A stretch of 64,000 nucleotides of DNA from a virus, in the IMG/VR virus record IMGVR_UViG_3300047089_000307, positions 94,652 through 158,651 of that record; one strand, 5' to 3'. The notes under the pieces are model-generated. The model worked only from the letters and a program-made list of their open reading frames with translations. It was not told where the DNA came from and did no database searches. Below are positions 1 to 64,000 of the stretch, piece after piece. The stretch's first letter is position 1. Each line of letters begins with the position of its first letter. The translations under genes were made by a program, and so were the position numbers.

Positions 1-177
1 GATCCGGGGTACGCGGCCTGGAAGGCATCACGGCTGAGCACCGCGAGAATCTCGTGGCACGACGATGACCGGGACATGAGGGCCTGGACGGAGGGGCACG
101 GCCGCAGTGATGATGACGCCATCGCCATGGCCTGCGGGCGCCTGACCCTGCACCGCGAGCGAAAGGCAGCCTCATGA
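1..177 (+). CDS. C-terminal part of an unknown protein (enters from left edge)
   Basis: The frame is open from the first base to a TGA at 175-177, giving the last 58 residues of a polar, Asp- and Arg-rich protein that I do not recognise. Its stop overlaps a downstream ATG (TCATGA), the junction style of the plus-strand gene string in this window, which argues that it is real. The opposite strand is also open here, as a run-on of the minus-strand gene that starts at 950. Confidence 0.45.
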   Translation, partial: DPGYAAWKASRLSTARISWHDDDRDMRAWTEGHGRSDDDAIAMACGRLTLHRERKAAS

Positions 178-950
178 CCGCCCGGCGCTGGCCCGGCTGG
201 CGAACGACCTGCACGGCGCCGGCCACGAGGTCTACGTGGTAACCCCCACCACGTCGCCAGCACCGGGCGCAGCTGCTTCCAGGTCTCGTCACTGGTGAAC
301 AGCCCCAGGAACTCGCACACGTCCCGGACCTCCTGCGGCACGCACGGCACGACGCGGGCCGCCGCTGCCTGGTAACCGGGGTACTGGGGGAGAAGATCCC
401 TGGTGAACAGCTCCATCGCGTCAATGGCGTCCTGCCGCTTGTCCTTGTCACCGGGACGGCTTTCCAGGGACCGGGTGACCTGCCGCCACGTCAGCGCCTC
501 GCGGGGCAGCCGCTCGCCAGTCTCGGCATCCATGAGCTGGCCGTCGAACGGGAAGATCCCGGTGCGCAGCAGCTCGTGCCGGGATTCCCCCATGTCGTCA
601 CGCAGCTGGTCGGCGCTGTAGTCGATGCTGTCGTCAGTCCTGGACCAGTCCGGGTGGCAGAGCGGGCGCACCACGATGACGCTGGCCCGGCCGTGGTCAG
701 AGGTCTCGTAGTCGTAGGAAGCGCACTCGGCAACGTCGTGCTCCAGCCAGTTCGCCTCGTGCCGGATGGTCAGCCAGTCCATGGACGGGAACGGCTTGCC
801 CTCACCGGGCCCGTACCGCTCGTCCAGCCACCGCAGGTACGCGTGGCCGCTGTGGCAGCGGCCCTCGGCGAACTTCCAGTTAACCCGCTCGTCTTCTGGC
901 GTGACCCCGGTCAGGGCGTACCCAAGGTGCTTCTGGATGCGGATTCCCAT
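1..950 (-). CDS. Unknown protein, 3' end lost or rearranged
   Basis: An ATG at 950 opens a frame that stays open to the left edge (about 316 codons). The convincing part is 245-950, about 235 residues with a balanced composition, several Trp and His residues and typical high-GC codon use; no family recognised. The last ~80 codons run antisense to two plus-strand reading frames, so the natural C-terminus was probably lost at the ~244 junction. The gene diverges from the HAD gene at 1021, and the space between carries a plus-strand promoter-like site. Confidence 0.55.
   Translation of the reverse strand, partial: MGIRIQKHLGYALTGVTPEDERVNWKFAEGRCHSGHAYLRWLDERYGPGEGKPFPSMDWLTIRHEANWLEHDVAECASYDYETSDHGRASVIVVRPLCHPDWSRTDDSIDYSADQLRDDMGESRHELLRTGIFPFDGQLMDAETGERLPREALTWRQVTRSLESRPGDKDKRQDAIDAMELFTRDLLPQYPGYQAAAARVVPCVPQEVRDVCEFLGLFTSDETWKQLRPVLATWWGLPRRPRGRRRAGRSPAGPAPGGHEAAFRSRCRVRRPQAMAMASSSLRPCPSVQALMSRSSSCHEILAVLSRDAFQAAYPG
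174..244 (+). pseudogene. Fragment of a HAD-family gene
   Basis: Bases 179-244 repeat 1060-1125 of the intact HAD gene with only four differences. The catalytic DLDGT region is missing and similarity stops abruptly at about 244, where sequence belonging to a minus-strand gene begins. Reading from the ATG at 174 gives another frame that stops at 242. I infer a deletion or rearrangement remnant; an assembly misjoin is the alternative. Confidence 0.5.
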
Positions 951-989
951 CAGTGGCCCTTCCGGGAGGCAACGGCAAGAACAGCTACC

Positions 990-1012
990 TTTATCATACT
1001 GTAAAAGACGAG
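990..1012 (+). promoter_or_regulatory. Promoter-like site, CATACT type
   Basis: CATACT at 995-1000 is followed at once by GTAAAAGAC and then by a GAGGAG ribosome site before the GTG at 1021. It matches the window-wide pattern [T/C/G]ATACT plus a purine-rich AAGAGA-like downstream part. I see no TTGACA-type -35. Confidence 0.5.
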
Positions 1013-1020
1013 GAGTTCCT

Positions 1021-1365
1021 GTGACTGCATACGGCTTTGACCTGGACGGGACGCTCGATCGCCCGGCGCTGGCCCGGCTGGCGAATGACCTGCACGACGT
1101 CGGCCATGAGGTCTACGTGGTAACCGGCGGCCTGGGCGATACAGGCGAGTGGACGCTGCCGGCCCGTGAGCGCACGCTGGCCGCGCTCGGCGTGCGCTAC
1201 ACGGCGATCATGCGCTGCATTGACCCGGACATCCGGCAGCTGGGCCTCCTGAAAGGCGAGCAGTGCGCCCGGCTGGGCATCGCCGTCATGGTCGATGACG
1301 ACCGGCTCTACCTGGACGGCGTCGCCGCCGCGGCCAGTGACGTCGTGCGGCTGCTGGTGCTGTGA
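1021..1365 (+). CDS. HAD-like hydrolase, short form
   Basis: 114 residues starting at GTG, with GAGGAG a few bases upstream. The N-terminal D-L-D-G-T (residues 7-11) is the HAD nucleophile motif, and a VDDDR near residue 92 resembles the acidic motif IV. At 114 residues it lacks a cap domain, so it is a minimal HAD or a polynucleotide-phosphatase-like protein; substrate unknown. Its stop overlaps the next start (TGATG). A fragment of a second copy lies at 174-244, and distant HAD relatives are at 3947 and 52341. Confidence 0.75.
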   Translation: MTAYGFDLDGTLDRPALARLANDLHDVGHEVYVVTGGLGDTGEWTLPARERTLAALGVRYTAIMRCIDPDIRQLGLLKGEQCARLGIAVMVDDDRLYLDGVAAAASDVVRLLVL

Positions 1366-1700
1366 TGAGCGGCGTGAGCGGCGCGGACCTGTACCGGGAA
1401 CTGGTCGGGCAGGCGTACGAGCGCCGCAGCGACTGGCGCAATGACCACCGGAGCCTGTACTGGGTGATGAGCCATGAGTGTCGCAATGTCATCATGCAAC
1501 TGTGCTCACCGCAGGGATGGCCGGCCCTGGAGCTGTCGCGCACCGAGGGCCTGCGGGACATGCTGTTCGGCTACCCGGTCATCGCCGGGCCTGCCTACGG
1601 CCCGCCGCTGCTGACTGACGACCCGCTGGCAGCGGCGCAACGCGTGCAGCTGATCGCGCGGAACCTGACGCTAGCGGAACTGGCTAGTGAGCCGGGCTAG
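1365..1700 (+). CDS. Unknown small protein with LTLAEL tail
   Basis: 111 residues from the ATG that overlaps the preceding stop; a GTG one codon earlier is also possible. No known domain. The C-terminal stretch IARNLTLAELAS, followed by EPG, is a looser version of the ARxLTLxEMM tail found on the tandem family at 12.2-15.6 kb, so I place it as an outlying tail-bearing protein. Confidence 0.7.
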   Translation: MSGVSGADLYRELVGQAYERRSDWRNDHRSLYWVMSHECRNVIMQLCSPQGWPALELSRTEGLRDMLFGYPVIAGPAYGPPLLTDDPLAAAQRVQLIARNLTLAELASEPG

Positions 1701-1716
1701 CCCACGGTACGATGAC

Positions 1717-1746
1717 TTATACTCTGCAAGACCGAGAAAGGGAGGT
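1717..1746 (+). promoter_or_regulatory. Promoter-like site, TATACT type, with strong RBS
   Basis: TATACT at 1718-1723 is followed by CTGCAAGACC and a GAGAAAGGGAGG ribosome site ahead of the GTG at 1750. It sits in one of the few real gaps of the left gene string, immediately before a DNA-binding protein gene. Confidence 0.55.
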
Positions 1747-1749
1747 CAC

Positions 1750-1917
1750 GTGGATAGCAGGGTGACGATCTACGTGCCGCCGGAGCTAAGGGAGAAGCTC
1801 AGCTGGCTGCCCCCGCGCACCATCAGCCGGATCTGCCAGCAGGCACTGAGCGCCGAGGTGACCCGGCGGCTGACGCTGCGGGACGAGGCCGTCGAGGATG
1901 CTTTCGCCGAGGACTGA
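1750..1917 (+). CDS. Ribbon-helix-helix-like DNA-binding protein
   Basis: 55 residues. The start is the GTG eight bases after GGGAGG rather than in-frame codons further upstream, which lie within the promoter-like site. The N-terminus (RVTIYVPPEL, residues 4-13) is a beta strand followed by a helix-turn-helix-like ISRICQQALSAEV, the layout of Arc/CopG ribbon-helix-helix repressors. Being first after its own promoter, it may regulate this gene run; that is inference. Confidence 0.7.
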   Translation: MDSRVTIYVPPELREKLSWLPPRTISRICQQALSAEVTRRLTLRDEAVEDAFAED

Positions 1918-1929
1918 GAAAGGGACCTC

Positions 1930-2289
1930 ATGCCTGACGTCGTGACCGTGCGCAAGGACGAGCTGCTGGAGGTGCTGCGCAAGAACCGGGCCGCGCACCG
2001 GGAGGCGTTCCTGAAGGCGCAGGCAGGCTACCGGGCCCGCGCCATCGCAGAGCTGGACCGGTCCCTGGCGGACGCGCGGGCCGGCCGGGACATCCGGCTG
2101 ATCGTCAGCCTGCCGGTGCCCGAGGACCACACGGAGGACTACGACCGGGAGATCCGGATGCTGGAGATGCACACCGGGAACACCGTCGAGCTGGAGTCCC
2201 GGCTGTTCGACCAGGTCGTGATGGACCGCTGGCGCTGGTCGTCCGCCTTTGAGACCACCAACTCCGCGTACCTGGGCAAGCCGCGGTGA
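1930..2289 (+). CDS. Conserved actinophage-type hypothetical protein
   Basis: 119 residues with GAAAGGGA before the ATG. The N-terminal half is helical and charged (KDELLEVLRKNRAAHREAF), and the end has the pattern of a family I associate with actinophage genomes: an RMLEM segment, an acidic 'VELESRLFDQ' segment and an aromatic 'MDRWRWSSAF'. Function is not known to me. The stop overlaps the GTG of the following membrane protein. Confidence 0.75.
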   Translation: MPDVVTVRKDELLEVLRKNRAAHREAFLKAQAGYRARAIAELDRSLADARAGRDIRLIVSLPVPEDHTEDYDREIRMLEMHTGNTVELESRLFDQVVMDRWRWSSAFETTNSAYLGKPR

Positions 2290-2576
2290 GCAGGCGGGCA
2301 GAGGTGAGGTGGCGGGCGCGGGACGTGAGCCGGACCATCGCGTTCACCATCCGGCGCCGGCCAGCGCGGTACCTCGGCTGGATGGCCCTCCTCCTGACCG
2401 GGGAGGAGACATCGATAGCGGTGGCCTTCTTCAATCCCGTCGCGGCATGGGCAGCCGTGGCCTGCGCCGTCGCCGCCGCGATCCTGTTCTCGGCTGACAG
2501 TGCGCGGCTGCGGAAGAGAGCCCGGCAGCGGCCACTGGACGAGCTAGACGAGCTGGGCAAGGAGTGGCCGCAGTGA
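2286..2576 (+). CDS. Small membrane protein
   Basis: 96 residues from a GTG overlapping the previous stop. A very basic N-terminus (residues 1-28) precedes two hydrophobic stretches at about 30-40 and 46-68, then a charged tail. Likely two membrane segments with a basic cytoplasmic N-terminus. No family recognised. Confidence 0.7.
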   Translation: MSRRAEVRWRARDVSRTIAFTIRRRPARYLGWMALLLTGEETSIAVAFFNPVAAWAAVACAVAAAILFSADSARLRKRARQRPLDELDELGKEWPQ

Positions 2577-3607
2577 CCACGATCTCCTTCACCGCCTCCC
2601 GCTTTAACTTCGCCCCGCCGCCGTCCGTCGTGGCCAGCGTGCTGTCCGCCCGGGTGCCGCTCGCGGACCGCTACGTCACCGGGGCCTGCCAGGGCGGGGA
2701 CGCCTGGATCGGCGCCTGGCTGTACGTGACCAGGCCGGCCGCTGAGCACGTCGTGGTGGTCCCGTGTAACCGCCGTCAGGTCGACCCCTGGTGGACGCGC
2801 ACCGGGAGCCTGCCGCTGGTGACCGTCATCGACATGCCCCCGGGCACCAACTACGCCGACCGGAACCGGGAGCTAGTGGCCAGGGCTGACCAGGTCTTCG
2901 GCTTCCCGGCATTCCCGGAGGAGGACCCGCGGTCGCAGCGCAGCGGCACCTGGCAGACGATCCGGATGGCCCGCGACGCCGGGAAGCTGAGGCTGTGGCA
3001 GTGCGTCACGCCGCCGTACCGGGGGCAGGTTGAGGCCCTGACGGGGGAGCCGGACCTCGCGGCGCCGGCCACCGTCTCCTATCGCGAGGAGCTCGCGCGG
3101 TTCATGACCGCGGAGGGCGAGGAGAAGATCCGGATGCTCTTCGCGGAGCCGGATGAGCACCAGCCGTGGTGCGGAGACGCGTCGCTGAGCCGGCCGGACG
3201 ATGAGTGCACTTGCGACGTCACCCCGGAGATGCAGTACGCGCAGCGCGGCCAGTCCGAGGCGGAGCAGGCCCGGCGCGGGGATGACGGACTCACGGACGA
3301 GGAGCGCGCTGAGTACGCCCGGCGCTTCTGGGCGGTGGCCAATGCCCCAGTCTCGCCCGAGATGCGGGCAGCCACGCGCCGTCGCCTTGACTCCGCGGCC
3401 ATCGGCGAGTCCCGGCACCAGGCCCGGCGCGGGGATGACGTCGAGGCATGGCTGAGGGGCTGGCGGGACCTGCTCGGCGGCGACCCCTGGCACGCCGTGA
3501 ACGGGCTGCTGGATGATTACCGCAAGCGGGCCGATCTCGGGATTGCCCTCGATGACGATAGCGAAGCAGGGCACGCCGCTGGGCACGGAGCCGGCGAGGA
3601 TGAATGA
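2573..3607 (+). CDS. SLOG/DUF2493-like nucleotide-binding protein with long charged tail
   Basis: 344 residues; the start is the GTG overlapping the previous stop. Residues 1-140 look like a SLOG (YspA/DUF2493-type Rossmann) domain: the Gly-rich loop TGACQGGDA near residues 36-44 and the later ADQVFGFP followed by SGTWQTIRMARDAGK, where the acidic/aliphatic strand and the helix near the ligand are expected. Such domains bind nucleotide-derived ligands. Residues ~170-344 are low-complexity and highly charged with a CxCD motif, and contain two similar 'QARRGDD' segments (about residues 236 and 289). Confidence 0.7.
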   Translation: MTTISFTASRFNFAPPPSVVASVLSARVPLADRYVTGACQGGDAWIGAWLYVTRPAAEHVVVVPCNRRQVDPWWTRTGSLPLVTVIDMPPGTNYADRNRELVARADQVFGFPAFPEEDPRSQRSGTWQTIRMARDAGKLRLWQCVTPPYRGQVEALTGEPDLAAPATVSYREELARFMTAEGEEKIRMLFAEPDEHQPWCGDASLSRPDDECTCDVTPEMQYAQRGQSEAEQARRGDDGLTDEERAEYARRFWAVANAPVSPEMRAATRRRLDSAAIGESRHQARRGDDVEAWLRGWRDLLGGDPWHAVNGLLDDYRKRADLGIALDDDSEAGHAAGHGAGEDE

Positions 3608-3950
3608 CCCGTCGCAGGTGAGCTACCAGGACCTGTGGGCGTACCTGGTCGATGAGTACTACCGGTTCCGGCTCCTGGACGCCCCTCGCCGCGGGCCCTG
3701 GGCCTGTCACCTGTGGTGGGTAATGCACCCGCGCTGGCTGCACCCGTGCCTGAACGCAGAAGTAATGAACATGAGCTACCGCATGTACCAGGAACAGCGC
3801 AAGAGCCCGGAATGGCTGCTGACCGGCATCCCGGTCCTGGAAGGCATGAAGTTCGGGGAGCCGAAGCTGACGCGGGACCCGGCCAGCCTCAGCAAGGGGC
3901 CGTACCTGCACGCCCGGCCGCTGACGCTGCGGGAGCTGATGAGCCGGTGA
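3600..3950 (+). CDS. Unknown protein with ARPLTLRELMSR tail
   Basis: 116 residues; the ATG at 3600 overlaps the previous gene by 8 bases. It is Trp/Tyr-rich (YLVDEYYRFRLL and WWVMHPRWLHP in the first half). No known domain. It ends in HARPLTLRELMSR, a clear copy of the C-terminal tail of the 12.2-15.6 kb family, although the rest of the protein is not obviously similar. Confidence 0.75.
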   Translation: MNDPSQVSYQDLWAYLVDEYYRFRLLDAPRRGPWACHLWWVMHPRWLHPCLNAEVMNMSYRMYQEQRKSPEWLLTGIPVLEGMKFGEPKLTRDPASLSKGPYLHARPLTLRELMSR

Positions 3951-4513
3951 CCACGGTAGCGATTGACTTTGACGGAGTTATTCACCGGTACTCACGCGGC
4001 TGGCAGGACGGGTCCATCTACGACTTGCCGTTCGACGGGGCGCTGGACGGGCTACGGCAGCTGATGAGCAGGCACGCGGTCTTCATCTTCACGTCCCGGA
4101 ACACCGCGCAGGTCGCAGGCTGGCTTCATGACCACGGGTTCAAGGTCAGCACCGATGACTCGGCCTTCCGGCATGACCGCGACTGGGACGGCGTGTTCTG
4201 GGAAACCCGGGGCGTGCTGCTCGTCACTAACCGGAAGCTGGGCGCCTCCGCTTACCTCGATGACAGGGCCGTCAGGTTCACTAGCTGGAAGCAGGCGCTC
4301 GCCGACCTGGGGACGGGAACTGGTCCGGAACCGGACGCCGCCGAGGCGCTGGCGCGGGAGATCCTTGAGGCGGCATGCCAGCGGGACGGCCTCTCGCTGG
4401 AGTCGGACGCGGACCCGGGGAAGCCTGCCCGCAACTACGAGCTGGCGCTGCGCCTGGGCATCGGGCACGTGTTCGGGCTAGGCCCTGCGCGCGGCGATGA
4501 GGTGGAACGATGA
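3947..4513 (+). CDS. HAD-like phosphatase
   Basis: 188 residues from a GTG overlapping the previous stop. AIDFDGVIH (residues 5-13) is HAD motif I, FTSRN (near 47) resembles motif II with a Ser/Thr, and YLDDRA (near 101) is the acidic motif IV, so the catalytic frame is complete. The segment LVTNRKLGAS...DDRA closely parallels the HAD protein at 52341, so the two are probably paralogues. Residues 120-188 form a helical C-terminal extension. Likely a small-molecule or nucleic-acid phosphatase; substrate unknown. Confidence 0.8.
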   Translation: MTTVAIDFDGVIHRYSRGWQDGSIYDLPFDGALDGLRQLMSRHAVFIFTSRNTAQVAGWLHDHGFKVSTDDSAFRHDRDWDGVFWETRGVLLVTNRKLGASAYLDDRAVRFTSWKQALADLGTGTGPEPDAAEALAREILEAACQRDGLSLESDADPGKPARNYELALRLGIGHVFGLGPARGDEVER

Positions 4514-4749
4514 CCGCCTGGCTAAGCCCCGGAGGGGAAGACCGCAACGGGCAGGATCACCCGTGGCACGGCGCGCTGGACGTTGACGAGAGCGCGGTCG
4601 ACATGCTGGTGATCGTCTTCGCCGAGTGCCGGGAGCTGGGCATCGCGATCTCCGGCTTCATGCCGCTGGACACGCCGGCCCACCAGCGCGCGGCCGTCAT
4701 GCACCTGTCCCGGCTGGTCCTGCGGGAGAAGAGGGAGCGCGGGCTATGA
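4510..4749 (+). CDS. Unknown small protein
   Basis: 79 residues, starting at an ATGA overlap and ending in another. A hydrophilic N-terminus is followed by two predicted helices (ESAVDMLVIVFAECRELG and HQRAAVMHLSRLVLREKRE). No family recognised. Confidence 0.7.
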   Translation: MTAWLSPGGEDRNGQDHPWHGALDVDESAVDMLVIVFAECRELGIAISGFMPLDTPAHQRAAVMHLSRLVLREKRERGL

Positions 4750-4994
4750 GCGAGACGGCCCCGAAGGTCAGCTTCACCGTCACCACGTACTGGAAGCGCC
4801 CCCGCGGCCAGCCGGGGCTAACGCGGATGGGCAGCCGGCGGCTGACGCTCAGCGAGGCCCTGGACTGGGTGCTCGCCGAGCTGCCGGCCGACGCGGTCAC
4901 CCTGGCGCACGACCTGGATGACGGCCGGAACGTGGTGACCGTCACCATCGACTGGGGCAAGGTACCGATGGAGGCCAGGGACGGTGCCCGGTGA
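4746..4994 (+). CDS. Unknown small protein
   Basis: 82 residues from the ATG overlapping the preceding stop. It looks like a compact alpha/beta domain: a strand FTVTTYW, a helix LSEALDWVLAEL and a strand VVTVTIDW. RRLTLSEALDW is internal and only superficially like the tail motif found elsewhere. Function unknown. Confidence 0.7.
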   Translation: MSETAPKVSFTVTTYWKRPRGQPGLTRMGSRRLTLSEALDWVLAELPADAVTLAHDLDDGRNVVTVTIDWGKVPMEARDGAR

Positions 4995-5182
4995 GCAAGC
5001 CCGGTGCCCGGTACGAGATCACCGCGATCCGGCGCGTCCGCTGCCCGCTGTGCGGGTCGGCGGCCGGGCAGTGGTGCACGAGCCGCAGCGCCAGCGACCC
5101 GGTTCCGATCGCGCACCCGCACCCGGAACGGATCGCAGCGGTGCTCGCGGCCAGGAAGGCGAGGAGGCAGGAGCCATCATGA
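4991..5182 (+). CDS. Phage zinc-finger protein
   Basis: 63 residues from GTG. CPLCGS...WC...H-PH-PER matches the small zinc-binding module common in actinobacterial phages (CPxCGA-x-GxxC followed by HxxR). A related module sits in the longer protein at 41278. Probably binds nucleic acid or stabilises a complex; target unknown. Confidence 0.8.
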   Translation: MSKPGARYEITAIRRVRCPLCGSAAGQWCTSRSASDPVPIAHPHPERIAAVLAARKARRQEPS

Positions 5183-5526
5183 CCGAGTGCGGGGTACCAG
5201 GCTGCGCAAGCCACCCGGAGCCGCTGCTGACCGCGGCCGAGCGTAACCTCATCCGGGCGCTCGGCCTGGCCTACCGGCAATTCGAGGAGCTGGCCGGCCA
5301 TTCCCCGCTGACGCGCGACGATGACCTGGCCGAAGTCCGGCTGCACGTTCACGCACTTCAGCGGATGATCATGGCGCAGGCCGCGGCGCGGGCGTTCCCG
5401 GGTGAGCTGCGGGCACTGGGGCTAACCGTCACTGACGGCGCGCTGGCCAACCGGGAAGGCAGTGACCCGGGACATGAAGACCGGGCAGTACGCGGCCGGG
5501 AAGTCCAGGAGGATGGCAGGCAATGA
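5179..5526 (+). CDS. Unknown helical protein
   Basis: 115 residues; ATG overlapping the previous stop. Mostly helical, with a Cys-containing N-terminus (ECGVPGCASH, perhaps metal-binding) and a long amphipathic region at residues 20-80. The last 30 residues are charged and look unstructured. Confidence 0.7.
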   Translation: MTECGVPGCASHPEPLLTAAERNLIRALGLAYRQFEELAGHSPLTRDDDLAEVRLHVHALQRMIMAQAAARAFPGELRALGLTVTDGALANREGSDPGHEDRAVRGREVQEDGRQ

Positions 5527-5705
5527 GCAGCCTGGCTGACCTGAGCACGATCATGGCCAGCTGCTTCACGGAGTGGCTGGAATACGAGCACGCCTGGCAT
5601 GCCCTGAACGACGATGAGATGGCGATCATGACCAGGGCTTTCGGCGCGGGCTTCCTCTACGGCGGGCTGCTGCTGACGCGCGAAGAGACCGGGGAGCTGC
5701 CGTGA
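5523..5705 (+). CDS. Unknown small acidic protein
   Basis: 60 residues, overlapping both neighbours by four bases. Rich in aromatics (CFTEWLEYEHAWHAL), with a Gly-rich hydrophobic patch (GAGFLYGGLLL). No family recognised; retained because of its exact ATGA junctions. Confidence 0.7.
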   Translation: MSSLADLSTIMASCFTEWLEYEHAWHALNDDEMAIMTRAFGAGFLYGGLLLTREETGELP

Positions 5706-6460
5706 ACACGCCGCTGGCCTGGGACGCCGCGCTCGGCCGGCCGCTGCTGCTCGATGCCTACTGCGGGGCTGGCGGCATAGCCTGGGGGTACTGGCTGGCC
5801 GGCTTCGCCGTCATCGGCATCGATCACCAGCCGCAGCCGCACTACCCGTTCCCGTTCTTCCAGGGCGACGCCGTCAAGGCGCTGGGCGACCTGATCGCCG
5901 GGAAGCCACTGTCCTTCACCTACCAGCCCACGGGCAGCGTCGTGCCGTACCGGCTGAAGGACGTCGCCGCGATCCACGCCAGCTGCCCTTGCCAGTTCGC
6001 CACCGTATACGGGAACAACAAGGCGCACGTGAAGCAGGATCACCCGAACCTGATTCCGCCAACCCGCGAGCTGCTGGCGGCCACCGGGCTGCCGTACGTG
6101 ATCGAGAACGTCTACGGCGCGCGGGCGCACCTGAAGGACCCGGTCATGCTGTGCGGCACGTCGTTCGGCATCGAGGTACGGCGGCACCGGCTGTTCGAGT
6201 CGACGGTGACGATCCCCTCGGTTCCCTGTGACCACGGCCGGTTCACGGCACGCAAGTACCCGGGCAGCTCCAACCGGCCGAACGGGCGCACCGTGTGCAA
6301 CATCGGCGAGTACCGCGTCCCGCTGGCGGTCCAGCAGGCCGCGATCGGGATCAGCTGGATGAACCTGGCGGAGATCGCGCAGGCGATTCCCCCGTGCTAC
6401 ACCGAGTTCATCGGCATGTTCCTGATGAACGACCTGATCCTGAAAGGGCGTGAGCCATGA
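5702..6460 (+). CDS. DNA (cytosine-5) methyltransferase
   Basis: 252 residues from GTG. Motif I is DAYCGAGGIAWGYWLAGF (residues 18-35, AdoMet binding), followed by a conserved acidic residue after strand 2 (GIDHQ). The catalytic PCQ loop is at about 96-98 and ENV (motif VI) at about 134-136. Motif VIII-like arginines follow (RRHRLFES). At 252 residues the target-recognition region between motifs VIII and IX is short. No restriction enzyme is adjacent, so this is probably an orphan phage methylase protecting DNA or modifying regulation; specificity cannot be read from the sequence. Confidence 0.88.
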   Translation: MNTPLAWDAALGRPLLLDAYCGAGGIAWGYWLAGFAVIGIDHQPQPHYPFPFFQGDAVKALGDLIAGKPLSFTYQPTGSVVPYRLKDVAAIHASCPCQFATVYGNNKAHVKQDHPNLIPPTRELLAATGLPYVIENVYGARAHLKDPVMLCGTSFGIEVRRHRLFESTVTIPSVPCDHGRFTARKYPGSSNRPNGRTVCNIGEYRVPLAVQQAAIGISWMNLAEIAQAIPPCYTEFIGMFLMNDLILKGREP

Positions 6461-6510
6461 TCGTCCGCTTCACCGGGCTCTGCGCGCCGTGCGCCGTGGG
6501 GGAAAGGTAA
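6457..6510 (+). CDS. Possible 17-residue Cys-pair peptide
   Basis: An ATG overlapping the methyltransferase stop begins a 17-residue frame with a CAPC pair, ending in TAA just after a GGAAAGG that serves the next gene. It may be a real micropeptide or only a coupling ORF that brings ribosomes to the next start. Confidence 0.3.
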   Translation: MIVRFTGLCAPCAVGER

Positions 6511-6514
6511 GGCA

Positions 6515-6682
6515 TTGACCGAGCGGGATGCCATGGAAAGGGCCATGATCGCCGTGCGCACGATCCTCGCGCAGTCCAAGGACCCGCGCACCACGCTAGG
6601 CCGGATGGGACCTTCCTCCGTGGCCTTCCATGCGGCCTGGGCCGCAGTTGACACGTACCGCAAGGCCCTGGAGGAAACATGA
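6515..6682 (+). CDS. Unknown small helical protein (TTG start)
   Basis: 55 residues beginning at TTG, eight bases after GGAAAGG, and ending in an ATGA overlap with the next gene; without it there would be a 170-base hole in an otherwise tiled string. Two helices are likely. No family recognised. Confidence 0.6.
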   Translation: MTERDAMERAMIAVRTILAQSKDPRTTLGRMGPSSVAFHAAWAAVDTYRKALEET

Positions 6683-7002
6683 GTCACTACCTGTCCACCG
6701 CGTGCTATCACGAGCACCTGGCCAGCGACCCGGCACTGCACGACGCCTGCCGCCTGGCCTGCAAGTTCTGCGATGCGCCGTGCAGCTGCCCGCAGCACCC
6801 GCAGGAGAGCGGCAGCCCGCGCGCCGTCAGCGGGATCGACCAGGCCCGGGACATCGCCCGCGAGCTGCTGAGCTTGCTGGAGGAAGCCGGCGGGGTGCCG
6901 TACAAGCTCCACGAGCGGCTGAGCGATGACCCGCGGCTGTTCTGGCTGAGCGGGGGAGAGGCGCCGCCCGGGACGTGGAAGCAGGGGGAGGAGCAGCGGT
7001 AA
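6679..7002 (+). CDS. Cys/His-rich small protein
   Basis: 107 residues. The N-terminal third has CYHEHL, CRLACKFCDAPCSC and PQHP, enough ligands for one or two zinc sites; the rest is a helical charged domain. Probably a zinc-stabilised adaptor. Overlaps the next gene by one base (TAATG). Confidence 0.7.
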   Translation: MSHYLSTACYHEHLASDPALHDACRLACKFCDAPCSCPQHPQESGSPRAVSGIDQARDIARELLSLLEEAGGVPYKLHERLSDDPRLFWLSGGEAPPGTWKQGEEQR

Positions 7003-7220
7003 TGGCTGACTGCACGGCCTGGAAGGAAACCACCACCCGGCAGGTCTTCGAGCTGAGCATGCCGTCGAACGCCATCGAGCTGTCGAAGATGATCAGCTGG
7101 GCGTGCTCAGCGTATCGATCGGCGCACGGCAAGGAGCCGGCTGACGACGCGATCACCGTCACGGTCACCGATGACGCGATCATGCTGGGCTACGTGCTGG
7201 AGAAGGGCCGGCTGCAATGA
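7002..7220 (+). CDS. Unknown small protein
   Basis: 72 residues from the ATG in the TAATG junction. A beta-alpha-beta pattern (TTTRQVFELSM, AIELSKMISWAC, AITVTVTDDAIML) suggests a compact domain. Function unknown. Confidence 0.7.
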   Translation: MADCTAWKETTTRQVFELSMPSNAIELSKMISWACSAYRSAHGKEPADDAITVTVTDDAIMLGYVLEKGRLQ

Positions 7221-7363
7221 GGGCGCTGCGGTGGCTGGCCTGGCTGGCGGACGAGATCCTGGACCGCGTGCCCGCCGTCGAGGACGGCCGCGTTTACTGG
7301 TACGGCGGCTGGGGCTGCCGCCTGCGGATGTCCCGGTTCTGGGACGAGGGGGATAAGCCGTGA
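7217..7363 (+). CDS. Unknown 48-residue protein
   Basis: ATG in the ATGA overlap with the previous gene, stop in a GTGA overlap with the next. Trp-rich (WLAWLADEIL, YWYGGWGC). Short but positioned exactly like its neighbours. Confidence 0.6.
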   Translation: MRALRWLAWLADEILDRVPAVEDGRVYWYGGWGCRLRMSRFWDEGDKP

Positions 7364-7593
7364 GCGCGGGCTTCTGCCAGCACACCGGGGACTGCTGGGA
7401 TGACCCGGACTGCGCGCTGCACGGCTCGGGCCTGTGCCCGGCACTGGTCGCCATCCCCGCGCAGGCCCGTGAGCGCATCCTGCGCCAGCACCGGGAGCTA
7501 GGGCAGCTCACGGCGCGGGACGAGGCGCTGGAGGGCGACGAATTGCGCAAGGTGCGGATGCGCCCCGTGAACGAAGCCGAGGACGACTGGTGA
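7360..7593 (+). CDS. Small Cys-containing protein
   Basis: 77 residues from GTG. CQHTGDCWDDPDCALH looks like a metal-binding N-terminus, followed by a helix with many Arg/Glu. No family recognised. Confidence 0.65.
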   Translation: MSAGFCQHTGDCWDDPDCALHGSGLCPALVAIPAQARERILRQHRELGQLTARDEALEGDELRKVRMRPVNEAEDDW

Positions 7594-7820
7594 GCGCCGC
7601 CACGCCGCGCTCATTCTGGCTCGCCGTGCTCACCCGGGTGCTGGACCGCGCAGCTGACAGCGCGGAAGAGCGCGCACGCAGGTTATACTGCGAGAGACTT
7701 AGAAGGAGGACGGTGATGATGACTGCGCACCGCGGATGCCGTAGTTGCGGGAACGTCCGAACATGCACGTGCTCCGCCACGTGCGACTGCCGTTGCATCG
7801 ATTGCCACTGCCATGCCTGA
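7590..7820 (+). CDS. Cysteine-rich miniprotein, possibly with a long and a short form
   Basis: From the GTG at 7590 the product is 76 residues. A TATACT promoter-like site and an AAGGAGG ribosome site lie inside the gene, so a 35- or 34-residue form from the ATGs at 7716/7719 is likely the main product. That form has nine Cys in about 25 residues (GCRSCG, CTCSATCDCRC, DCHC), metallothionein-like in density. Inference: metal binding or a zinc-dependent small regulator. Confidence 0.65.
   Translation: MSAATPRSFWLAVLTRVLDRAADSAEERARRLYCERLRRRTVMMTAHRGCRSCGNVRTCTCSATCDCRCIDCHCHA
7683..7709 (+). promoter_or_regulatory. Internal promoter-like site, TATACT type
   Basis: TATACT at 7684-7689 followed by GCGAGAGACTTAGAAGGAGG: the same layout as the sites at 1718 and, on the other strand, 43913. 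It lies within the upstream reading frame and points to the Cys-rich short form. Confidence 0.55.
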
Positions 7821-8028
7821 TATCCCCATCCGGGCACGGTGCAGTGGCATGTGCGCCCTGCACTGCGCCGGCCACGAGTACCAGGCAGAGCTCAGCTCGA
7901 AGGACGCGGACCGGCTGCTGGAGTGGCTGCGCAACGGCGACGCGGGGACGTTCACCCCGCACTCGCCCAGCCGGCTGTTCATTGACGCCACCGGCAACGG
8001 CGGCCTCGTCATCAGGATGGCGCCGTGA
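7813..8028 (+). CDS. Unknown small protein
   Basis: 71 residues, overlapping the Cys-rich gene by eight bases. N-terminal CSGMCALHCAGHEY may bind metal; the remainder is an alpha/beta segment ending in LFIDATGNGGLVIRM. No family recognised. Confidence 0.7.
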   Translation: MPDIPIRARCSGMCALHCAGHEYQAELSSKDADRLLEWLRNGDAGTFTPHSPSRLFIDATGNGGLVIRMAP

Positions 8029-8363
8029 CCGGCGCAGTGAGCGGGCCGGCTCCCCGCAGGCCGGTGGTCCCCGGCTCCGGGCAGGCCGGCGAGCCGCGTG
8101 ACCTCGCGCGCTGCCAGGCCCCGGACGGCACCGGGCACGCTTGCCGGGCACGGGCGTCCTGGCGGGTCAGCATCGGCAGCCGCCGCAGCGACGCGCAGCT
8201 GGCCTGCGGCCGGCACCTGAACATGGCCGCCCTGGCGATGCTCGGCGCGGAGGGGCGCGCCAGCGCCGTGCTCGCCGTCACGCCCGTGGCCGGCCTGCGC
8301 GCCCTGGCGGGGCTGAGTGAGTACCTGAGCCCGGCGGAGATCCGGCAGGGGGCGCGGCCATGA
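8025..8363 (+). CDS. Unknown protein, single Cys/His cluster
   Basis: 112 residues from GTG. After a flexible N-terminus, RCQAPDGTGHACRARASW and LACGRHL look like a small C-x-H-C type cluster of the kind that recurs in actinobacterial small proteins. C-terminal half helical. Confidence 0.65.
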   Translation: MTGAVSGPAPRRPVVPGSGQAGEPRDLARCQAPDGTGHACRARASWRVSIGSRRSDAQLACGRHLNMAALAMLGAEGRASAVLAVTPVAGLRALAGLSEYLSPAEIRQGARP

Positions 8364-8623
8364 CCAGCGGGGGGAAGCTGCCCGAGGCCCGGCTGCTGCT
8401 GCGCATCAGGTACCGGGGGCCGTGGGAGCGGCTGGAGGGCTTCTTCTACGGCGTCCGCGCGGACAATACCCTGCGCTTCAAGATCAGCGAGACCCCCCGC
8501 GGCTGGCGACGGGCGGCTGCCGCGCTCGGTGACTACTGCGACCGCCGGGACAGCGCCTGGCATGACCGCCATGCACGGGGCGGTACCCGCCCGCATCGCG
8601 CCTGGAAGAGGAGAGGGCCGTGA
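8360..8623 (+). CDS. Unknown small basic protein
   Basis: 87 residues. Beta-rich start (LLLRIRYRGPWERLEGFFYGV), then a basic, probably disordered tail. No family recognised. Confidence 0.65.
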   Translation: MTSGGKLPEARLLLRIRYRGPWERLEGFFYGVRADNTLRFKISETPRGWRRAAAALGDYCDRRDSAWHDRHARGGTRPHRAWKRRGP

Positions 8624-8916
8624 TCACGGGCGAGGAGCGGGCCGTCGCCCGCAGGCTGTGGCCGGATGACGAGGAGACGGACTTCACCGTGGCCGTCGTC
8701 CCGGGCGACCCGGCCTGGATACGGCTGTCGTGCTCCGTGCACGGCCCCGTCATCGCTGCCGTCACCTGGGACCTGGGCGAGCTGCTCGTCGCCGCCGAGC
8801 GGCACTACGTCACCCGGCACCTGCGCCCGAACCGGGCTGCCCGCCCTGGCGAGTGCTCCTTCTGCTCGGGCGGGATGGCGGACTACTGCACCTGCCCGCC
8901 GGAGGAGGCACCGTGA
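8620..8916 (+). CDS. Unknown protein with C-terminal Cys cluster
   Basis: 98 residues from GTG. An alpha/beta core (FTVAVVPGDPAWIRLSC) is followed by CSFCSGGMADYCTC, four Cys able to hold one zinc. No family recognised. Confidence 0.7.
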   Translation: MITGEERAVARRLWPDDEETDFTVAVVPGDPAWIRLSCSVHGPVIAAVTWDLGELLVAAERHYVTRHLRPNRAARPGECSFCSGGMADYCTCPPEEAP

Positions 8917-9494
8917 TCAGCTTCAGTGACACTGGCCGCGCCATGACCCTCATCGCCAGCATCAGCGCAGCCAAGGAGACGCACCCGGGCTTCTGGCCGA
9001 TGCTGGTCACGCGGATCGTCACTGACCTGGACATCGCCGGCGATGAAGCGGCCGTGGCGATGATCGTGAGGCTGCTCGCCCTGCTGCGGGGCCAGCTGGA
9101 GGACAGGGTCACGGTGCCCGCCAGCGCCCAGGACGTCAAGGTCCGCGTGAACCGCCTGCGCAGGATGGCCAGGCGGCAGGGCCTGCGGCTCGTCAAGTCG
9201 CGGCTCCGGGACCCGCTCGCGCCCGGCTTCGGCCGTTACCAGGTGGTGACGGCACAGGGGGAGGAGCCAGAGCGCTTCACCTCGCCCGGGGGATGGGGCC
9301 TGACGCTCAGTGAGGCTGAGCGGCGCCTCACGGAGACCGCCGCGGCAGCGCGCACGACCTTCCGCTGGCAAGGCGAGTGCCCGAACTGCGGGGACCCCGC
9401 CGCTGAGGACCTGTGCGCCCGGTGCCAGGCCCTCATGCAGTCCCCGGCCATGCGGCAGCTGCTGGCGACCCTGGCGAGCAGGGAGCAGCCGTGA
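8913..9494 (+). CDS. Two-part zinc-ribbon protein
   Basis: 193 residues from the GTG overlapping the previous stop. Residues 1-60 are helical; residues ~70-110 hold a basic RRMARRQGLRLVKSR segment like the small domain many actinobacterial proteins use before a strand (GRYQVV); residues ~150-175 are a zinc ribbon (CPNC...CARC). DNA binding is plausible but unproven. Confidence 0.7.
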   Translation: MISFSDTGRAMTLIASISAAKETHPGFWPMLVTRIVTDLDIAGDEAAVAMIVRLLALLRGQLEDRVTVPASAQDVKVRVNRLRRMARRQGLRLVKSRLRDPLAPGFGRYQVVTAQGEEPERFTSPGGWGLTLSEAERRLTETAAAARTTFRWQGECPNCGDPAAEDLCARCQALMQSPAMRQLLATLASREQP

Positions 9495-9649
9495 TCACCG
9501 ACAAGCGCTGCTGGTGGTGCGGGAAGCTCTTCAAGGGCATCGACACCGACGTCCCCGTGGGCGCAGGCTACCTATGGGACACCGACGTGAGCATCCTGTG
9601 CGACGGCGACGGCTCGCAGGACTGCGAGCGCAGGGTAAAGCGACCCTGA
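9491..9649 (+). CDS. Small zinc-binding protein
   Basis: 52 residues from GTG: CWWCGKLF near the start and C...C in the second half. Followed by an A-rich leader that serves the next gene. Confidence 0.65.
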   Translation: MITDKRCWWCGKLFKGIDTDVPVGAGYLWDTDVSILCDGDGSQDCERRVKRP

Positions 9650-9676
9650 GAAAAGAAAAAGAAAAAGGAGAAGCAC

Positions 9677-9814
9677 ATGATGGGACAGAGCTCCTCCCAC
9701 GGGGCCTCGTACTCCAACGGCCCGCTGGCAGCCGGCCAGGCCAAGCGGGATGCCGGATGGGATATCCGCCCCGTCCGGCACTGGGACTTCACCGAGCCCC
9801 AGACGCTGGCCTGA
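9677..9814 (+). CDS. Unknown 45-residue protein
   Basis: Starts at ATG-ATG after GAAAAAGGAG. The last ~25 codons (9748-9820 with flanks) are imperfectly repeated downstream at 9833-9902. Composition is hydrophilic (Ser/Gly/Asp). No family recognised. Confidence 0.6.
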   Translation: MMGQSSSHGASYSNGPLAAGQAKRDAGWDIRPVRHWDFTEPQTLA

Positions 9815-9902
9815 CCGTTAGGAAGGGTCCCAGTGCCGGACGGGATATCAGCCCGCCCGGCACGGGGACTTCACCGAGCCCAGACGCTGGCCCGACCGTC
9901 AG
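9748..9902 (+). repeat. Imperfect tandem duplication of a gene 3' end
   Basis: About 70 bases at 9748-9820 recur at 9833-9902 with small deletions that destroy the reading frame. The second copy lies between the small gene at 9677 and the gene at 9913 and provides the latter's GAAAGG ribosome site. Confidence 0.7.
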
Positions 9903-9912
9903 AAAGGCACGC

Positions 9913-10629
9913 ATGTACCACGGAACATCCCTTACCAGCCCGGAGCGCACGATCACCGCAGAGGTGATCTGCGCCGGGCGCCGGCTGCCCTTCTACCAGC
10001 GCCCGGCAGACGGCTACCCCTACATTCCCGGAACCGCCGGGGCCAGCTACCTGATCGCGGTGCGGAACCTGGGCACCCGGCGCATCGAGGTGCTCGCCGC
10101 CGTGGACGGCATGAGCCTGATCACCGAGGAGGAGGCGTCCCTGGAGCGCAGCCAGGGCCTGGTCATCCCCGCGCACGGGGAGTACCGGTTCGCCGGCTTC
10201 CGCACCGGGGACGACTCCTCCCGGGAGCTGGTCTTCGGGGACCCGGCCGGGTCGGTCGCGGAGCAGGCCACCGGGTCCGCGGCAGGCTGCGGCGTGATCG
10301 GCATCGCCGCCTGGGTAGAACAGCACGCGCCCGCCTGGACCGCCGCCGCGGGAGGAGCAGCGCCCCCGGTCAGCGGCTTCGAGACCCGCGGCGGCACCCG
10401 GGGCATGACCCCGAACGCCTCCCGGGGGCTGGGCACGCACGCCGGAGCCGAGCGCCACGACCCGGTGGGCCGCACCTCGTTCACCCGCGCGCACGGGAGG
10501 CCGGACGTGCTGGTCATCGGCTACAAGGAGCTGGCGGAGCTGGAGGCGATGGGGATCACCGGCCCGGCCGACCCGGAGCCGTTCCCCGGTGACGTGAAGG
10601 CGGCCGGGTACCGCCGGTACGCGCCGTGA
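9913..10629 (+). CDS. Conserved hypothetical protein, beta-rich
   Basis: 238 residues. Residues ~15-140 have the pattern of a conserved family I recall from diverse bacteria and phages: 'RNLGTRRIEVLAAVDGMSLI', then a VIPAHGEYRFAGFRTGDD segment, an FGDPAGSVAEQAT segment and GVIGIAAW. The family has no assigned function known to me; it looks like a beta-sandwich. The C-terminal third (residues 150-238) is Gly/Ala-rich. Confidence 0.7.
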   Translation: MYHGTSLTSPERTITAEVICAGRRLPFYQRPADGYPYIPGTAGASYLIAVRNLGTRRIEVLAAVDGMSLITEEEASLERSQGLVIPAHGEYRFAGFRTGDDSSRELVFGDPAGSVAEQATGSAAGCGVIGIAAWVEQHAPAWTAAAGGAAPPVSGFETRGGTRGMTPNASRGLGTHAGAERHDPVGRTSFTRAHGRPDVLVIGYKELAELEAMGITGPADPEPFPGDVKAAGYRRYAP

Positions 10630-11078
10630 CAAGGCAGTTCACCATCGTGCTGACCAGCGCTGACGGGCAGGTTAACTCGCGGTTCGAGTGCGAGGCGCAG
10701 ACCCCGCAGGCTGCGCTGACGGCTTTCGCCGGCGCGGGACCGAGGACGTGGCTGTACGGCCTGACCGCTGACGAATGGCTGCACCTGGCCAGCGAGGGCG
10801 AGGACAGCGAGGTGCAGCCCTGCTGCGGTAACGTCGGCGAACTGCGCGACCTGCTGCGCGCCCTGGCCACGTTCCAGTCCCGGGATGACACGGGGTGGCA
10901 GCTCAGTATCGGCCGCCACATCCTGGAGAACCTGGACGGCGACGGGGACGGGCACGGCCTGGGCGACGCCGCCGCGTTCCCGCTGCTGCACCGGGTGCTG
11001 GACGGCATCCGGGCGCAGCAGGCCGGCCAGGGCCCGGGCGAGGAGTCGTCCCACCGGGGGGCAGGTGACCGGCCCTGA
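10626..11078 (+). CDS. Unknown protein
   Basis: 150 residues from GTG in a GTGA junction. An alpha/beta N-terminus (FTIVLTSADGQVNSRFECEA) and a mid helix with CCGNVGELRDLLRAL. An Asp/Gly run (DGDGDGHGLGD, near 115) is acidic enough to bind cations, but I see no true EF hand. Confidence 0.7.
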   Translation: MTRQFTIVLTSADGQVNSRFECEAQTPQAALTAFAGAGPRTWLYGLTADEWLHLASEGEDSEVQPCCGNVGELRDLLRALATFQSRDDTGWQLSIGRHILENLDGDGDGHGLGDAAAFPLLHRVLDGIRAQQAGQGPGEESSHRGAGDRP

Positions 11079-11203
11079 TCATCTTCGGCAAGTGCACCGC
11101 GTGCGAGGGCACCGGGGACCACAACGCCTGCGGCGGGGACGGTTGCCGGAACTGCGACTGGACGGGCACGTGCAGCGCCTGCGGCGGCCGGGGAACGAAA
11201 TGA
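11075..11203 (+). CDS. Possible DnaJ-type zinc-finger miniprotein
   Basis: 42 residues with four CxxC-type pairs (CTAC, CGGDGC/CRNC, CSAC) in the GxG context of DnaJ zinc centres. The frame has no ATG/GTG start; it would have to begin at the CTG overlapping the previous stop. Coding character is good, the start is uncertain. Confidence 0.45.
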   Translation: MIIFGKCTACEGTGDHNACGGDGCRNCDWTGTCSACGGRGTK

Positions 11204-11219
11204 CGGGGGTGGCCGCCCT

Positions 11220-11801
11220 GTGACTGAGGAAGCGCCGCGGGCCGGGCCTGCCCTGACCGCGGCACAGCAGGACCTGCTGCGCCGGCTAACCCAGGGCCCG
11301 CAGCCGGCGGTAACCTGCGTGCTCGGCGTCGACCCCGGCCCTGTCACGGGCATCGCGTGGCTGTGCTCCGGGCCGGGGCAGCGTCCCCTGGTCTTCCAGT
11401 GCAATGCCGCGGGCGCGTACCCGCTGGCGAGCTGGCTGCTGGAGGCCAGCGAGGGGCCGGCCCGGATCATCTGCGCCGGCGAGCGGTTCATCACCGGGCG
11501 CGGCGCCGGGGCCAGGGGCGCGAACGCTACCGCCACCCGGCAGGTGATCAGCGACCTGGACCGGCTCGCCAGGTGGCACTGGCGCAGCGCAGCAGAAGTG
11601 AAACCCTGGGCAACCGACGCCCGGCTGAAGGCGGCAGGGCTGCTGGAGCAGTGCCACGGCATGCCGCACGCTGCCGACGCGTGCAGGCATGCTTTGTTTG
11701 CCATGATCCACGACTGTGGCATGCCCGATCCGCTCTCGCGCAAGGCGGGCACGCTCTATGCCCGGTCACTGTCGCTGGAAGAACTGGAGGGCTTCTCATG
11801 A
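11220..11801 (+). CDS. RuvC-like Holliday junction resolvase
   Basis: 193 residues from GTG. The RNase H fold residues are visible: Asp in LGVDPGPVTGIAW (residue 38), Glu in ICAGERF (about 88) and the C-terminal Asp pair region in MPHAADACRHALF (about 153), with KPWATDARLKAAGL before it as in phage RuvC-like proteins. Expected to cut four-way or branched DNA during replication or packaging. Unusually, it ends in YARSLSLEELEGFS, a version of the tail carried by the family that begins 400 bases downstream. Confidence 0.85.
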   Translation: MTEEAPRAGPALTAAQQDLLRRLTQGPQPAVTCVLGVDPGPVTGIAWLCSGPGQRPLVFQCNAAGAYPLASWLLEASEGPARIICAGERFITGRGAGARGANATATRQVISDLDRLARWHWRSAAEVKPWATDARLKAAGLLEQCHGMPHAADACRHALFAMIHDCGMPDPLSRKAGTLYARSLSLEELEGFS

Positions 11802-11989
11802 TGCCGGCTGACGGGGAGAGCAGCTTCCGGATGGTGCTGACCTCGAATTCCTGCCCGCGCTGCGGCGCCATCACCTACCTCCGGCTGTCCGCCTCCGCAG
11901 AGGGAAGCGTCGCCGTGGCCGGCGAGCAGCCACCGCCCGTCGACAACCGGGCGCAGCACGCGGACTGGCACGAGCGGACGGGCACGTGA
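11798..11989 (+). CDS. Small zinc-binding protein
   Basis: 63 residues; ATG in a TCATGA overlap. CPRCGAITYLRL is half of a zinc ribbon. Its ending WHERTGT recurs as WRERTGT in the next gene. Confidence 0.65.
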   Translation: MMPADGESSFRMVLTSNSCPRCGAITYLRLSASAEGSVAVAGEQPPPVDNRAQHADWHERTGT

Positions 11990-12222
11990 GCGCCTGGCGG
12001 CTAGTGGCGGGCCTGGCCGGCGTGGCGGCGGCACTCGCGGCCGTGATCCTGGCAGCCCAGGCGGTCGCCAGGGGATCAGTGCTGGAGATCGCGTTCCTGC
12101 CCGCGCTCATCGGGCTGCCCGCCAGCGTCGCGGTGATCATCCTTGAGCCGTCCTCCCCGGGCGAGGATGATGATGACGACGAGGATGACGAGCCGGGCTG
12201 GCGCGAGCGGACGGGCACGTGA
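11986..12222 (+). CDS. Small membrane protein
   Basis: 78 residues from GTG. Two hydrophobic helices (about 5-28 and 36-53), then an acidic loop (a run of Asp/Glu) and the terminal WRERTGT shared with the previous gene. Likely two-pass inner membrane protein; function unknown. Confidence 0.7.
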   Translation: MSAWRLVAGLAGVAAALAAVILAAQAVARGSVLEIAFLPALIGLPASVAVIILEPSSPGEDDDDDEDDEPGWRERTGT

Positions 12223-12581
12223 GCAGGCACCGGGGCCGGATAGGGTTCCGGGGCGGCTGGGCGCTGACGTACGAGGAAGACCGCTGGTGGCCGTCCTGGG
12301 AGAGTGCTTCCCGGCTGCACTGCGTCACCTGGACGCTGGACGACGTGGTCATGACGCAGGCGCAGTACGAGCGGGCCGCCGCCGTCCGGGACGACGCTCC
12401 GTACTGGCTGACCGCCATGGCAGCCGGGCTTGCGATGACGGCCGGGCTCGCGATGGTCAGCGGGATCTTGCTCAGCGAGGCTGAGGCGATGGCCATCCGG
12501 CGCGGCGCTCACCCGCTGACGGTGCTGCTGCCCCGGACCTGGGCCCGGCCGCTGACCCTGGCGGAGATGATGGGTGCATGA
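12219..12581 (+). CDS. Tail-family protein (member 1 of the tandem array)
   Basis: 120 residues. Begins the tandem array: N-terminal FRGGWALTYE, two V-M-T-x-A-Q / L-S-E-A-E-A-M type segments, then the shared block 'RRGAHPLTVLLPRTWARPLTLAEMM'-like ending (residues ~96-118). Overlaps the next member by four bases (GCATGAGC). Confidence 0.8.
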   Translation: MSRHRGRIGFRGGWALTYEEDRWWPSWESASRLHCVTWTLDDVVMTQAQYERAAAVRDDAPYWLTAMAAGLAMTAGLAMVSGILLSEAEAMAIRRGAHPLTVLLPRTWARPLTLAEMMGA

Positions 12582-12889
12582 GCGTGCTGGCGCAGCGAGA
12601 CGGCTGGACGCTGGAGACAGGCCCGCCTTCCCCTCCTGACTTCCCCTGTGCTGCGTTCATCCTGCGCGAGCTGGCCGTGACGCAGGAGCAGTGCGCCGCC
12701 ATCTTGTACCGCTGCGGCCGGACCGGGTCCTGGTTCCGGGTCCCCGTCCCCGGCGGATGGGTCATGACGCTGGAGCTGGACCGGGCGGAGGCGCACGCGA
12801 TCGGGCTGCTGGGACGCGACCCGCTGACGGTGCTGGCTCCCCCGCTGCACGCCCGGTCACTGACCCTGAGGGAGATGATGAGCGCATGA
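12578..12889 (+). CDS. Tail-family protein (array member 2)
   Basis: 103 residues. Starts MSVLAQRDGWTLETG, identical over the first 12 residues to member 3. Two internal half-repeats (LAVTQEQCAAI and LDRAEAHAIGL) precede PLTVLAPPLHARSLTLREMM. Translationally coupled on both sides. Confidence 0.82.
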   Translation: MSVLAQRDGWTLETGPPSPPDFPCAAFILRELAVTQEQCAAILYRCGRTGSWFRVPVPGGWVMTLELDRAEAHAIGLLGRDPLTVLAPPLHARSLTLREMMSA

Positions 12890-13206
12890 GCGTGCTGGCG
12901 CAGCGAGACGGCTGGACGCTGAGCGCGTGGCGCTGGCCCCGGAGCGGCAGCCTGCTCCGGCACGTGTACCAGCTCCGGCACGTGTACCAGCTGGACGGGC
13001 TGACGGTAACGGACGCGCAGCTCCAGGCCATGACCGCCCGGTCATCGCACATGTGGTGGGTAAGCCCTGAGTGCCTGATCATGCACGGCGTCAGCCTCAC
13101 CTGGGAGCAAGCCCGCGCAATCCAGGACGGGGCAAATCCGGTAACCGTGCTGACCCCTCGCTTCCGGGCCCGGTCACTGACCCTGAGGGAGATGATGGGC
13201 GCATGA
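12886..13206 (+). CDS. Tail-family protein (array member 3)
   Basis: 106 residues. Same N-terminus as member 2. A perfect tandem duplication of 18 bases gives RHVYQLRHVYQL at residues 22-33, a sign of recent slippage. Half-repeats LTVTDAQLQAM and VSLTWEQARAI; ends in FRARSLTLREMMGA. Confidence 0.82.
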   Translation: MSVLAQRDGWTLSAWRWPRSGSLLRHVYQLRHVYQLDGLTVTDAQLQAMTARSSHMWWVSPECLIMHGVSLTWEQARAIQDGANPVTVLTPRFRARSLTLREMMGA

Positions 13207-13586
13207 GCAGGATAGTCATGAAACGACGGCTGCGGTGCGGCGCGGTGCTGACCGCGCAGGAGCACTGGGAGCACTCGATGGGCGTCATGTCGCCAGGGCA
13301 CCGGGAGGTACTCTTCACGCTGCATGACCTCCCGGTGACGCCCGGAGACGCCGAGCGGCTGATGTCGGCGCGACCGCGGCCATGGCGTCGGGGTGCAGGC
13401 AGCTGGATTACCAGAACCTTCATGCACCAGTACGGCGCGAACGTCACCCCCGTCTTGTCCCTGTCCCGGATTCAGGTCACGCCGCAGGAGGCGGACCGCA
13501 TGCTGTCCGGGGAGCACCCGATGGCGGTGCTGCTGCCGCCGCTGTACGCGCGGTCGCTGACCCTGGCGGAGATGACGGGCGCATGA
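13203..13586 (+). CDS. Tail-family protein (array member 4)
   Basis: 127 residues. The N-terminus is divergent and basic, but the half-repeats LPVTPGDAERLM and IQVTPQEADRML and the end PLYARSLTLAEMTGA are clear. Confidence 0.8.
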   Translation: MSRIVMKRRLRCGAVLTAQEHWEHSMGVMSPGHREVLFTLHDLPVTPGDAERLMSARPRPWRRGAGSWITRTFMHQYGANVTPVLSLSRIQVTPQEADRMLSGEHPMAVLLPPLYARSLTLAEMTGA

Positions 13587-13912
13587 CGTGCAGCGAGATG
13601 CTCGCCGCCCGGGACGGCTGGACGCTGGACGCGGCGTGGGAGGGCGCCTTCCCGTACGGGACCGTGTCCTCCCCGGTTCGCTGCACGCTGTCCGGGCTGC
13701 GGGTGACGAGGAGCCAGGCCCGCGCCATCACCACGGGCCGGGCCGTGCTCACCGTTGAGCACGAGTACCCGTTCGGCAGCTTCTTCCTCCTGCACCTGGA
13801 GGTCACGCCGGCCGAGGCTCACGCCATCGCGGGCGGCAGGCACCCGCTGAACGTGCTGATGCCGCCGCTGTACGCGCGGTCGCTGACCCTGGCGGAGATG
13901 ACGGGCACGTGA
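13583..13912 (+). CDS. Tail-family protein (array member 5)
   Basis: 109 residues: ARDGWTLDAA start, LRVTRSQARAI and LEVTPAEAHAI half-repeats, and PLYARSLTLAEMTGT. The last 15 codons are nearly identical to member 4, consistent with recent duplication. Confidence 0.82.
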   Translation: MTCSEMLAARDGWTLDAAWEGAFPYGTVSSPVRCTLSGLRVTRSQARAITTGRAVLTVEHEYPFGSFFLLHLEVTPAEAHAIAGGRHPLNVLMPPLYARSLTLAEMTGT

Positions 13913-14355
13913 CCCGCGTCACCGGCAGGAACGGGATCATGTACCTCGGCACGGGGCCGGGCGCGCTGCTCGGCCAGCCCGTGGCTTATATCCCGGACTG
14001 GTCCATTGACTTCGACGTCCTGCCGGCAGCACTGACCGGGGTGACGCTCGCCGAGCGGGACGGCTGGACGCTGCGGGCCGGCACCGCCCCGTACGGTCAC
14101 TTCGGCGATACGCGCCCGCTGTACGTGCTGGAGAACCTGATGGTGACGGCCGGGCAGGCGAGCCAGGTCATGCGGCACCGGCCGGGGGACCTGCCCTGGC
14201 ACCTGGGCCACGGCAACGGCCCGCTGCGGCCGATGAAGATGGTGCTGACCACGGAGGAGACGGTGCGCGTCTGGCGCGGGGCCGACCCGCTGGCCATGCT
14301 GGCCCCGCCGCTGCGCGCCCGCGCGCTGACCCTGGAGGAGATGATGAGGGAATGA
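13909..14355 (+). CDS. Tail-family protein (array member 6)
   Basis: 148 residues, the longest member: about 45 extra N-terminal residues precede the usual RDGWTLRAG. Half-repeats LMVTAGQASQVM and LTTEETVRVW; ends LRARALTLEEMMRE. Confidence 0.8.
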   Translation: MTRVTGRNGIMYLGTGPGALLGQPVAYIPDWSIDFDVLPAALTGVTLAERDGWTLRAGTAPYGHFGDTRPLYVLENLMVTAGQASQVMRHRPGDLPWHLGHGNGPLRPMKMVLTTEETVRVWRGADPLAMLAPPLRARALTLEEMMRE

Positions 14356-14765
14356 GCTGGGACTGGCCGGGCTGGCGACTGGCCCGCACCTTCCACGGCA
14401 GCCGGAACGGGATGGCCCGGCGCGATAACTGGACGCTGGAGACCTGGCAGTACGAGGCGCCGCTGACCTGTTACTCCGAGTACCTCATCCCGCGCGTGAC
14501 CACCGACGTGCGGTACGTGCTGTCCGGCCTGACGGTGACGCCCCGCGAGGCGGATGCCATCACCGGCCGTCGCCTGGGGCACTTCGCGCCGCCGCGGGCC
14601 AGCGTGCACTACGGCTACGGCCCTGGCCCGGTCCTGGTGATGGACGACATTGAGCTGACCATGGACGAGGCGGCGGCCATCGTAGACGGCACCGACCCGG
14701 TGGCCGCGCTGGCGCCGCGGATCAGGGCACGGCCGCTGAGCCTTCAGGAGATGATGGGCGCATGA
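14352..14765 (+). CDS. Tail-family protein (array member 7)
   Basis: 137 residues. RRDNWTLETW near the start, LTVTPREADAI and LTMDEAAAI half-repeats, ending IRARPLSLQEMMGA. The tail wording changes here from LTL to LSLQ, a subtype shared by the next two members. Confidence 0.8.
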   Translation: MSWDWPGWRLARTFHGSRNGMARRDNWTLETWQYEAPLTCYSEYLIPRVTTDVRYVLSGLTVTPREADAITGRRLGHFAPPRASVHYGYGPGPVLVMDDIELTMDEAAAIVDGTDPVAALAPRIRARPLSLQEMMGA

Positions 14766-15013
14766 GCGAGGGCTACTCCTGGCGGGACCTGACGGGCTTC
14801 CTGGTGTCCGTCCACCGTGACCAGGCCGCCCGGCAAGAAGCCGGGGACCGCCAGGTCGCGGCACTGCGGGCGTCGGTCTGGCAGCTCCAGCGCCAGGCCG
14901 GCGTGATGACCCTGAATGAGGTGCGGGCCCGGCAGGACAGGGCGTCCCTGCCGCCCGGCACGATCGTGCTGCGCGCCCGGCCGCTGAGCCTTCAGGAGAT
15001 GCTAGGCACGTGA
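14762..15013 (+). CDS. Tail-bearing protein with a different body (array member 8)
   Basis: 83 residues. The body is a single helical, possibly coiled-coil segment (residues 15-55) without the half-repeats, yet the end LRARPLSLQEMLGT is the same as in member 9. This separates the tail from the fold. Confidence 0.78.
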   Translation: MSEGYSWRDLTGFLVSVHRDQAARQEAGDRQVAALRASVWQLQRQAGVMTLNEVRARQDRASLPPGTIVLRARPLSLQEMLGT

Positions 15014-15044
15014 CGCAGGACAACGGAAAGCGAGTGCGCACGCC

Positions 15045-15419
15045 ATGCGGCCACCAGGAATTACCTACGATGCCCCCCGGCCGCAGCCGTGGACGCTGAC
15101 CCAGGTCCGGGACTACCCGGGCGGGCCGCGGCGGTGGCAGCTGGCCCTGGAGGTTACCGGCGGCGAGCAGGCCAGGGCGGTCCGGCTAGCGCGGGGCGGC
15201 AGCGGGGTGATGCGGACCCGGGACGACGGCGTCATGCGGTACCCGGAGGCTTACCTGTTCGAGTTCATCGACGTCACCGCGGAGGAGATGCTCGCCATCG
15301 CGGGCGGGGCCAGCCCGCTGGACGTGCTGCTGCGCGGCCCGGACGGGGCGCGGCAGTGGCTGTGGCCGCTGGTGCTGCGCGCCCGGCCGCTGAGCCTTCA
15401 GGAGATGCTGGGCACGTGA
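15045..15419 (+). CDS. Tail-family protein (array member 9)
   Basis: 124 residues; GGAAAGCGAG stands upstream of the ATG and this is the only array member with a gap before it. PQPWTLTQV at the start, a strong half-repeat IDVTAEEMLAI, then a longer linker and LRARPLSLQEMLGT. Confidence 0.8.
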   Translation: MRPPGITYDAPRPQPWTLTQVRDYPGGPRRWQLALEVTGGEQARAVRLARGGSGVMRTRDDGVMRYPEAYLFEFIDVTAEEMLAIAGGASPLDVLLRGPDGARQWLWPLVLRARPLSLQEMLGT

Positions 15420-15589
15420 GCCACGGGGACTACGTGCAGCTCCTGGCGAGGCTGTACCTGGCCGGGATCATCACCGCAGCCAAGGCCCGCTGCCTGCATG
15501 AGGCCGCTTTCACGCGATGGCGGGCAACGACCGGGGGGCCGCTGCCGCTGGCAGCCCGGCCACTGACCCTGGCCGAGATGCTGGGCTAG
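15416..15589 (+). CDS. Tail-bearing small protein (array member 10)
   Basis: 57 residues from GTG. A short helical body (YVQLLARLYLAGIITAAKAR) lacking the half-repeats, ending AARPLTLAEMLG. Last gene of the array; its stop overlaps the stop of a possible minus-strand gene. Confidence 0.72.
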   Translation: MSHGDYVQLLARLYLAGIITAAKARCLHEAAFTRWRATTGGPLPLAARPLTLAEMLG

Positions 15590-15762
15590 TACCTGGCGAT
15601 CTTCCGGACGACGAGAGCGAGTACGCCGATGATCAGGACCACGATGACCCAGGCAGCCAGGTCGGATGCCCACACGGGCAGTATCCCGGGGCCGGGGTGG
15701 TAGCAAGAGGGATCGCCGGGCCGGCCCGTGAAGCCGTGGCACCGGCCCAGTGTCCCTGCCAT
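15586..15762 (-). CDS. Possible single-pass membrane protein
   Basis: 58 residues on the minus strand with one hydrophobic helix (VWASDLAAWVIVVLIIG region) followed by VVRKIARY. No clear ribosome site, and the opposite frames are also open, so the call rests on the membrane segment and on filling an otherwise empty gap. Confidence 0.4.
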   Translation of the reverse strand: MAGTLGRCHGFTGRPGDPSCYHPGPGILPVWASDLAAWVIVVLIIGVLALVVRKIARY

Positions 15763-15782
15763 CAGCCCGGCCCGGCCAGCAG

Positions 15783-15974
15783 GTGACCGGGTGGGGCTGG
15801 GTACTCATCGCCGTGTGCGTATCGGCGCTTCTCTTCCTGGCCGCGTGCTGGGCGGGCACTTGCTCGGTGAAGGGGTGCCGTGAGCCGGTGCGGTTCCACT
15901 CGATGGCGCGGCCGGGGACGGACGTGTGCGCCCGGCATTTCTGGGAGGAATGGGACGACGGTTACCGGTGCTGA
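15783..15974 (+). CDS. Small membrane protein with Cys/His cluster
   Basis: 63 residues from GTG. A membrane helix at about 4-24 and then CSVKGCREPVRFH...CARHF, a C-x4-C...H...CxxH zinc-like module seen in other actinophage small proteins. Convergent with the ParB-like gene. Confidence 0.6.
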   Translation: MTGWGWVLIAVCVSALLFLAACWAGTCSVKGCREPVRFHSMARPGTDVCARHFWEEWDDGYRC

Positions 15975-15996
15975 CTGACCCTGCCATGCGCGCGGG

Positions 15997-16791
15997 CTAC
16001 TCCGCCTTGTCATACGCTGCCCGGATCTTCGCCAGCACGGCGTGCTCGGAGCCGCGGCCCTGCGCGGCGCCGGCCAGCTCCCAGGTGCCGGCCGCCTTCA
16101 TCGCCCGCATCAGGCGCTCGTGCTCCAGCTCGGCGTTGCCCAGGGCCAGGCCCACCGCCTTGACCAGCGTCACGTTCGTGCGCCGCTTGTCGTCACCGGG
16201 GAAGCACTCGCGCAGGGCGCGCAGCGTCTCCCGTAGCCGGGGCTCGCCGCCGATGGCCAGCACGTAGGTACCCGCGCTGATGCCGATCGTGGTGGCGCTG
16301 TCGGTCCGCTGGCCTATCGTGAAGCCCTGCTCCTCGAACATGCGGTTGACGGTGAACGCGAGGCTGCCGTCATCGAACTCGATGTCACTGCGGGCCGCCT
16401 CGGTCAGCGTCACCTTCTTCAGCCGCTGAAGGTCCTGGAAGATGCGGTTCTCCTGGGCCAGCGTCAGGCCGCGGAGCACCCGGCACGGGACCAGGTGGTT
16501 CGGGCCGAACTTCTCGTGCAGCCAGTGGTTGGAGGCGTTGCCGTCCAGCGTCCAGTACTGGTGGCTGTCAGAACGGTAGGACACGACGCGCGGGCGCAGT
16601 AGCACAGGATTGTAGTCCTGGAACGCCTTGGCCCTCGCCCTGAGCGTTGACAGGTACCTGACGCTGTCCTCGGGGCGGTTGCGCTGCGGCCCGCGCAAGG
16701 TGGCGAACGCGGACACCAGTATGCCGACCGGCAGCATGGTGTCCTCGTAGTTCTGCGGCGGAGCCTCGGGGTAGATGACCTTCTTTGCCAA
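15997..16791 (-). CDS. ParB/DUF6551-like protein
   Basis: 264 residues with a TTG start five bases after GAAAGGGA; a GTG at 16821 would add ten residues but overlaps the promoter-like site. The centre carries a ParB-N-like pattern: 'YWTLDGNASNHWLHEKFG', resembling the conserved 'DG-x-Hr' turn, followed by PCRVLRGLTLAQENRIFQDLQR, which I recognise from actinobacterial ParB-related proteins of phages and plasmids. The C-terminal half is helical. Could act in partition, plasmid-like maintenance or transcription control. Confidence 0.65.
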   Translation of the reverse strand: MAKKVIYPEAPPQNYEDTMLPVGILVSAFATLRGPQRNRPEDSVRYLSTLRARAKAFQDYNPVLLRPRVVSYRSDSHQYWTLDGNASNHWLHEKFGPNHLVPCRVLRGLTLAQENRIFQDLQRLKKVTLTEAARSDIEFDDGSLAFTVNRMFEEQGFTIGQRTDSATTIGISAGTYVLAIGGEPRLRETLRALRECFPGDDKRRTNVTLVKAVGLALGNAELEHERLMRAMKAAGTWELAGAAQGRGSEHAVLAKIRAAYDKAE

Positions 16792-16823
16792 CGGAATCCC
16801 TTTCAAGGGGTAGCTTCTCACTC

Positions 16824-16842
16824 ACATCATACTCTAAGAGAC
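16824..16842. promoter_or_regulatory. Symmetric promoter-like site
   Basis: CATACT (16828-16833) followed by CTAAGAGACTACC reads rightward, while the same bases give TATGAT read leftward toward the ParB-like gene. The leftward direction fits the gene; the rightward one matches the window-wide pattern, so it may fire both ways. Confidence 0.45.
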
Positions 16843-16847
16843 TACCT

Positions 16848-18089
16848 TTACCATCCGGCGATAGTCAGTGACCGCTCCGCCCTCGTCACCGCGGTGTACA
16901 GCCACCGGCTGCGCTCGCCAGTTCCGGGCGCCGGCCAGCCCTCCTCAATGACCAGCACCTTCTCGGCCGAACTTCCCTGTGCCTTGTGGGCTGTGAGTGC
17001 GTAGCCATAGTCAAAGAGCGCGACATGACGGTCCCTGACGCAGGATGCCTGGAACTTCGGGTCACCGAACGGCAGCGCTGATACCGTCCCCGACCACGGG
17101 CGGAGGAGGTCCTCGCATTCGATGACAGCCTGGAATGTGGCCTCACTACCGGGCCCTGTTACCCCTCCCACGGCCAGGATGGTCCCGCGCTGACCGTTGT
17201 ACAGGCCCTCTGCGTGGTTATTGCGAAGGCAGGTCACCGTATCGCCGACCTGCGGCGGCCCGGACCGGCCGTGCCACGCGCGCATCAGCTGGTTGTGCGC
17301 TGTCCTTGCGGCGTTAGTCGCGCAGATGATCAGGTCCGCCTCAGCCGGGTGCAGGCCGGCCAGCCCGGACTCATGCTCGGCCATCGTCAGCTTGACCGCA
17401 TCCGGCCCGTACCAGCCGGGCGGCACGTGGCCCTGCTCGCGCGCCCACCGCGCCATGGTGAGGATGGCCATGCCAGACGGGCTTTCCTCGTTCTGCCGGT
17501 GGATCTTCTCCAGCCGGATATCCGGGCTGGCCATCAAGTTGAAGGACGAGCGGACGGGCGGCAGCTGGCCGTGGTCGCCGACCGCCAGCACCGGAACGCC
17601 ATGGCCGGTCAGGTCCTTCCAGAGCTGCTCGGGGATCATCGATGCCTCGTCGGCCACGACCAGTCCGATGCCGGCGAGCGGCTCCGGCGCCGGCGTGAAG
17701 CTCAGCTGGCGGCGCACCGCGCACTCCCAGCCCCGTCCGGCGTGCGCGCGGCACTGAACGTCCGCCTCCTTCATTACCGTGTCACTCTCGGTGCACACCG
17801 TAACCTCACAGGCACGGTAGAGCAGCCGGTGCAGGGTGGACGCATGATCCGGGGGGACGTCACCGGGGAGCTTGCGCCGCAGCACGGACGTCGCCTTACC
17901 GGTGTAGGCGGCGAACGCGATCCGGATATCAGGCAGGAACTGCGGCAGGCAGCAGATCAGGCTAGTCTTCCCGGTTCCCGCCAGCCCGCCCAGGGTCAGC
18001 GGCGGCCAGCCCCCGGCCTCATGCCACGCCAGGATCTGCGTGAGCGCGCGGCGCTGGTCCGCGGACAGGGTCTCCGTCAGGTCAGTCAT
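16848..18089 (-). CDS. SF1 (RecD/Dda-like) DNA helicase
   Basis: 413 residues from ATG. Walker A GLAGTGKTS (residues 35-43), Walker B VVADEAS (about 145), motif III VGDHGQLPPV (about 171), a motif V-like ALTAHKAQGSSAEKV (about 368) and motif VI YTAVTRAERS (about 400) appear in the order of 5'-3' SF1B helicases, and the length is close to phage T4 Dda. Expected to help replication restart, recombination or protein displacement. The reading frame stays open upstream into the repeat tract, but that extension is low-complexity Arg/Gly/Ala and not believable. Confidence 0.9.
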   Translation of the reverse strand: MTDLTETLSADQRRALTQILAWHEAGGWPPLTLGGLAGTGKTSLICCLPQFLPDIRIAFAAYTGKATSVLRRKLPGDVPPDHASTLHRLLYRACEVTVCTESDTVMKEADVQCRAHAGRGWECAVRRQLSFTPAPEPLAGIGLVVADEASMIPEQLWKDLTGHGVPVLAVGDHGQLPPVRSSFNLMASPDIRLEKIHRQNEESPSGMAILTMARWAREQGHVPPGWYGPDAVKLTMAEHESGLAGLHPAEADLIICATNAARTAHNQLMRAWHGRSGPPQVGDTVTCLRNNHAEGLYNGQRGTILAVGGVTGPGSEATFQAVIECEDLLRPWSGTVSALPFGDPKFQASCVRDRHVALFDYGYALTAHKAQGSSAEKVLVIEEGWPAPGTGERSRWLYTAVTRAERSLTIAGW

Positions 18090-18508
18090 AGACCCCAAGA
18101 TACCGGTAACAGGGCCCGGCACCGAGTGAAACGGCGCCGGGCTCCCGTGCCTGCCTAGCCAGGCCCGTCCTAGCCGAGCCATTCCTGCCGGGGCGGGCCG
18201 CGCCCAGCCCTGCCTAGCCTTGCGACGCCTGCCGAGCCTTGCCCAGCCGCGCCACGCCAAGCCCTGCCTGCCCAGCCGAGCCTAGCCCAGCCGCACCACG
18301 CCTAGCCATGCCTGCCACGCCAGACCTTGCCCTGCCTAGCCATGCCTGCCGGACCTCGCCTCACCTAGCCAAGCCATGCCGCGCCTGCCCTGCCGTGCCG
18401 CGCCGGGGCCTGCCGAGCCTAGCCATGCCTGCCTAGCCGAGCCCTGCCGAGCCTAGCCATGCCATGCCTGCCAGTCCTGGCCTTGCGTCACCCCGCCTTG
18501 CCCCGCCG

Positions 18509-18552
18509 TGTCCATCCCTTTTACGCCGGATGCTGCTGCTCCCGTGCCTGCC
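18509..18552 (-). repeat. 42-bp unit, copy 1
   Basis: On the minus strand it reads GCAGCAGCATCCGGCGTAAA then AGGGATGGACACGGC, nearly the 3' end of the gene at 19736 including its stop region. Copies 1 and 2 are about 157 bases apart. Confidence 0.8.
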
Positions 18553-18665
18553 CGGCCACGCCAGACCTCGCCGCGCCTAACCTCACCTGCCCCGCCATGC
18601 CAGACCTTGCCGCGCCTAACCTCACCTGCCGCGCCAGACCTCGCCATGCCCTGCCGTGCCTAGCC

Positions 18666-18709
18666 GTGTCCATCCCTTTGCGCCGGATGCTGCTGCTCCC
18701 GTGCCTGCC
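18666..18709 (-). repeat. 42-bp unit, copy 2
   Basis: Same unit with CGCAAAGGG in place of CGTAAAGGG (minus-strand reading). Flanks are pentamer repeat. Confidence 0.8.
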
Positions 18710-19058
18710 GCGCCGCACCTGGCCATGGCTAACCTCACCGCGGCTGCCGAGCCGATCCCAGCCGTGCCTAGCCGTGCCGGCCCTGACCTCGCCTGCCCTG
18801 CCGCGCCGCGCCTGACCCAGCCAGGCCACGCCATGCCTGCCGCGCCGACGCGCGCCACCCCGTGCCAAGCCACGCCCTGCCTGCCGGTCCCCGCCTAGCC
18901 CCGCCTGGCCATGCCAGCCCGAGCCATGCCTGCCTTGCCAGACCTTGCCTCGCCGTGCCTTGCCGTGCCTGCCCGGCCTCGCCACATCGCGCCATGCCTC
19001 TCCTTGGCCAGCCTCGCCATGCCTGCCCCGCCTGGCCTCGCCGGACCCTGCCCTGCCG

Positions 19059-19101
19059 CGTCCATCCCTTTACGCCGGATGCTGCTGCTCCCGTCCCTGC
19101 C
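19059..19101 (-). repeat. 42-bp unit, copy 3
   Basis: Same unit; about 393 bases from copy 2, with one substitution near its end. Confidence 0.8.
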
Positions 19102-19283
19102 GGTCCCGGCCTAGCCTCACCGAGCCTGACCTGCCTGACCGCGCCATGACGCACCGAGCCTTACCGGTCCCTGCCTGCCATGCCACGCCACCCCGTGCCA
19201 AGCCCTACCTGCCCTGCCGCGCCGCGCCCTGCCGTGCCGTGCCTCGCCTGCCGCGCCTGGCCCTGCCGCACCGCACCATGCCA

Positions 19284-19326
19284 CGTCCATCCCTTTACGC
19301 CGGATGCTGCTGCTCCCGTGCCGGCC
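19284..19326 (-). repeat. 42-bp unit, copy 4
   Basis: Same unit; about 225 bases from copy 3. Confidence 0.8.
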
Positions 19327-19512
19327 AGACCTGCCGAGCCATGTCGTTCCGCTCCGCGCCATGCCCTGCCTGCCAAGCCACGCCCCACCCCGCCGAACCG
19401 AGCCATGCCTGCCAGGCCGTGCCGAGCCGCGCCTAGCCACGCCACGCCATGCCTGCCGGGCCATGACGCACCGCGCCTTGCCGCGCCACACCGTGCCTGC
19501 CCCGCCTTGCCA

Positions 19513-19555
19513 AGTCCATCCCTTTGCGCCGGATGCTGCTGCTCCCGTGCCTGCC
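19513..19555 (-). repeat. 42-bp unit, copy 5
   Basis: Same unit; about 229 bases from copy 4 and 211 from the related gene end at 19724-19755, which has CAGCCGG where the free copies have CGCCGG or ACGCCGG. Confidence 0.8.
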
Positions 19556-19735
19556 CCGCCTAGCCAAGCCTTGCCACGCCGCGCCTTGCCTGCCGGGCCG
19601 GACCCCGCCGGGCCGGACCATGCCGAGCCGCACCATGCCGTGCCTGCCGGACCGGACCACGCCACGCCGCACCATGCCGTGCCTCGCCTGCCGCACCAAG
19701 CCTCGCCGGACCCCGCCTTGCCATGTCCATCCCTT

Positions 19736-20203
19736 TCAGCCGGATGCTGCTGCCTTCTTCACCTGCGCCTCGTGCTCGGCGATGACCTCGGCAAGCTCCT
19801 GCCAGAACTCGGGGTAGTCGCGGTACCGCTGGGCCATGGAGCGGACCTCGCGGCGGATGCGCAGCAGGATCAGGCCCTGCTCCTGCGTCGTGAGCGAGGT
19901 GACGCTGGAGTACGTGCCGGGCGGCGAGGGGATGCCGATCATCCGGTCGGCCACGTACTTGCGCATCATGACCGCGCGCTGGCCGCCGGACGCGACCTCG
20001 CGGACGACGGCCACCCGGTAGCTGCGGATCAGGCCGCGGGCCTCCTCCAGGCGGCGCTGCGCCGCGGCGATGGCGTCATCCCAGGTGAACAGCCCGTGCA
20101 GCGCGCTGTCCTCCGGCCGTGCTGCCGCCACGACCTCATCGGCGTGCAGCTTGCCGCGGGAGTCCTCCAGCCCCTTCAGGGCCTTCAGTACCTCATCCCT
20201 CAC
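19736..20203 (-). CDS. Conserved phage hypothetical protein
   Basis: 155 residues from a GTG overlapping the upstream gene's stop. The pattern HADEVVAAARPEDSALHGLFTWDDAIAAAQ-like at residues ~20-50, followed by a helix EEARGLIRSYRVAVV, is one I know from many siphophage early regions, usually next to a partner like the gene at 20200. Function unassigned; a role in recombination or DNA metabolism is only suggested by such neighbourhoods. Its last codons are the source of the repeated 42-bp units. Confidence 0.75.
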   Translation of the reverse strand: MRDEVLKALKGLEDSRGKLHADEVVAAARPEDSALHGLFTWDDAIAAAQRRLEEARGLIRSYRVAVVREVASGGQRAVMMRKYVADRMIGIPSPPGTYSSVTSLTTQEQGLILLRIRREVRSMAQRYRDYPEFWQELAEVIAEHEAQVKKAAASG

Positions 20204-20892
20204 AGGACTATCTCCTTGACCTCGGCGTCGTCCGGCACCCGGAACGTGCCGTAGGAGCCAGTATTGGATTCCTTGCTGGCCGGGCGCCACTCGCCGATGC
20301 CCGCGAAGCCGGCGGCGTCCACCAGCGCGATGACGGACTCCAGCGTCAGCGAGTTGCGCACCCAGACCACCTCCAGCACCGCCGACCACGGCCAGTACTC
20401 CGGCCGGAAGCGGATGTCGGCGACGCCGGTCTCGTTGCGCGCGTAGTCCTGGCGCATCACCGCGGTGGCCGGGACGAGCGCCGACTCCTCGCCGGTCCAC
20501 TCCCCCCAGACGGGGACCAGCAGCGTGCGGTTCGCCTGGTCGGTGCCCGGCTCGCCGTTGACGAAGATCATCCGGCGCAGGTCCGTCATGGGCAGCTTGG
20601 AGCCCTTGAAGAACCGGGCCGCGTCCACGATGGCGGCCTTGAAGCCGACCGAGGGGAACGCGGGGGCGCCGCCGGGGAGCAGGTGCTGGGCGTCGCGGAA
20701 GTTCTGCTCCGGGTCCTTCGGCTGGCGCTCGACGGGCTTGCCCATCTGCCGGTCGAGCATGATCTGCTGGGCCTTGGCGCTGAACTTGTTGGTGATGAGC
20801 GGGGTGAGGCCCTGGACGGGCACCCGGATCATGGAGCGGCCGAGCCGCTGGAGCGAGATCGCGCCCGTGGTGGTGGCCTTCGCTGGGGGCAT
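20200..20892 (-). CDS. Conserved phage protein of unknown function
   Basis: 230 residues; GAAAGGGA lies upstream of the ATG. The run VPVQGLTPLITNKFSAKAQ, then MLDRQMGKPVERQ, a FRDAQHLLPGG segment and FPSVGFKAAIVDAARFF match a phage family that regularly precedes the 155-residue partner. The fold looks like a beta-rich ferredoxin-like or RAMP-like protein, but I cannot assign activity. Confidence 0.75.
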   Translation of the reverse strand: MPPAKATTTGAISLQRLGRSMIRVPVQGLTPLITNKFSAKAQQIMLDRQMGKPVERQPKDPEQNFRDAQHLLPGGAPAFPSVGFKAAIVDAARFFKGSKLPMTDLRRMIFVNGEPGTDQANRTLLVPVWGEWTGEESALVPATAVMRQDYARNETGVADIRFRPEYWPWSAVLEVVWVRNSLTLESVIALVDAAGFAGIGEWRPASKESNTGSYGTFRVPDDAEVKEIVL

Positions 20893-20929
20893 CAGGCTTC
20901 CCTTTCTTCTTTACATGGACTGACTGATA

Positions 20930-20956
20930 CCCCACGATACTCTAAGACTGCTATCC
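20930..20956 (+). promoter_or_regulatory. Promoter-like site, GATACT type
   Basis: GATACT at 20936-20941 followed by CTAAGACTGC in the 72-base gap between divergent genes; the plus-strand gene starts 23 bases further on with hardly any ribosome site. Confidence 0.5.
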
Positions 20957-20964
20957 TGGACTAC

Positions 20965-21177
20965 ATGAGCACTAAGGGCATGAAGGGTCACGGGGGCATC
21001 GATCCGTATGCAGGCAACGGCTGGTCCTCCCTGTACTGCCACGACTGTGAGCAAACCTGCTCCCCGGCTAGCCCGTGCGACCACTGCGAGCCGGAGGTCT
21101 GCACCAGCAAGGGCCGCGTGATCTACCGGGGGCCTGAGCGAGTGCAGGGGACAGGGGGATGGGAGCGCGAGCCGTGA
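20965..21177 (+). CDS. Small Cys-rich protein
   Basis: 70 residues. CHDCEQTCSPASPCDHCEPEVC (residues ~25-46) has seven Cys and one His, enough for a binuclear zinc site. First gene of the plus-strand run that carries further tail-family members. Confidence 0.7.
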   Translation: MSTKGMKGHGGIDPYAGNGWSSLYCHDCEQTCSPASPCDHCEPEVCTSKGRVIYRGPERVQGTGGWEREP

Positions 21178-21854
21178 GCTACCAGGGCAGCAACCGCAAT
21201 GACGAGAAGGCACCGGATGAGGTGACGGGCACGCTGCTGGTCACGGTCACCGTATACGGCGGGACGCTGGCGGACGCGGCGACCGCGCTGTCCAGTTACC
21301 GGGGCAAGGGCTGGGGCCGGGAGATGACCGACCTGCTAAATGGCGGGGAGTTCGAGGTCATCGCCGCTGACGTCGCTAAGGACGTCACGGCCGGCGACGC
21401 TGATCCTGACGTCATGAGCGAGCAGGAGCTGCGCGAGGAGATCACCCGGGTCGTCCTCGCGCAGCGAGCAGACTGCGCGGAGCACCCGATGCCGTTCCCG
21501 CGGCCGTCGTGCTGGGCGTGCGCCCGCAACGGGGCCTTCCACCGGGCGGCGCTGCTCGCGGCGGGCCGCTGGCCGGCCGCTGACCCGGTGACGTACGTGC
21601 TGCCCGCTCAGCCGGGCCGCTGGCCGGCCGCTGACCCGGAAGGAGCTGATGACGAGACGGCCGCGCCAGCCAGGCACAAGGCACGCGTGCGCAGCACCGG
21701 CCTGCGCTATGACGGCGTGCGGCTGTGGCGCTGGGCCTGCCCGCACTGGGACCAGGGCCGGAACCGGAACTGCCGCGGCGGCGACTACGGGTCCTGGGCC
21801 ATGGCCGTCCGTGACGCCGTCCGGCACGCCGGGTCAGGCGGCACGGCCTGGTGA
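21174..21854 (+). CDS. Unknown protein with internal duplication
   Basis: 226 residues from GTG. A short alpha/beta N-terminal domain, a C-x-H / CWAC motif near 105-120, and GRWPAADP twice (about residues 130 and 148) from a recent 45-base duplication. The C-terminus has basic and Trp-rich segments with CPHW and CRGG. No family recognised. Confidence 0.68.
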   Translation: MSYQGSNRNDEKAPDEVTGTLLVTVTVYGGTLADAATALSSYRGKGWGREMTDLLNGGEFEVIAADVAKDVTAGDADPDVMSEQELREEITRVVLAQRADCAEHPMPFPRPSCWACARNGAFHRAALLAAGRWPAADPVTYVLPAQPGRWPAADPEGADDETAAPARHKARVRSTGLRYDGVRLWRWACPHWDQGRNRNCRGGDYGSWAMAVRDAVRHAGSGGTAW

Positions 21855-22180
21855 GTAATCGCCACGGGCTGGCCCGGGACGGCTGGGGGCTGCCCGTCGC
21901 CGGGGACGGCTGGACGCTGACCGTGGAGCCGCTGCGCGGCCGTGACAAGTACGTCCGGTTCGCGCTGCGCGGGCCGGTCGCAAACGTGACGCCCGGCGAG
22001 CGGGCCGCGCTGCGGGTGTTCCAGGCACCGGGCGGCTGGCCGGCGATAGGCGTGGACGGCGGCATCGAGGTGAGCTGGGAAGAGGCGCAGCTGATCCGGG
22101 GCGGACGCGACCCGCGGCACGTGCTGTGGCCGCCGCTGCGGGCCCGGGCGCTGACGCTGGCGGAGATGATGAGCCGGTGA
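21851..22180 (+). CDS. Tail-family protein (second cluster, member 1)
   Basis: 109 residues from GTG. DGWTLTVEP (residue ~19), half-repeats VTPGERAALRVF and VSWEEAQLI, then PLRARALTLAEMMSR. Seven kilobases from the main array but of the same architecture. Confidence 0.82.
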   Translation: MSNRHGLARDGWGLPVAGDGWTLTVEPLRGRDKYVRFALRGPVANVTPGERAALRVFQAPGGWPAIGVDGGIEVSWEEAQLIRGGRDPRHVLWPPLRARALTLAEMMSR

Positions 22181-22500
22181 ACCGCCTGCTGCTCCCGGGC
22201 CCGCGGCCGTCAGGAAGCTACCCGGTGCCGGAGGAGTACGCGCAGCGACTGCTGCGCGCGGCCGGGTGCACCGGGGCGATGCTCCTGGGCTGGCGCGACG
22301 GGCTAGGGCCGCGCTGCCGGATGTGCGGCCGGGTCGCCGTCATCCCCACGGCCGCGCTCTGGGAGCGCATCGCGGGCTGGCGCGTCCCTGACCCCGCGTA
22401 CAGCATGCGCGAGCACGCCCGCTGGGCGCTGGCCGACCCGGAAGCCAGCCGCGCCGTCATGGCCGGGGGCGCGGTCCTGCTGGAGATGATGGCGAGATGA
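22177..22500 (+). CDS. Tail-related protein with Cys pair
   Basis: 107 residues from GTG. Different body with CRMCGR near the middle; ends in GGAVLLEMMAR, which keeps only the LEMM part of the tail. Coupled on both sides to tail-family members. Confidence 0.7.
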   Translation: MNRLLLPGPRPSGSYPVPEEYAQRLLRAAGCTGAMLLGWRDGLGPRCRMCGRVAVIPTAALWERIAGWRVPDPAYSMREHARWALADPEASRAVMAGGAVLLEMMAR

Positions 22501-22823
22501 CCGTGACGCGGGCGCGCGACGGCTGGACGCTGCACATCGAGAAGAGCCCGCCCGGCAGCCGTTTCGTGAACCGGACCTGGCTGGACGGGCTGGCCGTCAC
22601 CCGGGAGCAGGCGCATGCCATCATCACCGCGGGGGGCGCGGAGCGCACGTGGACGCTCGCGGGATACCACCAGGAGTGGCCGGCCCATGTGCTCATCCTG
22701 GACAGGGTCGGCGTGACCCGGGAGGAGTACCTGGCGATCCTGGGCGGGCGCGATCCGGTGAGCGTCCTCCTGCCGCTGCTGCGGGCCCGCGCGCTAACGC
22801 TGGCGGAGATGATGGCGCAGTGA
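22497..22823 (+). CDS. Tail-family protein (second cluster, member 3)
   Basis: 108 residues. ARDGWTLHIE start, LAVTREQAHAI and VGVTREEYLAI half-repeats, and LRARALTLAEMMAQ: the cleanest example of the full architecture. Confidence 0.82.
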   Translation: MTVTRARDGWTLHIEKSPPGSRFVNRTWLDGLAVTREQAHAIITAGGAERTWTLAGYHQEWPAHVLILDRVGVTREEYLAILGGRDPVSVLLPLLRARALTLAEMMAQ

Positions 22824-23020
22824 CGATGACCCGGATGCTGGCGGCGGCGCACAGTCGCAATCACGACGAGCGTCCCGGCGACTGCGGCCGGAGCCGTTGC
22901 GGTCACCGGCACTACGACGCCTGGCGCGGGACTGGCGGAAGCCGCCTGCGCCGGCGCGGGCAGCGCGCCCGGGAGCGCCGCCTCGTCACCCGTGAGCTGG
23001 CGGAGCTGATGGCGCAGTGA
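22820..23020 (+). CDS. Small basic protein with ELAELMAQ end
   Basis: 66 residues from GTG, very Arg-rich, with CGRSRCGHRH. The end VTRELAELMAQ resembles the neighbouring tail MAQ endings. Confidence 0.6.
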   Translation: MTMTRMLAAAHSRNHDERPGDCGRSRCGHRHYDAWRGTGGSRLRRRGQRARERRLVTRELAELMAQ

Positions 23021-23190
23021 CGCAGGACATTACCCTGGCGGTCATCTCCGGCGCGGCCAGCGCGGTGATGCTCGTCCTGGCGCGCGGGATGTGGACGCAG
23101 GCGCTCCGCGACGCGGTGAACCTCCTCGGCGGCCTGCTGGCCGTGCTCTGCGTCGTGGCTGCCATCGGCGCGGCACTCACGGCAGGATGA
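23017..23190 (+). CDS. Two-pass membrane protein
   Basis: 57 residues from the GTG overlapping the previous stop; hydrophobic stretches at about 5-20 and 35-56. Ends the second plus-strand cluster. The following bases would read LEMMTGA out of frame, perhaps a relic of a tail gene. Confidence 0.6.
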   Translation: MTQDITLAVISGAASAVMLVLARGMWTQALRDAVNLLGGLLAVLCVVAAIGAALTAG

Positions 23191-23210
23191 CCTGGAGATG
23201 ATGACGGGGG

Positions 23211-24455
23211 CTAGGCTGCCGAGGGCAGATCATCTAGCCGGTCGACTTCAGCCTCTTCGCACATGTAAATTGCTGCCTTATGCCGACCAGCAGTCTCAAC
23301 GATGCCAGCAGCGTTTTTAGCTAGCATCTCTATCCGCTGACGATGCTGGCTAATCGTAGCCGTTCCCCAGGTAACCATCGTGCCGTCCCCGAGCGCGAAC
23401 CGGGTGCTGAGCAGCTCTTCCGTTACCTCGATCCGGGTCTTCCTTGCTACGTCAGCGATGAGCTCATCTGTCCGAAGCTTAACGGGACCTCCAGGGTAAA
23501 ACGTCTGAGCTAGCCACCAGTCGTCGGGCGTCCAGCTCTCAAGCGCTGTTACCCCGTGCTTAGAGCACAAACCGCCTGCGACGCTCGCGCGATGGCAATC
23601 CCTGGGCTTCTGCCCCTTCACCGTTAGCTGCCCGGTGCATTCACGACGACCATGCCTTTCACAGAGCCTGCTCGCCTCTCGGTTAACTTCGTTGCGAGCC
23701 AGCCGATCCCGGCGAGCCTCCTCGGTAAGAACTGCCATGTCCTCCCGCACCTGCTGAAACCACCCGTCAAACCGGCCTGCGCACCAGCGGTGAAAAGCCA
23801 GGCTTCCTGGGAAGGTCGAACCGCTGAAGTAATCAGGAAAATACGTGTGCAACCAGCTGATTTCTGTAGCAGGATCGTCATACAGGCACTGGAAGAATTC
23901 TTCACTGCCCGCCCTCGACTCCCGGTTCTTCTGCTCCCGCTCCGCTTCTTCGCGTTCCCGGTCCCTCACTTCCTGCTCCTGCTGGCCCCGCAAGGCACCG
24001 ATGGCCCTCCTGTAAGAGAGCGGAAAACCGGGGTTATCCTGGTATTGCTCCAGGAACTTTCGTGCTTGCGCGGCCACCTCTGCATTGTCGGAGTTCATGT
24101 CGTCTGTCAGCCGCTGGGAAGCTTCCTGAGCTTGCTGCTCATACTCACGTGCCCGTTCCTGCTCAGCTTCACGTCCTAGCCGCTGTCGCTCTTGCTCAGC
24201 TGCGCGGGCCTCTTGCATCCGCTTGACTGCCAGGCTTACGGCACGCTCCTCAGCTTCCCGGGCCAGTCGGCGGCGATGACTGACCACGAAGGTCGTCAGC
24301 ATGGAGATGGCGAATGCGCGAAGCTGCGGTACCTCCATTTCTGCTGCGATGTTTGCGCTCACCGTCCTCGGCTCCATGCCTGGATGCTCGTCGGCATGCT
24401 CCTCAGCCAGGGCGACATACCTGCGGTAAGCCTCTTCCGTGACCGTCTCCGTCAT
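23211..24455 (-). CDS. Long coiled-coil protein of unknown function
   Basis: 414 residues if started at the ATG nearest downstream of the promoter-like site; two more in-frame ATGs lie 9 and 12 bases upstream. Residues ~70-190 are an Ala/Arg/Glu-rich coiled coil. Residues ~265-310 hold CERHGRRECTG...DCHRASVAGGLCSKHG, two Cys/His groups likely to bind zinc. The gene has clearly lower G+C and different codon use from its neighbours, suggesting more recent acquisition. Confidence 0.75.
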   Translation of the reverse strand: MTETVTEEAYRRYVALAEEHADEHPGMEPRTVSANIAAEMEVPQLRAFAISMLTTFVVSHRRRLAREAEERAVSLAVKRMQEARAAEQERQRLGREAEQERAREYEQQAQEASQRLTDDMNSDNAEVAAQARKFLEQYQDNPGFPLSYRRAIGALRGQQEQEVRDREREEAEREQKNRESRAGSEEFFQCLYDDPATEISWLHTYFPDYFSGSTFPGSLAFHRWCAGRFDGWFQQVREDMAVLTEEARRDRLARNEVNREASRLCERHGRRECTGQLTVKGQKPRDCHRASVAGGLCSKHGVTALESWTPDDWWLAQTFYPGGPVKLRTDELIADVARKTRIEVTEELLSTRFALGDGTMVTWGTATISQHRQRIEMLAKNAAGIVETAGRHKAAIYMCEEAEVDRLDDLPSAA

Positions 24456-24459
24456 AGAC

Positions 24460-24500
24460 CGCATCATACTCTCTGCCGCTCCGGGTCCTGAAGTATCTTA
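24460..24500. promoter_or_regulatory. Divergent promoter-like region
   Basis: CATACT at 24465-24470 (rightward) overlaps TATGAT (leftward), and GTATCTTACGGTATGC follows at 24494-24509. The region separates the divergent coiled-coil and HIT genes. Confidence 0.45.
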
Positions 24501-24515
24501 CGGTATGCTGGCGAG

Positions 24516-25112
24516 ATGCATGGGACTCCTGACAAGTCAGTCAGCCGTCCGCGTCGCCGCTGGGCACCCGGCTCCACGGACGAGGAGCTGATGGCCGACA
24601 TTGAAGCCGCGCGCCGCGAGGATGAGGCTGACGGCGTCCTGGCCACCGCCCCGGAGAGCATTACCAGCAGCCAGGCTGCGCGGGTCGGCCGGCTCTTGCT
24701 CGCCGGGCCGCACCGGGGAGAGCCCGTGACCGAGACCCCCGCGATGCCTGGCAAGAGCCCGGACTGCCCGTTCTGCGACCGCGTCGCCAACGGCGAGTTC
24801 GACTACGAGGACAAGTTCAGCGTGGCGTTCCAGCCGCGCAACCCGGTCACGCCAGGTCATTTCCTTGTCGTCTCCCGCAAGCACGTGCCGAGCGCGCTGG
24901 AGGGCCCGCTGGACGCGAGCAGCGCTACCGGGCTGGCCGCCGAGCTCGCCCGGGACATGGGACTGACCGCGTGCAACATCATCACCTCCGCGGGAGCGGC
25001 GGCCACGCAGACGGTCATGCACCTGCACGTCCACGTCGTCCCGCGCCGCGACGGTGACGGCCTGGCGCTCCCGTGGACCGGCCAGCGCAAGGACGGGGCG
25101 GCGCGCTCGTGA
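24516..25112 (+). CDS. HIT-family nucleotide hydrolase/transferase
   Basis: 198 residues. Residues ~83-195 form a HIT domain: CPFCDR at its start, VTPGHFLVVSRKHV in the middle and the histidine triad MHLHVHVVPR (about residue 168). The first ~75 residues are an unusual hydrophilic extension. HIT enzymes hydrolyse nucleoside phosphoramidates or dinucleoside polyphosphates; a phage copy may act on a host nucleotide signal or on adenylylated ends. A further gene overlaps its stop (GTGA). Confidence 0.85.
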   Translation: MHGTPDKSVSRPRRRWAPGSTDEELMADIEAARREDEADGVLATAPESITSSQAARVGRLLLAGPHRGEPVTETPAMPGKSPDCPFCDRVANGEFDYEDKFSVAFQPRNPVTPGHFLVVSRKHVPSALEGPLDASSATGLAAELARDMGLTACNIITSAGAAATQTVMHLHVHVVPRRDGDGLALPWTGQRKDGAARS

Positions 25113-25330
25113 CCGAGGCCCGTGATGCCGTCCACAACGTCCAGTTGCCGGACGGCTCGCAGACGCTGCCGGGCGCTGCGCTGCTGGCGGGCGGCGCCGC
25201 CACCGTGCCACGACTCGTCCGCGCCCGGTTGTGGTACCTGGCGGGAGAGCGTACAAGTCGAGTCCGCACCGCAGCGGGAGGGTGGTTCGCGGCCGCACCC
25301 GGCGCGAAATGCCGGCCGGGAGTGGATGCG
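25109..25330 (+). pseudogene. Truncated gene adjoining the prolyl-tRNA synthetase
   Basis: A GTG overlapping the HIT stop starts a frame with normal composition for about 65-75 codons; it then has no stop and runs on through the antisense of the synthetase to 25969. Another frame here ends GREWMRQ-stop at 25335. I infer that its true end was lost when the synthetase region was acquired. Confidence 0.45.
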
Positions 25331-26737
25331 TCAGTAGGACCGACCGAGAATGGCGATTATTCCCGGCTCGTCGTCGGCGTCCGGCAGGCCGCCGTCCGGA
25401 CGGAACAGGCACCGTACGGAGACCCCGGAAGCGTTCGCCTTCGCTTCGCCGTCAAGTCCGACGCGGTCCCAGGGCACCCGCGCCCAACCAGACGCCGACG
25501 CCTCGATGGCCTCGTCCACCGTGGACACGTCGACGGTCTTCGCCTCGCGGTAGGCCAACGCCTCGTCGTACAGCGACTGCTGATCTTTCTCCAATGCGGC
25601 GACCACCGTCGACATCACATCGTCGAATACGACGGGCTCCTTCGTGCCACTGACTCGCCGCACCACCGTCACCCGGCCTTCGGCGATATCGCGGGGACCG
25701 ACCTCCACCCGAATCGGATAGCCCTTCAACTCGGCATCAATCGCCCGGCGCCCGTATGGCGTGTCGACCCGGTCGTCCAAGCTGACCCGGACGCCCGCAT
25801 CACGCAGTGCGTCCCGCAGCTTGTGCGCGGTGGCGACGACGCCTTCACCGGCCGTCACGGCCACCACGAGCGCTTGGATCGGGGCGAGGCGGGGTGGCAC
25901 CCGCAGACCGTTGTCGTCGCCGTGGCACATGATCATGCCGCCGACCATCCGCGTCGAGCTGCCCCATGACGTCGTGTTGCAGAACTCCTGCCCGCCGGAC
26001 GCGCTGGTGAACTTGATGTTGAAGGCGCGCGCGAAGTTCTCGGTGAACTCGTGCACGGTACCCATCTGCAGCGCCTTCCCGTCGCGCATCATGCCCTCGA
26101 ACGTGTAGGTGCAGGTCGCCCCGGCGAAGCGTTCCTTCACCGTCTTCCGGCCGAGAACGACTGGCATCGCGAGTACGTTGACCATGTAGTCCCGGTACAC
26201 CTCGTGCAGGATCCGGCGCGCGAACGCCCGGGAGTCGGCGAAGTCCACATGGGCGGTGTGGCCCTCTTGCCAGAGGAACTCAGACGTTCTCAGGAAGATC
26301 CGCGGCCGCATCTCCCAACGCACCACGTTCGCCCACTGGTTGAGTAGCAGCGGCAGGTCGCGATAGCTCGAAATCCACTTGGCCATCATTTCGCCGAACA
26401 TCGTTTCGCTCGTGGGGCGCACGACCACGGGTTCGGGCAGTTCCTTGCCGCCGGCGTGTGTCACGAGGGTGAGCTCCGGGCTGAAGCCCTCCACGTGTTC
26501 CGCCTCGCGTGCGAAGTAGTTCTCCGGAACAAACAGCGGGAAGTACACGTTTTGTGCTCCGGTCGCCTTGATCCGCGCCTCGACCTCGGCCACCATCCGC
26601 TCCCAGATCGCATAGCCGGCCGGGCGTACCACCATGGTCCCGCGCACCGGCCCGTTGTCGGCCAGTTCGGCCTTCGCGATCACATCCTGGTACCAGCGGG
26701 GAAAGTCTTCGCCTTGAGGAGTAAGTACTTGCGCCAT
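25331..26737 (-). CDS. proS: Prolyl-tRNA synthetase
   Basis: 468 residues from ATG, the length of the short (archaeal/type 3) ProRS lacking the bacterial editing insertion. Class II motifs are clear: motif 1 region GPVRGTMVVRPAGYAIWE (residues ~30-47), motif 2 around RWEMRPRIFLRTSEFLWQEG (~133-152), the proline pocket TFEGMMRDGKALQMGTVHEF, and motif 3 in the GGMIMCHGDDNGLRVPP region (near 265-280), followed by the anticodon-binding domain. It charges tRNA-Pro. G+C and codon use are lower than in the flanks, and it lies against the gene string. Such extra synthetases can replace a host enzyme or confer drug insensitivity; here that is only inference. Confidence 0.95.
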   Translation of the reverse strand: MAQVLTPQGEDFPRWYQDVIAKAELADNGPVRGTMVVRPAGYAIWERMVAEVEARIKATGAQNVYFPLFVPENYFAREAEHVEGFSPELTLVTHAGGKELPEPVVVRPTSETMFGEMMAKWISSYRDLPLLLNQWANVVRWEMRPRIFLRTSEFLWQEGHTAHVDFADSRAFARRILHEVYRDYMVNVLAMPVVLGRKTVKERFAGATCTYTFEGMMRDGKALQMGTVHEFTENFARAFNIKFTSASGGQEFCNTTSWGSSTRMVGGMIMCHGDDNGLRVPPRLAPIQALVVAVTAGEGVVATAHKLRDALRDAGVRVSLDDRVDTPYGRRAIDAELKGYPIRVEVGPRDIAEGRVTVVRRVSGTKEPVVFDDVMSTVVAALEKDQQSLYDEALAYREAKTVDVSTVDEAIEASASGWARVPWDRVGLDGEAKANASGVSVRCLFRPDGGLPDADDEPGIIAILGRSY

Positions 26738-26909
26738 GACCGCAAAGCGTACCCTGCTCAACTTCTTGTTAAAGACTTTTACAGACAGTAATACTGATTG
26801 CCTGGTCATGAGCACACGCCTGGCGTCGACAACCACGACCCCAACAGACCTGCGGGAACCTTGCGATTCTCCTTGCACCGCCTCGTGCACGCGGAGTACG
26901 TTCGGGGCC
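26738..26909. other. AT-richer intergenic segment between divergent genes
   Basis: 172 bases between the synthetase start and the plus-strand gene at 26910, with a clearly lower-GC stretch at about 26750-26810. Probably the synthetase promoter and leader and the right boundary of the acquired segment. I looked for a T-box-like leader and did not see one. Confidence 0.4.
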
Positions 26910-27098
26910 ATGTCGCTCCTCGCGCCCCCGCTCGTCTCCCTGGCCCGGAAGAAGGCCGCCTACACCAGGCATTACGGCAGCGAGGACGAGCGCGCCCTGG
27001 CCGCGGCCTCGCAGCTGCGCGTGGCCCGCCTGCTGGCCGAGATCGACAGCCTTACCCAGGACGAGCGCACGCAGCTGCTCGCCGCGCTGACCGCGTAA
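26910..27098 (+). CDS. Conserved small actinophage protein
   Basis: 62 residues. RKKAAYTRHYG-x-DDPR-like at residues 13-26, then a helix RVARLLAEIDSL and QDERTQLLAALTA, matches a short helical family common in actinobacterial phages and prophages. Function unknown. Confidence 0.7.
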   Translation: MSLLAPPLVSLARKKAAYTRHYGSEDERALAAASQLRVARLLAEIDSLTQDERTQLLAALTA

Positions 27099-27169
27099 CA
27101 TCACCAGCGCGCAGCCGCTCACGCGCGGGCGCGAGACACCCCGCACCCTGCCAGGGGAGGACCACGCCG

Positions 27170-27187
27170 TGAGCGGAGCCACCACAT
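27170..27187 (+). CDS. Possible 5-codon coupling ORF before the replicase
   Basis: GTG-AGC-GGA-GCC-ACC-ACA-TGA follows a GGGGAGG ribosome site, and its stop overlaps the ATG of the replicase. It may couple or attenuate replicase translation, or be chance. Confidence 0.25.
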
Positions 27188-30100
27188 GAGCGCGACGGGC
27201 GGGGCAGGAGTGTTCTCCGGTGCCGCCGCGGACTACGTCCTGGCCGGCTGGCCGTGCGTGATCCCGGTCCCGCCGGACGCCAAGTTCCCCCCGCCGGCGG
27301 GATTCACCGGGGCCACCGGGACGGACACCACCACCGAGGACATCGTGGGCTGGGCCGGCAACGGGATGTCCGGGTTCTCCGTCGCGCTGCGGATGCCGGA
27401 CGGCGTCATCGGCATCGACGTGGACGACTACGTGAAGAACGGCACCGTCAAGGCCGGCGCCGCCACGCTGGCGCAGCTTGAGGCGGAGCTGGGCGCGCTG
27501 CCGCCGACCTGGTCCTCGACCGCGCGGGGCACGCCGGCCGGGCCCGGGCTGTCCCGCATCATGTTCTTCCGGGTGCCCGCCGGCCGCTACGCCACCCGGT
27601 GCGGCGCCGACATCGACGTCATCCAGCGCCATCACCGCTACGCCGTGGTCGCGCCGTCCCCGCACGCCGGCGCCGGCGCCCGCTACCGCTGGTACCGCCC
27701 GGACGGCACGCCCGCCATGGACGGGGAGGTACCGCGGCCGGGCGACTTCCCGCTGCTGCCGGACTCCTGGGCCAAGCGGCTGGCGGAAGGCGCCACCACT
27801 GCCGGGCCGCCGCCCGCTGACCCCGCCAGCGGGCGGGCGCTGCTGGACTGGCTGCTCGCAGACCAGCGGATGCCGTGCGCGGAAGCCGACGAGGCGGGGC
27901 GCGCGGCGGCGGCCGAGCTGGCAGGAGCCCCGGCCGGCTCGCGGCACGACGCGATGACCGGGCACGTCTACCACGTCATCGCCCTCGGCGCGGAGGGCCA
28001 CGCGGGGGCCGGGTCGGTGCTGGGCTGGCTGGAGCAGCGCTGGGAGGAGCTGACCGGGGCGGAGAACCGCGGCGGGGAGTTCGACCGGATGCTGTTCACC
28101 GCCGCGCGCAAGGCGGCGGGCCGGGCGATCCCCGACCCGTACGCCGACCCGTGCATGGACGCCCGGCCGCTGGGCTGGGACGCGCTGGCCGCCCCGCTGG
28201 ACGACGACGCCAGCGCCGACGACGCGCTGGAGGCGCCGGCCCAGTGGTCACCGAGGCACGCCTGGGGCGCGCACCTGTTCGCCACCTCCGCCCAGCTGGA
28301 CTCGGTGCTGGCCCGCGACATCCTCATGCGCACCTACCCCGGGCTGCGCTACGCCGCCGACGCCGGGACCTGGCTGCTGCGCGGCCCGCTGCGCTGGGAG
28401 GCCCGGCCGGGCGAGCAGGCCCGCTGGGCGGTGGAGGAGATGTTCTGGCTGCTGCCGCGCGGTGACTCAGGAGCCCCGGAGGGCACCGAGCCGCACGAGC
28501 AGGCCAAGCGGCGCGCCCGGTTCGGCACCAACGCCGGGGCCGGCGCCATCGCGGCCAAGATGACGGCCCAGGTGATGGGCGGGCACCACCCGTGCTCGCT
28601 GGACATGGCCGGCCTGGACCATGACGCCGAGATCCTGTGGGCCGGCGGCTACCCCTACGACCTGCGGGCCTGCGGGAGCGGCCCGGTGCAGGCCGCGCTG
28701 AGCCTGGAGACCGTGCACATGCACAGCGCCGGGTGCGCGCCGCGGCGGGGGGCGACGCCGCTGTGGGATGCCTTCCTGGCAGCCGTCTGGCCAGATCCGG
28801 AGGTGCGCGCGTGGGCCGTCCGGGTGCTGGCGGTCACGCTGACCGGGTACAGCGACAAGGCGCTGCCGATCCTGCTCGGGCCGACCAACCGGGGCAAGAC
28901 GCAGGTGATCGCGCTGCTGATGTCGGTGCTGGGCAGTTACGCGCACGCGGCCGACCCGCGGCTGCTGGCCCCGGCCGACCGCAGCCACGCCTCCATCGTG
29001 CACGCGCTGAAGGGGCGCCGCTGCTCGTTCATCGATGAGGCGCCCCGGTCCGGGCAGCAGGCCCAGGAGCGGCTCAAGCAGCTGACCGGCGGCGGGGAGC
29101 TGACCGGCAACCGGATGGCCGAGAACCCGATCACCTTCAAGCCCACGCACACGCTCATCCTGACGGCCAACCCCGGGTCGGAGCCGAAGCTCACGGACGG
29201 GGCCGTGCGCAGCCGGGTGCGGCTCATCCCGTGCGAGGGCGACCCCGAGGCGGTGCGCGCGGCCCGCGCGGCGATCGGCCCGCTGGCCGGCCCGGCCTGG
29301 CGCGCGGAGGCGCCGGCGGTGCTGGCGATGATGATGGCGCAGGCCGCCGCGTGGCTGGCGGACCCGGAGTCGGCCTCCACCGAGCGGGCGCCGCTGTGCG
29401 TGCGCGCGGCGGCGGACACCGCGGCAGCCGCGCAGGACCTGGCGTACGCGTGGCTGACCGAGGAGTGCGAGCACTGGGAGGCGGGCACGAAGGCGGGCCA
29501 GCTGTACCAGGAGTTCGTCGCCTGGTGCCGCCGGGTCAACGTCGCCCCGCATGACATCCCCAAGATGACGGCGTGGGGACTGCGCCTCAATGACCTGGGG
29601 TACCTGCCGCAGAAGCGCCGCGACGCCAATTACCGGCAGCTGCGCGTCCGCCTGGGCGGCTACGACGGCGGCCTCGCACCCTCCACGGTGCCCACGGCAG
29701 CACCCTCCGCGGTGCCCGCGGCAGCGCCCGTACCCTCCACACTGCCCTCCGCGGGACTCGCTGCGCCCGTACCCTCCACGGTGCCCACGGCCGGGAATCC
29801 GGCTGCAACTCCCGCGGTGCCCGCTGCACCCCCCGCGACGGTGGAGGGTACGGCTCCTGTGGAGGGTCTGGTGGAGGGTACGTGGAGGGTTGACGGCAAA
29901 CCCTCCACACTGCAAAACCCCAGGTCAAACCCTCCACAACTATCCACTGTGGAGGGTGTGGATACCCTATCGCCTGTTATACGCACGCACACACGCACAC
30001 ACACACACACACACGTAAGTGAATACCATCCAACCCTCCACACTCTCCACAACCCTCCCCCACCTGCGGAAACGCATTTTGAACCCTCCACAGACCCTCC

Positions 30101-31874
30101 GCAACCCTCCACGCCCCCCGCAGACCCTCCGCAGCTACCCTCCACGGCCACCGGGACCGTCGCCTTCGACCTGGAGGGCGGCAGCGCCGACGAGCTGTTC
30201 ACCTACCGGCCGCACGACGAGCGCGGGTACGTCCGGCTGGCCGGCAGCCTGACCGCGGGCGGGGCGCCGGTCATCACGGGCGCGCCCGCGCTGCTGGAGC
30301 GGCTGGCCGCGGCGGGCGAGATCACCGGGCACAACATCCTCGGCTTCGACCTGCCCGCGCTGGCCTGGCACTGCGGCGCGGACTTCGAGGCGCTGGCGGC
30401 GAAGGCGAAGGACACCGAGCTGATCGCCCGGCAGGCGTGGCCGCCGCGGTCGCGGGAGGGCGGGCACTCCGCGGACGGCTACGGCCTGGACGCGGTGGCG
30501 CAGCGCCTGGGCATCCCGGGCAAGACTGATGACCTGGCCCGGCTCAAGCGCAGGCACGGCGGCTACGACAAGATCCCGCTGGACGACCCGGAGTACCTGT
30601 CGTACCTGGAGGGCGACCTGGCGGCCACGGCGGCGGTGTCCGCGATGCTGGGCAACGACGCCTACACCGTGCGCGAGCACAAGCTGGCCACGCTGGCGGG
30701 CCGGATGACGCTCAACGGCTTCCTGGTCGACGTCCCCCTGCTGGAGCAGCGGATAGCGCAGGGCCAGGAGCGCAAGGCCGCGGCGCTGGGGCTGCTGCAT
30801 GACGGCTGGGGCCTGCCGCTGACGAGAACACTGGCCCGGGGCCGCGGCAAGGCCCGGCATGAGGTGACGGAGGAGCTCGACTCCCCCCTGAGCGCGGAAT
30901 CCGGCAGGGAGTGGCTGGCGGGCGTGCTGGAGGGCTACGGGGTGACGGTGCCGCGGACGCCGAAGCAGGGCAAGCCGGCGGTGGGCGACGAGCAGCTGAG
31001 GGCCATCGCCGCTGACCCGGCCTGCCCGCAGCCGCTGCGGCAGCTGATCGCGTGCGTGAAGATCGTGGTGGGCACGCGGACGGTGTACCAGACGGCCGCG
31101 GACTGCCTGGCCCCGGACGGGCGCGTGCACCCGGGCAACAGCTTCCGGCAGGCGTCCGGGCGCTGGTCGGTGACCAACCCGGGGCTGACCGTCTTCGGCA
31201 AGCACGGCGGGCGGCATGCCGAGCGCGACATCTTCGTCCCCGACCCCGGCCACGTGCTGCTGTGCTTCGACCTCAAGCAGGTGGACATGCGGGCGATGGC
31301 CGGGCACTGCGGCGACCCCGCCTACATGGCGCTGTTCGCCCCGGGCCGGGACGCGCACGCGGAGATCGCCGCGCAGGTGGGCATCAAGCGCCAGGACGCC
31401 AAGGCGATCGGGCACGGCTGGAACTACGGGCTGGGCGCGAACCGGATGATCCGCAACGGCCTCGATGAGGCGCTGGTGCGCAAGTTCATCGCCGGGATGA
31501 CCGAGCGGTTCCCGGTGCTGATCGCCTGGCGCGAGGAGATCCGCGCGGCGGGCAAGGCCGGCGACGTGCTGGACAACGGCTTCGGCCGCCGGATGGCGTG
31601 CGACCCGGAGCGCGCCTACACCGTGGCCCCGGCGCTGATGGGCCAGGGCGGGGCGCGGGACATCATGGGCGAGTGCCTGCTGCGGCTGGACCGCTCGCTG
31701 TGGCCGCTGCTACGGGTGATGGTCCACGATGAGATAGTCTGCTCGGTTCCTAAAGAGGATGCTGTTGACGTAGCGCGGCAAGTTACCAGGGCGATGACAT
31801 GGACCTGGCGGAATGTCCCTATACTTTGTGATCTCAGTGGCGGAAGCAGCTGGGGAGAGGCGTCTGCAAAGTGA
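27186..31874 (+). CDS. Four-domain replicase: PrimPol, SF3 helicase, 3'-5' exonuclease, family A DNA polymerase
   Basis: 1562 residues. Residues ~10-200: bifunctional primase-polymerase domain, with GIDVDDY as the catalytic DxD and QRHHRYAVVAPSPHAG as the His motif. Residues ~520-690: SF3/D5-type helicase with Walker A GPTNRGKTQ (~563), Walker B-like RRCSFIDEA (~614) and a motif C/sensor region LILTANPGSEPK. Residues ~830-990: Pro/Ser/Thr/Val linker and a His/Thr run. Residues ~992-1160: DnaQ-like exonuclease with FDLEGG (DxE), HNILGFDLPAL and YLEGD. Residues ~1160-1562: PolA fingers/palm with CFDLKQVDMRAMAGH (motif A), RQDAKAIGHGWNYGLG (motif B) and VHDEIV (motif C). One chain could prime, unwind, copy and proofread DNA. 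I see no frameshift; the domains are in one frame. Confidence 0.93.
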   Translation: MSATGGAGVFSGAAADYVLAGWPCVIPVPPDAKFPPPAGFTGATGTDTTTEDIVGWAGNGMSGFSVALRMPDGVIGIDVDDYVKNGTVKAGAATLAQLEAELGALPPTWSSTARGTPAGPGLSRIMFFRVPAGRYATRCGADIDVIQRHHRYAVVAPSPHAGAGARYRWYRPDGTPAMDGEVPRPGDFPLLPDSWAKRLAEGATTAGPPPADPASGRALLDWLLADQRMPCAEADEAGRAAAAELAGAPAGSRHDAMTGHVYHVIALGAEGHAGAGSVLGWLEQRWEELTGAENRGGEFDRMLFTAARKAAGRAIPDPYADPCMDARPLGWDALAAPLDDDASADDALEAPAQWSPRHAWGAHLFATSAQLDSVLARDILMRTYPGLRYAADAGTWLLRGPLRWEARPGEQARWAVEEMFWLLPRGDSGAPEGTEPHEQAKRRARFGTNAGAGAIAAKMTAQVMGGHHPCSLDMAGLDHDAEILWAGGYPYDLRACGSGPVQAALSLETVHMHSAGCAPRRGATPLWDAFLAAVWPDPEVRAWAVRVLAVTLTGYSDKALPILLGPTNRGKTQVIALLMSVLGSYAHAADPRLLAPADRSHASIVHALKGRRCSFIDEAPRSGQQAQERLKQLTGGGELTGNRMAENPITFKPTHTLILTANPGSEPKLTDGAVRSRVRLIPCEGDPEAVRAARAAIGPLAGPAWRAEAPAVLAMMMAQAAAWLADPESASTERAPLCVRAAADTAAAAQDLAYAWLTEECEHWEAGTKAGQLYQEFVAWCRRVNVAPHDIPKMTAWGLRLNDLGYLPQKRRDANYRQLRVRLGGYDGGLAPSTVPTAAPSAVPAAAPVPSTLPSAGLAAPVPSTVPTAGNPAATPAVPAAPPATVEGTAPVEGLVEGTWRVDGKPSTLQNPRSNPPQLSTVEGVDTLSPVIRTHTRTHTHTHVSEYHPTLHTLHNPPPPAETHFEPSTDPPQPSTPPADPPQLPSTATGTVAFDLEGGSADELFTYRPHDERGYVRLAGSLTAGGAPVITGAPALLERLAAAGEITGHNILGFDLPALAWHCGADFEALAAKAKDTELIARQAWPPRSREGGHSADGYGLDAVAQRLGIPGKTDDLARLKRRHGGYDKIPLDDPEYLSYLEGDLAATAAVSAMLGNDAYTVREHKLATLAGRMTLNGFLVDVPLLEQRIAQGQERKAAALGLLHDGWGLPLTRTLARGRGKARHEVTEELDSPLSAESGREWLAGVLEGYGVTVPRTPKQGKPAVGDEQLRAIAADPACPQPLRQLIACVKIVVGTRTVYQTAADCLAPDGRVHPGNSFRQASGRWSVTNPGLTVFGKHGGRHAERDIFVPDPGHVLLCFDLKQVDMRAMAGHCGDPAYMALFAPGRDAHAEIAAQVGIKRQDAKAIGHGWNYGLGANRMIRNGLDEALVRKFIAGMTERFPVLIAWREEIRAAGKAGDVLDNGFGRRMACDPERAYTVAPALMGQGGARDIMGECLLRLDRSLWPLLRVMVHDEIVCSVPKEDAVDVARQVTRAMTWTWRNVPILCDLSGGSSWGEASAK
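29683..30145. repeat. CCCTCCAC iteron-like repeats inside the replicase linker
   Basis: At least ten copies of CCCTCCAC or CCCTCCGC and five of the inverse GTGGAGGG lie in this stretch, including a face-to-face pair with ACTATCCACTGTGGAGGG around 29938-29956. They encode only a low-complexity linker, so selection at the DNA level is likely. Possible replication origin or initiator binding sites. Confidence 0.6.
29981..30014 (+). repeat. CA dinucleotide repeat within the replicase frame
   Basis: Alternating AC/GCAC over about 33 bases, encoding a Thr/His run between the helicase and exonuclease-polymerase halves. Slippage by one unit would shift the frame and detach the polymerase. Confidence 0.75.
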
Positions 31875-31956
31875 GCAATAACTGGGACCCGGCAGCGTTC
31901 CCATCCTGTGTGACCTGAATGGCGGGAGCAGCTGGGGAGAGGCGTCTGCAAAGTGA
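31815..31956 (+). repeat. Duplicated 3' end of the replicase gene
   Basis: About 60 bases ending the gene at 31874 recur at 31895-31956. The second copy also reads VPILCDLNGGSSWGEASAK-stop in its own frame and has the GC-rich character of the rest of the gene, while the used copy sits in a lower-GC stretch (about 31725-31860). Looks like 3'-end replacement. Confidence 0.7.
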
Positions 31957-31968
31957 TACCCTCGTGCC

Positions 31969-32229
31969 ATGAGGGACGATATCCCGCTGGGCGCCCTGCG
32001 GTTCGTCACCGTCTCGGAGGTGGCGTCCGCGCTGCGCGTGTCGAGGATGACCGTCTACCGGATGGTGAAGGACGGGACGCTGGACGCCGTGCGGTTCGGG
32101 CGCAGCTTCCGCATCCGCGAGGACTCGGTGGAGTCCTACCTGCGCGCCGCGGTGGTCACCCCGGGCGCGGTGGTCACCCCGGGCGCGGTGGTCACCCCGG
32201 GCGAGGTGGCCGCCGGGACCGTGGCGTGA
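31969..32229 (+). CDS. Excisionase-like helix-turn-helix protein
   Basis: 86 residues. Residues 12-58 match the MerR-like excisionase/'helix-turn-helix 17' domain: LRFVTVSEVASALRVSRMTVY, KDGTLDAVRFGRSFRI and REDSVESYL. The tail contains three tandem VVTPGA/E units from a perfect 18-base repeat. It may act as a transcription regulator or recombination directionality factor; no integrase is in the window. Confidence 0.82.
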   Translation: MRDDIPLGALRFVTVSEVASALRVSRMTVYRMVKDGTLDAVRFGRSFRIREDSVESYLRAAVVTPGAVVTPGAVVTPGEVAAGTVA

Positions 32230-32277
32230 GCGCGAGCGGGCGCCGGGGAAGCTGATGACGGCCCGGCCGGGGGGCCG

Positions 32278-32349
32278 CGTGGTATCTTGACGTCGTTGAC
32301 GGCTGAGGCCCTTCCCGGGAGCCAGTTCGGCCCCTGGCTCCTGGGAGGC
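32278..32349 (+). promoter_or_regulatory. Leader with strong hairpin before the lysin gene
   Basis: GTGGTATCTTGACG (32280-32293) resembles a site at 46489. A GC-rich hairpin at 32317-32346 (GGGAGCCAG against CTGGCTCCT) ends at the GGGAGG ribosome site of the lysin, so it could mask translation. Confidence 0.45.
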
Positions 32350-32353
32350 AGCC

Positions 32354-33253
32354 GTGGCGAAGGGCATTGACTACGCGAACTTCCCGCACCCGTCCCCGGC
32401 GGCCATCAAGGCGGCGGGCTTTGAGTTCGTCATGCGCTATGCCAGCCCGGCTGCCGCCAACGACGCCAACGGCAAGAACCTGCTCAAGGGTGAGCTGACG
32501 GCGCTGCTGGCCGCCGGGCTGAAGGTGGGCCTGGTCTTCGAGTACGCCGCGCGGCAGATGCTGAAGGGCCGCGTGCAGGGCGTGGCCGACGCGCAGCACA
32601 GTGACGCGGTGGCCAAGGGCCTGGGGATGCCCGGCCTGCCGGTGTACTTCGCCGCCGACTGGGACGTGGCCCCCGGGGAGCAGGCGCAGGTGAACGCGTA
32701 CCTGGACGGCGCGGCCTCGGTGATCGGCAAGCCCCGGACCGGGATCTACGGCGGCTACTACCCGGTGAAGCGGGCGCTGGACGGCGGGCACGCGGCCTGG
32801 GCCTGGCAGGCGCTGGCCTGGTCCGGCGGCCAGTGGGACCCCCGGGCGAGCATCCGCCAGCACCTGGGCGTCACGGTGGGCGGCGCCAGCTGCGATGCCG
32901 ACGAATCCATGACGGCGGACTTCGGGCAATGGCCGCGCCCGGCCGTGACGCCTCCCGTGACGCCCCCGCCCGTCATCCCCCCGCCTTCCCCTGCCTACCC
33001 GGTGCCCGCGGCCCTGACGGCCGTCGTGCGCCCGCTGGTGACGCTCGCCTGGGCACCGGGGGACCCGCTGTCCCCGCACTGGCGCGTTCAGGTGGCCGCG
33101 GACGCGGCCGGGAAGCCGGGCGAGGTCACCGTGTCGATGGTGACGACCCTCAGCCACGCCTCGATGAGCCTGCCGGCTGCCGGGAGGTACTGGGCCCGCG
33201 TGCAGGCGGCGGGCAACAGCCCGTTCACGACCTGGCAGGCGTTCACCGCGTAG
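32354..33253 (+). CDS. DUF1906 glycoside-hydrolase-like lysin
   Basis: 299 residues from GTG. Residues ~1-195 have the Rv2525c/DUF1906 fold pattern: GIDYANFPHPSPAAIKAAG at the N-terminus, FEFVMRYAS, GLKVGLVFEY, PVYFAADWD in the barrel core and a GIYGGYYPVKRAL strand-helix. A Pro-rich linker (~200-225) leads to a fibronectin-III-like C-terminal domain (~225-299), probably wall binding. No signal peptide. Likely an endolysin or wall-active protein of the phage; catalytic residues are not certain for this family. Confidence 0.82.
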   Translation: MAKGIDYANFPHPSPAAIKAAGFEFVMRYASPAAANDANGKNLLKGELTALLAAGLKVGLVFEYAARQMLKGRVQGVADAQHSDAVAKGLGMPGLPVYFAADWDVAPGEQAQVNAYLDGAASVIGKPRTGIYGGYYPVKRALDGGHAAWAWQALAWSGGQWDPRASIRQHLGVTVGGASCDADESMTADFGQWPRPAVTPPVTPPPVIPPPSPAYPVPAALTAVVRPLVTLAWAPGDPLSPHWRVQVAADAAGKPGEVTVSMVTTLSHASMSLPAAGRYWARVQAAGNSPFTTWQAFTA

Positions 33254-33264
33254 GGTATGACGCC

Positions 33265-33558
33265 ATGAGGCTCTGGGCTCAGAACAAGTTCCTGGTGACG
33301 CGGCGGGACGGCACGGTGCCTGAGTGGCCGTGGTTCGTCCTGGGAGCGCGCGATCCTGCTGCCCCCGCGGCCCTGAGGGCTTACGCGGACGCTGCGGACG
33401 CTCACGGGATGGACCCGGAGTACACGGCGGACCTCCGGGAGCTTGCCGTGGCCTTCGAGCGCTTCCGGGAGGACCACGGCACGGGTGACCCTGACGCGGC
33501 CCCGCACCGCGCTGATGATCCCGTCACGGCTAGCCGGATGAGGCCCAGGTTCTCGTGA
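33265..33558 (+). CDS. Conserved actinophage hypothetical protein
   Basis: 97 residues. NKFLVTRRDGTVPEWPWFVL, GARDPAAPAALRAYAD and a C-terminal HRADDP are hallmarks of a small family very widespread in Streptomyces-type phages. Function unknown. Confidence 0.78.
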   Translation: MRLWAQNKFLVTRRDGTVPEWPWFVLGARDPAAPAALRAYADAADAHGMDPEYTADLRELAVAFERFREDHGTGDPDAAPHRADDPVTASRMRPRFS

Positions 33559-33677
33559 CGCTCACCGGCTGGGCCATGCTCGCCGTCTTCATCGCCGGGC
33601 TGTACCTCGGCCGCAAGACCGTGCGCCGCAAGGGCAAGCGCAAGGGCAAGGACGAGTGCAAGGACGAGAAGGACTGA
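33555..33677 (+). CDS. Small membrane protein with Lys-rich tail
   Basis: 40 residues from GTG in a GTGA overlap. One membrane helix (residues 4-19), then a Lys/Arg/Asp tail. Position after the lysin suggests, without proving, a holin-like or accessory role. Confidence 0.6.
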   Translation: MTLTGWAMLAVFIAGLYLGRKTVRRKGKRKGKDECKDEKD

Positions 33678-33678
33678 C

Positions 33679-34056
33679 GTGCCGCGTCCCCCGGGAATCG
33701 GCAGCCACGCGTGGGACCTGCTGCGGATGCGCGTGTTCGGGACGCACGGCACCGTGTGCCACCTGTGCGGCCATGGCGGGGCGCGGACGGTCGATCACGT
33801 GATCCCCGTGACGGAGCGCCCGGACCTGGCCCTGTCACTGGCTAACCTGCGCCCGGCGCACGGGTCGGGGAACCGCTGCCCGACGTGCAGCGTGGCGGCC
33901 GGCAAGCCGGTTTTCTGCAACGAGATCAAGCACGGCATGAGCACCGACCGCGCTAAGCGCAAGATCCAGGAGAGAACGGGGCTGCGGCCAGGTGAGCAGC
34001 CTTCCCTGGCGACGGCGAAACCTCCGGTTCCGGCAGATTCCGGCCGTGAATGGTAA
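33679..34056 (+). CDS. HNH endonuclease
   Basis: 125 residues from GTG. CHLCG...TVDHVIPV (HNH first His), SLANLRPAH (Asn and His) and NRCPTC form a complete zinc-ribbed HNH site. Small HNH proteins of this type usually lie beside terminase genes and assist packaging, or nick DNA; here it is the last plus-strand gene before a terminator. Confidence 0.88.
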   Translation: MPRPPGIGSHAWDLLRMRVFGTHGTVCHLCGHGGARTVDHVIPVTERPDLALSLANLRPAHGSGNRCPTCSVAAGKPVFCNEIKHGMSTDRAKRKIQERTGLRPGEQPSLATAKPPVPADSGREW

Positions 34057-34174
34057 AGAGGCCGTGAATGGCGAGGCGCCGCCGCGCTTTCCCCCGGTGA
34101 GCGGGAACCAGGAAGCGGCAGGGCAGGGAGCGCAGGCTCGTGGTGACGCTGAGCGGGAAAACCCCCCAGGCATG

Positions 34175-34213
34175 AAAAAAGCCCGCTCTCATGGCCTGAG
34201 AGCGGGCTTTTCC
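34175..34213. terminator. Bidirectional intrinsic terminator
   Basis: A-rich start, GCCCGCTCTCA paired with TGAGAGCGGGC around a short TGGCC-type loop, then a T run. It ends both the plus-strand HNH transcript and the converging minus-strand transcript. Confidence 0.9.
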
Positions 34214-34219
34214 GCGTTT

Positions 34220-34510
34220 TTACTCCCAAATGGAGCTGTCTATCCAGAATCCGGCATCTTGCGCCTTGTTCCGTTCAGCGATGAGCTTGGCCTGAAGGGG
34301 CTTGACGTCAAAGCCGTCCAGCTGCGCGGCCAGCTCTGCCAGCACCATGAAGGTGCGCATCGTGTACGCCAGGATTACGGCCTCGTACCCGTTAGTCACG
34401 GGCGTGAATTCCGCAATTCGCTGCCGGATGATATCTGCTAGCTCTCCGGTGATGCGCTCGGCCATGCGCACGGGGATGGCGGCGGTTACTTCCTCTTTCT
34501 TTTCTTGCAT
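34220..34510 (-). CDS. Unknown helical protein
   Basis: 96 residues, last gene of the leftward string; a GGAAAGGGAG ribosome site precedes the ATG. Mostly helical, lower in G+C than its neighbours. No family recognised. Confidence 0.7.
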   Translation of the reverse strand: MQEKKEEVTAAIPVRMAERITGELADIIRQRIAEFTPVTNGYEAVILAYTMRTFMVLAELAAQLDGFDVKPLQAKLIAERNKAQDAGFWIDSSIWE

Positions 34511-34525
34511 CTCCCTTTCCTTCTT

Positions 34526-35119
34526 TCATCCTCCCAGGCCGGATTCCCAGTTATTGCCATTGCGGACGGCCTCCGCCAGCGCGGCGCCCCCGTCCCCGGA
34601 GCCGGACGACGCCACGATGGCCCCGTCCACCGCGATGGTCACCGTCACCGGCCCGGCTCCCTGCGTGAGGGCCGACAGCACGTACCCGTCCGCGCCAGGG
34701 CGCAGCGGCTCCGTGAGCGTCATCGGCGACGAGCCGGCGGCCAGGGCGTCACCGTAGGCGCCGTAGGAGACGGCCGCCGGCCCGCCGCGCACGATGAACG
34801 TGACCGTCTCCGGCACCGGCACCGGGGCGGGCGGCGGCCAGGACGGCACGTCACCCGGGCACCAGTCCTGCGCCAGCTCGCCGGCCCGGCAGCTGACGCC
34901 GCGGGCGTCAGTGACCACCGGGTTAGCGTCTGCCGGGCACAGCCCCGCGGCGGTCAGGGCCGCCGCCGGGCACGAGGCCCCGAGGCTGTCGGTGACCGTG
35001 CCCGGCGCGGGGACCGCGGACGGCAGGGCCAGCGCCCTGGACGGCGCGCTGGAGCACCCGGCGACTGCGATGGCCGCGGCGGCCAGGGCCACGGCGGCAG
35101 CCGCGGTCCTGGCCGTCAT
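34526..35119 (-). CDS. Probable lipoprotein
   Basis: 197 residues. The N-terminus has a hydrophobic signal and a lipobox LAAAAIAVAGC with Cys at about residue 22, then a Pro/Ala-rich stretch and a beta-rich domain with paired Cys. Expected to be exported and anchored on the outer face of the membrane, for example as a superinfection-exclusion lipoprotein; that role is inference. Confidence 0.72.
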   Translation of the reverse strand: MTARTAAAAVALAAAAIAVAGCSSAPSRALALPSAVPAPGTVTDSLGASCPAAALTAAGLCPADANPVVTDARGVSCRAGELAQDWCPGDVPSWPPPAPVPVPETVTFIVRGGPAAVSYGAYGDALAAGSSPMTLTEPLRPGADGYVLSALTQGAGPVTVTIAVDGAIVASSGSGDGGAALAEAVRNGNNWESGLGG

Positions 35120-35340
35120 TCCGGGGCCGTCCGGAGGGACTGGGCGTGATGGCTGACTTCCTCTGCCACCTCGCGCCGTCCCTGCGCCCTGGCACGGGAC
35201 AGGGCGACGCGGATCAGCTCGGCTACCCCCCGGGGGACGTAGTCCGGCAGGGTGAGGACGACGACCCCGTTCTCCGGGGCGGTTCCCTCGAAGATGACCC
35301 ACTCCGGGCGCTCCCGGTCCCGGTCCAGGTAGTACCTCAT
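35116..35340 (-). CDS. Unknown small protein
   Basis: 74 residues, overlapping both neighbours. YYLDRDRERPEWVIFEGT and VVLTLPDYVPRGVAELI suggest an alpha/beta domain. No family recognised. Confidence 0.68.
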   Translation of the reverse strand: MRYYLDRDRERPEWVIFEGTAPENGVVVLTLPDYVPRGVAELIRVALSRARAQGRREVAEEVSHHAQSLRTAPE

Positions 35341-35531
35341 TTTGCCGGCCCGTCCAGGCTGTAGCGCCCGCTCAGGCGCTCGGGCAGCGTGGAGATGAAC
35401 TCGGCGGCCTCCAGCTCGGTGTCAAAGTCACCCAGGACGATGGCCTGTACCCCGGTGCCGGATTCTCCCGGAACGCGGGCCTCCTTCCAGTCGCAGACGA
35501 CGTACGGTTTCATGGCTGGTTGCTCTCTCAT
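35337..35531 (-). CDS. Unknown small protein
   Basis: 64 residues from the first ATG; an internal ATG at 35513 (MKPYVV) would give 58. Strand-helix-strand pattern (YVVCDWKEA, AIVLGDFDTELEAAEFI). Coupled at both ends. Confidence 0.68.
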   Translation of the reverse strand: MREQPAMKPYVVCDWKEARVPGESGTGVQAIVLGDFDTELEAAEFISTLPERLSGRYSLDGPAK

Positions 35532-35782
35532 GATCCTTCCCTTCTCTCAAGCCTGCCGCCGAGCTGTGCCTGGCGCAGGCCGAACTGGTAGCCGCAGCGC
35601 AGCCCGCAGAAGCAGTCATCGGCGTAGGCGCCCAGGCCGGCAGCGGGCCGTACGGCGTAGCTGAGGCCCTCACGTTCCATGCGCCCGGTGTCCAGGACCG
35701 TGGTCCGGCGCAGCCTCCGGCCGCACCACAGGCACGTGGCCGACTGGCCGGAGTACCCGAACGGCTGCCGGTCGCCGCTCAT
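35528..35782 (-). CDS. Zinc-finger protein
   Basis: 84 residues. CLWCGRRLRR near residue 17 and DCFCGLRCG near 58 supply two Cys pairs for a treble-clef-like zinc site, as in FYVE- or MYM-like small phage proteins. Confidence 0.7.
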   Translation of the reverse strand: MSGDRQPFGYSGQSATCLWCGRRLRRTTVLDTGRMEREGLSYAVRPAAGLGAYADDCFCGLRCGYQFGLRQAQLGGRLERREGS

Positions 35783-36060
35783 GACCGTTCCCCGGACAGG
35801 GTGTCGATGACCGCCTGGGCCTCCGGGCACGGCCACGTCCGCCGCTGGCCGCCCTTGTCCCGGCACTGGCATGTCATCCACGTCCCGTCCCATCCGTGAT
35901 GCTGCTCCGGCTCGTGGAAGGACAAGGCGGCCAGCAGCGCCGCGGCGACCGTCTCCTTCGGCAGCTGCGCGAGCAGCTGGTCATAGTGCAGGACGGCGGT
36001 GGCCTGCGGTGGCCCTTCCCGGCCCGTGGCCGGGCTGGCCCTATGGCGCCTGGCTGGCAT
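35779..36060 (-). CDS. Unknown protein with Cys/His residues
   Basis: 93 residues. A flexible basic N-terminus, a helix YDQLLAQLPKETVAAALLAALS, then TCQCRDK and WPCPEA, which may bind metal. No family recognised. Confidence 0.65.
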   Translation of the reverse strand: MPARRHRASPATGREGPPQATAVLHYDQLLAQLPKETVAAALLAALSFHEPEQHHGWDGTWMTCQCRDKGGQRRTWPCPEAQAVIDTLSGERS

Positions 36061-36169
36061 CGTCTTCCTCCTCGTTGAAGAACCCGGTTTCCGCGAGCTG
36101 GATCAGCCCTTCCAGGTCGATGGTCCCGTTGCGCCACGCGGCGGCCAGGTTCGCGGCCTCGTAGTCCAT
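36041..36169 (-). CDS. Unknown 42-residue acidic protein
   Basis: ATG overlapping the upstream stop (TGATGG), with its last 20 bases overlapping the next start. Helical N-terminus, then a Glu/Asp run. Fills what would otherwise be a gap. Confidence 0.55.
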   Translation of the reverse strand: MDYEAANLAAAWRNGTIDLEGLIQLAETGFFNEEEDDASQAP

Positions 36170-36369
36170 CAGGACCACCCGTGCAGGCTGCGCCCGGTGA
36201 TGCTGATGCCCTGCACCGCGGGGGGAAGCGCGTTCCCCGTTTCCTGGGTGAACCGCGCCCCGGCCCGCAGGGCGGCCTCCGCCTTGTTGCGGGCCTTGAC
36301 CCAGATCGTGAACCTCTTCCTCTCGCCACCCGGCGGGCCGTAATCGAAGATGACCGTGTAGCCCCTCAC
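36169..36369 (-). CDS. Unknown small protein
   Basis: 66 residues from GTG. YTVIFDYGPPGGERKRFTIWVKARNKAEAALRAG is a strand-turn-strand-helix unit resembling the gene at 36632. Overlaps both neighbours. Confidence 0.65.
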   Translation of the reverse strand: MRGYTVIFDYGPPGGERKRFTIWVKARNKAEAALRAGARFTQETGNALPPAVQGISITGRSLHGWS

Positions 36370-36632
36370 GACGCGGCCTCCGTGTCCTCGCGCGGGAGCT
36401 GGCCGGCCTCGGCTTCCGCTGCCGCCTGCGCCCGCTCCCGGGCCTGGGCCGCCTTGTGCTGGCGGTGCTCGTACAGCGTGGGGACCACCCCGCCGTCGTC
36501 CTTGTGGGCCTGCGCCTGCGCGAGCACGGCGGCCCGCAGCGACCTGGGCAGTCCCGCGACGGCGCGCTGGACCGACTCGGAGTAGCACCACCAGCAGAAC
36601 TTCGGCTGCTTTCTTATCTCATTGACGGCCAT
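36366..36632 (-). CDS. Unknown basic helical protein
   Basis: 88 residues. FCWWCYSESVQRAVAGL at the start and an Ala/Arg/Gln helix at the end. Its ATG overlaps the upstream stop (TAATG). Confidence 0.65.
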   Translation of the reverse strand: MAVNEIRKQPKFCWWCYSESVQRAVAGLPRSLRAAVLAQAQAHKDDGGVVPTLYEHRQHKAAQARERAQAAAEAEAGQLPREDTEAAS

Positions 36633-36868
36633 TATCCTTCTCCTCGTGAAAACGTGACGTGCCGGGGAATCCTGCGCGCGGACAGGGACAGGGATTCAGG
36701 GACGACTCCCTCGGTGCGTGAGTCAAGGTCCAGCCGCAGTTTCCATCCGGCCAGGAAAAGCGCTGACTCCTTGCTGAGCGCCCGGACGGTAAGGACGATC
36801 TCCCGCCTGTCCGGGCGGTTGACGTTCACGCGGAACGCAGCCGTTACCTGATAGGTGAACAAGCTCAT
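36632..36868 (-). CDS. Unknown small protein
   Basis: 78 residues. FTYQVTAAFRVNVN, then EIVLTVRALSKESALFLAGWKL: strand, strand, helix, like the 66-residue protein two genes downstream; the two may be distant relatives. Confidence 0.65.
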   Translation of the reverse strand: MSLFTYQVTAAFRVNVNRPDRREIVLTVRALSKESALFLAGWKLRLDLDSRTEGVVPESLSLSARRIPRHVTFSRGEG

Positions 36869-37164
36869 AGCCGCAGCGCCTGCGTCATCCCCCAGGCCCT
36901 GACTTCCTCTTCGGTGGGCTCTCCGGGGGATATGACCTGGTATTCATCGGCCCACCAGCGGCGTTTTGCCGGCTCCGTGGCGAGAAGTTCCCGGATGGCG
37001 TGCTCCAGCTCGGCGACGGGGCGCTTCTCCTGCATTTCCTCGTGGCTGCGCGGCATGTACCACGCGATAAGGATGTTGGCCACGTCCTCGCGGGTCAGGG
37101 ACCACGTTGTCCGGACGTGCGCTATCTTCTCGGTGCCCCTCACCCAGTTAAACCTGATTGCCAT
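36865..37164 (-). CDS. Unknown protein
   Basis: 99 residues. Charged and Trp-containing (FNWVRGTEKIAHVRTTW; RRWWADEYQVI). No family recognised. Coupled to both neighbours. Confidence 0.68.
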   Translation of the reverse strand: MAIRFNWVRGTEKIAHVRTTWSLTREDVANILIAWYMPRSHEEMQEKRPVAELEHAIRELLATEPAKRRWWADEYQVISPGEPTEEEVRAWGMTQALRL

Positions 37165-37780
37165 TCTCCCCCTCCTTTCCCGGCTTTTCGTTCGCCTTCC
37201 GGTTGTCTTTCCGGGTGCGCCGGTTATACCAGTACGCGCTGGCGTCGATGGCCCCGGGCAGCAGCCGGTCAGCGACGTCCGTGAGGAACCAGGCCACGCT
37301 GGAGACGGCGAACCCGAGCGGGAACAGCGCCGCGCGCACGGGCAGCGGCCAGCGCTGCTGCCAGTACGACGGGAACTCCGCCGCGCCCTCCCTGGCCTCT
37401 TCCTGCCAGCGCTGCGCCCGGTACGCCAGCTCCTGCCAGCTGCGGGTGACGCGGTAGGACACCCACCGCCAGTCCAGCCAGCGGATCATGTACGGCAGCA
37501 CGACGACCTGGCACTTCGGGCAGCGGTACAGCCGCCAGCGCCACAGCGGCAGCATGCCGTCCTCGTCATAGGTCTTCAGGTAGCCGCTGTCGCAGCGCCG
37601 GACCCGGGCGTAGCGCAGGCCGCCGCCTGCCCACCCGGGGCAGCGCCGGAGCTTGTCATAGCACGGGCGGCTGACGCGGAATCGCGCCGCGGGGCCTTCC
37701 ATGCTGCCGGTGAGCATTCCCAGGACCTGCGATCCGGTGAGCTTCCCCGTGTCGGAGACAGGCTCGTTTTCCTCTGTCAT
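37148..37780 (-). CDS. Membrane-associated Cys-containing protein
   Basis: 210 residues. A Trp/Tyr/Arg-rich middle with RRCDSGY and YRCPKCQVVVLPY (possible zinc site), then one hydrophobic stretch at about 150-170 and a basic tail. Resembles membrane-anchored host-interaction proteins; unassigned. Confidence 0.65.
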   Translation of the reverse strand: MTEENEPVSDTGKLTGSQVLGMLTGSMEGPAARFRVSRPCYDKLRRCPGWAGGGLRYARVRRCDSGYLKTYDEDGMLPLWRWRLYRCPKCQVVVLPYMIRWLDWRWVSYRVTRSWQELAYRAQRWQEEAREGAAEFPSYWQQRWPLPVRAALFPLGFAVSSVAWFLTDVADRLLPGAIDASAYWYNRRTRKDNRKANEKPGKEGENGNQV

Positions 37781-38517
37781 GGTGCGTAGTTCCCTTCCCT
37801 GATGCGCGTGACGTGCGCGTAGATGACGGTGCCGTCCGCGCCGGAGTCAAAGGATCGTTCCCCGGTGTGGTGCGTGAACTGGTAGTCGCCGGGCGGCACG
37901 CTGATGACGGTGTCGCCGTAGCCGAGTGCCAGCGCGTTCCCGCCCCGCGAGGCCCAGTCCTCGAAGTCGGCGATGCTGTAAGCCCACAGGTCAGTGCAGG
38001 TCTTTGCCAGCAGCGTCCAGCCCTGCGGGGTCGCCTCCTCCTGCGAGAGCCCGGTCTCGCCGTCGCCCGGGTAATAGTCCAGGCTGGCGATGGCGTAAGA
38101 GTCCCCCCCGGTGCTGAAAAGCCCCGGCGAGGTGTTGCCGACCGGGCCGAACGCGCAGCCGGCCCGCTCCATGGCCACCATCGCCTGGTGCTGGCCGAGG
38201 AGGGAGTTGTAGCTGACGGTCAGGTCCCCGGCCTGCCAGTCGTAGACCGGGCGCAGGCTGTCGCTGACGATCAGCTTCCCGGACGGCACCGCCAGCGTGA
38301 CGATCGTGGTGATGCCGCCGGCGTACGGGCACGGGCCCTGCATCCAGGCGGCGTCACCGGCAATCCGCAGCCAGGGGGAGGCGTCGCAGGACTGGCACGG
38401 GAAGGGAAGCTCCGGGGAGAACGCGCGGCCGAAGCCGTCATCCTCGATGATCATGATCACCTGGCCGTCCGGGACGCTGAGCAGGTGCCCGTTCGCCCGG
38501 AAGATCATGCGCTTCAT
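37777..38517 (-). CDS. Unknown 246-residue protein
   Basis: Beta-rich, with CQSCDASPW near residue 42, repeated YG/YP turns and a C-terminal strand pair (GDTVISVPPGDYQFTHHTG, GTVIYAHVTRI). No family recognised. Coupled to a 35-residue ORF upstream. Confidence 0.7.
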   Translation of the reverse strand: MKRMIFRANGHLLSVPDGQVIMIIEDDGFGRAFSPELPFPCQSCDASPWLRIAGDAAWMQGPCPYAGGITTIVTLAVPSGKLIVSDSLRPVYDWQAGDLTVSYNSLLGQHQAMVAMERAGCAFGPVGNTSPGLFSTGGDSYAIASLDYYPGDGETGLSQEEATPQGWTLLAKTCTDLWAYSIADFEDWASRGGNALALGYGDTVISVPPGDYQFTHHTGERSFDSGADGTVIYAHVTRIREGNYAP

Positions 38518-38621
38518 GAGCTGTCCTCTCCCTCGTTGCCTGCCGCTATCCCGGGAAGGCCGAATGCCGCGATATGACGTGCTATGGCCAGGTCAAGGGC
38601 GGTGAAGTCGTCTTCGTTCAT
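38514..38621 (-). CDS. 35-residue protein, first of its transcript
   Basis: ATG after GAAAGAGGA, with a TATACT promoter-like site just upstream and an ATGA overlap with the next gene. Acidic and helical. Likely translated; function unknown. Confidence 0.6.
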   Translation of the reverse strand: MNEDDFTALDLAIARHIAAFGLPGIAAGNEGEDSS

Positions 38622-38644
38622 GGGCAAAGTCCTCTTTCTTGGTA

Positions 38645-38657
38645 TTTTGCAGTATAA
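38645..38657 (-). promoter_or_regulatory. Promoter-like site, TATACT type (leftward)
   Basis: Read leftward: TTATACT (38651-38657) then GCAAAATACC and the leader of the gene at 38621. It directly follows the stem-loop at 38658-38725. Confidence 0.55.
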
Positions 38658-38725
38658 CCCTGACCGGGCAAGGGAATGCCCCGTACCCGGGAAACGGGCA
38701 CGGGGCACTCGGCTAGCGGGGTCAG
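38658..38725 (-). other. Intercistronic stem-loop, class 1
   Basis: Outer CTGACC/GGTCAG, inner TGCCCCG/CGGGGCA stem with one mismatch. Starts at the stop of the gene at 38726 and ends against a promoter-like site, so at this place it can end one transcript before the next begins. Confidence 0.75.
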
Positions 38726-38827
38726 TTACCGTGCGGGCTGCCAGCCAGGGCAGCCGCAGCTGCATTCCGCGGTGCTGCTGTGCACGTGGCCGCAGGCAGC
38801 GCATGCGGGGGCGGCGGGCGGGGTCAT
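38726..38827 (-). CDS. 33-residue zinc-binding miniprotein
   Basis: ACAACGHVHSSTAECSCGC has five Cys and two His. ATGA overlap with the gene upstream; stop immediately before a class 1 stem-loop. Confidence 0.62.
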   Translation of the reverse strand: MTPPAAPACAACGHVHSSTAECSCGCPGWQPAR

Positions 38828-39060
38828 GGTGATCGCTCCTCCTCTCCTGTCTCAGTAGTGGCGGCGCCCTGGGTGAGGGCGTCCAGGACCAGGTTCCGGG
38901 CGGCTAGCCGGGGCAGCAGCGCCGACACGGTCAGGTCCGTGATCGCCTCGCCCCAGTAGTACGGGCCGAATACCCGGCCGGGCAGCCGGGAGAACTCCAG
39001 CGTGACGCGCTCCCCCCGGTAGGACCGGGCCCGGGTGACGGTGACGGTGCCCGCGATCAT
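38824..39060 (-). CDS. Unknown small protein
   Basis: 78 residues. GTVTVTRARSYRGERVTLEF, then a GPYYWGEAI turn and a helix. No family recognised. Overlaps on the downstream side. Confidence 0.65.
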   Translation of the reverse strand: MIAGTVTVTRARSYRGERVTLEFSRLPGRVFGPYYWGEAITDLTVSALLPRLAARNLVLDALTQGAATTETGEEERSP

Positions 39061-39061
39061 G

Positions 39062-39376
39062 TCAGTCAGCCTCGGGGCCGTCATCCTCGTCCTCCTCGCA
39101 TTCCGGCGGCTCCAGGTACTCCGGGTGGTCCAGCGGGGGCCTGCCCGCATCCCAGCCCAGCAGGGCCCTGGCCTCAGTCACCAGGTCGTTGTAGGTCTCC
39201 CAGGCGCGGTCGTTCTCCACCACGTAAGCCCGGCCGTCAGCCGTGGTGCCCTCGTTGTCCAGTCGCAGGGCCGCGATGCCCATGATGAACCGCAGCGCCT
39301 CCTGCGCGTCCAGGCGGGTGAAGTCCAGGGCTGAGTGCCCGTCCGCGCTGCGCAGGCGCGTGGCGTCAGTCGTCAT
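39062..39376 (-). CDS. Unknown acidic protein
   Basis: 104 residues. Helical middle (LDAQEALRFIMGIAALR), a TYNDLVTEARALLGW segment and a Glu/Asp-rich tail. The C-terminus nearly touches the next start. Confidence 0.68.
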   Translation of the reverse strand: MTTDATRLRSADGHSALDFTRLDAQEALRFIMGIAALRLDNEGTTADGRAYVVENDRAWETYNDLVTEARALLGWDAGRPPLDHPEYLEPPECEEDEDDGPEAD

Positions 39377-39821
39377 TGCCGTGCCTCCTGTCCTCGTGCG
39401 GGCACGCCCCCGCCCAGCTCCGTACCCGGGCGATGAGCAGCTCGTTCCACCGCGCGCTGCCCTTCTCCGGCATTTCCTCGCCCTCGTCCAGGTCGTAGCC
39501 ATCGATATCGGTGCCGGCGTACTGGGCGATGATGATCTCGTCCAGGCTGGCTCCCGGGTGGTCCAGCAGGTGCATGACGCTGTTGACGGCCAGGTTGAGG
39601 ATGTCGTCCTGCGCGATGGTCTCGCTGGATTCACCCTCGTGCTCCGATAGCAGGCTGGCGGCTGCGTTCAGGGCCGCGGAGACTTGCTCGCGGGTGTAGG
39701 CCAGGGTCGTTCCCTGGCTCGCCAGTGCGGCGACCCGGGCGAGCAGGCTGAGGTAATCCTCGTGCCCTGCCCGGGTCCCGCCCGGGTTATCGCGGAGCCA
39801 CTCGCCGAATGCCTTGGCCAT
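39366..39821 (-). CDS. Unknown helical protein
   Basis: 151 residues. Helices at ~5-40 and ~60-100 and an acidic loop DIDGYDLDEGEEMPEKG. Overlaps the next gene by 11 bases. Confidence 0.7.
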   Translation of the reverse strand: MAKAFGEWLRDNPGGTRAGHEDYLSLLARVAALASQGTTLAYTREQVSAALNAAASLLSEHEGESSETIAQDDILNLAVNSVMHLLDHPGASLDEIIIAQYAGTDIDGYDLDEGEEMPEKGSARWNELLIARVRSWAGACPHEDRRHGNDD

Positions 39822-40198
39822 CAGGCTTCTCCTTCCCTGCGCTCCGGCCGCGGTGCGCCGCAGTTACCGCAGGTGCCGTCTTCCACGGGGCTGCGGTAGC
39901 CGCACGCGTGGCCTTCCTCCAGGCGGTTGCGGCATTGCCAGGCGAACCTGGCCTTGTCGAGGAGCTGGTCCAGGGTGTCTGACTCGTAGTCGTCTGCGAC
40001 GTTCCGCAGCCGGCCCAGGATGCCGCCCGGCTCCCATGGCCCAGGCCCTGCTGAGGCCACGGCCACGTCCGTCCATTCGGAGGTGTCGTGGTTCCCGTAG
40101 TTGGCGGCGTCATCAAGCGCGAATTCGACGGCGCTGAGGATTCCTGCCTCATCGGTTCCGTCCGGGGCCTCGACTGTGACCAGGATTGCCTTCTTCAT
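39821..40198 (-). CDS. Unknown protein with C-terminal zinc ribbon
   Basis: 125 residues from the ATG at 40198, eight bases after GGGAGG; an in-frame GTG at 40207 overlaps that site. N-terminal strand-helix (KAILVTVEAPDGTDEAGILSA) and a C-terminal CGYRS...CGNCG. Confidence 0.7.
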   Translation of the reverse strand: MKKAILVTVEAPDGTDEAGILSAVEFALDDAANYGNHDTSEWTDVAVASAGPGPWEPGGILGRLRNVADDYESDTLDQLLDKARFAWQCRNRLEEGHACGYRSPVEDGTCGNCGAPRPERREGEA

Positions 40199-40199
40199 C

Positions 40200-40403
40200 T
40201 CACTCACCTCCCGTCAGCGTGACGCAGCCGGCGCTGTTCCCGTTGGCGTCCAGGATGAGGGCGCGGAAATCAGGGATGACTGCCCAGGATTCCATGTCGT
40301 CCTCCATGCGCTCCACGACCCGGGTGACGGTGCGGTACACGTCGTCTTTCGTGATCATGGCGTCATCGCCGAGCGTGATGCTGATCTCAAGTTTCCGTGG
40401 CAT
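40200..40403 (-). CDS. Unknown small protein
   Basis: 67 residues. LEISITLGDDAMITKDDVYRTVTRVVERM looks like a strand followed by a long helix. Own ribosome site (AAAGGAAAA). Confidence 0.65.
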   Translation of the reverse strand: MPRKLEISITLGDDAMITKDDVYRTVTRVVERMEDDMESWAVIPDFRALILDANGNSAGCVTLTGGE

Positions 40404-40416
40404 TTTTCCTTTCCTT

Positions 40417-40623
40417 TCAGGTAGCGACGTCCAGGGTTACGAGGACTATGTCGTACGAGCAGCCGTCAGGTGCCTCCGCTGACGTGTCCTTCCACGTCAG
40501 CGGGTTTACTCCGTTTTCGTGCTCCTGGCAGGCGGTGCGTGCCTTCTCTTCGTCAGAGAAGCCGCCTATTACGCCGGATTTATGCCCGTCCGGGTAATCG
40601 TGCAGTGCAATGTAGATATCCAT
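40417..40623 (-). CDS. Unknown small protein
   Basis: 68 residues. IYIALHDYPDGHKSGVIGGF then EEKARTACQEHENG, an arrangement of strands and a helix resembling small phage 'DUF' proteins. GAAGAGAAAGAGAAGAG leader. Confidence 0.65.
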   Translation of the reverse strand: MDIYIALHDYPDGHKSGVIGGFSDEEKARTACQEHENGVNPLTWKDTSAEAPDGCSYDIVLVTLDVAT

Positions 40624-40642
40624 CTCTTCTCTTTCTCTTCTT

Positions 40643-40701
40643 CAGGCTGAGTGCCTGCGACCGCGCACGGGAAATTCCCGCCCGCGATCGCCAGTGCTCA
40701 G
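40643..40701 (-). other. Intercistronic stem-loop, class 2
   Basis: Outer CTGAG/CTCAG, then a CACTGGCGATCGC part facing GCGGTCGCAGGC. Relative to other class 2 copies the outermost pairs are compensated (GAG/CTC instead of GACC/GGTC). Confidence 0.65.
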
Positions 40702-40983
40702 TTACTTTTTCCTGGCCTCGTCCGCCTCGCGGGCCAGGGCCGTGTCCTCGGGGCCGTCCGGGTCGTACCCCCCGGCGGTGAGCCACGCGAGGGCGCGCTC
40801 CCGGTTCGCGCCGCGGTCCTTGAGCATCCGGAACGCCTCGCGTACCGGCGTGGAGTACCCGCCCTGGATCATGACGGCGTGCATGGCCGCCTTCTCCGGA
40901 TCGTGGAATCCCAGCTCGTCGGCGAAGAAGCCGCCAAGCTCGTCAGCGAAATAGCCCATTCCCATTCCCATTCCCATTCCCAT
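40702..40983 (-). CDS. Protein with (Met-Gly)n N-terminus
   Basis: 93 residues by the first ATG. The first ten are five Met-Gly pairs encoded by perfect GGAATG hexamers, so the real start can be any of five ATGs and copy number may vary between isolates. Two similar FADELG segments follow (residues 12-27), then an EF-like acidic helix region. No family recognised. Confidence 0.68.
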   Translation of the reverse strand: MGMGMGMGMGYFADELGGFFADELGFHDPEKAAMHAVMIQGGYSTPVREAFRMLKDRGANRERALAWLTAGGYDPDGPEDTALAREADEARKK

Positions 40984-40986
40984 TCC
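40957..40986 (-). repeat. GGAATG hexamer repeat
   Basis: Five perfect tandem hexamers across the start of the gene at 40702; each contains both an ATG and part of a ribosome site (GGGAATGGG). Confidence 0.85.
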
Positions 40987-40999
40987 CTTGTCCCCTTTC

Positions 41000-41281
41000 T
41001 CAGTCTCCGTGCGGGTGGACCAGGATGGCGACGATGGCCAGGGCCTGCCAGTGGTCCAGGCCGGTGATCACCGGGATCAGGCCCCGGTCACAGGTCAGCT
41101 CGCTGACGGCGTAGCCGCGATCTCCGGTCAGGGCAGCGATCAGCGCATTCCCGTGCACGCGCCATTCCCTTTCATGCGGGTGACCCGGGCAGTGGGCGGC
41201 CCCGCATTCGCAGGGGACTGCGGGGTTATCGCAGTCGTCTACCTCGCAGGGAGCCGGGCCTGGGCGGTGCAGGGTGCTCAT
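41000..41281 (-). CDS. Cys/His-rich small protein
   Basis: 93 residues. CEVDDCDNPAVPCECGAAHCPGHPHE (residues ~12-38) has six Cys and several His; the rest is a helix with ALIAALTGD and a hydrophobic end. Confidence 0.7.
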   Translation of the reverse strand: MSTLHRPGPAPCEVDDCDNPAVPCECGAAHCPGHPHEREWRVHGNALIAALTGDRGYAVSELTCDRGLIPVITGLDHWQALAIVAILVHPHGD

Positions 41282-41676
41282 CGTCCCTCCTCCTCCTCCT
41301 GCGCCTCGATGGCGTCGGCCAGGGCCGTGAGCACGGGCAGCGGGTCCCGGTCGGTGAGCGCCAGCAGGGCCGCGGTCATCACGTCCGGGCTGGCGCCGCT
41401 CAGCAGGAGCAGCGCCTTGGCCCGGGGGTGGCGCAGCGGGCTGCCCGCTACCGGGTCCTTGTCGCCCTTGCGCCAGACCGGGAGTACCAGCGCGGTGCGT
41501 TGCTCGTGCGGGTGCCGTAGCCGCCGCCGGATGAAGAACGTTCCCGGCAGCAGCACGACGCGGTGGCATCGCTTGCCGGCCGGCGCGTGGCACAGCGGGC
41601 AGGCGTGCCGCAGCGACTTAACTTCACGCAGGTAGCCTGCCAGGTCGCTGTTCAGCTCCAGTGACATCTCGTTCAT
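41278..41676 (-). CDS. Phage zinc-finger protein, long form
   Basis: 132 residues. CPLCHAPAGKRCHRV followed by RRRLRHPHEQR repeats the module of the 63-residue protein at 4991, here embedded in a longer helical protein with a Glu-rich end. Confidence 0.75.
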   Translation of the reverse strand: MNEMSLELNSDLAGYLREVKSLRHACPLCHAPAGKRCHRVVLLPGTFFIRRRLRHPHEQRTALVLPVWRKGDKDPVAGSPLRHPRAKALLLLSGASPDVMTAALLALTDRDPLPVLTALADAIEAQEEEEGR

Positions 41677-41849
41677 GGCATCCTTTCCTCATCGGCCATC
41701 GTCAGCAGCCGTCTCGCCAGTTCCCTCAGCTCGTCCGGGCCGGCGTTCTCGATGACGTCCCGGAGGTAGGCCACGGCGCTGGCCCTGCGCTCGGTGGGCT
41801 CCCAGCTGAGCTGGCCGAGCGCGGAGCCGGTTGTCCACGTGCAGTACAC
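41673..41849 (-). CDS. Unknown small protein
   Basis: 58 residues from a GTG after GAAAGGAAGAG; earlier in-frame codons fall inside the neighbouring gene. Helical C-terminal half (DELRELARRLLTM). Confidence 0.62.
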   Translation of the reverse strand: MYCTWTTGSALGQLSWEPTERRASAVAYLRDVIENAGPDELRELARRLLTMADEERMP

Positions 41850-41878
41850 GGTTCTCTTCCTTTCAGTAGCGGCGGAGC

Positions 41879-42085
41879 TCACCAGTGCCCGATGATCGTC
41901 CGGCAGTGGCAGCACAGCAGCGGGCACCGGCCGCCATCGAACTTCCTGATCCCCTTCTCCGGGGGGCAGTGATGACCTCGCGCGCACAGCGTGGCCGCGA
42001 GCAGGGCGTGCCAGGTCTCGCCGGGCTTGCGGCAGTAATCCCGGACGGCGTGCTTCCAGGTCACCAGCCGGGGCTTGCGCTTCAC
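41879..42085 (-). CDS. Small Cys/His-rich basic protein
   Basis: 68 residues from a GTG overlapping the previous stop. CARGHHCPPEKG and CPLLCCHCRTIIGHW give a likely zinc centre. Confidence 0.68.
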   Translation of the reverse strand: MKRKPRLVTWKHAVRDYCRKPGETWHALLAATLCARGHHCPPEKGIRKFDGGRCPLLCCHCRTIIGHW

Positions 42086-42246
42086 GGGACGGCCTGCCCG
42101 CGGGCGCTCTCCGGACCGGCAGTCCAGCTGGCCTCCTCGCCGCTGAAGTCCTGCTCGGTCCAGGTCGTCCGGCACAGCAGGAGGCTGACGGGGCAGTCCG
42201 GTGCGCCGTCGCAGCACCACCAGGGCACGAATGATGCCCTGCTCAT
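42082..42246 (-). CDS. Small Cys-containing protein
   Basis: 54 residues: WWCCDGAPDCPVSLLLC near the start. ATG overlaps the Ku stop, and its own stop overlaps the next GTG, so it is part of the Ku transcript. Confidence 0.6.
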   Translation of the reverse strand: MSRASFVPWWCCDGAPDCPVSLLLCRTTWTEQDFSGEEASWTAGPESARGQAVP

Positions 42247-43046
42247 GCGGCCTTCGCCGCCTTCGCGGCCTTGGCCGCCGCCACGCTGGCCTTCAGGATG
42301 TCGCCCAGGTCAGCGGGCGCCCCGGTGCCCGGCTCGGCAGCGGAGGTCCCGGGCGGCAGTACCACGTCACCGCCGGCGATCTTCGCCTCGATGACCTGCT
42401 CCAGTGCCTCCCGGTAGCCGTCGTGGTAGGCGTCCGGGCTGAAGTCTTCGGTCAGGGTGTCGATCAGCATGGCCGCCGACGCCAGCTCCTGGCTGCGCAC
42501 CTGCGTGTCCTCGTCCAGGAACGCGAAGTCCGGCGAGCGCACCTCATCCGGCCACAGCAGCGTCTCCAGCACCAGCATGTCGCCGAGGACGCGGATGACC
42601 GCCAGGGACTCCCGCAGCCGCAGGGCCACCTTGGCGACGGCCACCCGCCCGGAGCTGCGCAGTGCCTCGCGGAACAGCACGTACGCCCGCGTCCCGCCCC
42701 GGCCCGGCTCCAGGTAGTAGCTCTTGCCGGACAGCAGCGGGCTGACCTGCCCCGCGGCGGTGAAGCTCAGCACCTCGACCTGCTTGCGGGTCGGCAGCGG
42801 CAGGCGTGCCAGGTCGGCGTCCGTCAGCACGGCCACCGTCCCGTCCGGCAGCTCATAGCCCTTGGCCAGGTCGGAGTACGGGACCTCCGCGCCGTCAGCC
42901 GAGCAGATGCGGCGCAGGTGGATGCGCGCCCCGTCCGCCTGGTGCACCTGGTGGAAGGCGACGTCCCGCTCTCCGGTGGCGGCGTACAGCTTCACCGGGA
43001 TGACGACCATGCCGAACGAAACTGTGCCTGACCATATGCTTCTCAT
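42243..43046 (-). CDS. ku: Ku DNA end-binding protein
   Basis: 267 residues, full length for bacterial Ku. SIWSGTVSFGMVVIPVKLY at the N-terminus, the GYEL...TDADL segment, the KSYYLEPG strand, the YVLFREAL helix and the LETLLWPDEVR region are all in place; the end is the usual Lys/Ala tail. A Ku homodimer rings DNA ends for non-homologous end joining. No LigD is present here, so it would work with host LigD, perhaps to close phage DNA ends or protect them from nucleases. Confidence 0.95.
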   Translation of the reverse strand: MRSIWSGTVSFGMVVIPVKLYAATGERDVAFHQVHQADGARIHLRRICSADGAEVPYSDLAKGYELPDGTVAVLTDADLARLPLPTRKQVEVLSFTAAGQVSPLLSGKSYYLEPGRGGTRAYVLFREALRSSGRVAVAKVALRLRESLAVIRVLGDMLVLETLLWPDEVRSPDFAFLDEDTQVRSQELASAAMLIDTLTEDFSPDAYHDGYREALEQVIEAKIAGGDVVLPPGTSAAEPGTGAPADLGDILKASVAAAKAAKAAKAA

Positions 43047-43061
43047 GGTTTCCTCTTTCTT

Positions 43062-43080
43062 CTTCGGATACTATCGCTGG
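43062..43080. promoter_or_regulatory. Promoter-like site between Ku and the HNH-type gene
   Basis: GATACT at 43067-43072 reads rightward and leaves only about ten bases to the ATG at 43082. On the minus strand GAAGAAGAAAGAGGAAACC is the Ku leader. Confidence 0.45.
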
Positions 43081-43081
43081 C

Positions 43082-43660
43082 ATGGTGCCATGCGAGCTGT
43101 GCTCGGAGCCCCAGGTTGCCCGGGGGCTGTGCAGGAAGCACTACTCCGCGCAGTACGACCGGGCGCGGCACGAGGCGCATCCGCTGCGTCACGCCTTCTA
43201 TGGCATGCAGGGCCGCTGCCGGAACCCGGGTGACAAGGACTGGCATAACTACGGGGCCCGGGGCATCACCGTCTACGAGCCGTGGATCGGGAACTTCCCT
43301 GCGTACGAGCGCTATGTTCAGGACGAGGTCGGCAACTGCCAGCACGGGTACTGCGGGGGCTGCCCGCAGCGCTGCGCTATCGACCGCGTTGATAAGGACG
43401 GGCCGTATGAGCCTGGGCAGCTCCGCTGGGCTACGCCTGGGGAGCAGTGGGCTAACAGGCGTGATTTCGTGCCCTTCGGAGGTAAGCGCGCCCGGGGTGA
43501 ACGGCAGGGCAGCGCCAAGCTGACTGAAGCTAGCGTCCGTGATATCCGCAGGCGCGTGGCAGCGGGCGAGAGCAAGGCGTCGGTGGCCAGGCGTTATGAC
43601 GTAACGGATGTCCTGGTCGGCATGATCGTGCGCCGGCGAGCGTGGGGCTGGCTGGAGTGA
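43082..43660 (+). CDS. HNH/AP2-type homing endonuclease-like protein
   Basis: 192 residues, the only plus-strand gene in this stretch of minus-strand genes. LRHAFYGMQGRCRNPGDKDW, YGARGITVYEPW, AIDRVDKDGPYEPGQLRWATP and EQWANRR are hallmarks of phage free-standing HNH-type endonucleases with an AP2-like fold; the C-terminus (SVRDIRRRVAAGESKASVARRYDV) is a helix-turn-helix. The N-terminus adds CELCSE...CRKH zinc ligands. Probably a selfish element beside Ku. Confidence 0.82.
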   Translation: MVPCELCSEPQVARGLCRKHYSAQYDRARHEAHPLRHAFYGMQGRCRNPGDKDWHNYGARGITVYEPWIGNFPAYERYVQDEVGNCQHGYCGGCPQRCAIDRVDKDGPYEPGQLRWATPGEQWANRRDFVPFGGKRARGERQGSAKLTEASVRDIRRRVAAGESKASVARRYDVTDVLVGMIVRRRAWGWLE

Positions 43661-43669
43661 GCCAGCCCC
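43644..43669. terminator. Hairpin over the stop of the HNH-type gene
   Basis: Perfect 10-bp arms GGGGCTGGCT and AGCCAGCCCC with a 6-base loop holding the stop region. No T run. Separates the converging transcripts. Confidence 0.7.
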
Positions 43670-43699
43670 CGTGTCGCTCATGCCTGCCTCTTTCTTCTC

Positions 43700-43882
43700 T
43701 CAGGATTCGCTGGCGTCCTTCGCCAGCTTCCGGGTCCGCGCGTTGTACCCGGCGTTGGCGGCGACCCGCGCGGCCGTGACCGGCGCGGACATGCCGCCGG
43801 TAGCGACGAACGCGAGCAGGTGCAGTCCCTTGCGGGTCCTCTTGTCCTTGCGGACGATGACGACCGGTGGCTTGCGTGCCAT
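43700..43882 (-). CDS. Small basic protein
   Basis: 60 residues, Lys/Arg/Ala-rich, with a weak hydrophobic middle (LHLLAFVATGGMSAPVTAARVA). Resembles a basic actinobacterial small-protein family of unknown role. Strong AGAAAGGGAA leader. Confidence 0.65.
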   Translation of the reverse strand: MARKPPVVIVRKDKRTRKGLHLLAFVATGGMSAPVTAARVAANAGYNARTRKLAKDASES

Positions 43883-43904
43883 GTTCTTTCCCTTTCTCTT
43901 TCTG

Positions 43905-43920
43905 TCTCTTGCAGTATATC
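43905..43920 (-). promoter_or_regulatory. Promoter-like site, TATACT type (leftward)
   Basis: Read leftward: GATATACT then GCAAGAGACAGAAAG. It follows a class 2 stem-loop and precedes the gene at 43882. Confidence 0.6.
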
Positions 43921-43924
43921 TTCC

Positions 43925-43985
43925 CAGGCTGGTCGCCTGCGGACGCGGACGGGGGAAGATCCCGCCCGCGACCGCCAGCGGTCAG
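43925..43985 (-). other. Intercistronic stem-loop, class 2
   Basis: GCTGG/CCAGC with CGG bulged, TCGCGGGCGGGAT paired imperfectly with the TCCCCCGTCCGCG side, capped by a short loop. Lies between the stop of the gene at 43982 and a promoter-like site. Confidence 0.65.
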
Positions 43986-44374
43986 AGCTGGCTGTTGATC
44001 AGCTGCCAGATTTCCGGGAACGTGGTTCCGGTGTCGTTGAGGCTGGCCAGCGAGTCCTGGTTCCGGCCTTCCGGCCGGCCGGCCATGGTCACCACCGGGC
44101 TAGCCAGGGTCAGCCCGGCCCAGCTGGTGACAGCCGAGGGGAGCAGCGCGTATGCCCAGTCCGTTCCGTCCGGGGTGGCGTAGCGGTACCTCCCGTTCTC
44201 CGGGTTGAGGGTGCGCACGACGATTCCGGCTTCCACGGCCAGGTCGCACAGGCCGCCGAGGCAGCAGAACTCCTCCTTCCCGCTCTCGGTAACCTGGCGC
44301 AGCGCGCCCCTGCCCTGCTCGTCCGCGTGCGCCAGCAGCCATTCGCCCCACCGGGCTTTGATCTCGGGGTTCAT
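43982..44374 (-). CDS. CCLG-type phage protein, copy A
   Basis: 130 residues. EFCCLGGLCDLAVEAGI, then WAYALLPSAVTSWAGL, SLASLNDTG and IWQLI at the end match a well-spread phage family (CCLG-x-L-C near the N-terminus, 'lND.G..F..IA.lI' near the C-terminus). A close paralogue is the next gene upstream. Function unknown; often in early regions. Confidence 0.75.
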   Translation of the reverse strand: MNPEIKARWGEWLLAHADEQGRGALRQVTESGKEEFCCLGGLCDLAVEAGIVVRTLNPENGRYRYATPDGTDWAYALLPSAVTSWAGLTLASPVVTMAGRPEGRNQDSLASLNDTGTTFPEIWQLINSQL

Positions 44375-44409
44375 TGGCGTTGCGGTGCCGTTCCCTCTCC
44401 TTCGTGCTT

Positions 44410-44793
44410 TCACAGTTGCTCGCTGATGAGCCGCCAGATACTCGGGAAGCGGTAGCCTTGGTCGTTCAGCTCGGCCAGCGACGCGCGATGGCTGTCCGCG
44501 AGGGAGACCACCGGGTTGCTGTCCGGCAGGCCGGCCCACTGGTACACGGCCCGGGGCAGCGTCCCGGTCTCCGGTTCCGGGTGCAGCTCTCCTTCCACGT
44601 AGTAGCCGTACTTGCGCGTGGCCTCATTGAAGGTGCGCACGACGATTCCGGCGGCCACGGCCAGGTCGCACAGGCCGCCGAGGCAGCAGAACTTGCCTCC
44701 AGCGTCAGTCTCCTGGCGTAGCGCGCCCGTGCCCTGCTCGTCCGCGTGCTCCAGCAGCCACGCGCCCCACTGGTCCTTGATCTCGGCGTTCAT
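44410..44793 (-). CDS. CCLG-type phage protein, copy B
   Basis: 127 residues from the second ATG, which aligns with copy A; the first ATG (44799) would add two residues. Same landmarks: KFCCLGGLCDLAVAAGIVVR, AVYQWAGL, SLAELNDQG and IWRLISEQL. Tandem duplication with copy A. Confidence 0.75.
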   Translation of the reverse strand: MNAEIKDQWGAWLLEHADEQGTGALRQETDAGGKFCCLGGLCDLAVAAGIVVRTFNEATRKYGYYVEGELHPEPETGTLPRAVYQWAGLPDSNPVVSLADSHRASLAELNDQGYRFPSIWRLISEQL

Positions 44794-44835
44794 TGGCATT
44801 TCGGTGCCGTTTCCTTTCTTGTTTTCTCCTGTTTG

Positions 44836-44902
44836 CCCTGACCGGGCAAGGAAGCGCCCGTGCCCTGTTCCCAGGGCACGGGCGCTTGGCTAACCGGGTC
44901 AG
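44836..44902 (-). other. Intercistronic stem-loop, class 1
   Basis: Outer CTGACC/GGTCAG; the internal loop GGTTAGCCAAG faces CTTCCTTGCCCGG; inner GCGCCCGTGCCCTG stem perfectly paired. Confidence 0.75.
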
Positions 44903-44907
44903 TCTCC

Positions 44908-45354
44908 TTACCAGATTTGCTGGCCGGCCAGCCGGATAGCGTGCTCGCGCTCGCGCTCCAGGGTCTCCGGCGGCCAGTCGACCGTGCCGGTGATAACGAG
45001 GTCGCTGACGCGGACGATAGTCCACGCCACGCCGACGCCTCCGACGTATTCCGCCTCCTCGCGGAGGCAGAAGTCCAGGGGAACGTTGTCCGGCCCTGCC
45101 CCGCGGGGAGGGTCAATGCGGCCTTCCGCCAGCAGCTCATCCAGGATCTCCCGCGCCAGGGCGCCTTGCTCATCCGCAGGAGCCGGGCGCGGCGGGCGCC
45201 GCCGCAGCCAGGCGTCCACCCGGTAGCTGTGCACGTCCGATATCTCCCGCTGGCGGTACCAGGGGAAAGGCCGCCACGTCCAGCGCTGGTACCGGTAGAC
45301 GCGGGTCGTGGTGAAGGTGGTCCCGACGTCAGGGGCCAGGGCAGCCTCGTTCAC
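44908..45354 (-). CDS. Unknown protein
   Basis: 148 residues, Arg/Trp/Tyr-rich N-terminus (VYRYQRWTWRPFPWY), helical middle with an EILDELLAEGR segment. No family recognised. A 14-residue ORF overlaps its start. Confidence 0.68.
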   Translation of the reverse strand: MNEAALAPDVGTTFTTTRVYRYQRWTWRPFPWYRQREISDVHSYRVDAWLRRRPPRPAPADEQGALAREILDELLAEGRIDPPRGAGPDNVPLDFCLREEAEYVGGVGVAWTIVRVSDLVITGTVDWPPETLEREREHAIRLAGQQIW

Positions 45355-45395
45355 GGCGTGTGCTCCTGCCAGCCGAAGTACACTCTGTTTTTCAT
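45351..45395 (-). pseudogene. Displaced 3' end of the gene at 45948
   Basis: Encodes MKNRVYFGWQEHTP-stop. RVYFGWQEHTP parallels RVYFNWSEHKDQ, the current end of the gene at 45948, and CAGAGTGTA is identical in both. I read it as the original gene end, cut off by insertion of the homing endonuclease. Confidence 0.6.
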
Positions 45396-45967
45396 GAATG
45401 ACTCCATCTCTTCCTGTTCACGATCATGGAAATAGTCGCCTTACTCACGCAGAATTCGTCAGCTAGCATCCTTTGCTTTTCTCCAGCCGCGTGTCTTTGC
45501 CGGATTTGCGATACGTCTTTCTCGGTTAGCTTTGCCATCGGGTTCTGGCTGCCTGCGTTCGCAGTGCCGTCACGTACCCGGTCCCCCTGGTTCTCCGCTG
45601 GCGTTCCGTAGCGCAAGTTGGCTACGCAGTTCACCAGGTTTCCCTCAGGGCCATGGCAGCACTGCATGCCCGCAGGGCGCTCGCCAAGGTGAGCGCGAGC
45701 GACCAGCGTGTGCACCATGTGGTGGTGGATGATGCCGTCCGCGTCGGTGAGGGTCACCTGCCAGTAATTCCTGTGCCAGCTCACCGGACTGGATGAGGCG
45801 CGGTACTGCCTGATGATCCCGCCGGGGCGCGTCCACGGATACGTTTTCCCTTTCCGTGACCTGCGCCAGATGATGCGATCAAGGGACCGTACGGTCCCTT
45901 GATCGCTCACCTCGTACAGTCCCTCGTACCCGACTACCGGGAGCCACTCACTGGTCTTTGTGTTCAC
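45392..45967 (-). CDS. NUMOD4/HNH homing endonuclease
   Basis: 191 residues; the GTG start lies inside the end of the gene at 45948. Residues ~5-22 are a NUMOD4 module (SEWLPVVGYEGLYEVSDQG), residues ~60-135 the HNH core (HRNYWQVTL, MVHTLVARAHLG, CHGPEGNLVNCVANLRYGT, ENQGDR) and residues ~145-190 a helix-turn-helix (LTEKDVSQIRQRHAAGE...SKATISMIVNRKRW). Lower G+C than the neighbours. A selfish element that replaced the last codons of its host gene. Confidence 0.88.
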   Translation of the reverse strand: MNTKTSEWLPVVGYEGLYEVSDQGTVRSLDRIIWRRSRKGKTYPWTRPGGIIRQYRASSSPVSWHRNYWQVTLTDADGIIHHHMVHTLVARAHLGERPAGMQCCHGPEGNLVNCVANLRYGTPAENQGDRVRDGTANAGSQNPMAKLTEKDVSQIRQRHAAGEKQRMLADEFCVSKATISMIVNRKRWSHS

Positions 45968-46184
45968 TCCAGTTAAAATACACTCTGGGCGCGTGCGTGA
46001 ACTCCAGCGATCCCAGCGTGCCGTCTGACTTGCGCGAGACGACCACGTACGGCGCCTGGAATCCCAGCACGTCGAATTCCTCTTGCAGCTGCTCGGTAGT
46101 CCACGTCTGCGTGGGCCATTGCCGGCTCAGGTCCCGGTGCGCCTGCGCGGCCTCGGGGGACTCGAACATCTTGCCGTCGCTCAT
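45948..46184 (-). CDS. Small protein interrupted by a homing endonuclease
   Basis: 78 residues. Helical N-terminus (ESPEAAQAHRDLSRQ), then TEQLQEEFDVLGF and a beta end (YVVVSRKSDGTLGSLEF). Its last 12 codons are AT-richer and came with the inserted endonuclease; the displaced original end lies at 45351-45395. The N-terminal pattern recalls a widespread phage family of unknown function. Confidence 0.75.
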   Translation of the reverse strand: MSDGKMFESPEAAQAHRDLSRQWPTQTWTTEQLQEEFDVLGFQAPYVVVSRKSDGTLGSLEFTHAPRVYFNWSEHKDQ

Positions 46185-46378
46185 GCGCCTGCCTCCGGCT
46201 TCTTCACGTGCCCCTGGAGGAGGAGCATGGACGCCGTGCGCCCGTAGCTCCCCTGAAGCTCCCAGGCCAGGCCGCTGTCCACCAGCTCCTGGAAGAAGGC
46301 GATGATCTCGTCATCGCTCATCTCCCCGTCCTCGTAGGCCATGATCTTGTCCACTAGGTCGTTCTTCACCGCGCTCAC
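46181..46378 (-). CDS. Conserved small phage protein
   Basis: 65 residues from GTG after GAAAGGG. DKIMAYEDGEMSDDEIIAFF, then QELVDSGLAWELQGSYGR is a very common phage/plasmid family. Function unassigned. First gene after a TATACT-type promoter. Confidence 0.82.
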   Translation of the reverse strand: MSAVKNDLVDKIMAYEDGEMSDDEIIAFFQELVDSGLAWELQGSYGRTASMLLLQGHVKKPEAGA

Positions 46379-46398
46379 GGGATTGCCCTTTCTGTCTC

Positions 46399-46412
46399 TT
46401 AGAGTATCTTGC
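46399..46412 (-). promoter_or_regulatory. Promoter-like site, GATACT type (leftward)
   Basis: Read leftward: AAGATACTCTAAGAGACAGAAAGGG, the same core as at 16828 and 20936, directly after a stem-loop. Confidence 0.55.
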
Positions 46413-46417
46413 CTCGT

Positions 46418-46482
46418 CCCTGACGGGACAGTGAAGCGCCCGGTCCCTGGCGGGGGACCGGGCGCTCGGACTGCCGTGTCAG
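46418..46482 (-). other. Stem-loop, class 1, in a promoter-containing gap
   Basis: Outer CTGAC-A-CGG against CCCGTCAG, inner GCGCCCGGTCCC stem perfect. Here it does not abut a stop codon but lies upstream of the promoter-like site at 46403, with a short G-rich tract beyond. Confidence 0.7.
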
Positions 46483-46485
46483 CAG

Positions 46486-46605
46486 TGACGTGGTATCTTG
46501 GAGTCTTAGTATGCGGTTGGGCAGGGCATGGCAGGACATGGGCTGGTGCGGCAGGCACGGAGAGCAGGCCCGTTTTCCTGAGTACGGGGAAGCGGGCCTG
46601 CTCCT
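46486..46605 (+). other. Possible short plus-strand RNA with GGCAN repeats and hairpin
   Basis: CGTGGTATCTTGGAGTC, then TAGTATGCGG, then about 60 bases of GGCAG/GGCAT-type pentamers, ending in an 11-bp hairpin (GAGCAGGCCCG/CGGGCCTGCTC, 46562-46603) that also lies behind the gene at 46609. The pentamers recall the 18.1-19.7 kb tract. Confidence 0.35.
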
Positions 46606-46608
46606 GTG

Positions 46609-47880
46609 TTAATCGACGCGCCCGCCCATTGACCACGCCCGGACACTCGGCGGGAAGTTCCCCGCCTGGTGCATGGGGACGGTATTTCTGACAAGCTCAT
46701 GCCAGGTCTTGCCGTCTCCGAGCTGGATCGTGGCGTGCTCGGCCGGACGCCGGACGTGGTACAAGCGGCCCCTCGCGTACGTGCGGCCGTTCAGCATCCG
46801 CATCTCGGTGACGCGGTGATTTACCTGGAGCACCAGTGTCATTCGCTGGGACGGGCCCGGCAGGTCTCGCGTCATCATCCCGGGCCGCGCGATGGCGAAC
46901 ACGTCGCCTTGCCTGAGTACGGCCCGGCCCGCTGCCTCGGCTGCCAGGACCTCCGGCGGCTTGAGTGCCTCCCGGGCCGCGGCTACCGTCTGCGGCCGGG
47001 CACCGCGGGGCAGCTCAGCCAGGAAGTACAGCGGCCGAGGCTCGTTCGTGTCGAACGCGGACAGGAAGTAGGCGTGCCTGCGGGTTTCATGGCCCTGGTC
47101 CCGGCCGAGGTAGCGGGTGTAACTGGCGCGGAACACCGACTCGCCGAGCCAGTGCCGCTGCTCGGTCCAGTGGTACAGGCCGTCCGCGCCTGGCGTGATC
47201 TCCTGGTAGTGGTCTTCCAGCGGCGCCTGGTATTCCGGGCCGGGTACCGGGAAGTTCTGATGGCCGTTCAGCGCGGAGTGGCGGCTGACGTGCCAGCCGC
47301 TGCCGCCGCCGATGGCCGAGTCCGGGTATGCCTTCCGGCCGTCATCCGCGACGGGCGGCGTGATTACCGCTCCGGTGGCGTCCCGCCAGGTGTGCTGCTT
47401 GCGGTGGCTCTCCGGCACGCCGTCCAGCGTGATCGCGGAGTGATCCTCCCTTGTCCATCGCTCGGGAAGCACCTCCACGGGGACGATCGTCTCCATGCTG
47501 ATGCCCGCCTCGCGCAGCGCGGAGAACGGCACGATGACCCATGGCGTGCCGGACTGCTGCGCGGCTTCGCGCATCATGGCGTTGTGGTTATTGGTCCGGC
47601 CGAAGCCGCCGCGGCCCCACCAGTCGCCGTTCAGTACCCACAGCTTCCGTGACCCGTCCTCGTTCAGGATCAGGCGGCCCAGCGGGAAGTGGCTTCCGTA
47701 GGACACGATCTCCGTGATCACGCCACCGTGGCTGTGGTAGTACAGGCTCGACCTGCCGCCGTCCGGGAACCGTGCCCGCAGGTGCCCCTTCTTGCCGTCC
47801 GGCTCGGTGCCATGCGGCTTCCCGGCGTACTGCACGAACCGGGGGATAATGTAGCTTGCGCCGCGACTTTCTTTTTTCAT
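46609..47880 (-). CDS. Large unknown protein
   Basis: 423 residues from the second ATG of the leader. Aromatic- and His-rich; no catalytic signature that I can name. Notable segments: YYHSHGGVITEIVSYGSHFPLG (quoted here as a landmark within residues ~45-70 only in part), VLNGDWWGRGGFGRTNNHN and a C-terminal GDVFAIARPGMMTRD. The length and the beta-rich pattern resemble large single-copy phage early proteins of unknown role. Confidence 0.7.
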   Translation of the reverse strand: MKKESRGASYIIPRFVQYAGKPHGTEPDGKKGHLRARFPDGGRSSLYYHSHGGVITEIVSYGSHFPLGRLILNEDGSRKLWVLNGDWWGRGGFGRTNNHNAMMREAAQQSGTPWVIVPFSALREAGISMETIVPVEVLPERWTREDHSAITLDGVPESHRKQHTWRDATGAVITPPVADDGRKAYPDSAIGGGSGWHVSRHSALNGHQNFPVPGPEYQAPLEDHYQEITPGADGLYHWTEQRHWLGESVFRASYTRYLGRDQGHETRRHAYFLSAFDTNEPRPLYFLAELPRGARPQTVAAAREALKPPEVLAAEAAGRAVLRQGDVFAIARPGMMTRDLPGPSQRMTLVLQVNHRVTEMRMLNGRTYARGRLYHVRRPAEHATIQLGDGKTWHELVRNTVPMHQAGNFPPSVRAWSMGGRVD

Positions 47881-47902
47881 TTCATTTTCCCTTTCTTTTT
47901 CG

Positions 47903-48292
47903 TCACTCGCCATTGCAGAGGAATGTCACGCCATTCAGCGTCACTTCCTCGTAGGAGGTTTCCAGGAGACCGTCCTGGAGATCCCGGGCGAACCTTTTCG
48001 CTCGCCAGTACGGGGTCTCGGTGGCTTCTCCGTAGGCATCGTGGCTGCGGTATTTCGCGTACGTTGCCCAGTAGCTCTCGCGGACAACGGAGTCAGCCTT
48101 GCCGATGGCCGCGCGGAAGTCTCGCAGTTCCCTCAGCTCTTCGCTCAGCCCGGCGACTTCGTCTAGCGCGCCGTCATCCTGTCCGCCGGCCAGGAGCAGG
48201 AAGATCCTCGCCCGGATTCCGGTGACTCGCTCGTCCACGTCACGGGCGTACAGGATGTCCTCGCGGGACAGGTCGTGAATGTCCTTTGCCAT
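47903..48292 (-). CDS. Conserved phage protein, antirestriction-like ending
   Basis: 129 residues. The central helix pair (EVAGLSEELRELRDFRAAI) is followed by YWRAKRFARDLQDGLLETSY and EEVTLNGVTFLCN; the last part resembles the C-terminus of phage proteins sometimes called antirestriction-like. The assignment is weak. Confidence 0.7.
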   Translation of the reverse strand: MAKDIHDLSREDILYARDVDERVTGIRARIFLLLAGGQDDGALDEVAGLSEELRELRDFRAAIGKADSVVRESYWATYAKYRSHDAYGEATETPYWRAKRFARDLQDGLLETSYEEVTLNGVTFLCNGE

Positions 48293-48309
48293 GTGCCTTT
48301 CCTCTTCTC

Positions 48310-48513
48310 TCAGGCGCGGTTGAAGGCGACGAACCACCCGTTGCCGTGCGTGTCCTCGCGGGAGCAGTACTCCTGCGCGCTTTCCAGCGTGACGTTCTCT
48401 GCTATCAGCAGCTTTTCTTCCCCGGAGCGGAAGACATGGAGGTTCCGGTCGCCCGTTCCTTCTTCCGGTACGGCAGGGAGCCCGTACTTCGCCAGCACTT
48501 CGCTTTTGCCCAC
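48310..48513 (-). CDS. Unknown small protein
   Basis: 67 residues from GTG, six bases after GAAGGAG and just beyond a stem-loop. NLHVFRSGEEKLLIAENVTL then SAQEYCSRED. No family recognised. Confidence 0.65.
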   Translation of the reverse strand: MGKSEVLAKYGLPAVPEEGTGDRNLHVFRSGEEKLLIAENVTLESAQEYCSREDTHGNGWFVAFNRA

Positions 48514-48535
48514 TTCTCCTTCTCTCTTTGCCGTG

Positions 48536-48603
48536 CCCTGACCGGGCGGCAAAGCGCCCCGTGCCTGGTAACCAGGCACGGGGCGCTCGGGCTGGGCGGT
48601 CAG
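48536..48603 (-). other. Intercistronic stem-loop, class 1
   Basis: Outer CTGACC/GGTCAG, internal GCCCAGCCCGAG opposite CTTTGCCGCCC, inner GCGCCCCGTGCCTGG stem perfect with a TAAC loop. Begins inside the stop of the gene at 48600. Confidence 0.8.
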
Positions 48604-49436
48604 TAAGCCGGGCCGAATACGGTGTCGTCCCAGCGGTCGGTGAACAGCTTCTCGTTCTCCTTCAGCTGCTCGCGCGCCCGGCGCAGTTCCGGCGACACGT
48701 AGTCCGGGTCGCCGTGCGCGCTGAGTGCGGCCCGGTTAGCCTCCCAGTCCGCCTGGTCAATGGCAGACCATGCCTGCGGCTGGTGACCGCTGGCCAGGGT
48801 CTCGCGAACCTCGGCTATGGCTGCGCGTGCTTCCCTGGCCTGCTCTTCCGTGAGCCCGTGCCAGGGTCGCTCCTGCTGCTCCGGTGACGGCCTGAGGGGC
48901 TGCCGCCGGGGCACGCGCATCAGCGGCGCGCACGACCTGCCGTTCGCCAGGCATTCCGGGGCGACCCGGCTACTGCACTGGCACCGGTCAGGCACGGACG
49001 GAAGCTCGCTGAACTGGTTCCCGGTCTTCTCGTGGAAGTCGGCCGCGTCCCGGTAGCCCCAGCTGGGACCGGTGGCCGCGCCGAACCGCGCGCCGGGGTC
49101 GGCGGCGAATATCTCCGCCATGAACCAGCCCCACTCATGCCACGTTGCCGCCCACACCGCCTCGCCGCGTGCCCGCTCGCTGGCCGCGCCGCGGTTGCCG
49201 CTGTTCTTGTACCGGCGCACTCGCAGGACCTTGCCGTGCTGGTCTCGCGTGCCGGGCGGCAGGGAGTGCTTGTCCAGCGTGCCGAGCTGCACCTGCACGG
49301 AGCGGGCGTGCGTCCGCGATGGCCGCGTGGCGAACGATGCGGTGAACACGATGTCCGGCGTTGCCAGGCCGGCCGCCTTCACGCGGTTCAGCGCGCTGTG
49401 GACCTGCTGCTCGGACAGGCTCGTGTAGAGCCTCAC
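48600..49436 (-). CDS. Unknown 278-residue phage protein
   Basis: Starts at the GTG overlapping the previous stop. An N-terminal helical part (LSEQQVHSALNRVKAAG), a basic beta region with VRRYKN, then AVWAATWHEWGWFMAEIF-AADP, a pattern I associate with a Streptomyces-phage protein family, a CQCSSRVAPEC-type Cys cluster and a C-terminal helix beginning DPDYVSPELRRA. Function unknown. Confidence 0.7.
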   Translation of the reverse strand: MRLYTSLSEQQVHSALNRVKAAGLATPDIVFTASFATRPSRTHARSVQVQLGTLDKHSLPPGTRDQHGKVLRVRRYKNSGNRGAASERARGEAVWAATWHEWGWFMAEIFAADPGARFGAATGPSWGYRDAADFHEKTGNQFSELPSVPDRCQCSSRVAPECLANGRSCAPLMRVPRRQPLRPSPEQQERPWHGLTEEQAREARAAIAEVRETLASGHQPQAWSAIDQADWEANRAALSAHGDPDYVSPELRRAREQLKENEKLFTDRWDDTVFGPAY

Positions 49437-49603
49437 GAGATTGCCCGGCCTGGCAGCGTGCCAGCCTGGCGCACCGCTGGCGACACGTAATCCGGGTCCA
49501 GGTACGGGTCGCCTGGCCGCAGTGCCTCTTTCATGGCCTGCCACTGGACGAGCAGTGCCAGGAGCCCTACCTGAATCCGCTTGCGCAGGGTCCACTCGAT
49601 CAT
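49433..49603 (-). CDS. Unknown 56-residue protein
   Basis: ATG after GAAAGGGAAATG. One hydrophobic helix (VGLLALLVQWQAM) and then PYLDPDYVSPAVRQA, which shares DPDYVSP with the end of the downstream gene, suggesting a small duplication or fused boundary. Confidence 0.65.
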   Translation of the reverse strand: MIEWTLRKRIQVGLLALLVQWQAMKEALRPGDPYLDPDYVSPAVRQAGTLPGRAIS

Positions 49604-49636
49604 TTCCCTTTCCTTTCTGTGTGATTCGTTGCGTGA

Positions 49637-49703
49637 TTGACCGGACAAGGAAGCGGCACCGGCTCGCTTGCGCGAGGCGGTGCCGCTCGGCTAACCAGGT
49701 CAG
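49637..49703 (-). other. Intercistronic stem-loop, class 1
   Basis: Outer CTGACC/GGTCAA-type, internal GGTTAGCCGA opposite TTCCTTGTCCGG, inner GCGGCACCGCCTCG stem, nearly identical to the element at 56861 although the flanking genes differ. Confidence 0.8.
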
Positions 49704-49711
49704 GTGGTGGC

Positions 49712-49900
49712 TTACGGGTAGTGGTAGGACGTAATGGTCTTCAGGCCCATGGATTCAGCGACCTCCTCCAGGGCGGCGGCGTAGCCGTCCCGGTAAGCCG
49801 GGTTTCGCCATTCGGCGCTCTTCTCGGCCTCTCGCAGGGCGGTCGTCATCGCCTCCGCCAGGCTGGATAGCTGGTACTCGGCTGTGTCGGCCATGCTCAT
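49712..49900 (-). CDS. Unknown small helical protein
   Basis: 62 residues; ATGA overlap with the gene upstream. Helical throughout (AEYQLSSLAEAMTTALREAE...RDGYAAALEEVAE); resembles early phage small proteins. Confidence 0.68.
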   Translation of the reverse strand: MSMADTAEYQLSSLAEAMTTALREAEKSAEWRNPAYRDGYAAALEEVAESMGLKTITSYHYP

Positions 49901-50229
49901 GTCGTTTCCCCCTCTTCGATAGCCGGCACCGGAAGCGGCTCGCCCCGGTACGTCCCGATGAGCGAGTACCGCCAGTTGATGTGCTGCGCTGTGTCCGGTA
50001 GCCTCACGGGCGGCCCGTCCGTCCCGAAGTAGGCGGCCGGGCTGCCGTAGCTGGCGATCCGGATGTCGCCGGCGTCCCGGTGAGACAAGTCGTGGTTCTG
50101 GAAAACGGCCACGCCGTCTCCGCGGGCCAGCCACTGGTTGACCTTCCCGGTGATCTCCCCGGTTCCCTCCGGCCCGTATTCCTCGAAGAGGCAGGCAGCC
50201 AGTTCTCCGGCGGTGAATTCCGTTGCCAT
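49897..50229 (-). CDS. Conserved actinophage protein
   Basis: 110 residues. GVAVFQNHDLSHRDAGDIRI, SYGSPAA and INWRYSLIGTYRG are the landmarks of a protein family I recall as common in Streptomyces phages. Function unknown. First gene of its transcript, after a promoter-like site. Confidence 0.78.
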   Translation of the reverse strand: MATEFTAGELAACLFEEYGPEGTGEITGKVNQWLARGDGVAVFQNHDLSHRDAGDIRIASYGSPAAYFGTDGPPVRLPDTAQHINWRYSLIGTYRGEPLPVPAIEEGETT

Positions 50230-50239
50230 GGGTTTTTCC

Positions 50240-50266
50240 TTTCTCAGTATCTTGCGGTAGTATGGA
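50240..50266 (-). promoter_or_regulatory. Promoter-like site, double
   Basis: Read leftward: CATACTACCGCAAGATACTGAGAAAGG; both CATACT (50259-50264) and GATACT (50246-50251) occur 13 bases apart before the leader of the gene at 50229. Confidence 0.5.
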
Positions 50267-50372
50267 GGGAGTATGCGGTATGGTTTGGCCAGGCAAGGTC
50301 AGGTGAGCCCTGGCGGGGCCAGGCAGGCGTGGGACTCCACCTGGTCACAGCACGTCTGTGGCCAGGTGGTGG
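50266..50372 (+). other. Possible short plus-strand RNA with GGCAN repeats and hairpin
   Basis: After AGTATGCGG (50269-50277) comes G-rich pentamer-like sequence and then a hairpin (CCACCTGG/CCAGGTGG, 50336-50368) that spans the stop of the minus-strand GMC oxidoreductase gene. Same layout as 46486-46605. Confidence 0.35.
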
Positions 50373-51820
50373 CCTAGCCTGAGTGCGTTGGCCATGACGG
50401 TCAGCGCAGGATTCGTTGCTCCTACGGACGGCATGAACGAGCTGTCCGTGACGTACAGGTTGCGCACGTCCCAGGTCTGGCAGAACGGGTCCAGAACGGA
50501 TGTTGCCGGGTCGGTGCCGAATCGCAGGGTCCCCGCCTGGTGGGCCACGGCCGTCAGCGGCATCATCTTGCGCAGGAACAGCGCGTCCACGCCGGAAGCC
50601 CAGAGCATCTTCTTGGTGGCCGCGTACAGCTGGTGCGCCGCGCGCTGGCTCGTCTGCGTGACCGACAGCCGGATGGTGCCGTCAGCGTCCAGCGTGACCC
50701 GGTTCTCCGGCCGGGGCAGGTCCTCGGTGGACAGCCAGAAGTCCAGCGCGTGCGCGGCGACCTTCTCCAGTGACCAGCCCGGGGCCAGCGCGGCCAGCCG
50801 GGACTCGCCCCTCATGGCTTCTGCTGAGCTTTTTCCCAGCATCTGGATGCAGCCCAACCCCTCGTTGTAGAAATCGTTGATGCATAGCGTCTTCTGGAAG
50901 ACGGTCGGGTTCGGTTCTGGAGTAATGGCCATGACCGCTTGCGACAGGTGGGACATGTAGTTGCGTCCTACCTGTCCAGAGCTGTTGGCCAGTCCTGACC
51001 GCAGTAGGATCGCGGCGCTGTTGACCGCGCCGGCCGCCAGCACGATGATGTTCGCGCTGTGCAGCTCGCGGTATTTCTCGCCGTCCTCGTCCGTGCGCAC
51101 TACGTCCACCCAGCGTGCCTGGCCTCCGGGGGCTATGATGCGCCTGACTCTCGTATTCGTCATCAGCGTGACGTTGTCCATCCCCAGCAGCGGGCGTACC
51201 GCGACCGTCTCCGCGTCGCTTTTGGCTCCCAGCTGGCAGGCGAACCCGTCGCAGGTCCCGCACAGGATGCAGCCCTTAGCCGTCAGCACGCCGGCCGGCG
51301 CGTGGAACGGGTGGTAGCCCGCCCGGGTCAGGTCATCGGACAGCTGCTGGATGCGCGGCTCGTGCGGGACGGCCGGCAGCGGGTACTGCCTGCTCCAGCT
51401 TCCCTCCGTGGGGTCCTCACCGTGGTGCCCGCGGACGGAGTACATCTGCTCGGCCTCGTCGTACCATGGCCCCATGTCGGTGTAGCCCAGCGGCCACGCA
51501 GGGGAGATCCCGTCTGTCTCCTGGCGGGCCTCGAAGTCACGCGGGCGCAGCCGGAACAAGGCTGCGCCGAACAACTTGGTGGCTCCGCCTACGTAGTAGT
51601 GCGCCTGCGGCTGGAATGGCTTCCCGTGCTTATCGCGCCAGGTGTCCTTGCTGACGTACCGGCCGTTGCCGAACACTTCCTTTGCGTCCCAGTTCTCCGG
51701 TTCGCGGGGCAGGAATCCTCCGCGCTCGATGATGGCGATCCGCTTGCCCGTCTTTGCTAGCACGCTGGCCAGCGTTCCGCCGCCGGCCCCTGAGCCGACG
51801 ATGATGACGTCGTAGTGCAT
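50345..51820 (-). CDS. GMC-family FAD oxidoreductase
   Basis: 491 residues, full length. Dinucleotide fold IIVGSGAGGGTLAS (residues 6-19), GMC-type YYVGGATKLFGAALF, a CILCGTCDGFACQLGAKS segment (~187-204) with three Cys, AAGAVNSAAILL, and the C-terminal YVTDSSFMPSVGATNPALTVMANALRLG, which holds the conserved Asn/His active-site side. Oxidises an alcohol or sugar-like substrate; a partner cytochrome or Cys-cluster protein is not seen. A metabolic enzyme of this size is unusual among the small phage genes here, but its base use matches them and it is flanked by standard leaders and stem-loops. Confidence 0.9.
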   Translation of the reverse strand: MHYDVIIVGSGAGGGTLASVLAKTGKRIAIIERGGFLPREPENWDAKEVFGNGRYVSKDTWRDKHGKPFQPQAHYYVGGATKLFGAALFRLRPRDFEARQETDGISPAWPLGYTDMGPWYDEAEQMYSVRGHHGEDPTEGSWSRQYPLPAVPHEPRIQQLSDDLTRAGYHPFHAPAGVLTAKGCILCGTCDGFACQLGAKSDAETVAVRPLLGMDNVTLMTNTRVRRIIAPGGQARWVDVVRTDEDGEKYRELHSANIIVLAAGAVNSAAILLRSGLANSSGQVGRNYMSHLSQAVMAITPEPNPTVFQKTLCINDFYNEGLGCIQMLGKSSAEAMRGESRLAALAPGWSLEKVAAHALDFWLSTEDLPRPENRVTLDADGTIRLSVTQTSQRAAHQLYAATKKMLWASGVDALFLRKMMPLTAVAHQAGTLRFGTDPATSVLDPFCQTWDVRNLYVTDSSFMPSVGATNPALTVMANALRLGHHLATDVL

Positions 51821-51849
51821 GGTCCTTTCTCCTTTCTTGCTTCCTGTTG

Positions 51850-51918
51850 CCCTGACCGGGCAAGGGAGCGCCCCGTGCCTGAGTGACCAGGCACGGGGCG
51901 CTCGGCTAACCAGGTCAG
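51850..51918 (-). other. Intercistronic stem-loop, class 1
   Basis: Outer CTGACC/GGTCAG, internal TGGTTAGCCGAG opposite CTCCCTTGCCC, inner GCGCCCCGTGCCTG perfect. Between the stop at 51919 and the leader of the GMC oxidoreductase. Confidence 0.8.
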
Positions 51919-52194
51919 TTACCCGGACAGGTGCTCGTCCCCGGTGAGGGGCTTGCCCGCCAGTGCGTCCTTGATCTCTCCGAAGGCAGCACGCCGCTGC
52001 CGGGTGATGTCGTCCAGCTCGCTCTCCCGGCTGTCGATGTCATAGATCAGCCGGTCCAGCCGGCCCCACAGGCCACCGGGGCCGGCGTTGACGTACTGGG
52101 CGGTCAGCTCCCGCATGGCGGTGGCGTGCTCGCGCATCTCGCGCAGGGCCTCGCGCGGGAAGCGGCTTAGCTCATCGGTGCTCAGGATGGTCAT
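51919..52194 (-). CDS. Unknown helical protein
   Basis: 91 residues. Charged, mostly helical (FPREALREMREHATAMRELT; SRESELDDITRQRRAAFGEI), perhaps coiled coil. No family recognised. Confidence 0.7.
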   Translation of the reverse strand: MTILSTDELSRFPREALREMREHATAMRELTAQYVNAGPGGLWGRLDRLIYDIDSRESELDDITRQRRAAFGEIKDALAGKPLTGDEHLSG

Positions 52195-52195
52195 C

Positions 52196-52339
52196 TCAGG
52201 TCACCTGCCCGAGTGCGAAGGCGAGACCCCCGAGGACGGGACTGGCGAAGAGCGCGACGACTAGCCCGTTCAGGAGCCAGGACACGATTGCGACGACGGG
52301 CCTTGCAGGCAGGCCGTTGGCTGCCTTCCACGTGGTCAT
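52196..52339 (-). CDS. Small membrane protein
   Basis: 47 residues with one long hydrophobic stretch (residues 15-44). ATG in a short leader after the gene at 52341. Confidence 0.55.
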   Translation of the reverse strand: MTTWKAANGLPARPVVAIVSWLLNGLVVALFASPVLGGLAFALGQVT

Positions 52340-52340
52340 C

Positions 52341-52760
52341 TCAGATCACCGGTCGCTGCGCCAGTGCGGCCTCCAGCGCGGCCATGACCAGCAGCGGGTT
52401 GTCGCCGTAGCGCCAGCACAGCGCCCGGTCGTCCACGAACAGCCGGGTGCCGTCCAGCTTGCGATGGGTAACCAGGACGGTGCGCCCGTCCCTGCCGCCG
52501 TCCCAGCTCCTGCGGCGCATGAGCGGGTCGGTCCTGGTCCGCACGTTCTGCGCGTGCAGTGCGCGGGCGACCTTGCCGGGCTTGTTGCCGGTGACGATGG
52601 CGACGACGTGCCCGCTGGCGTGCGCCATGTGGATGAGCGTGGCGTCCACCCGGCCGAAGTGCGGCTCCCAGTGGTCGTGCTCGTGCACGACGCCGTCGAA
52701 GTCCAGGACCAGGAGCTGGGCTACCTTCTCCTCCGGGTCTGCCTTTCCTGCCAGTGTCAT
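52341..52760 (-). CDS. HAD-like phosphatase
   Basis: 139 residues. VLDFDGVVHEH (motif I, residues 18-28), VTGNKPGK (motif II region, ~57) and LFVDDRALCW (~108). The LVTHRKLDGTRLFVDDRA segment is close to the plus-strand HAD protein at 3947. No cap. Own ribosome site GAAAGGAAAAAG. Confidence 0.78.
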   Translation of the reverse strand: MTLAGKADPEEKVAQLLVLDFDGVVHEHDHWEPHFGRVDATLIHMAHASGHVVAIVTGNKPGKVARALHAQNVRTRTDPLMRRRSWDGGRDGRTVLVTHRKLDGTRLFVDDRALCWRYGDNPLLVMAALEAALAQRPVI

Positions 52761-52794
52761 TTTCTTTTTCCTTTCTCGTGCTTTCCTGTCTTGC

Positions 52795-52858
52795 CTAGCC
52801 GGACAGCAAGGCGCTCCGCATTCACCGTTGAATGCGGAGCGCCATGCTCACGGGCTAG
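52795..52858 (-). other. Intercistronic stem-loop, class 1 variant
   Basis: The outer pairs are CTAGCC/GGCTAG instead of CTGACC/GGTCAG, a compensated change, and the inner GGCGCTCCGCATTCA stem is perfect. The CTAG holds the TAG stop of the gene at 52855. Confidence 0.8.
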
Positions 52859-53028
52859 AGCCGGAAGATGCTGTTCGGGTGGTCCAGGTCGCGGTAGTAG
52901 GTCTCCTCCTCCGGGATGGTGATCCGCATCATCTTCGGGTTGGGCCTGCGCGCCAGGAACAGCAGGACGGTGAATCCCAGGCTGAGCAGGAGGGGAAGGC
53001 CGAGCGCGACGGAGAGGGTGAAGATCAT
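52855..53028 (-). CDS. Small membrane protein
   Basis: 57 residues. N-terminal helix (LSVALGLPLLLSLGFTVLLF) then a basic and acidic tail. Likely a single-pass inner membrane protein. Confidence 0.62.
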   Translation of the reverse strand: MIFTLSVALGLPLLLSLGFTVLLFLARRPNPKMMRITIPEEETYYRDLDHPNSIFRL

Positions 53029-53031
53029 GGC

Positions 53032-53202
53032 TTACTGCCCTCCGTCAGGTGCGCACGCTAGCGTTGCGTGGACGCCGGCTTCTGTCAGGATCGGGGGCGT
53101 GACGATGTATCCCGTAGTCCGGTTGCCGGTGGCATCCGTGGTCATGAGGGCGTACTCGGCCAGCAGCCTTTCGGCTTCGGCGTAGTGCTCACGGGGCGTC
53201 AT
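53032..53202 (-). CDS. Unknown small protein
   Basis: 56 residues. AEAERLLAEYALM helix and a Thr/Pro-rich end. No family recognised; packed between neighbours with 3-5 base gaps. Confidence 0.6.
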   Translation of the reverse strand: MTPREHYAEAERLLAEYALMTTDATGNRTTGYIVTPPILTEAGVHATLACAPDGGQ

Positions 53203-53207
53203 GGCGG

Positions 53208-53924
53208 TTACCGCCCTTCGGTGAGCTGGCGGTTGCCGACGGCGGGGAGGAGCCCGTTGTCTTGCGCGATCTGGTCCTTCCACAGCTGGCTGGCGACGGG
53301 CTTGCCGTCCCATTCGGCCAGGAAGCTGACGTAGCCGGGCACGTTGTCCTCGTGCATGCCGTCCGGCGCGGGCCCGGACGGGCCGATCTCGGCGATCTTG
53401 ACGTCGTCAGCCATGAAGTGGATGGCGCGCGGGTTGCCGCTTTCCGGGTGAATGTGGACGGTGATGCCCGGTCCCACGGGACGCAGGGCCGGCAGCTCAC
53501 CGTGATGGGTGCGCACGGTGCTGGCGGTGTCGAAGAACGTGATCAGCGAGTCCCAGGTGAGCGCGACCGGCGCGTAGCCTTCCCACATGGCCTCGCGGGC
53601 CCGCGCCGTCCGGCTGGCGGGGTCATTCGGGTTGGCGAGCAGCTCGGTCACCTGCCAGTTGCGCGTGTATCCGCCCTTGACTAGCGGGAAGCTGCCGTAC
53701 GTGCCAGCGAGCCCGGCGGAGGTGAGCTGGTCACTGCCCGACCACAGTGCCAGGTGGCCGTGGTTGCCGGCGTGGTCGCCGTACGCTCGCCATGCGCGGG
53801 CGAAGGAGCCGTTGTCCAGGTACGGCTTCGCAGCCGCTGCCTCTGCCGCCAGCAGCCGCTCCCTTTCTTCTCGTGGCATCCCGTCCGGGAATGCGATGTC
53901 CATGGATACCAGGAACTCTGGCAT
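53208..53924 (-). CDS. Muconolactone-isomerase-like protein
   Basis: 238 residues. Residues ~1-105 resemble muconolactone delta-isomerase (MIase family): EFLVSMDIAFPDGMPREERERLL, then ARAWRAYGDHAGNHGHLALW, a GSFPLV turn and a terminal NPNDPASR. Residues ~110-238 form a beta-rich second domain with VHIHPESGNPRAIHF. Such dimeric barrels isomerise lactones, but active-site residues are not certain, so it may have another role. It shares the minus-strand string with the GMC oxidoreductase 1.4 kb downstream. Confidence 0.65.
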   Translation of the reverse strand: MPEFLVSMDIAFPDGMPREERERLLAAEAAAAKPYLDNGSFARAWRAYGDHAGNHGHLALWSGSDQLTSAGLAGTYGSFPLVKGGYTRNWQVTELLANPNDPASRTARAREAMWEGYAPVALTWDSLITFFDTASTVRTHHGELPALRPVGPGITVHIHPESGNPRAIHFMADDVKIAEIGPSGPAPDGMHEDNVPGYVSFLAEWDGKPVASQLWKDQIAQDNGLLPAVGNRQLTEGR

Positions 53925-53962
53925 TGGCGTGCCTTTCTCTTCGTGCGCTTCTCCTCGCTTAG

Positions 53963-54030
53963 CCCTGACCGGGCAGCAAAGCGCCCCGTGCCTGGTTATC
54001 AGGCACGGGGCGCTCGGGCTGGGCGGTCAG
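53963..54030 (-). other. Intercistronic stem-loop, class 1
   Basis: Almost the same as the element at 48536 (outer CTGACC/GGTCAG, GCCCAGCCCGA internal part, GCGCCCCGTGCCTG inner stem). Overlaps the stop of the gene at 54027. Confidence 0.8.
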
Positions 54031-54632
54031 TCGTCCTCGGCGTCCTCGTCGTCCTCGTCGTCCTCGTCGTCCTCCTCGTCGTCCTCGGCGTCCTCGTCGT
54101 CCTCCTCGTCCTCGTCCGCGCCCGCGCAGCCAGCGCAGTCACACGACTCGTCGTCTTCGTCGTCTTCGTCGTCCTCGTCGTCCTCGCACTCGGGGATCTC
54201 GAACGTGCCCGTCTCCGCGATGGCGTCCAGGGCGGCCAGCACCTCGCTTTCCGTGCGCCCGGCATGGAACAGCCAGTCCGACAGGTCCTGATCCAGCGTT
54301 AGCCCCAGCGCCCGCGCGCCCAGGTAGTCTGCGGAGCCGATCTGCTCGCCGTCTGCGGTCTCGACGTTCGAGCCGTCATCGATGAGCGCTCCCGGCGGGG
54401 CGGTGAGGATCGCGGCCCATCCGGCGACGCAGCCGGTCGTCCCGCAGGAGTGGCTGCCGTGCCGGAGCGCGTCCAGGATCTTGCTGATCGCCATCTCGGT
54501 GGACTTGCCGAACCATGTGCGCTGGTACCACCACCGGGAATCGGTGCGGATCAGGTCCGCGATGAACCTCGCCAGCGTCCGCGGGGTGAAGCTCTCCGGG
54601 ATCTCGCGGACAGTCTCTTCGTGCTCGTGCAT
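54027..54632 (-). CDS. Conserved phage protein with acidic repeat tail
   Basis: 201 residues. Residues ~30-140 match a common phage family (SCGTTGCVAGWAAIL then SADYLGARALGLT, DWLFHAG). The last 50 residues are almost only Asp/Glu, encoded by GAC/GAG/GAA repeats and interrupted by CDCAGCAG. The tail might mimic DNA or bind metal; its length may vary by slippage. Confidence 0.75.
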   Translation of the reverse strand: MHEHEETVREIPESFTPRTLARFIADLIRTDSRWWYQRTWFGKSTEMAISKILDALRHGSHSCGTTGCVAGWAAILTAPPGALIDDGSNVETADGEQIGSADYLGARALGLTLDQDLSDWLFHAGRTESEVLAALDAIAETGTFEIPECEDDEDDEDDEDDESCDCAGCAGADEDEEDDEDAEDDEEDDEDDEDDEDAEDD

Positions 54633-54658
54633 GACGTGCCTTTCTGCTTGTTCCTTTC

Positions 54659-54715
54659 AGGCTGGGTGCCTGCGACCGTGCGCAGGAGATCCTGCGCACG
54701 GCCGCCAGTACCCGG
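54659..54715 (-). other. Intercistronic stem-loop, class 2
   Basis: ACTGGCGGCCGTGCGCAGG paired with CCTGCGCACGGTCGCAGG, then the conserved CACCCAGCCTGAA. Long perfect inner stem (CCGTGCGCAGG/CCTGCGCACGG). Confidence 0.7.
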
Positions 54716-54722
54716 ACTGGCC

Positions 54723-54839
54723 TTACCGCTCCCGGTCTTCCCAGCGGGGGTCAGCCGGGTTCCCGGTGTAGTACCAGGCCGAGCCGTACTCGGCCAGGAC
54801 GTCCAGTGCCCGCCGGAGCCAGCACCGCACCCGGGCCAT
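54723..54839 (-). CDS. 38-residue basic protein
   Basis: Arg/Trp-rich; ATG overlaps the upstream stop. No recognisable family. Confidence 0.5.
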   Translation of the reverse strand: MARVRCWLRRALDVLAEYGSAWYYTGNPADPRWEDRER

Positions 54840-55069
54840 CACAGCTGCCCGAGGTAGTCGACCAGCTCCTGGAAGCCGGACAGCGACCAGGACACGATGA
54901 GGATCGTCATCTCCCCCATGTCGGAGGCGAGGAGGAAGGTGATGATGAGCATGCCGGCGAACAGCACTCCCGTGTGCGCGTGCAGCCGCAGCGCCGCGCG
55001 CTTGAGCTCTTGCTCATCGGCTGCGATGACGCGCGCCGTGATGTTGCTGATCCGCAGTAGCGGTGTCAT
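54839..55069 (-). CDS. Small membrane protein
   Basis: 76 residues. Two hydrophobic stretches (GVLFAGMLIITFLLA and MTILIVSWSLSGF) after a charged N-terminal helix. Function unknown. Confidence 0.66.
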   Translation of the reverse strand: MTPLLRISNITARVIAADEQELKRAALRLHAHTGVLFAGMLIITFLLASDMGEMTILIVSWSLSGFQELVDYLGQL

Positions 55070-55078
55070 GGTCTCCTC

Positions 55079-55972
55079 CTACTGCCCGGCGGCCAGGGCC
55101 GGGACGGCGTCCCTGCGGTCGGGGTACAGCTCGCGCAGCTGCGTGATCATGGCCGTGACGTCCCAGGCGGCGTCCGGCTGCGCGCCGGCTGCATCCTGGT
55201 AATCACGGCTCGCGGCCTCGTAGGTGGCCACGATGTTCGGCCGGGAGCTCTGGGACAGGTAGCCCAGGAAGCCGGCCCGGCTCGCGTCACCGGGAGGGCA
55301 CATGCACAGCAGCCGCATGCGCGGGTCGAAGTCCCCGATGGTCACGATGTGGGACACCACGTCCTCGTGCCCGTGCGTGCACACGATGACCAGCGCCTTC
55401 CCCAGCCAGGCGGCGGCGACGGAGGCCAGCGCCGTTCCCTCGGGGTCCCACGCGCACACGATTGCCTCGAACTTGCGCGCGTGCGGCAGCAGGTCAGCCA
55501 CGAGGGCGTCCCGGGTGCGCGACAGCTGCCCCGTGGCCGGCTCGCCGGGCGGCAGCGGCGCGACCTGCTGGTAGTCCCGGACCTGGGCCGCGTAGGTGGC
55601 CACGATGGTGGCGTGGCCGTAGCGGGCCAGCCAGTCCGCGACGTGCCGCCAGCTTGCGCCGAGGCAGAAGAAGTCGTCCACGTACAGGAGCCTCATCCCC
55701 TGGCGGAGCTCTCCGATGACCTTGACCTGCGGGGAGCCGTCATCGCGTGCCTGGTTGCACACGACGAGCAGCGTCTTGGACAGCTTCGCTGCGGCGACGG
55801 CGGCCAGCGCCACGCCGTGGAAGTCCCCCGCGCACACGATCGCGTCAAACTCATGCGCGCGGGAGACCAGGTCACCGGTCATCGCCTCCTTGGCGGCGGT
55901 GAGGGCGGGTGGTGCCCCGGCGGGCAGCCCGGAGAGGGGCCCCAGTTCAGGGGGCTGGTACTCGGTTACCAT
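55079..55972 (-). CDS. Tandem phosphoribosyltransferase-like protein
   Basis: 297 residues. The first half has the type I PRTase signature MRLLYVDDFFCLGASW (residues ~93-108, the PRPP loop) and a FDAIVCAGDFHGVALA lead-in. The second half repeats the layout (KFEAIVCAWDPEGTALASV, KALVIVCTHGHE) but the PRPP loop is lost (RLLCMCPPGDASRAG), so it is probably a degenerate structural copy. PRTases transfer phosphoribosyl groups in nucleotide salvage; phages use such proteins to scavenge bases. Confidence 0.72.
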   Translation of the reverse strand: MVTEYQPPELGPLSGLPAGAPPALTAAKEAMTGDLVSRAHEFDAIVCAGDFHGVALAAVAAAKLSKTLLVVCNQARDDGSPQVKVIGELRQGMRLLYVDDFFCLGASWRHVADWLARYGHATIVATYAAQVRDYQQVAPLPPGEPATGQLSRTRDALVADLLPHARKFEAIVCAWDPEGTALASVAAAWLGKALVIVCTHGHEDVVSHIVTIGDFDPRMRLLCMCPPGDASRAGFLGYLSQSSRPNIVATYEAASRDYQDAAGAQPDAAWDVTAMITQLRELYPDRRDAVPALAAGQ

Positions 55973-56009
55973 GACGAGCCTTTCTCGTGTCTCTTCCCTG
56001 CTCTTGCTC

Positions 56010-56072
56010 CAGGCTGGTCGCCTGCGGCCGTGGACAGGGCGGATGGCCCTGCCCGCGACCGTCAGCGGTCAG
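56010..56072 (-). other. Intercistronic stem-loop, class 2
   Basis: CTGACCGCTGACGGTCGCGGGCAGGG against CCCTGTCC...CGCAGGCGACCAGCC; the GGGCAGGG/CCCTGTCC core is the strongest stem. Overlaps the stop region of the gene at 56069. Confidence 0.65.
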
Positions 56073-56383
56073 TGCGGCAGTCGCTCGCGCTTGAATTCCA
56101 GGACCCGCCAGGGGCCGAGGGGGGATTCCTCTTGCCGGCCGAGCCGGACCAGGCGCCGGTCCTCCTCGTTCCGCGCGGTCAGCATGCTGCGCACCTGCGC
56201 CCGGGTGCTGTGCTCCTCGCACGCGTAGAGCGACAGGTCGCAGGTTTCCGTGCCGGTGCTGCTGCGGGGCGGGGCTGTGAAGAACCCGCCGGAGAATCCC
56301 GGGAACTCGACCTTCCCGCGCCCGGTCACGCAGCTGAGGTTGTACTCCGCGCGGTTCGGGCAGTCCTTGCGCCAGCAGTTCAT
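56069..56383 (-). CDS. Zinc-binding small protein
   Basis: 104 residues. CWRKDCPNRAEYNLSC and later CEEHSTRAQ supply Cys/His; LTARNEEDRRLVRLGR is a helix. Resembles actinophage small proteins of the C-x4-C type. Confidence 0.68.
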   Translation of the reverse strand: MNCWRKDCPNRAEYNLSCVTGRGKVEFPGFSGGFFTAPPRSSTGTETCDLSLYACEEHSTRAQVRSMLTARNEEDRRLVRLGRQEESPLGPWRVLEFKRERLPH

Positions 56384-56823
56384 CAGCACTGCGCTCCGTG
56401 CTCGCGGTACTGCCAGTGCCACCTGCCGTCGCTCGCGGCCCACGCGGTGGCGCGCTCGCTCTCGGCCCGGAAGCCACCGCCCAGGTTGGCGGCGAACAGC
56501 CTGCCCGTGGCGGCGGGCATCGCGGCGATCCGGGCTAGCAGCTCCACGCTGCTGATCAGCTGCGTGCGCTCGACGGACTGGCCGCCGCTGTCCTGCCATG
56601 CCTCGTACGCGCTGCGCAGGGACGGTGCGCGGTCTGCCAGGCGAGCGTCCGCGTAGGCACGCGCGAACGCGAGCTCCGGGCTAATCCACCGGTCGATGCC
56701 GGCCGTGGGAGGGCCGGACGTGCTCGCGTCCATGCGCCCTCGGGCGTAGCCGAGTGCCTCCCGCATTGTCTCGCTGTGCTTGTGGCTGATGAACGTGGTG
56801 TCCGCGGGCTGTAGTTCAGTCAT
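56383..56823 (-). CDS. Unknown protein
   Basis: 146 residues. Helical, Arg/Ala-rich (SPELAFARAYADARLAD; VELLARIAAM). No family recognised. GGAGAAACG leader. Confidence 0.68.
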   Translation of the reverse strand: MTELQPADTTFISHKHSETMREALGYARGRMDASTSGPPTAGIDRWISPELAFARAYADARLADRAPSLRSAYEAWQDSGGQSVERTQLISSVELLARIAAMPAATGRLFAANLGGGFRAESERATAWAASDGRWHWQYREHGAQC

Positions 56824-56860
56824 CGTCGTTTCTCCTGCTCTTTCTCGTTTTCCCTGGTGT

Positions 56861-56928
56861 CCTGACCGGACAAGGAAGCGGCACCGGCTCGCTTGCGCGA
56901 GGCGGTGCCGCTCGGCTAACCGGGTCAG
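56861..56928 (-). other. Intercistronic stem-loop, class 1
   Basis: Outer CTGACC/GGTCAG with an inner GCGGCACCGCCTCG stem almost identical to that at 49637; the loop is GCAA-like. Starts within the stop of the gene at 56925. Confidence 0.8.
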
Positions 56929-57305
56929 TTCCTGCGTGCAGCCTTGATCTCGGCGACCAGGCTGTCTATCTGCTCCCACTGCTGGCGCTGCGGGTGGAAT
57001 GCCTCTGCGGCGACGAGGTCCGGGTAGGCATCCACCATCGTGTCCGCGTCCGGGAACGCAGCCTCGCGGGGGTCACCGCCCTGGCCTGCGTAGATCCGGA
57101 ACAGCAGTACCTCCTCCGCCCTGATCAGGCCGGACATCAGGCGCGGGATGACGTACTCGTCCAGCGTCCAGCCTGCGTTGTCGTTACCGCCGATCGTGAT
57201 GACGCCCGGCTCTCCCGGGATTACCTCGTAGTTCGACGGCAGGTAGCGGGCGACGGTCTCCGCTGAGGGGATGCCGTCTCGTTGCCTTACGTGCGCGTAC
57301 CTCAT
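56925..57305 (-). CDS. Unknown protein
   Basis: 126 residues. A MRYAHVRQRDGIPSAETVARYL start and a WTLDEYVIPRLMSGLI helix. Asp/Glu-rich C-terminus. No family recognised. Confidence 0.7.
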   Translation of the reverse strand: MRYAHVRQRDGIPSAETVARYLPSNYEVIPGEPGVITIGGNDNAGWTLDEYVIPRLMSGLIRAEEVLLFRIYAGQGGDPREAAFPDADTMVDAYPDLVAAEAFHPQRQQWEQIDSLVAEIKAARRN

Positions 57306-57520
57306 GGCTCCTCCGTTTCCATTAGCTCCCGGGCACGGGCCATGGCAGCCTGCGCCAGGTCCATGTGCCGTGCGGCTACCCGCAGCTGCTCCCCGGCGTC
57401 TTGCCTGCGCTGCCATGCCTCACGGGTCTCGCCGCTGCGCTGCCCGGTCCAGAACTCCGCGTCCAGCGGACGGCCGGGCTGCGCGGCGATCTCGCCGGAG
57501 CCGACGATCCTGGTTTTCAT
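57302..57520 (-). CDS. Unknown small helical protein
   Basis: 72 residues. SGEIAAQPGRPLDAEFWTG then an Arg/Gln/Ala helix. ATGA overlap on both sides. Confidence 0.66.
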   Translation of the reverse strand: MKTRIVGSGEIAAQPGRPLDAEFWTGQRSGETREAWQRRQDAGEQLRVAARHMDLAQAAMARARELMETEEP

Positions 57521-57852
57521 GTCCGGTGCCGCCGCAGTCCCGCGTTGCCGGCGATGGCCGTGGCCGCTCCCTGCACTGACTGGTAGGCCAGGTTCAGGTA
57601 CCGCCCGCGCCCGTCGTGGCACTCGAACGGCTTGAGCGGGTCCTCGTCATCGTCAGCCACGGGGTTCTGCGACGACGGGACGCCGGACATGACCGCCTCG
57701 TCCCTGGTGTCGGTGATGAAGCCGAGGACCCGCCCGCTGCGCGGGTCCGTGACCGTCCAGTCCGCGAGCGGCGGCTGCTCCGGCTCGCTGTAGACGCGGA
57801 CCTTGCCGAACACGGTGTCGTAGGTGACGTCCAGGTCGTTGCCTGCTCCCAT
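57517..57852 (-). CDS. Unknown protein
   Basis: 111 residues. Beta-rich start (VTYDTVFGKVRVYS, DWTVTDPRSGRVLGF) and an acidic loop. No family recognised. GGAGGCGGGAGGAGC leader. Confidence 0.68.
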   Translation of the reverse strand: MGAGNDLDVTYDTVFGKVRVYSEPEQPPLADWTVTDPRSGRVLGFITDTRDEAVMSGVPSSQNPVADDDEDPLKPFECHDGRGRYLNLAYQSVQGAATAIAGNAGLRRHRT

Positions 57853-57891
57853 GCTCCTCCCGCCTCCTTTCCCTTCTCGTTTTCCTGGTTG

Positions 57892-57960
57892 CCCTGACCG
57901 GACAGCAAAGCGCCCCGTGCCCGGGTGAGCGGGCGCGGGGCGCTAGGGCTGAGGAGTCAG
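57892..57960 (-). other. Intercistronic stem-loop, class 1
   Basis: CTGACT with an inner GCGCCCCGCGCCCG stem carrying one G-T type change, and a GTCCGGTCAG end; the outer pair is CTGACt/gGTCAG. Confidence 0.7.
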
Positions 57961-57966
57961 GAGCTG

Positions 57967-58335
57967 CTAGCAGCCCCGGGAGTCCGTGACGGTGCTGTGC
58001 GCGATGCCCGTCTTGCTCACGGACCTGCGCACCTCGTGCTCCGTCCAGCACGGGAAGCGCATCACCTTGGCCAGGCGGAACGTGGATGACGCCCCGGTGT
58101 AGCTGCGCGACCAGCCGTGCTCGGCCTCGGTGTAGTCCTTGCCGCAGGTGACCTTCGTGGTCCACCGGTCGGACACGCTCCCGCGGGAGCTGACCGTGTG
58201 GCTGTGCGTGGTCCTGGACGTGCACGCGGTGGCCGTGGCCGCCTCGGCGGGGATCGCCACGGTGCCCGCCATGCCGCCGGCCAGGCAGAGCGCGACGATC
58301 CCGGACATGACGTAATCCATGCGCTTGAGCTTCAT
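57967..58335 (-). CDS. Secreted protein
   Basis: 122 residues. KLKR then IVALCLAGGMAGTVAIPAEA is a Sec signal peptide with AEA cleavage near 31; four Cys in the mature part (two pairs) suggest disulphides. Ser/Thr-rich. Possibly acts outside the host membrane. Confidence 0.72.
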   Translation of the reverse strand: MKLKRMDYVMSGIVALCLAGGMAGTVAIPAEAATATACTSRTTHSHTVSSRGSVSDRWTTKVTCGKDYTEAEHGWSRSYTGASSTFRLAKVMRFPCWTEHEVRRSVSKTGIAHSTVTDSRGC

Positions 58336-58367
58336 TTCCTGTGCTGCCTTTCTCCTGCTCTCCCCGG

Positions 58368-58437
58368 GCTGGCCGGGCTGCGATGCGCTCCCGCGCCTGT
58401 CATTCCAGGCGCGGGAGCGCACGGGCGGCCGTGCCAG
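58368..58437 (-). other. Intercistronic stem-loop, class 1 variant
   Basis: Outer GCTGGC/GCCAGC, inner GCGCTCCCGCGCCTG perfect over 14 bp. Sits just after the stop of the gene at 58439. Confidence 0.7.
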
Positions 58438-58438
58438 C

Positions 58439-58633
58439 TCAGGTCAGCGGCAGGCTGGCGAAGACCAGGGAGTCGTCGCCGCCCAGGACCTCGTACGCGG
58501 CGAGGACATCCGCCGAGGTTTCCAGGGCCTGCGCCACGATCTCCCGGGCGTCCCAGGCGTGCGCCTCGTCCAGGTACACGCGCACCGTGATGTACGTGGT
58601 GTCCGCGCGCTCGTTCAGCTCCTGCGCGCTCAC
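58439..58633 (-). CDS. Unknown small protein
   Basis: 64 residues from the GTG overlapping the previous stop. TTYITVRVYLDEAHAWDAREIVAQAL is a strand-helix unit. No family recognised. Confidence 0.63.
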   Translation of the reverse strand: MSAQELNERADTTYITVRVYLDEAHAWDAREIVAQALETSADVLAAYEVLGGDDSLVFASLPLT

Positions 58634-58845
58634 CCTCGCCGTCCGGTCCGGCGCGCGGGCAGGACGCGCCTGCTGGTGCGCCCGCTGGCCATGGCCTCCG
58701 CCTCCTGGGAGCGGGGCGCGGCGTCCGGGACGCGGAACGCCCACGGCTTCGTGCCGCTCAGGTCCGCGCGCCGCTTCGCCACGCCGGCCGCGCGCACGGT
58801 GCTGCGCCTGGGAGTCGGGCCGTTCTTGGTACGGTCGTTGCTCAC
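58630..58845 (-). CDS. Basic, probably disordered protein
   Basis: 71 residues from GTG after GGAAAGGG. Arg/Pro/Ser-rich throughout, likely nucleic-acid binding. No family recognised. Confidence 0.6.
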   Translation of the reverse strand: MSNDRTKNGPTPRRSTVRAAGVAKRRADLSGTKPWAFRVPDAAPRSQEAEAMASGRTSRRVLPARRTGRRG

Positions 58846-58876
58846 GGTGTTGCCCTTTCCGGTAGTTTCCTGGTTG

Positions 58877-58947
58877 CCCTGACCGGGCAGCAAAGCGACC
58901 GCGCCCCCGTGGTTGCGGGGGCGCGGTCGCTAGGGCTGGCTGGTCAG
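58877..58947 (-). other. Intercistronic stem-loop, class 1
   Basis: Outer CTGACC/GGTCAG; the inner stem is different in sequence (GCGACCGCGCCCCCG against its complement), which keeps pairing while changing most bases. Confidence 0.8.
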
Positions 58948-59282
58948 TGCTGCTTCGTGCTGGCGTACGTGGTGCCGGGCTCGTGAAGCTCGGCGTCCTT
59001 GCCCTCGAAGTACCGGGCTAGCCGGCCGTACTGGCGCATGGTGCCGGACATGGTGTCGGAGCCGCCGCGCGTGGTGTTGTGCCAGGTCTGGGTCTCGCCG
59101 GAGTCCGCGTACCCGTTGGACCAGGCGGCGACCCGGGTCACCTGCACGACGGTCAGGTTGTTGTCCCAGAATTTCGCGCCCACGGTGACCGGGAAGCCGT
59201 CTGCGGACAGGTGCGCGACCTGGACTGCGGGGTGCTTCGGGCAGGAGCCGTCGTTGGCTCCGGTGCAGGCGGGACCGGTCAC
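58944..59282 (-). CDS. Unknown protein
   Basis: 112 residues from the GTG overlapping the previous stop. CTGANDGSC near the start; beta-rich VTVGAKFWDNNLTVVQVT. No signal seen, but the pairing with the exported protein upstream suggests a related job. Confidence 0.66.
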   Translation of the reverse strand: MTGPACTGANDGSCPKHPAVQVAHLSADGFPVTVGAKFWDNNLTVVQVTRVAAWSNGYADSGETQTWHNTTRGGSDTMSGTMRQYGRLARYFEGKDAELHEPGTTYASTKQH

Positions 59283-59566
59283 GGCTGCTCGACGTCCAGC
59301 GTTCCGTCCCGGAGGCAGGTGGCCACGTCGCTGTCCGGCAGGAAGACCTCCTGGCCGGGCTTGAGCGTGACTACCCAGGTGCCTACCAGCTGGTCGGTGT
59401 TGTCGGTGTAGACCGGCTGGGTCGCGCGGCACGTGCCGGCCGGCAGGTGAATCGCTGTCCCCCTGGACTGCGCGACCGCGTAGGTGGTGCCGGCGGTAGC
59501 GCCGCTGAGCAGGACGAGCGATCCCGTGAGCAGTAGCGCGCGGCGTCGGGTGATCCGGAGCTTCAT
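59279..59566 (-). CDS. Exported or membrane-anchored protein
   Basis: 95 residues. RITRRRALLLTGSLVLLSGATAG is a basic-hydrophobic leader (signal peptide or anchor), followed by a beta-rich domain with two Cys. Confidence 0.68.
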   Translation of the reverse strand: MKLRITRRRALLLTGSLVLLSGATAGTTYAVAQSRGTAIHLPAGTCRATQPVYTDNTDQLVGTWVVTLKPGQEVFLPDSDVATCLRDGTLDVEQP

Positions 59567-59588
59567 GGTGGTTTCCCTTTCTCGGTTG

Positions 59589-59656
59589 CCCTGACTGGAC
59601 AAGGAAGCGCTCCGCACCGTGCGTTACGGTGCGGAGCGCTCAGCCAATCGAGTCAG
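59589..59656 (-). other. Intercistronic stem-loop, class 1
   Basis: Outer CTGACT/AGTCAG: the last base pair changes from C-G to T-A with both sides adjusted. Inner GCGCTCCGCACCGT perfect. Confidence 0.8.
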
Positions 59657-59660
59657 TGCC

Positions 59661-59855
59661 TTACGGGCAGGTCAGCCCGTCATCGCCGTACTGCCGTGCC
59701 AGGTCCTGGCACGCGGGCGCGGTACTCGTGCCCGTGGTCTGGTAGATGACCTGCCCTTGCGGGGCGGGCATGCTCTGCACGGCCAGCGTGGCGGCTACTC
59801 CGAAGAGGCAGGCTGTTACAGCCAGGGCCGCTATCCATGCTCTGGGGTGCTTCAC
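59661..59855 (-). CDS. Exported or membrane-anchored small protein
   Basis: 64 residues from the GTG overlapping the previous stop. PRAWIAALAVTACLFGVAATL is a signal or anchor; a Cys pair near the C-terminus. Confidence 0.64.
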   Translation of the reverse strand: MKHPRAWIAALAVTACLFGVAATLAVQSMPAPQGQVIYQTTGTSTAPACQDLARQYGDDGLTCP

Positions 59856-60085
59856 GATGACGTGTCCTTCCTCGTGATGAGGATCGTGGGCCATTCCAGG
59901 TACCGGGCCGCCATGACCTGCGCGTCCGCGTGGGCCCAGCTGTCCGGGTCCGGCGTGCCGTCCGCGCGCAGCAGGACGGGCTCGATCTGCCCCTCCTGCT
60001 CCAGGCGCTCAGCCTGCGCGTAGACGTCCCGCCAGTGCGGCTCGCTGCTGACGGGGACGTCGTGCGGGCTGACCAGCTCGGTCAC
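59852..60085 (-). CDS. Unknown small protein
   Basis: 77 residues from GTG. Helical (DVYAQAERLEQEG), ending TILITRKDTSS. No family recognised. Confidence 0.62.
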   Translation of the reverse strand: MTELVSPHDVPVSSEPHWRDVYAQAERLEQEGQIEPVLLRADGTPDPDSWAHADAQVMAARYLEWPTILITRKDTSS

Positions 60086-60087
60086 GG

Positions 60088-60570
60088 CTACGCCCTGGCC
60101 TCGGTCACGATGGCCCGGTTGATCCACGGCACGCCATGGCCGGCCGTGTCGACGTGCAGCGTGTCGGCAGCGCCGTAGCGGGCCTGGGCCGGCGCGCTGC
60201 GGGCGACGTTCAGCGCGTCCTCGCTGCTGGGCGCGCTGGTGATCAGCGTGATCAGGTCATCCCCGGTCATGGCCTCGTGCACGGTGACCCGGGACTCAGC
60301 CGTCAGGATCGCGGTTGCGTAGCTGGCCCAGACTTCGCTGTCCTTGCTGATGGTGATGGCCTGCCCGTGCTGGGACTGGTATGCGGCGTTGCCGGCGGCC
60401 AGCTCCTCCTGCGCGCTGCGTGCCTCGGCGTACGCATCCGGGTGCCGCAGCGCGATGAAGTTCAGCAGGAAGTGCAGGTCCAGCATGCTTAGCTGCGCTA
60501 TCTCCTCTAGCGGTCCGGCCGGCTGCTGCCTGCCTTCCGTCTCCGGGATGTCCCGGGAGTGCTTTCCCAT
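60088..60570 (-). CDS. Unknown protein
   Basis: 160 residues. Helices at ~20-45 (LSMLDLHFLLNFIALRH) and ~45-70, then a beta segment. No family recognised. AGGAAGGGAAATC leader. Confidence 0.68.
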   Translation of the reverse strand: MGKHSRDIPETEGRQQPAGPLEEIAQLSMLDLHFLLNFIALRHPDAYAEARSAQEELAAGNAAYQSQHGQAITISKDSEVWASYATAILTAESRVTVHEAMTGDDLITLITSAPSSEDALNVARSAPAQARYGAADTLHVDTAGHGVPWINRAIVTEARA

Positions 60571-60596
60571 GGTCGATTTCCCTTCCTGTCGGTTCC

Positions 60597-60666
60597 TGAT
60601 GGCCACGTAAGGCCATGGCCCCGGATTTCCCTGTCACGGGAAATCCGGGGCCACGATCCGGCGTCA
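60597..60666 (-). other. Intercistronic stem-loop, other type
   Basis: Inner stem GGCCCCGGATTTCCC perfect (60617-60652); the outer part CTGACG...CATCAGG is less regular than in class 1. Confidence 0.65.
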
Positions 60667-60900
60667 GTTCAGGATCAGCCGTCCCATGGCTTCCCAGCCG
60701 CCGAGCATTTCAGCGACTACCTTCTGGGAAAGCACGGCAGCGGCCAGCGGGCTTGCCCCGGATTTGCGGGCTGCCCGGTAAGCGGCGTTCTGCGCTAGTG
60801 CCTCTGCTTCTTCCCGGTTGCCGTGCGGGAGGGACAGCGCGTCAGCGGCGGCATCGCTGGCCGCCATTTCGATGTCGGTCATGTCCGGGAGAGCGGTCAT
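60664..60900 (-). CDS. Unknown helical protein
   Basis: 78 residues. Ala-rich helices (ASDAAADALSLPHGNREEAEA; ASPLAAAVLSQKVVAEML). No family recognised. Confidence 0.65.
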   Translation of the reverse strand: MTALPDMTDIEMAASDAAADALSLPHGNREEAEALAQNAAYRAARKSGASPLAAAVLSQKVVAEMLGGWEAMGRLILN

Positions 60901-60916
60901 TTCCGGGTTTTCCTCT

Positions 60917-61051
60917 CTAGACACGGTCAAGTGCGGGATCGTAGTGCGTGGCTCTCCGCGCGCCGGCCAGGTAGGCCATGCGCAGGAAGGAGTAGCTGAG
61001 CATGGAGTCATCAGGCAGGGAGTCCCACCAGGATTCGAAGTCCTCGTCCAT
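60917..61051 (-). CDS. 44-residue acidic protein
   Basis: ATG after GAAAGGAATCC; DEDFESWWDSLPDDSML then a helix. Resembles tiny early phage proteins. Confidence 0.58.
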   Translation of the reverse strand: MDEDFESWWDSLPDDSMLSYSFLRMAYLAGARRATHYDPALDRV

Positions 61052-61067
61052 TTCCTGGATTCCTTTC

Positions 61068-61598
61068 TCAGTAGTTCCTGGTCCACGTGAACAGGAACCG
61101 CGTGTCGTAGTGGCTGCTGCACCGGTTGCAGCTGATCTGCTTAGTCGGCCGGCGTTCCCGTCCGGTTTCGTGGCCGGCCGGGCACGTCCCCGCCCACCGG
61201 GGCTCCAGCTCTGCCTCGCCGTCGTGTCCCCAGGTCCTGTCCGGCTCCACTCCGATCCGGATGCACTCCAGCTGCCACGCGGCATCGTGGTAGTGGCCGG
61301 GCGTCCGCGCGTGCGCGATCTCGTGCAGCACGGTCTTGCGCTGGTGCTCCGGAATCCACAGGGACATGAGCAGCGCGGAGAAGCTCAGCGTTCCCGCGCT
61401 GCCGTTCCTGCCGTACCGGCACTGGCCGGCCCGGCGCTTGGCCTGGTCAAACTGGAATCCCCATGCGGACAGGTCATGGGCAGCCATCTCGGCGAGCGCC
61501 ATCTCCCGGAATTCCGCTAGCTTCCCGGGCTCGGCGACGTGGTTACCGTTGTCAACTAGCGTGACCGCCCCGAACTGTGAGAGCAGTGATCCTGCCAT
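61068..61598 (-). CDS. SprT-like zinc metalloprotease
   Basis: 176 residues. HEIAHARTPGHYHDAAW (residues 92-108) is the HExxH motif with a third His nearby, as in SprT/Spartan-type peptidases; the end has CPAGHETG and ISCNRC-SSHYD, a zinc ribbon. LSFSALLMSLWI and VLHE fit the strand before the active helix. Spartan-like proteases remove proteins crosslinked to DNA; a phage copy could clear replication blocks. Starts FGAVTLV (residues 9-15), also seen in the protein at 62438. Confidence 0.85.
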   Translation of the reverse strand: MAGSLLSQFGAVTLVDNGNHVAEPGKLAEFREMALAEMAAHDLSAWGFQFDQAKRRAGQCRYGRNGSAGTLSFSALLMSLWIPEHQRKTVLHEIAHARTPGHYHDAAWQLECIRIGVEPDRTWGHDGEAELEPRWAGTCPAGHETGRERRPTKQISCNRCSSHYDTRFLFTWTRNY

Positions 61599-61630
61599 GC
61601 GTCCTGGATTCCTCCTTTCCTGCTCAGTAC

Positions 61631-61689
61631 CGGGCTGAATGCCCGTGAGCGCACGCGGGGGATTCCCGCGTGCGCTCATGGGGAGTCAG
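61631..61689 (-). other. Intercistronic stem-loop, other type
   Basis: Inner GAGCGC-ACGCGGG/CCCGCGTGCGCTC, outer CTGACT...TTCAG; similar placement to class 1, different internal loops. Confidence 0.6.
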
Positions 61690-61701
61690 TTCCTGCGAAT
61701 T

Positions 61702-61902
61702 TCAGACGTGAACGGCCATCGTGGTGATGACCACGGATAGCGCGAAGAACGGACTGAATGCCAGCGCGTAGCAAACAGGCGAGAAAATCTCGGCCACGAT
61801 GCCCCGGATGTTACTCCGGTAGGCGCGCCGGAAAAGCGGGTACGTGACTGCCGTGATCGCCAGCGTTGCGTAGAGAGTATCAGCGGGTATCATGGTGAGC
61901 AT
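61702..61902 (-). CDS. Small membrane protein
   Basis: 66 residues from the ATG after GGGAGAGAAG. Two hydrophobic helices (~8-25 and ~42-62). Function unknown. Confidence 0.65.
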   Translation of the reverse strand: MLTMIPADTLYATLAITAVTYPLFRRAYRSNIRGIVAEIFSPVCYALAFSPFFALSVVITTMAVHV

Positions 61903-62157
61903 GGCGAAATCTTCTCTCCCTCTTGGGTGGCATGGGCTAGGTACGGTCACCCATGCCGGACTGAGCTACGCTACTGAGGTACCCGTAGCCGTGAAACGTG
62001 GAATTCCCCGTGTTCCTGGTGTACGCATTTTCAGCGTTGTGCTTGATCCGGATAAGGACCAGGAACACGGGGAATCGCGGCACTGGCGAGAGTCGGACTC
62101 GCACGCTAGCTGCGGACGCTAGCGCTCACCGTGAGCGATGCCGGATAGGAGGGACAG
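61903..62157. other. Non-coding gap with large inverted repeat
   Basis: An 18-bp perfect inverted repeat (ATTCCCCGTGTTCCTGGT at 62003-62020 and its complement at 62058-62075) spans a 37-base loop. Further on, GAGAGTCGGACTCGC and GCTAGC repeats occur. Could be a terminator, a leader structure or a protein target. No convincing gene on either strand. Confidence 0.55.
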
Positions 62158-62316
62158 TTACAACGGGAGTTGCTTGCTGCCGTAGCAGTAACGGCCGTCT
62201 TGATTCTTGTGAACGTGGAGCTTGCCCTTAACGCCGAGTGCCAGGATCTTTCCGCATCGCTGGCACTTACCGCGCGTGATACCGCTAGGGGTTGGCTTGT
62301 ATGCCCTGGTTGCCAT
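62158..62316 (-). CDS. Small zinc-binding protein
   Basis: 52 residues; GGAGGACA ribosome site. GKCQRCGKILALG then LHVHKNQDGRYC: a CxxC...H...C zinc site in a basic protein. Confidence 0.75.
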   Translation of the reverse strand: MATRAYKPTPSGITRGKCQRCGKILALGVKGKLHVHKNQDGRYCYGSKQLPL

Positions 62317-62351
62317 TGTCCTGTCCTCCTGCTGTGTCCTGCCTCACCGTT

Positions 62352-62435
62352 GCCGGCTAGGTAGCACGCGGGACGATTGCCCCGAATGCTGCCTAGCCGG
62401 CCGGCCGCGCGTGTCGCGTGGCCGGCCGGCTGCGC
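62352..62435 (-). other. Two adjacent GC-rich stem-loops
   Basis: GCCGGCTAGGTAGCA pairs with TGCTGCCTAGCCGGC, and next to it GCCGGCCGGC arms enclose a CGCGACACGCGC part. Placed between the genes at 62438 and 62316 like the intercistronic elements, but doubled. Confidence 0.65.
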
Positions 62436-62437
62436 TG

Positions 62438-63070
62438 CTAGTTGCGGTTGAGGATTTGCTGACCGCGCGACGTGCGCCGGCGCGCCGGCTGCGGAGTACC
62501 TTGCGTCACGGTGACCTCACCGTTGGCGTTCTCCGCTGCCGGCTTCTTCACGGTCAGCCGGAAGTGGATGTCATGCCCGACATTCCACGTGGGGTCAACC
62601 TTGTTGTCCGGAATCCACTTGACGGGAACCACGGTTCCGTTCTTCTCCGTGATCGTTCCGGCCACGGGAGCGTTAGTCTCGGGGTCGGTTTCCGTAACGC
62701 GGAAACTCGCGTCCTTGTCCGCATCCTTGCGCGTCCAGTGCGCCGGCGCGTGCTTGGGAAGGTAGGGGTTGAGGTTGTGGAGCTCGGCATACGCGCGGAT
62801 GTAATTGCGGAAGTCTTCCGCATCCTGCTCTGTCGCGTCCGCCTTACGGGCCCTCAGGTCAAGATGGATCTTGTAAGTGCTTTCCATCGTGGCCAGGATT
62901 CCGGGCACCTCCGCCAGAGCGGCGGCAACGTCCGGCGGAATGGTGACCGTGGTCTTCTTGACCAGGGTGACCGCACCGAACGCACTCAGCGCGAAGAAGC
63001 CGCTGGGACTCGGGTTAGCCGGCGCGCTGGTCTCGGAGGGATTGGTCGTGGTGTCAGTGGTGCCAGGCAT
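62438..63070 (-). CDS. First gene of the leftward string, unknown function
   Basis: 210 residues. Thr/Ser/Pro-rich start with FGAVTLVKKTTVTIPPDV (the FGAVTLV shared with the SprT-like protein), a helical region (~50-95), then a conserved-looking beta region around WNVGHDIHFRLTVKKPA. Recalls abundant DNA-binding or nucleoid-like phage proteins, but that is a guess. Lower G+C than most of the string. Confidence 0.72.
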   Translation of the reverse strand: MPGTTDTTTNPSETSAPANPSPSGFFALSAFGAVTLVKKTTVTIPPDVAAALAEVPGILATMESTYKIHLDLRARKADATEQDAEDFRNYIRAYAELHNLNPYLPKHAPAHWTRKDADKDASFRVTETDPETNAPVAGTITEKNGTVVPVKWIPDNKVDPTWNVGHDIHFRLTVKKPAAENANGEVTVTQGTPQPARRRTSRGQQILNRN

Positions 63071-63177
63071 GGTGTGCCCTTTCTAGTGTTCCGGGGCCCT
63101 CTGGCGGGCCCTCCTGCCCGGGCCCGCTGCGGGCCCGCGCGCGGGCCCGATTTCTCTTGCCCACTGCTCTCAGAATA

Positions 63178-63215
63178 CGCTAGTGTCGGGGAATACGCCA
63201 ATGTCCAGGTCAGGA
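63178..63215 (-). promoter_or_regulatory. Candidate promoter of the leftward string
   Basis: Read leftward: TTGGCG, 18 bases, then TATTCT and a short leader to the gene at 63070. It sits just inside the 63221 palindrome, as a repressed promoter would. Confidence 0.45.
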
Positions 63216-63220
63216 CCATA

Positions 63221-63239
63221 ATTCGAACGGTGTTCGAAT
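63221..63239. promoter_or_regulatory. 19-bp palindromic operator
   Basis: Perfect 8-base arms ATTCGAAC and GTTCGAAT around GGT. It resembles the actinobacterial LexA box except that the spacing is one base short, so the true binder is open. Confidence 0.6.
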
Positions 63240-63560
63240 GCCTCGGAACTAGGACAAAACGGACTCTGGTCACAGGAGTAACAGGACAACAGCAACATGA
63301 GTCACATCAGTCGCAAGAGGCATCCCGAGTTACATAGTTAGGCGAGGTAACGACTAATATGGTAACAGCATGGCTGCAAGACGGTAACGGGATGGTAACG
63401 AGATCTCGGCCGCCCCCGCCACTCTCGATTATCCATGGCTATAGTCATGCATGGTCGACCCTAAGAACTGCCGGCCTGTTGTCAATCGAGCCCCACTGTC
63501 GGCGAGACCAGGTCGGCCTGCCTGTTGCGCTAGCTGGCCGGCTGCCGAGCACGGCCACGT

Positions 63561-63687
63561 GTGCTAGCCATAGTGCTAGCATGAGCAAGCATAGCCTCTG
63601 ACCTGCGACGATGTGATCGTTAGTTACCGTTGCTAACGGTGTACCGATCGGTCCATGCTAGCCCACGTGCTAGCATGAGCAAGCAAA
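63561..63687. repeat. Direct 34-bp repeat pair
   Basis: GTGCTAGC...TGCTAGCATGAGCAAGCA occurs at 63561-63594 and again at 63654-63687 with few changes; each contains two GCTAGC palindromes. Confidence 0.75.
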
Positions 63688-64000
63688 GTCATGTCGTTAG
63701 CCATGTTAACGACCCAGCTACGACAGTGATCGCCATGCCACGTACATACTCGACTACACGACACACCACGCTAAGCTACGTCACCACCCGTCCACTGTCC
63801 CATACCATCGATCAGTCACATACAGTCACAACGATGGTCACCACCACATGACCATGTACCACCCTACGCTACAGTGGTCGACTACATGTGTGCCATGGTC
63901 ACCATACCATGACCATGGTCGACTACACGATGATGGTCGACGATAGTGAACGAGGGTAGTCGACCATGGTCGTACTTTTTGCGTACAAGTGTTCGAGGAC

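Follow-up and report, generated by a model that had tools for sequence, protein, structure and literature searches.

In the RNase III sites of phages T7, T3 and lambda an irregular internal loop separates two stems, and the early region of phiC31 reportedly contains rho-independent terminators without poly-U, described by Ingham, Hunter and Smith in 1995. Transcripts of T7, T3 and lambda are cut by RNase III, and the cut ends can leave stabilising hairpins (PMC5371410). The PeSLs of T4-type phages consist of a terminator joined to an early promoter, according to the passages of PMC4503421 that cite Arbiol 2010 and Comeau 2014. The Start Associated Sequences (SAS) and ESAS of Cluster K phages occur in many intergenic copies upstream of genes, ESAS having imperfect inverted repeats (PMC3203893). 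It is poorly understood how large phages express gene strings of 20-30 kb that lack internal promoters while keeping or varying the amounts of dozens of small proteins.

We analysed a window of 64,000 nt (positions 94,652 to 158,651 of virus record IMGVR_UViG_3300047089_000307), in which a sequence-only reading had noticed about twenty intercistronic stem-loops in a leftward gene string. All the copies named in that reading are present on the minus strand. This strand has 22 gaps of 75 nt or more from 38.6 to 61.9 kb, and 19 of them hold a hairpin element, divided into 13 of class 1, 5 of class 2 and 1 of class 3. They are listed here, followed by an ordinary terminator given for contrast:

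38660-38725, minus strand: class 1 element, then TATACTG
40643-40698, minus strand: class 2 element
43926-43982, minus strand: class 2 element, then TATACTG
44838-44902, minus strand: class 1 element, alternative hairpin TTGCCC-GGTCA-GGGCAA
46420-46482, minus strand: class 1 element, unusual in lying 126 nt past the stop codon, middle helix CAGT/ACTG
48538-48603, minus strand: class 1 element, 5′ arm contains stop TGA
49637-49703, minus strand: class 1 element, core copy of 56862-56928, alternative hairpin lost
51852-51918, minus strand: class 1 element, top score (88.5 bits)
52795-52858, minus strand: class 1 element, outer arm CTAGCC/GGCTAG, whose TAG is the stop codon
53965-54030, minus strand: class 1 element, 5′ arm contains stop TGA
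54660-54714, minus strand: class 2 element
56012-56071, minus strand: class 2 element
56862-56928, minus strand: class 1 element, alternative hairpin TGTCC-GGTCA-GGACA
57894-57960, minus strand: class 1 element
58369-58437, minus strand: class 1 element, outer arm CTGGC/GCCAG
58879-58947, minus strand: class 1 element, 5′ arm contains stop TGA
59591-59656, minus strand: class 1 element, outer arm CTGACT/AGTCAG
60605-60664, minus strand: class 3 element of the form ACGCCGG..CCTTACGT, with three relatives in a second phage recognised by eye
61634-61689, minus strand: class 2 variant, matched by model R2 as a held-out sequence; its counterpart by position in the second phage is at 121.77 kb
34177-34211, minus strand: ordinary T-run terminator hairpin where the leftward string meets rightward genes, not a family member

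The four class 2 copies reported previously were recovered at 40643, 43926, 54660 and 56012; the fifth, at 61634-61689, was detected by the class 2 model R2, from whose training it had been held out (41.2 bits, E 7e-7). All copies are intergenic and lie in a single orientation, that of the transcript sense, and model scores on the sense strand are far above those on the antisense strand. The remaining 94.6 kb of the 158,651-base record yielded no copy, the family being confined to the leftward gene string. This confinement had gone unremarked in the sequence-only reading, as had two features described below, the alternative 3′ hairpin and the fixed distance to the following start. At 34-37 kb and 39-42 kb, where genes are conserved and syntenic, they overlap and have no elements; the genes around the elements are small and poorly conserved. 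A single base distinguishes copies 49637 and 56862 between the outer arms, and outside them the sequences are unrelated (35-38% over 40 nt). A hairpin at 45875-45906 was rejected as a family member because it lies inside a NUMOD4/HNH gene.

Elements were also found in the equivalent leftward region of a second phage contig (IMG/VR 3300050821_010409, 122 kb), with about 9 copies of class 1, 12 of class 2 and 3 of class 3. The two phages, both large, are distantly related: their proteins are 33-74% identical and synteny is partly kept. At one orthologous junction (49712 / 106833) they differ in class, one having a class 1 and the other a class 2 element. Wider searches gave no further relatives. 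Neither megablast nor short-sequence blastn retrieved any from 50,697 phage records, and exact 3′ patterns in IMG/VR and genome contigs, checked for hairpins, gave just chance or conserved coding matches. Model R1 found nothing convincing in Actinoplanes phiAsp2, Gordonia OneUp, Microbacterium RubyRalph or phiC31, and nothing at 1e-6 in 297 genomes from the phylum of a Nocardia genome, a weak negative in view of the stricter filters used. A Nocardia match of 31.9 bits was rejected as an ordinary hairpin at a gene end and marks the noise ceiling; one class 2 motif match was likewise rejected, there being no element in L211, where it lies. No Rfam 15 family matched the elements, either at the gathering score or at E up to 1.

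The anatomy of the junctions is uniform. Counted from the 5′ arm, the stop codon of the upstream gene is at -4 to +15 nt in 32 of the 35 copies of the two phages; in 34 of the 35 the 3′ arm is separated from the next start by a purine-rich spacer of 19-53 nt, typically about 33 nt. The link of the elements to stop codons is no less tight than that to starts.

The fold is nested, with an outer helix of 5-6 pairs, a middle helix of 4-5 pairs and a GC-rich inner hairpin of 12-16 pairs. What had been described as an asymmetric internal loop is in fact the middle helix, flanked by two mismatch zones. This helix takes the forms CAGC/GCTG, CAGT/ACTG, CAAT/ATTG or GGT.AG/CU.GUCC and covaries as well. 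Its X7-Y2 pair, for instance, is CG in 9 copies, GC in 7 and TA in 5. The interruptions between helices are conserved, as is the flank GGGCAAC. The compensated outer stems noted previously are exact (CTAGCC/GGCTAG at 52795-52858, CTGACT/AGTCAG at 59591-59656). Covariance analysis, proposed in the sequence-only reading as a check, gave covariation above chance. In an alignment of 13 copies, 91.2% of 363 cells are paired, compared to 74.2% (sd 1.4) after shuffling, double changes occur at 18 of 28 pairs, and the covariation score of 0.516 (shuffled 0.188) was reached by 0/500 shuffles. Sliding the 3′ partners of these copies by 1-3 columns reduced pairing to 33-47%. The two-phage alignment gave similar values (91.9% of cells paired, double changes at 15 of 22 pairs, 0/500 shuffles), and comparison of own with permuted arms in 21 copies gave p of 2e-4 or less for the outer helix and p <5e-5 for the middle helix. 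That the structure is under selection at the RNA level, as had been proposed, is strongly supported across the two phages.

In most copies the outer 3′ arm doubles as the 5-nt loop of a small alternative hairpin. Permutation over 21 copies gave p of about 0.003 for this hairpin; on alignment A4 it did not exceed shuffles (58/500 for cells paired), and several of the 21 copies lack it, five having 0-2 closing pairs. Support for the alternative hairpin is thus moderate. With the stop codon in a 5′ arm that can pair with the 3′ arm, itself the loop of the alternative (or pseudoknotted) hairpin, the elements could form a serial translation-sensing RNA switch. At each of some 20 joints the terminating ribosome would pick the fold, and with it the processing, read-through or re-initiation that applies to the next cassette. 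Counts did not separate a pseudoknot from a switch. We regard such a switch as rather unlikely.

The absence of T runs noted in the sequence-only reading holds throughout: none of the copies has 5 or more T in the 8 nt behind it, and the terminator scan lists no family member. There is no U in the 10 nt past the stem of class 2, and up to 4 in the 10 nt past the last GC pair of class 1. In this, class 1 agrees with experimentally found Streptomyces terminators (PMC12207403), a point against the joint reading given below. A scan limited to sigma-70-like promoters found none on the minus strand between 36 and 64 kb, and the short spacers ahead of the starts would scarcely accommodate one; TATACTG follows two elements and GATACT one, and junctions may carry a phage-specific promoter type. 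In both phages ordinary T-run terminators stand at the string ends (34177-34211 in the window, 3749-3784 in the second phage). With no sigma-70-like promoters between the elements and U-tailed terminators at the ends, efficient termination at about 19 elements in series is unlikely: at 50% each, about 2 in a million transcripts would be left. A string forming one unit without a sigma-70-like promoter needs read-through. The sequence-only reading had offered special terminators, processing sites or stability elements; the anatomy argues against an efficient terminator, and several members of that list still stand.

The main rival explanation, to which we give clearly less than even credence, is that the elements are U-less intrinsic terminators or attenuators of actinobacterial type, each lowering transcription into the next cassette and possibly overcome by antitermination or upstream translation. 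Strong GC hairpins right after stop codons agree with this, and the early-region terminators of phiC31, said to lack poly-U, offer a precedent. Structured ends without U tracts are also a recognised class in Streptomyces (PMC8269248, PMC12207403). Yet some 19 such sites would follow one another without sigma-70-like promoters in strings that are both closed by T-run terminators of ordinary type, class 2 has no U past the stem, and intrinsic termination does not need conserved outer and middle helices. The conserved interruptions and GGGCAAC flank, with all copies in transcript sense, could alternatively mark sites for a phage RNA-binding or antitermination protein travelling with or acting on the leftward transcript; this is improbable, as 50 string proteins included none of a recognised RNA-binding family and two sequence-unrelated classes at equivalent positions fit one specific protein poorly.

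Two further explanations act at the DNA level. Cassette borders spread or exchanged by recombination between copies, as thought for T4 PeSLs and with any RNA role secondary, would account for elements placed among poorly conserved small genes and missing from syntenic overlapping ones, for the difference of class at the orthologous junction, and for the near-identical pair 49637 and 56862 in unrelated flanks. This leaves the compensatory changes and the fixed distance to the next start unexplained, neither phage was found to have a Y1 transposase or tyrosine integrase, and we hold it to be very doubtful. An integron attC cassette array was rejected, PF00589 tyrosine integrase being absent from both records (possibly incomplete), and so was a REP/RAYT or IS200-type mobile hairpin, PF01797 Y1 transposase being absent from both, with supply in trans from the host possible. 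Repressor operators, like those of phiC31 or the Cluster O palindromes, seem hardly credible. The 3′ part TTGCCC-GGTCA-GGGCAA is palindromic in some copies, but the arms vary with compensation and the copies are all intergenic, in single orientation and far better scored in sense, whereas in Cluster O the operator-like repeats keep their arms invariant, and one in three is found within a gene (PMC4351075).

What is established here is the position of the elements, their structure and covariation, their sense orientation, their confinement to the string and their conservation in a second phage. The best reading, which we adopt tentatively and at a little short of even confidence, is that they are read-through-permissive joints for mRNA processing or 3′-end protection. 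As cis-acting RNA joints they would be transcribed through and would split a single early-type leftward mRNA, about 24 kb long, into cassettes of 1-4 genes. Each joint would fold into the outer helix starting from the stop codon, the short middle helix and the inner hairpin. A host dsRNA-specific RNase of RNase III type, assumed to be present, might cut at or close to the internal-loop region, the hairpin might block 3′ exonucleases, or both might happen; neither phage encodes an RNase III. Each cassette would thereby gain its own protected 3′ end and the next one a uniform leader of about 33 nt with a ribosome-binding site. While terminating at the stop codon, a ribosome would sit on the 5′ arm and leave the 3′ arm available for the alternative hairpin, and the joint could in this way respond to translation of the upstream gene. 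The three helices provide the 20 bp or so, or more, of dsRNA with an internal-loop interruption that characterise RNase III sites. The length of RNase III substrates fits a nested helix of roughly 25-30 bp with interruptions.

This compact RNA family, absent from Rfam, keeps a fixed stop-element-start geometry in two phages with otherwise different genes. It is a ready system for separating termination, processing and protection, can mark gene cassettes in dark phage genomes and might supply insulator parts for use in high-GC bacteria.

Among known systems, the Cluster K SAS and ESAS, suggested as a precedent by the sequence-only reading, share many intergenic copies ahead of genes in an actinophage and, for ESAS, imperfect inverted repeats. 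The precedent does not carry over: our elements are bound to stop codons and covary, and the 13-bp SAS motif GGGATAGGAGCCC is absent from the string, its 2 matches in the window, each with 2 mismatches, being at chance level. The Cluster O 17-bp palindromes resemble the elements in being numerous in a leftward right arm, that of an actinophage encoding Ku; they differ by their invariant arms, by the lack of a meaningful orientation and by a location inside genes in about one third of cases (PMC4351075). T4 PeSLs, as far as PMC4503421 describes them, are also modular stem-loops that separate small early genes in a region subject to gene turnover; they differ in their attached promoter, most junctions here having no sigma-70-like promoter. 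phiC31 is similar as an actinophage with early intercistronic sites right after stop codons and without T runs, and in the fold of its gap 24305-24387 the stop codon is part of the outer stem, GCTGAAC/GTTCAGC. Its terminators are however not a sequence family (best R1 match 14.1 bits, E 0.69), and its junctions hold promoter and operator repeats that are mostly missing here. The elements, a multi-copy paralogous family fixed to stop codons and with putative cleavage, are not claimed to be related in sequence to the sites at which RNase III cuts T7, T3 and lambda transcripts (PMC5371410); they resemble them in their intercistronic place in an early region, in their paired stems interrupted by an irregular internal loop and in their long dsRNA, through which transcription would read here too.

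The window covers bases 94,652-158,651 of a record 158,651 bases long. Its rightward genes include that of a 1,562-aa DNA polymerase (27186-31874), and its leftward genes form a string from ~63 kb down to 34 kb, in which most neighbours share a 4-base overlap. Between 38.6 and 61.9 kb there are 22 gaps of at least 75 nt, and 19 of these contain one hairpin element each. The features needed here are:

34177-34211, minus strand: hairpin followed by a T run, where the leftward string ends
45757-45948: gap without an element, where an HNH gene begins (5′ end) and probably due to the choice of start codon
50229-50345: gap without an element
52194-52341: gap without an element
60605-60664, minus strand: class 3 element, with three look-alikes in a second phage (below)

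Several further features of the record deserve mention. A GMC-family oxidoreductase, a metabolic gene unusual in phage (50345-51820, minus strand; GMC_oxred_N E 3e-17, GMC_oxred_C E 5e-19), lies directly downstream of the class 1 element 51852-51918. A Ku-like DNA-end-binding protein (42243-43046, minus strand) shares at most 49% identity with Ku from phages; for Ku of mycobacteriophages (Courthouse and MiaZeal among them) the figure is 45%. The 201-aa protein 54027-54632 has an Asp/Glu-rich low-complexity tail encoded by GAC/GAG repeats (54027-54200, minus strand). At 62003-62075, a gap without called genes carries ATTCCCCGTGTTCCTGGT, an 18-nt inverted repeat whose perfect arms stand 37 nt apart; an Rfam search with it gave no match. 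A class II aminoacyl-tRNA synthetase-like protein (tRNA-synt_2b, HGTP_anticodon; 25331-26911, minus strand) together with 33 predicted tRNA genes, which cluster outside the window at record bases 3648-7985 and cover most amino acids, suggests heavy phage investment in translation.

In the 13 class 1 elements of the window, the outer helix has 6 pairs (CTGACC/GGTCAG or a variant of it). Inward of it come a zone of mismatches, the middle helix (4-5 pairs), a small asymmetric junction and an inner stem of 12-16 pairs closed by a loop of 3-6. The sequence-only reading had proposed selection on RNA structure, and covariation above chance bears this out: in the alignment of these copies (A1), 91.2% of cells are paired, both sides change in 18 of 28 pairs, none of 500 shuffles equals it on any measure, and pairing falls to 33-47% when the structure is slid out of register. 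Across both phages (18 rows), 91.9% of cells are paired with double changes in 15 of 22 pairs (0/500 shuffles). When arms were permuted among 21 class 1 copies, own arms gave 114 vs 107.7 pairs in the outer helix and 72 vs 55.9 in the middle helix (0/20,000 permutations each); for the outer helix restricted to 13 distinct arm pairs, p was 2e-4. One middle-helix pair varies between CG, GC and TA, the adjoining one between GC, AT and GT. The class 2 model (R2), trained on 12 copies from the two phages, describes a near-continuous register of 24 pairs, 88.9% paired, with covariation of 0.223 vs 0.129 in shuffles (0/500); on two other measures it did not exceed the shuffles, since 11 pairs are invariant.

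The second phage, IMGVR_UViG_3300050821_010409 (122,432 bases), came up as a contig with two matches to a pattern that describes the class 1 skeleton with gaps. The class 1 model (R1) finds ~9 copies there (31.6-74.4 bits, eight of at least 42), all on the minus strand at 105.1-119.3 kb, and R2 finds 12 class 2 copies. Matches of R2 outside its training set are 61628-61690 in the window and four in stretches of the second phage (L208 5704, 19324 and 19735; L207 12864). The phages show partial synteny, with ~29-74% protein identity over matched genes. In both, conserved leftward-arm genes form overlapping runs without elements, and elements sit between mostly unshared small genes. Classes 1 and 2 seem to do the same job, since at one orthologous junction (window position 49712, second-phage position 106833) the two phages differ in class, one having a class 1 element and the other a class 2 element. 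Tandem paralogous genes (43982-44374 and 44410-44799; three tandem copies in the second phage, 113341-114595) are followed by a class 2 element in the window and class 1 in the second phage. In the latter, the gap at record bases 119945-120213 holds tRNA-like pieces, GGTTCGACTCC.. and GGTTCAATCCCC.., for which ARAGORN made no call.

Over 35 copies from both phages, none antisense, the upstream stop codon lies at -4 to +15 nt of the 5′ arm in 32. The arm itself contains the stop codon in 11 copies, exactly as C-TGA-CC (or C-TAG-CC). At 52795 the arm is altered to CTAGCC, pairing being kept and the stop codon still supplied. The next start follows the 3′ arm by 19-53 nt in 34 of the 35 (median 33), after a purine-rich spacer. 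Between and including their arms, copies 49637 and 56862 differ at a single base, whereas their flanks are unrelated (35-38%); what is copied or converted is thus the element itself.

The outer 3′ arm doubles as the loop of a possible small alternative hairpin, mutually exclusive with the middle helix:

Class 1: TTGCCC-GGTCA-GGGCAA
Class 2: CAGGC-NNNCA-GCCTG
Element 61634: CGGGC-ATTCA-GCCCG
Second phage: GCCTGC-CGTCA-GCAGGC; GTCCC-GGTCA-GGGAC

A permutation test supports it (p ~0.003). At least 4 pairs closing a 5-nt loop occur in 15 of 21 class 1 copies vs a 2% base rate in the string, and every class 2 copy inspected has the hairpin. Against this, 5 of the 21 have 0-2 closing pairs, column shuffles on alignment A4 were not exceeded, and the copies are paralogous. 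The hairpin is likely real, though not proven; it may be a switch or a pseudoknot, the counts fitting either.

A search of the string's minus strand gave no sigma-70-like promoters; TATACTG or GATACT after three element copies may mark a few internal ones. Transcription from the right end of the string would pass up to 19 elements, with which efficient termination at each would be incompatible unless antitermination operates. Both phages moreover have ordinary T-run terminators at the string end and elsewhere. Given these points and the short spacers, we tentatively favour putative read-through joints, processed and/or protecting 3′ ends. A serious, if rather doubtful, rival is that the elements are U-less terminators or attenuators, which would have to stand up to 19 in series without such promoters between them, in phages that use T-run terminators. 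It has precedents: phiC31 reportedly uses early terminators without U, and in its gap 24305-24387 the outer stem contains the stop codon, as in some copies here. Structured, U-poor transcript ends are also common in Streptomyces (PMC8269248, PMC12207403).

The elements gave no match in Rfam and no relative by sequence search of phage records, and R1 matched none of 297 genomes from a single bacterial phylum. The intercistronic phage hairpin is an already known kind; what is new is the multi-class family, its fixed stop-element-start geometry and the predicted overlapping alternative hairpin.
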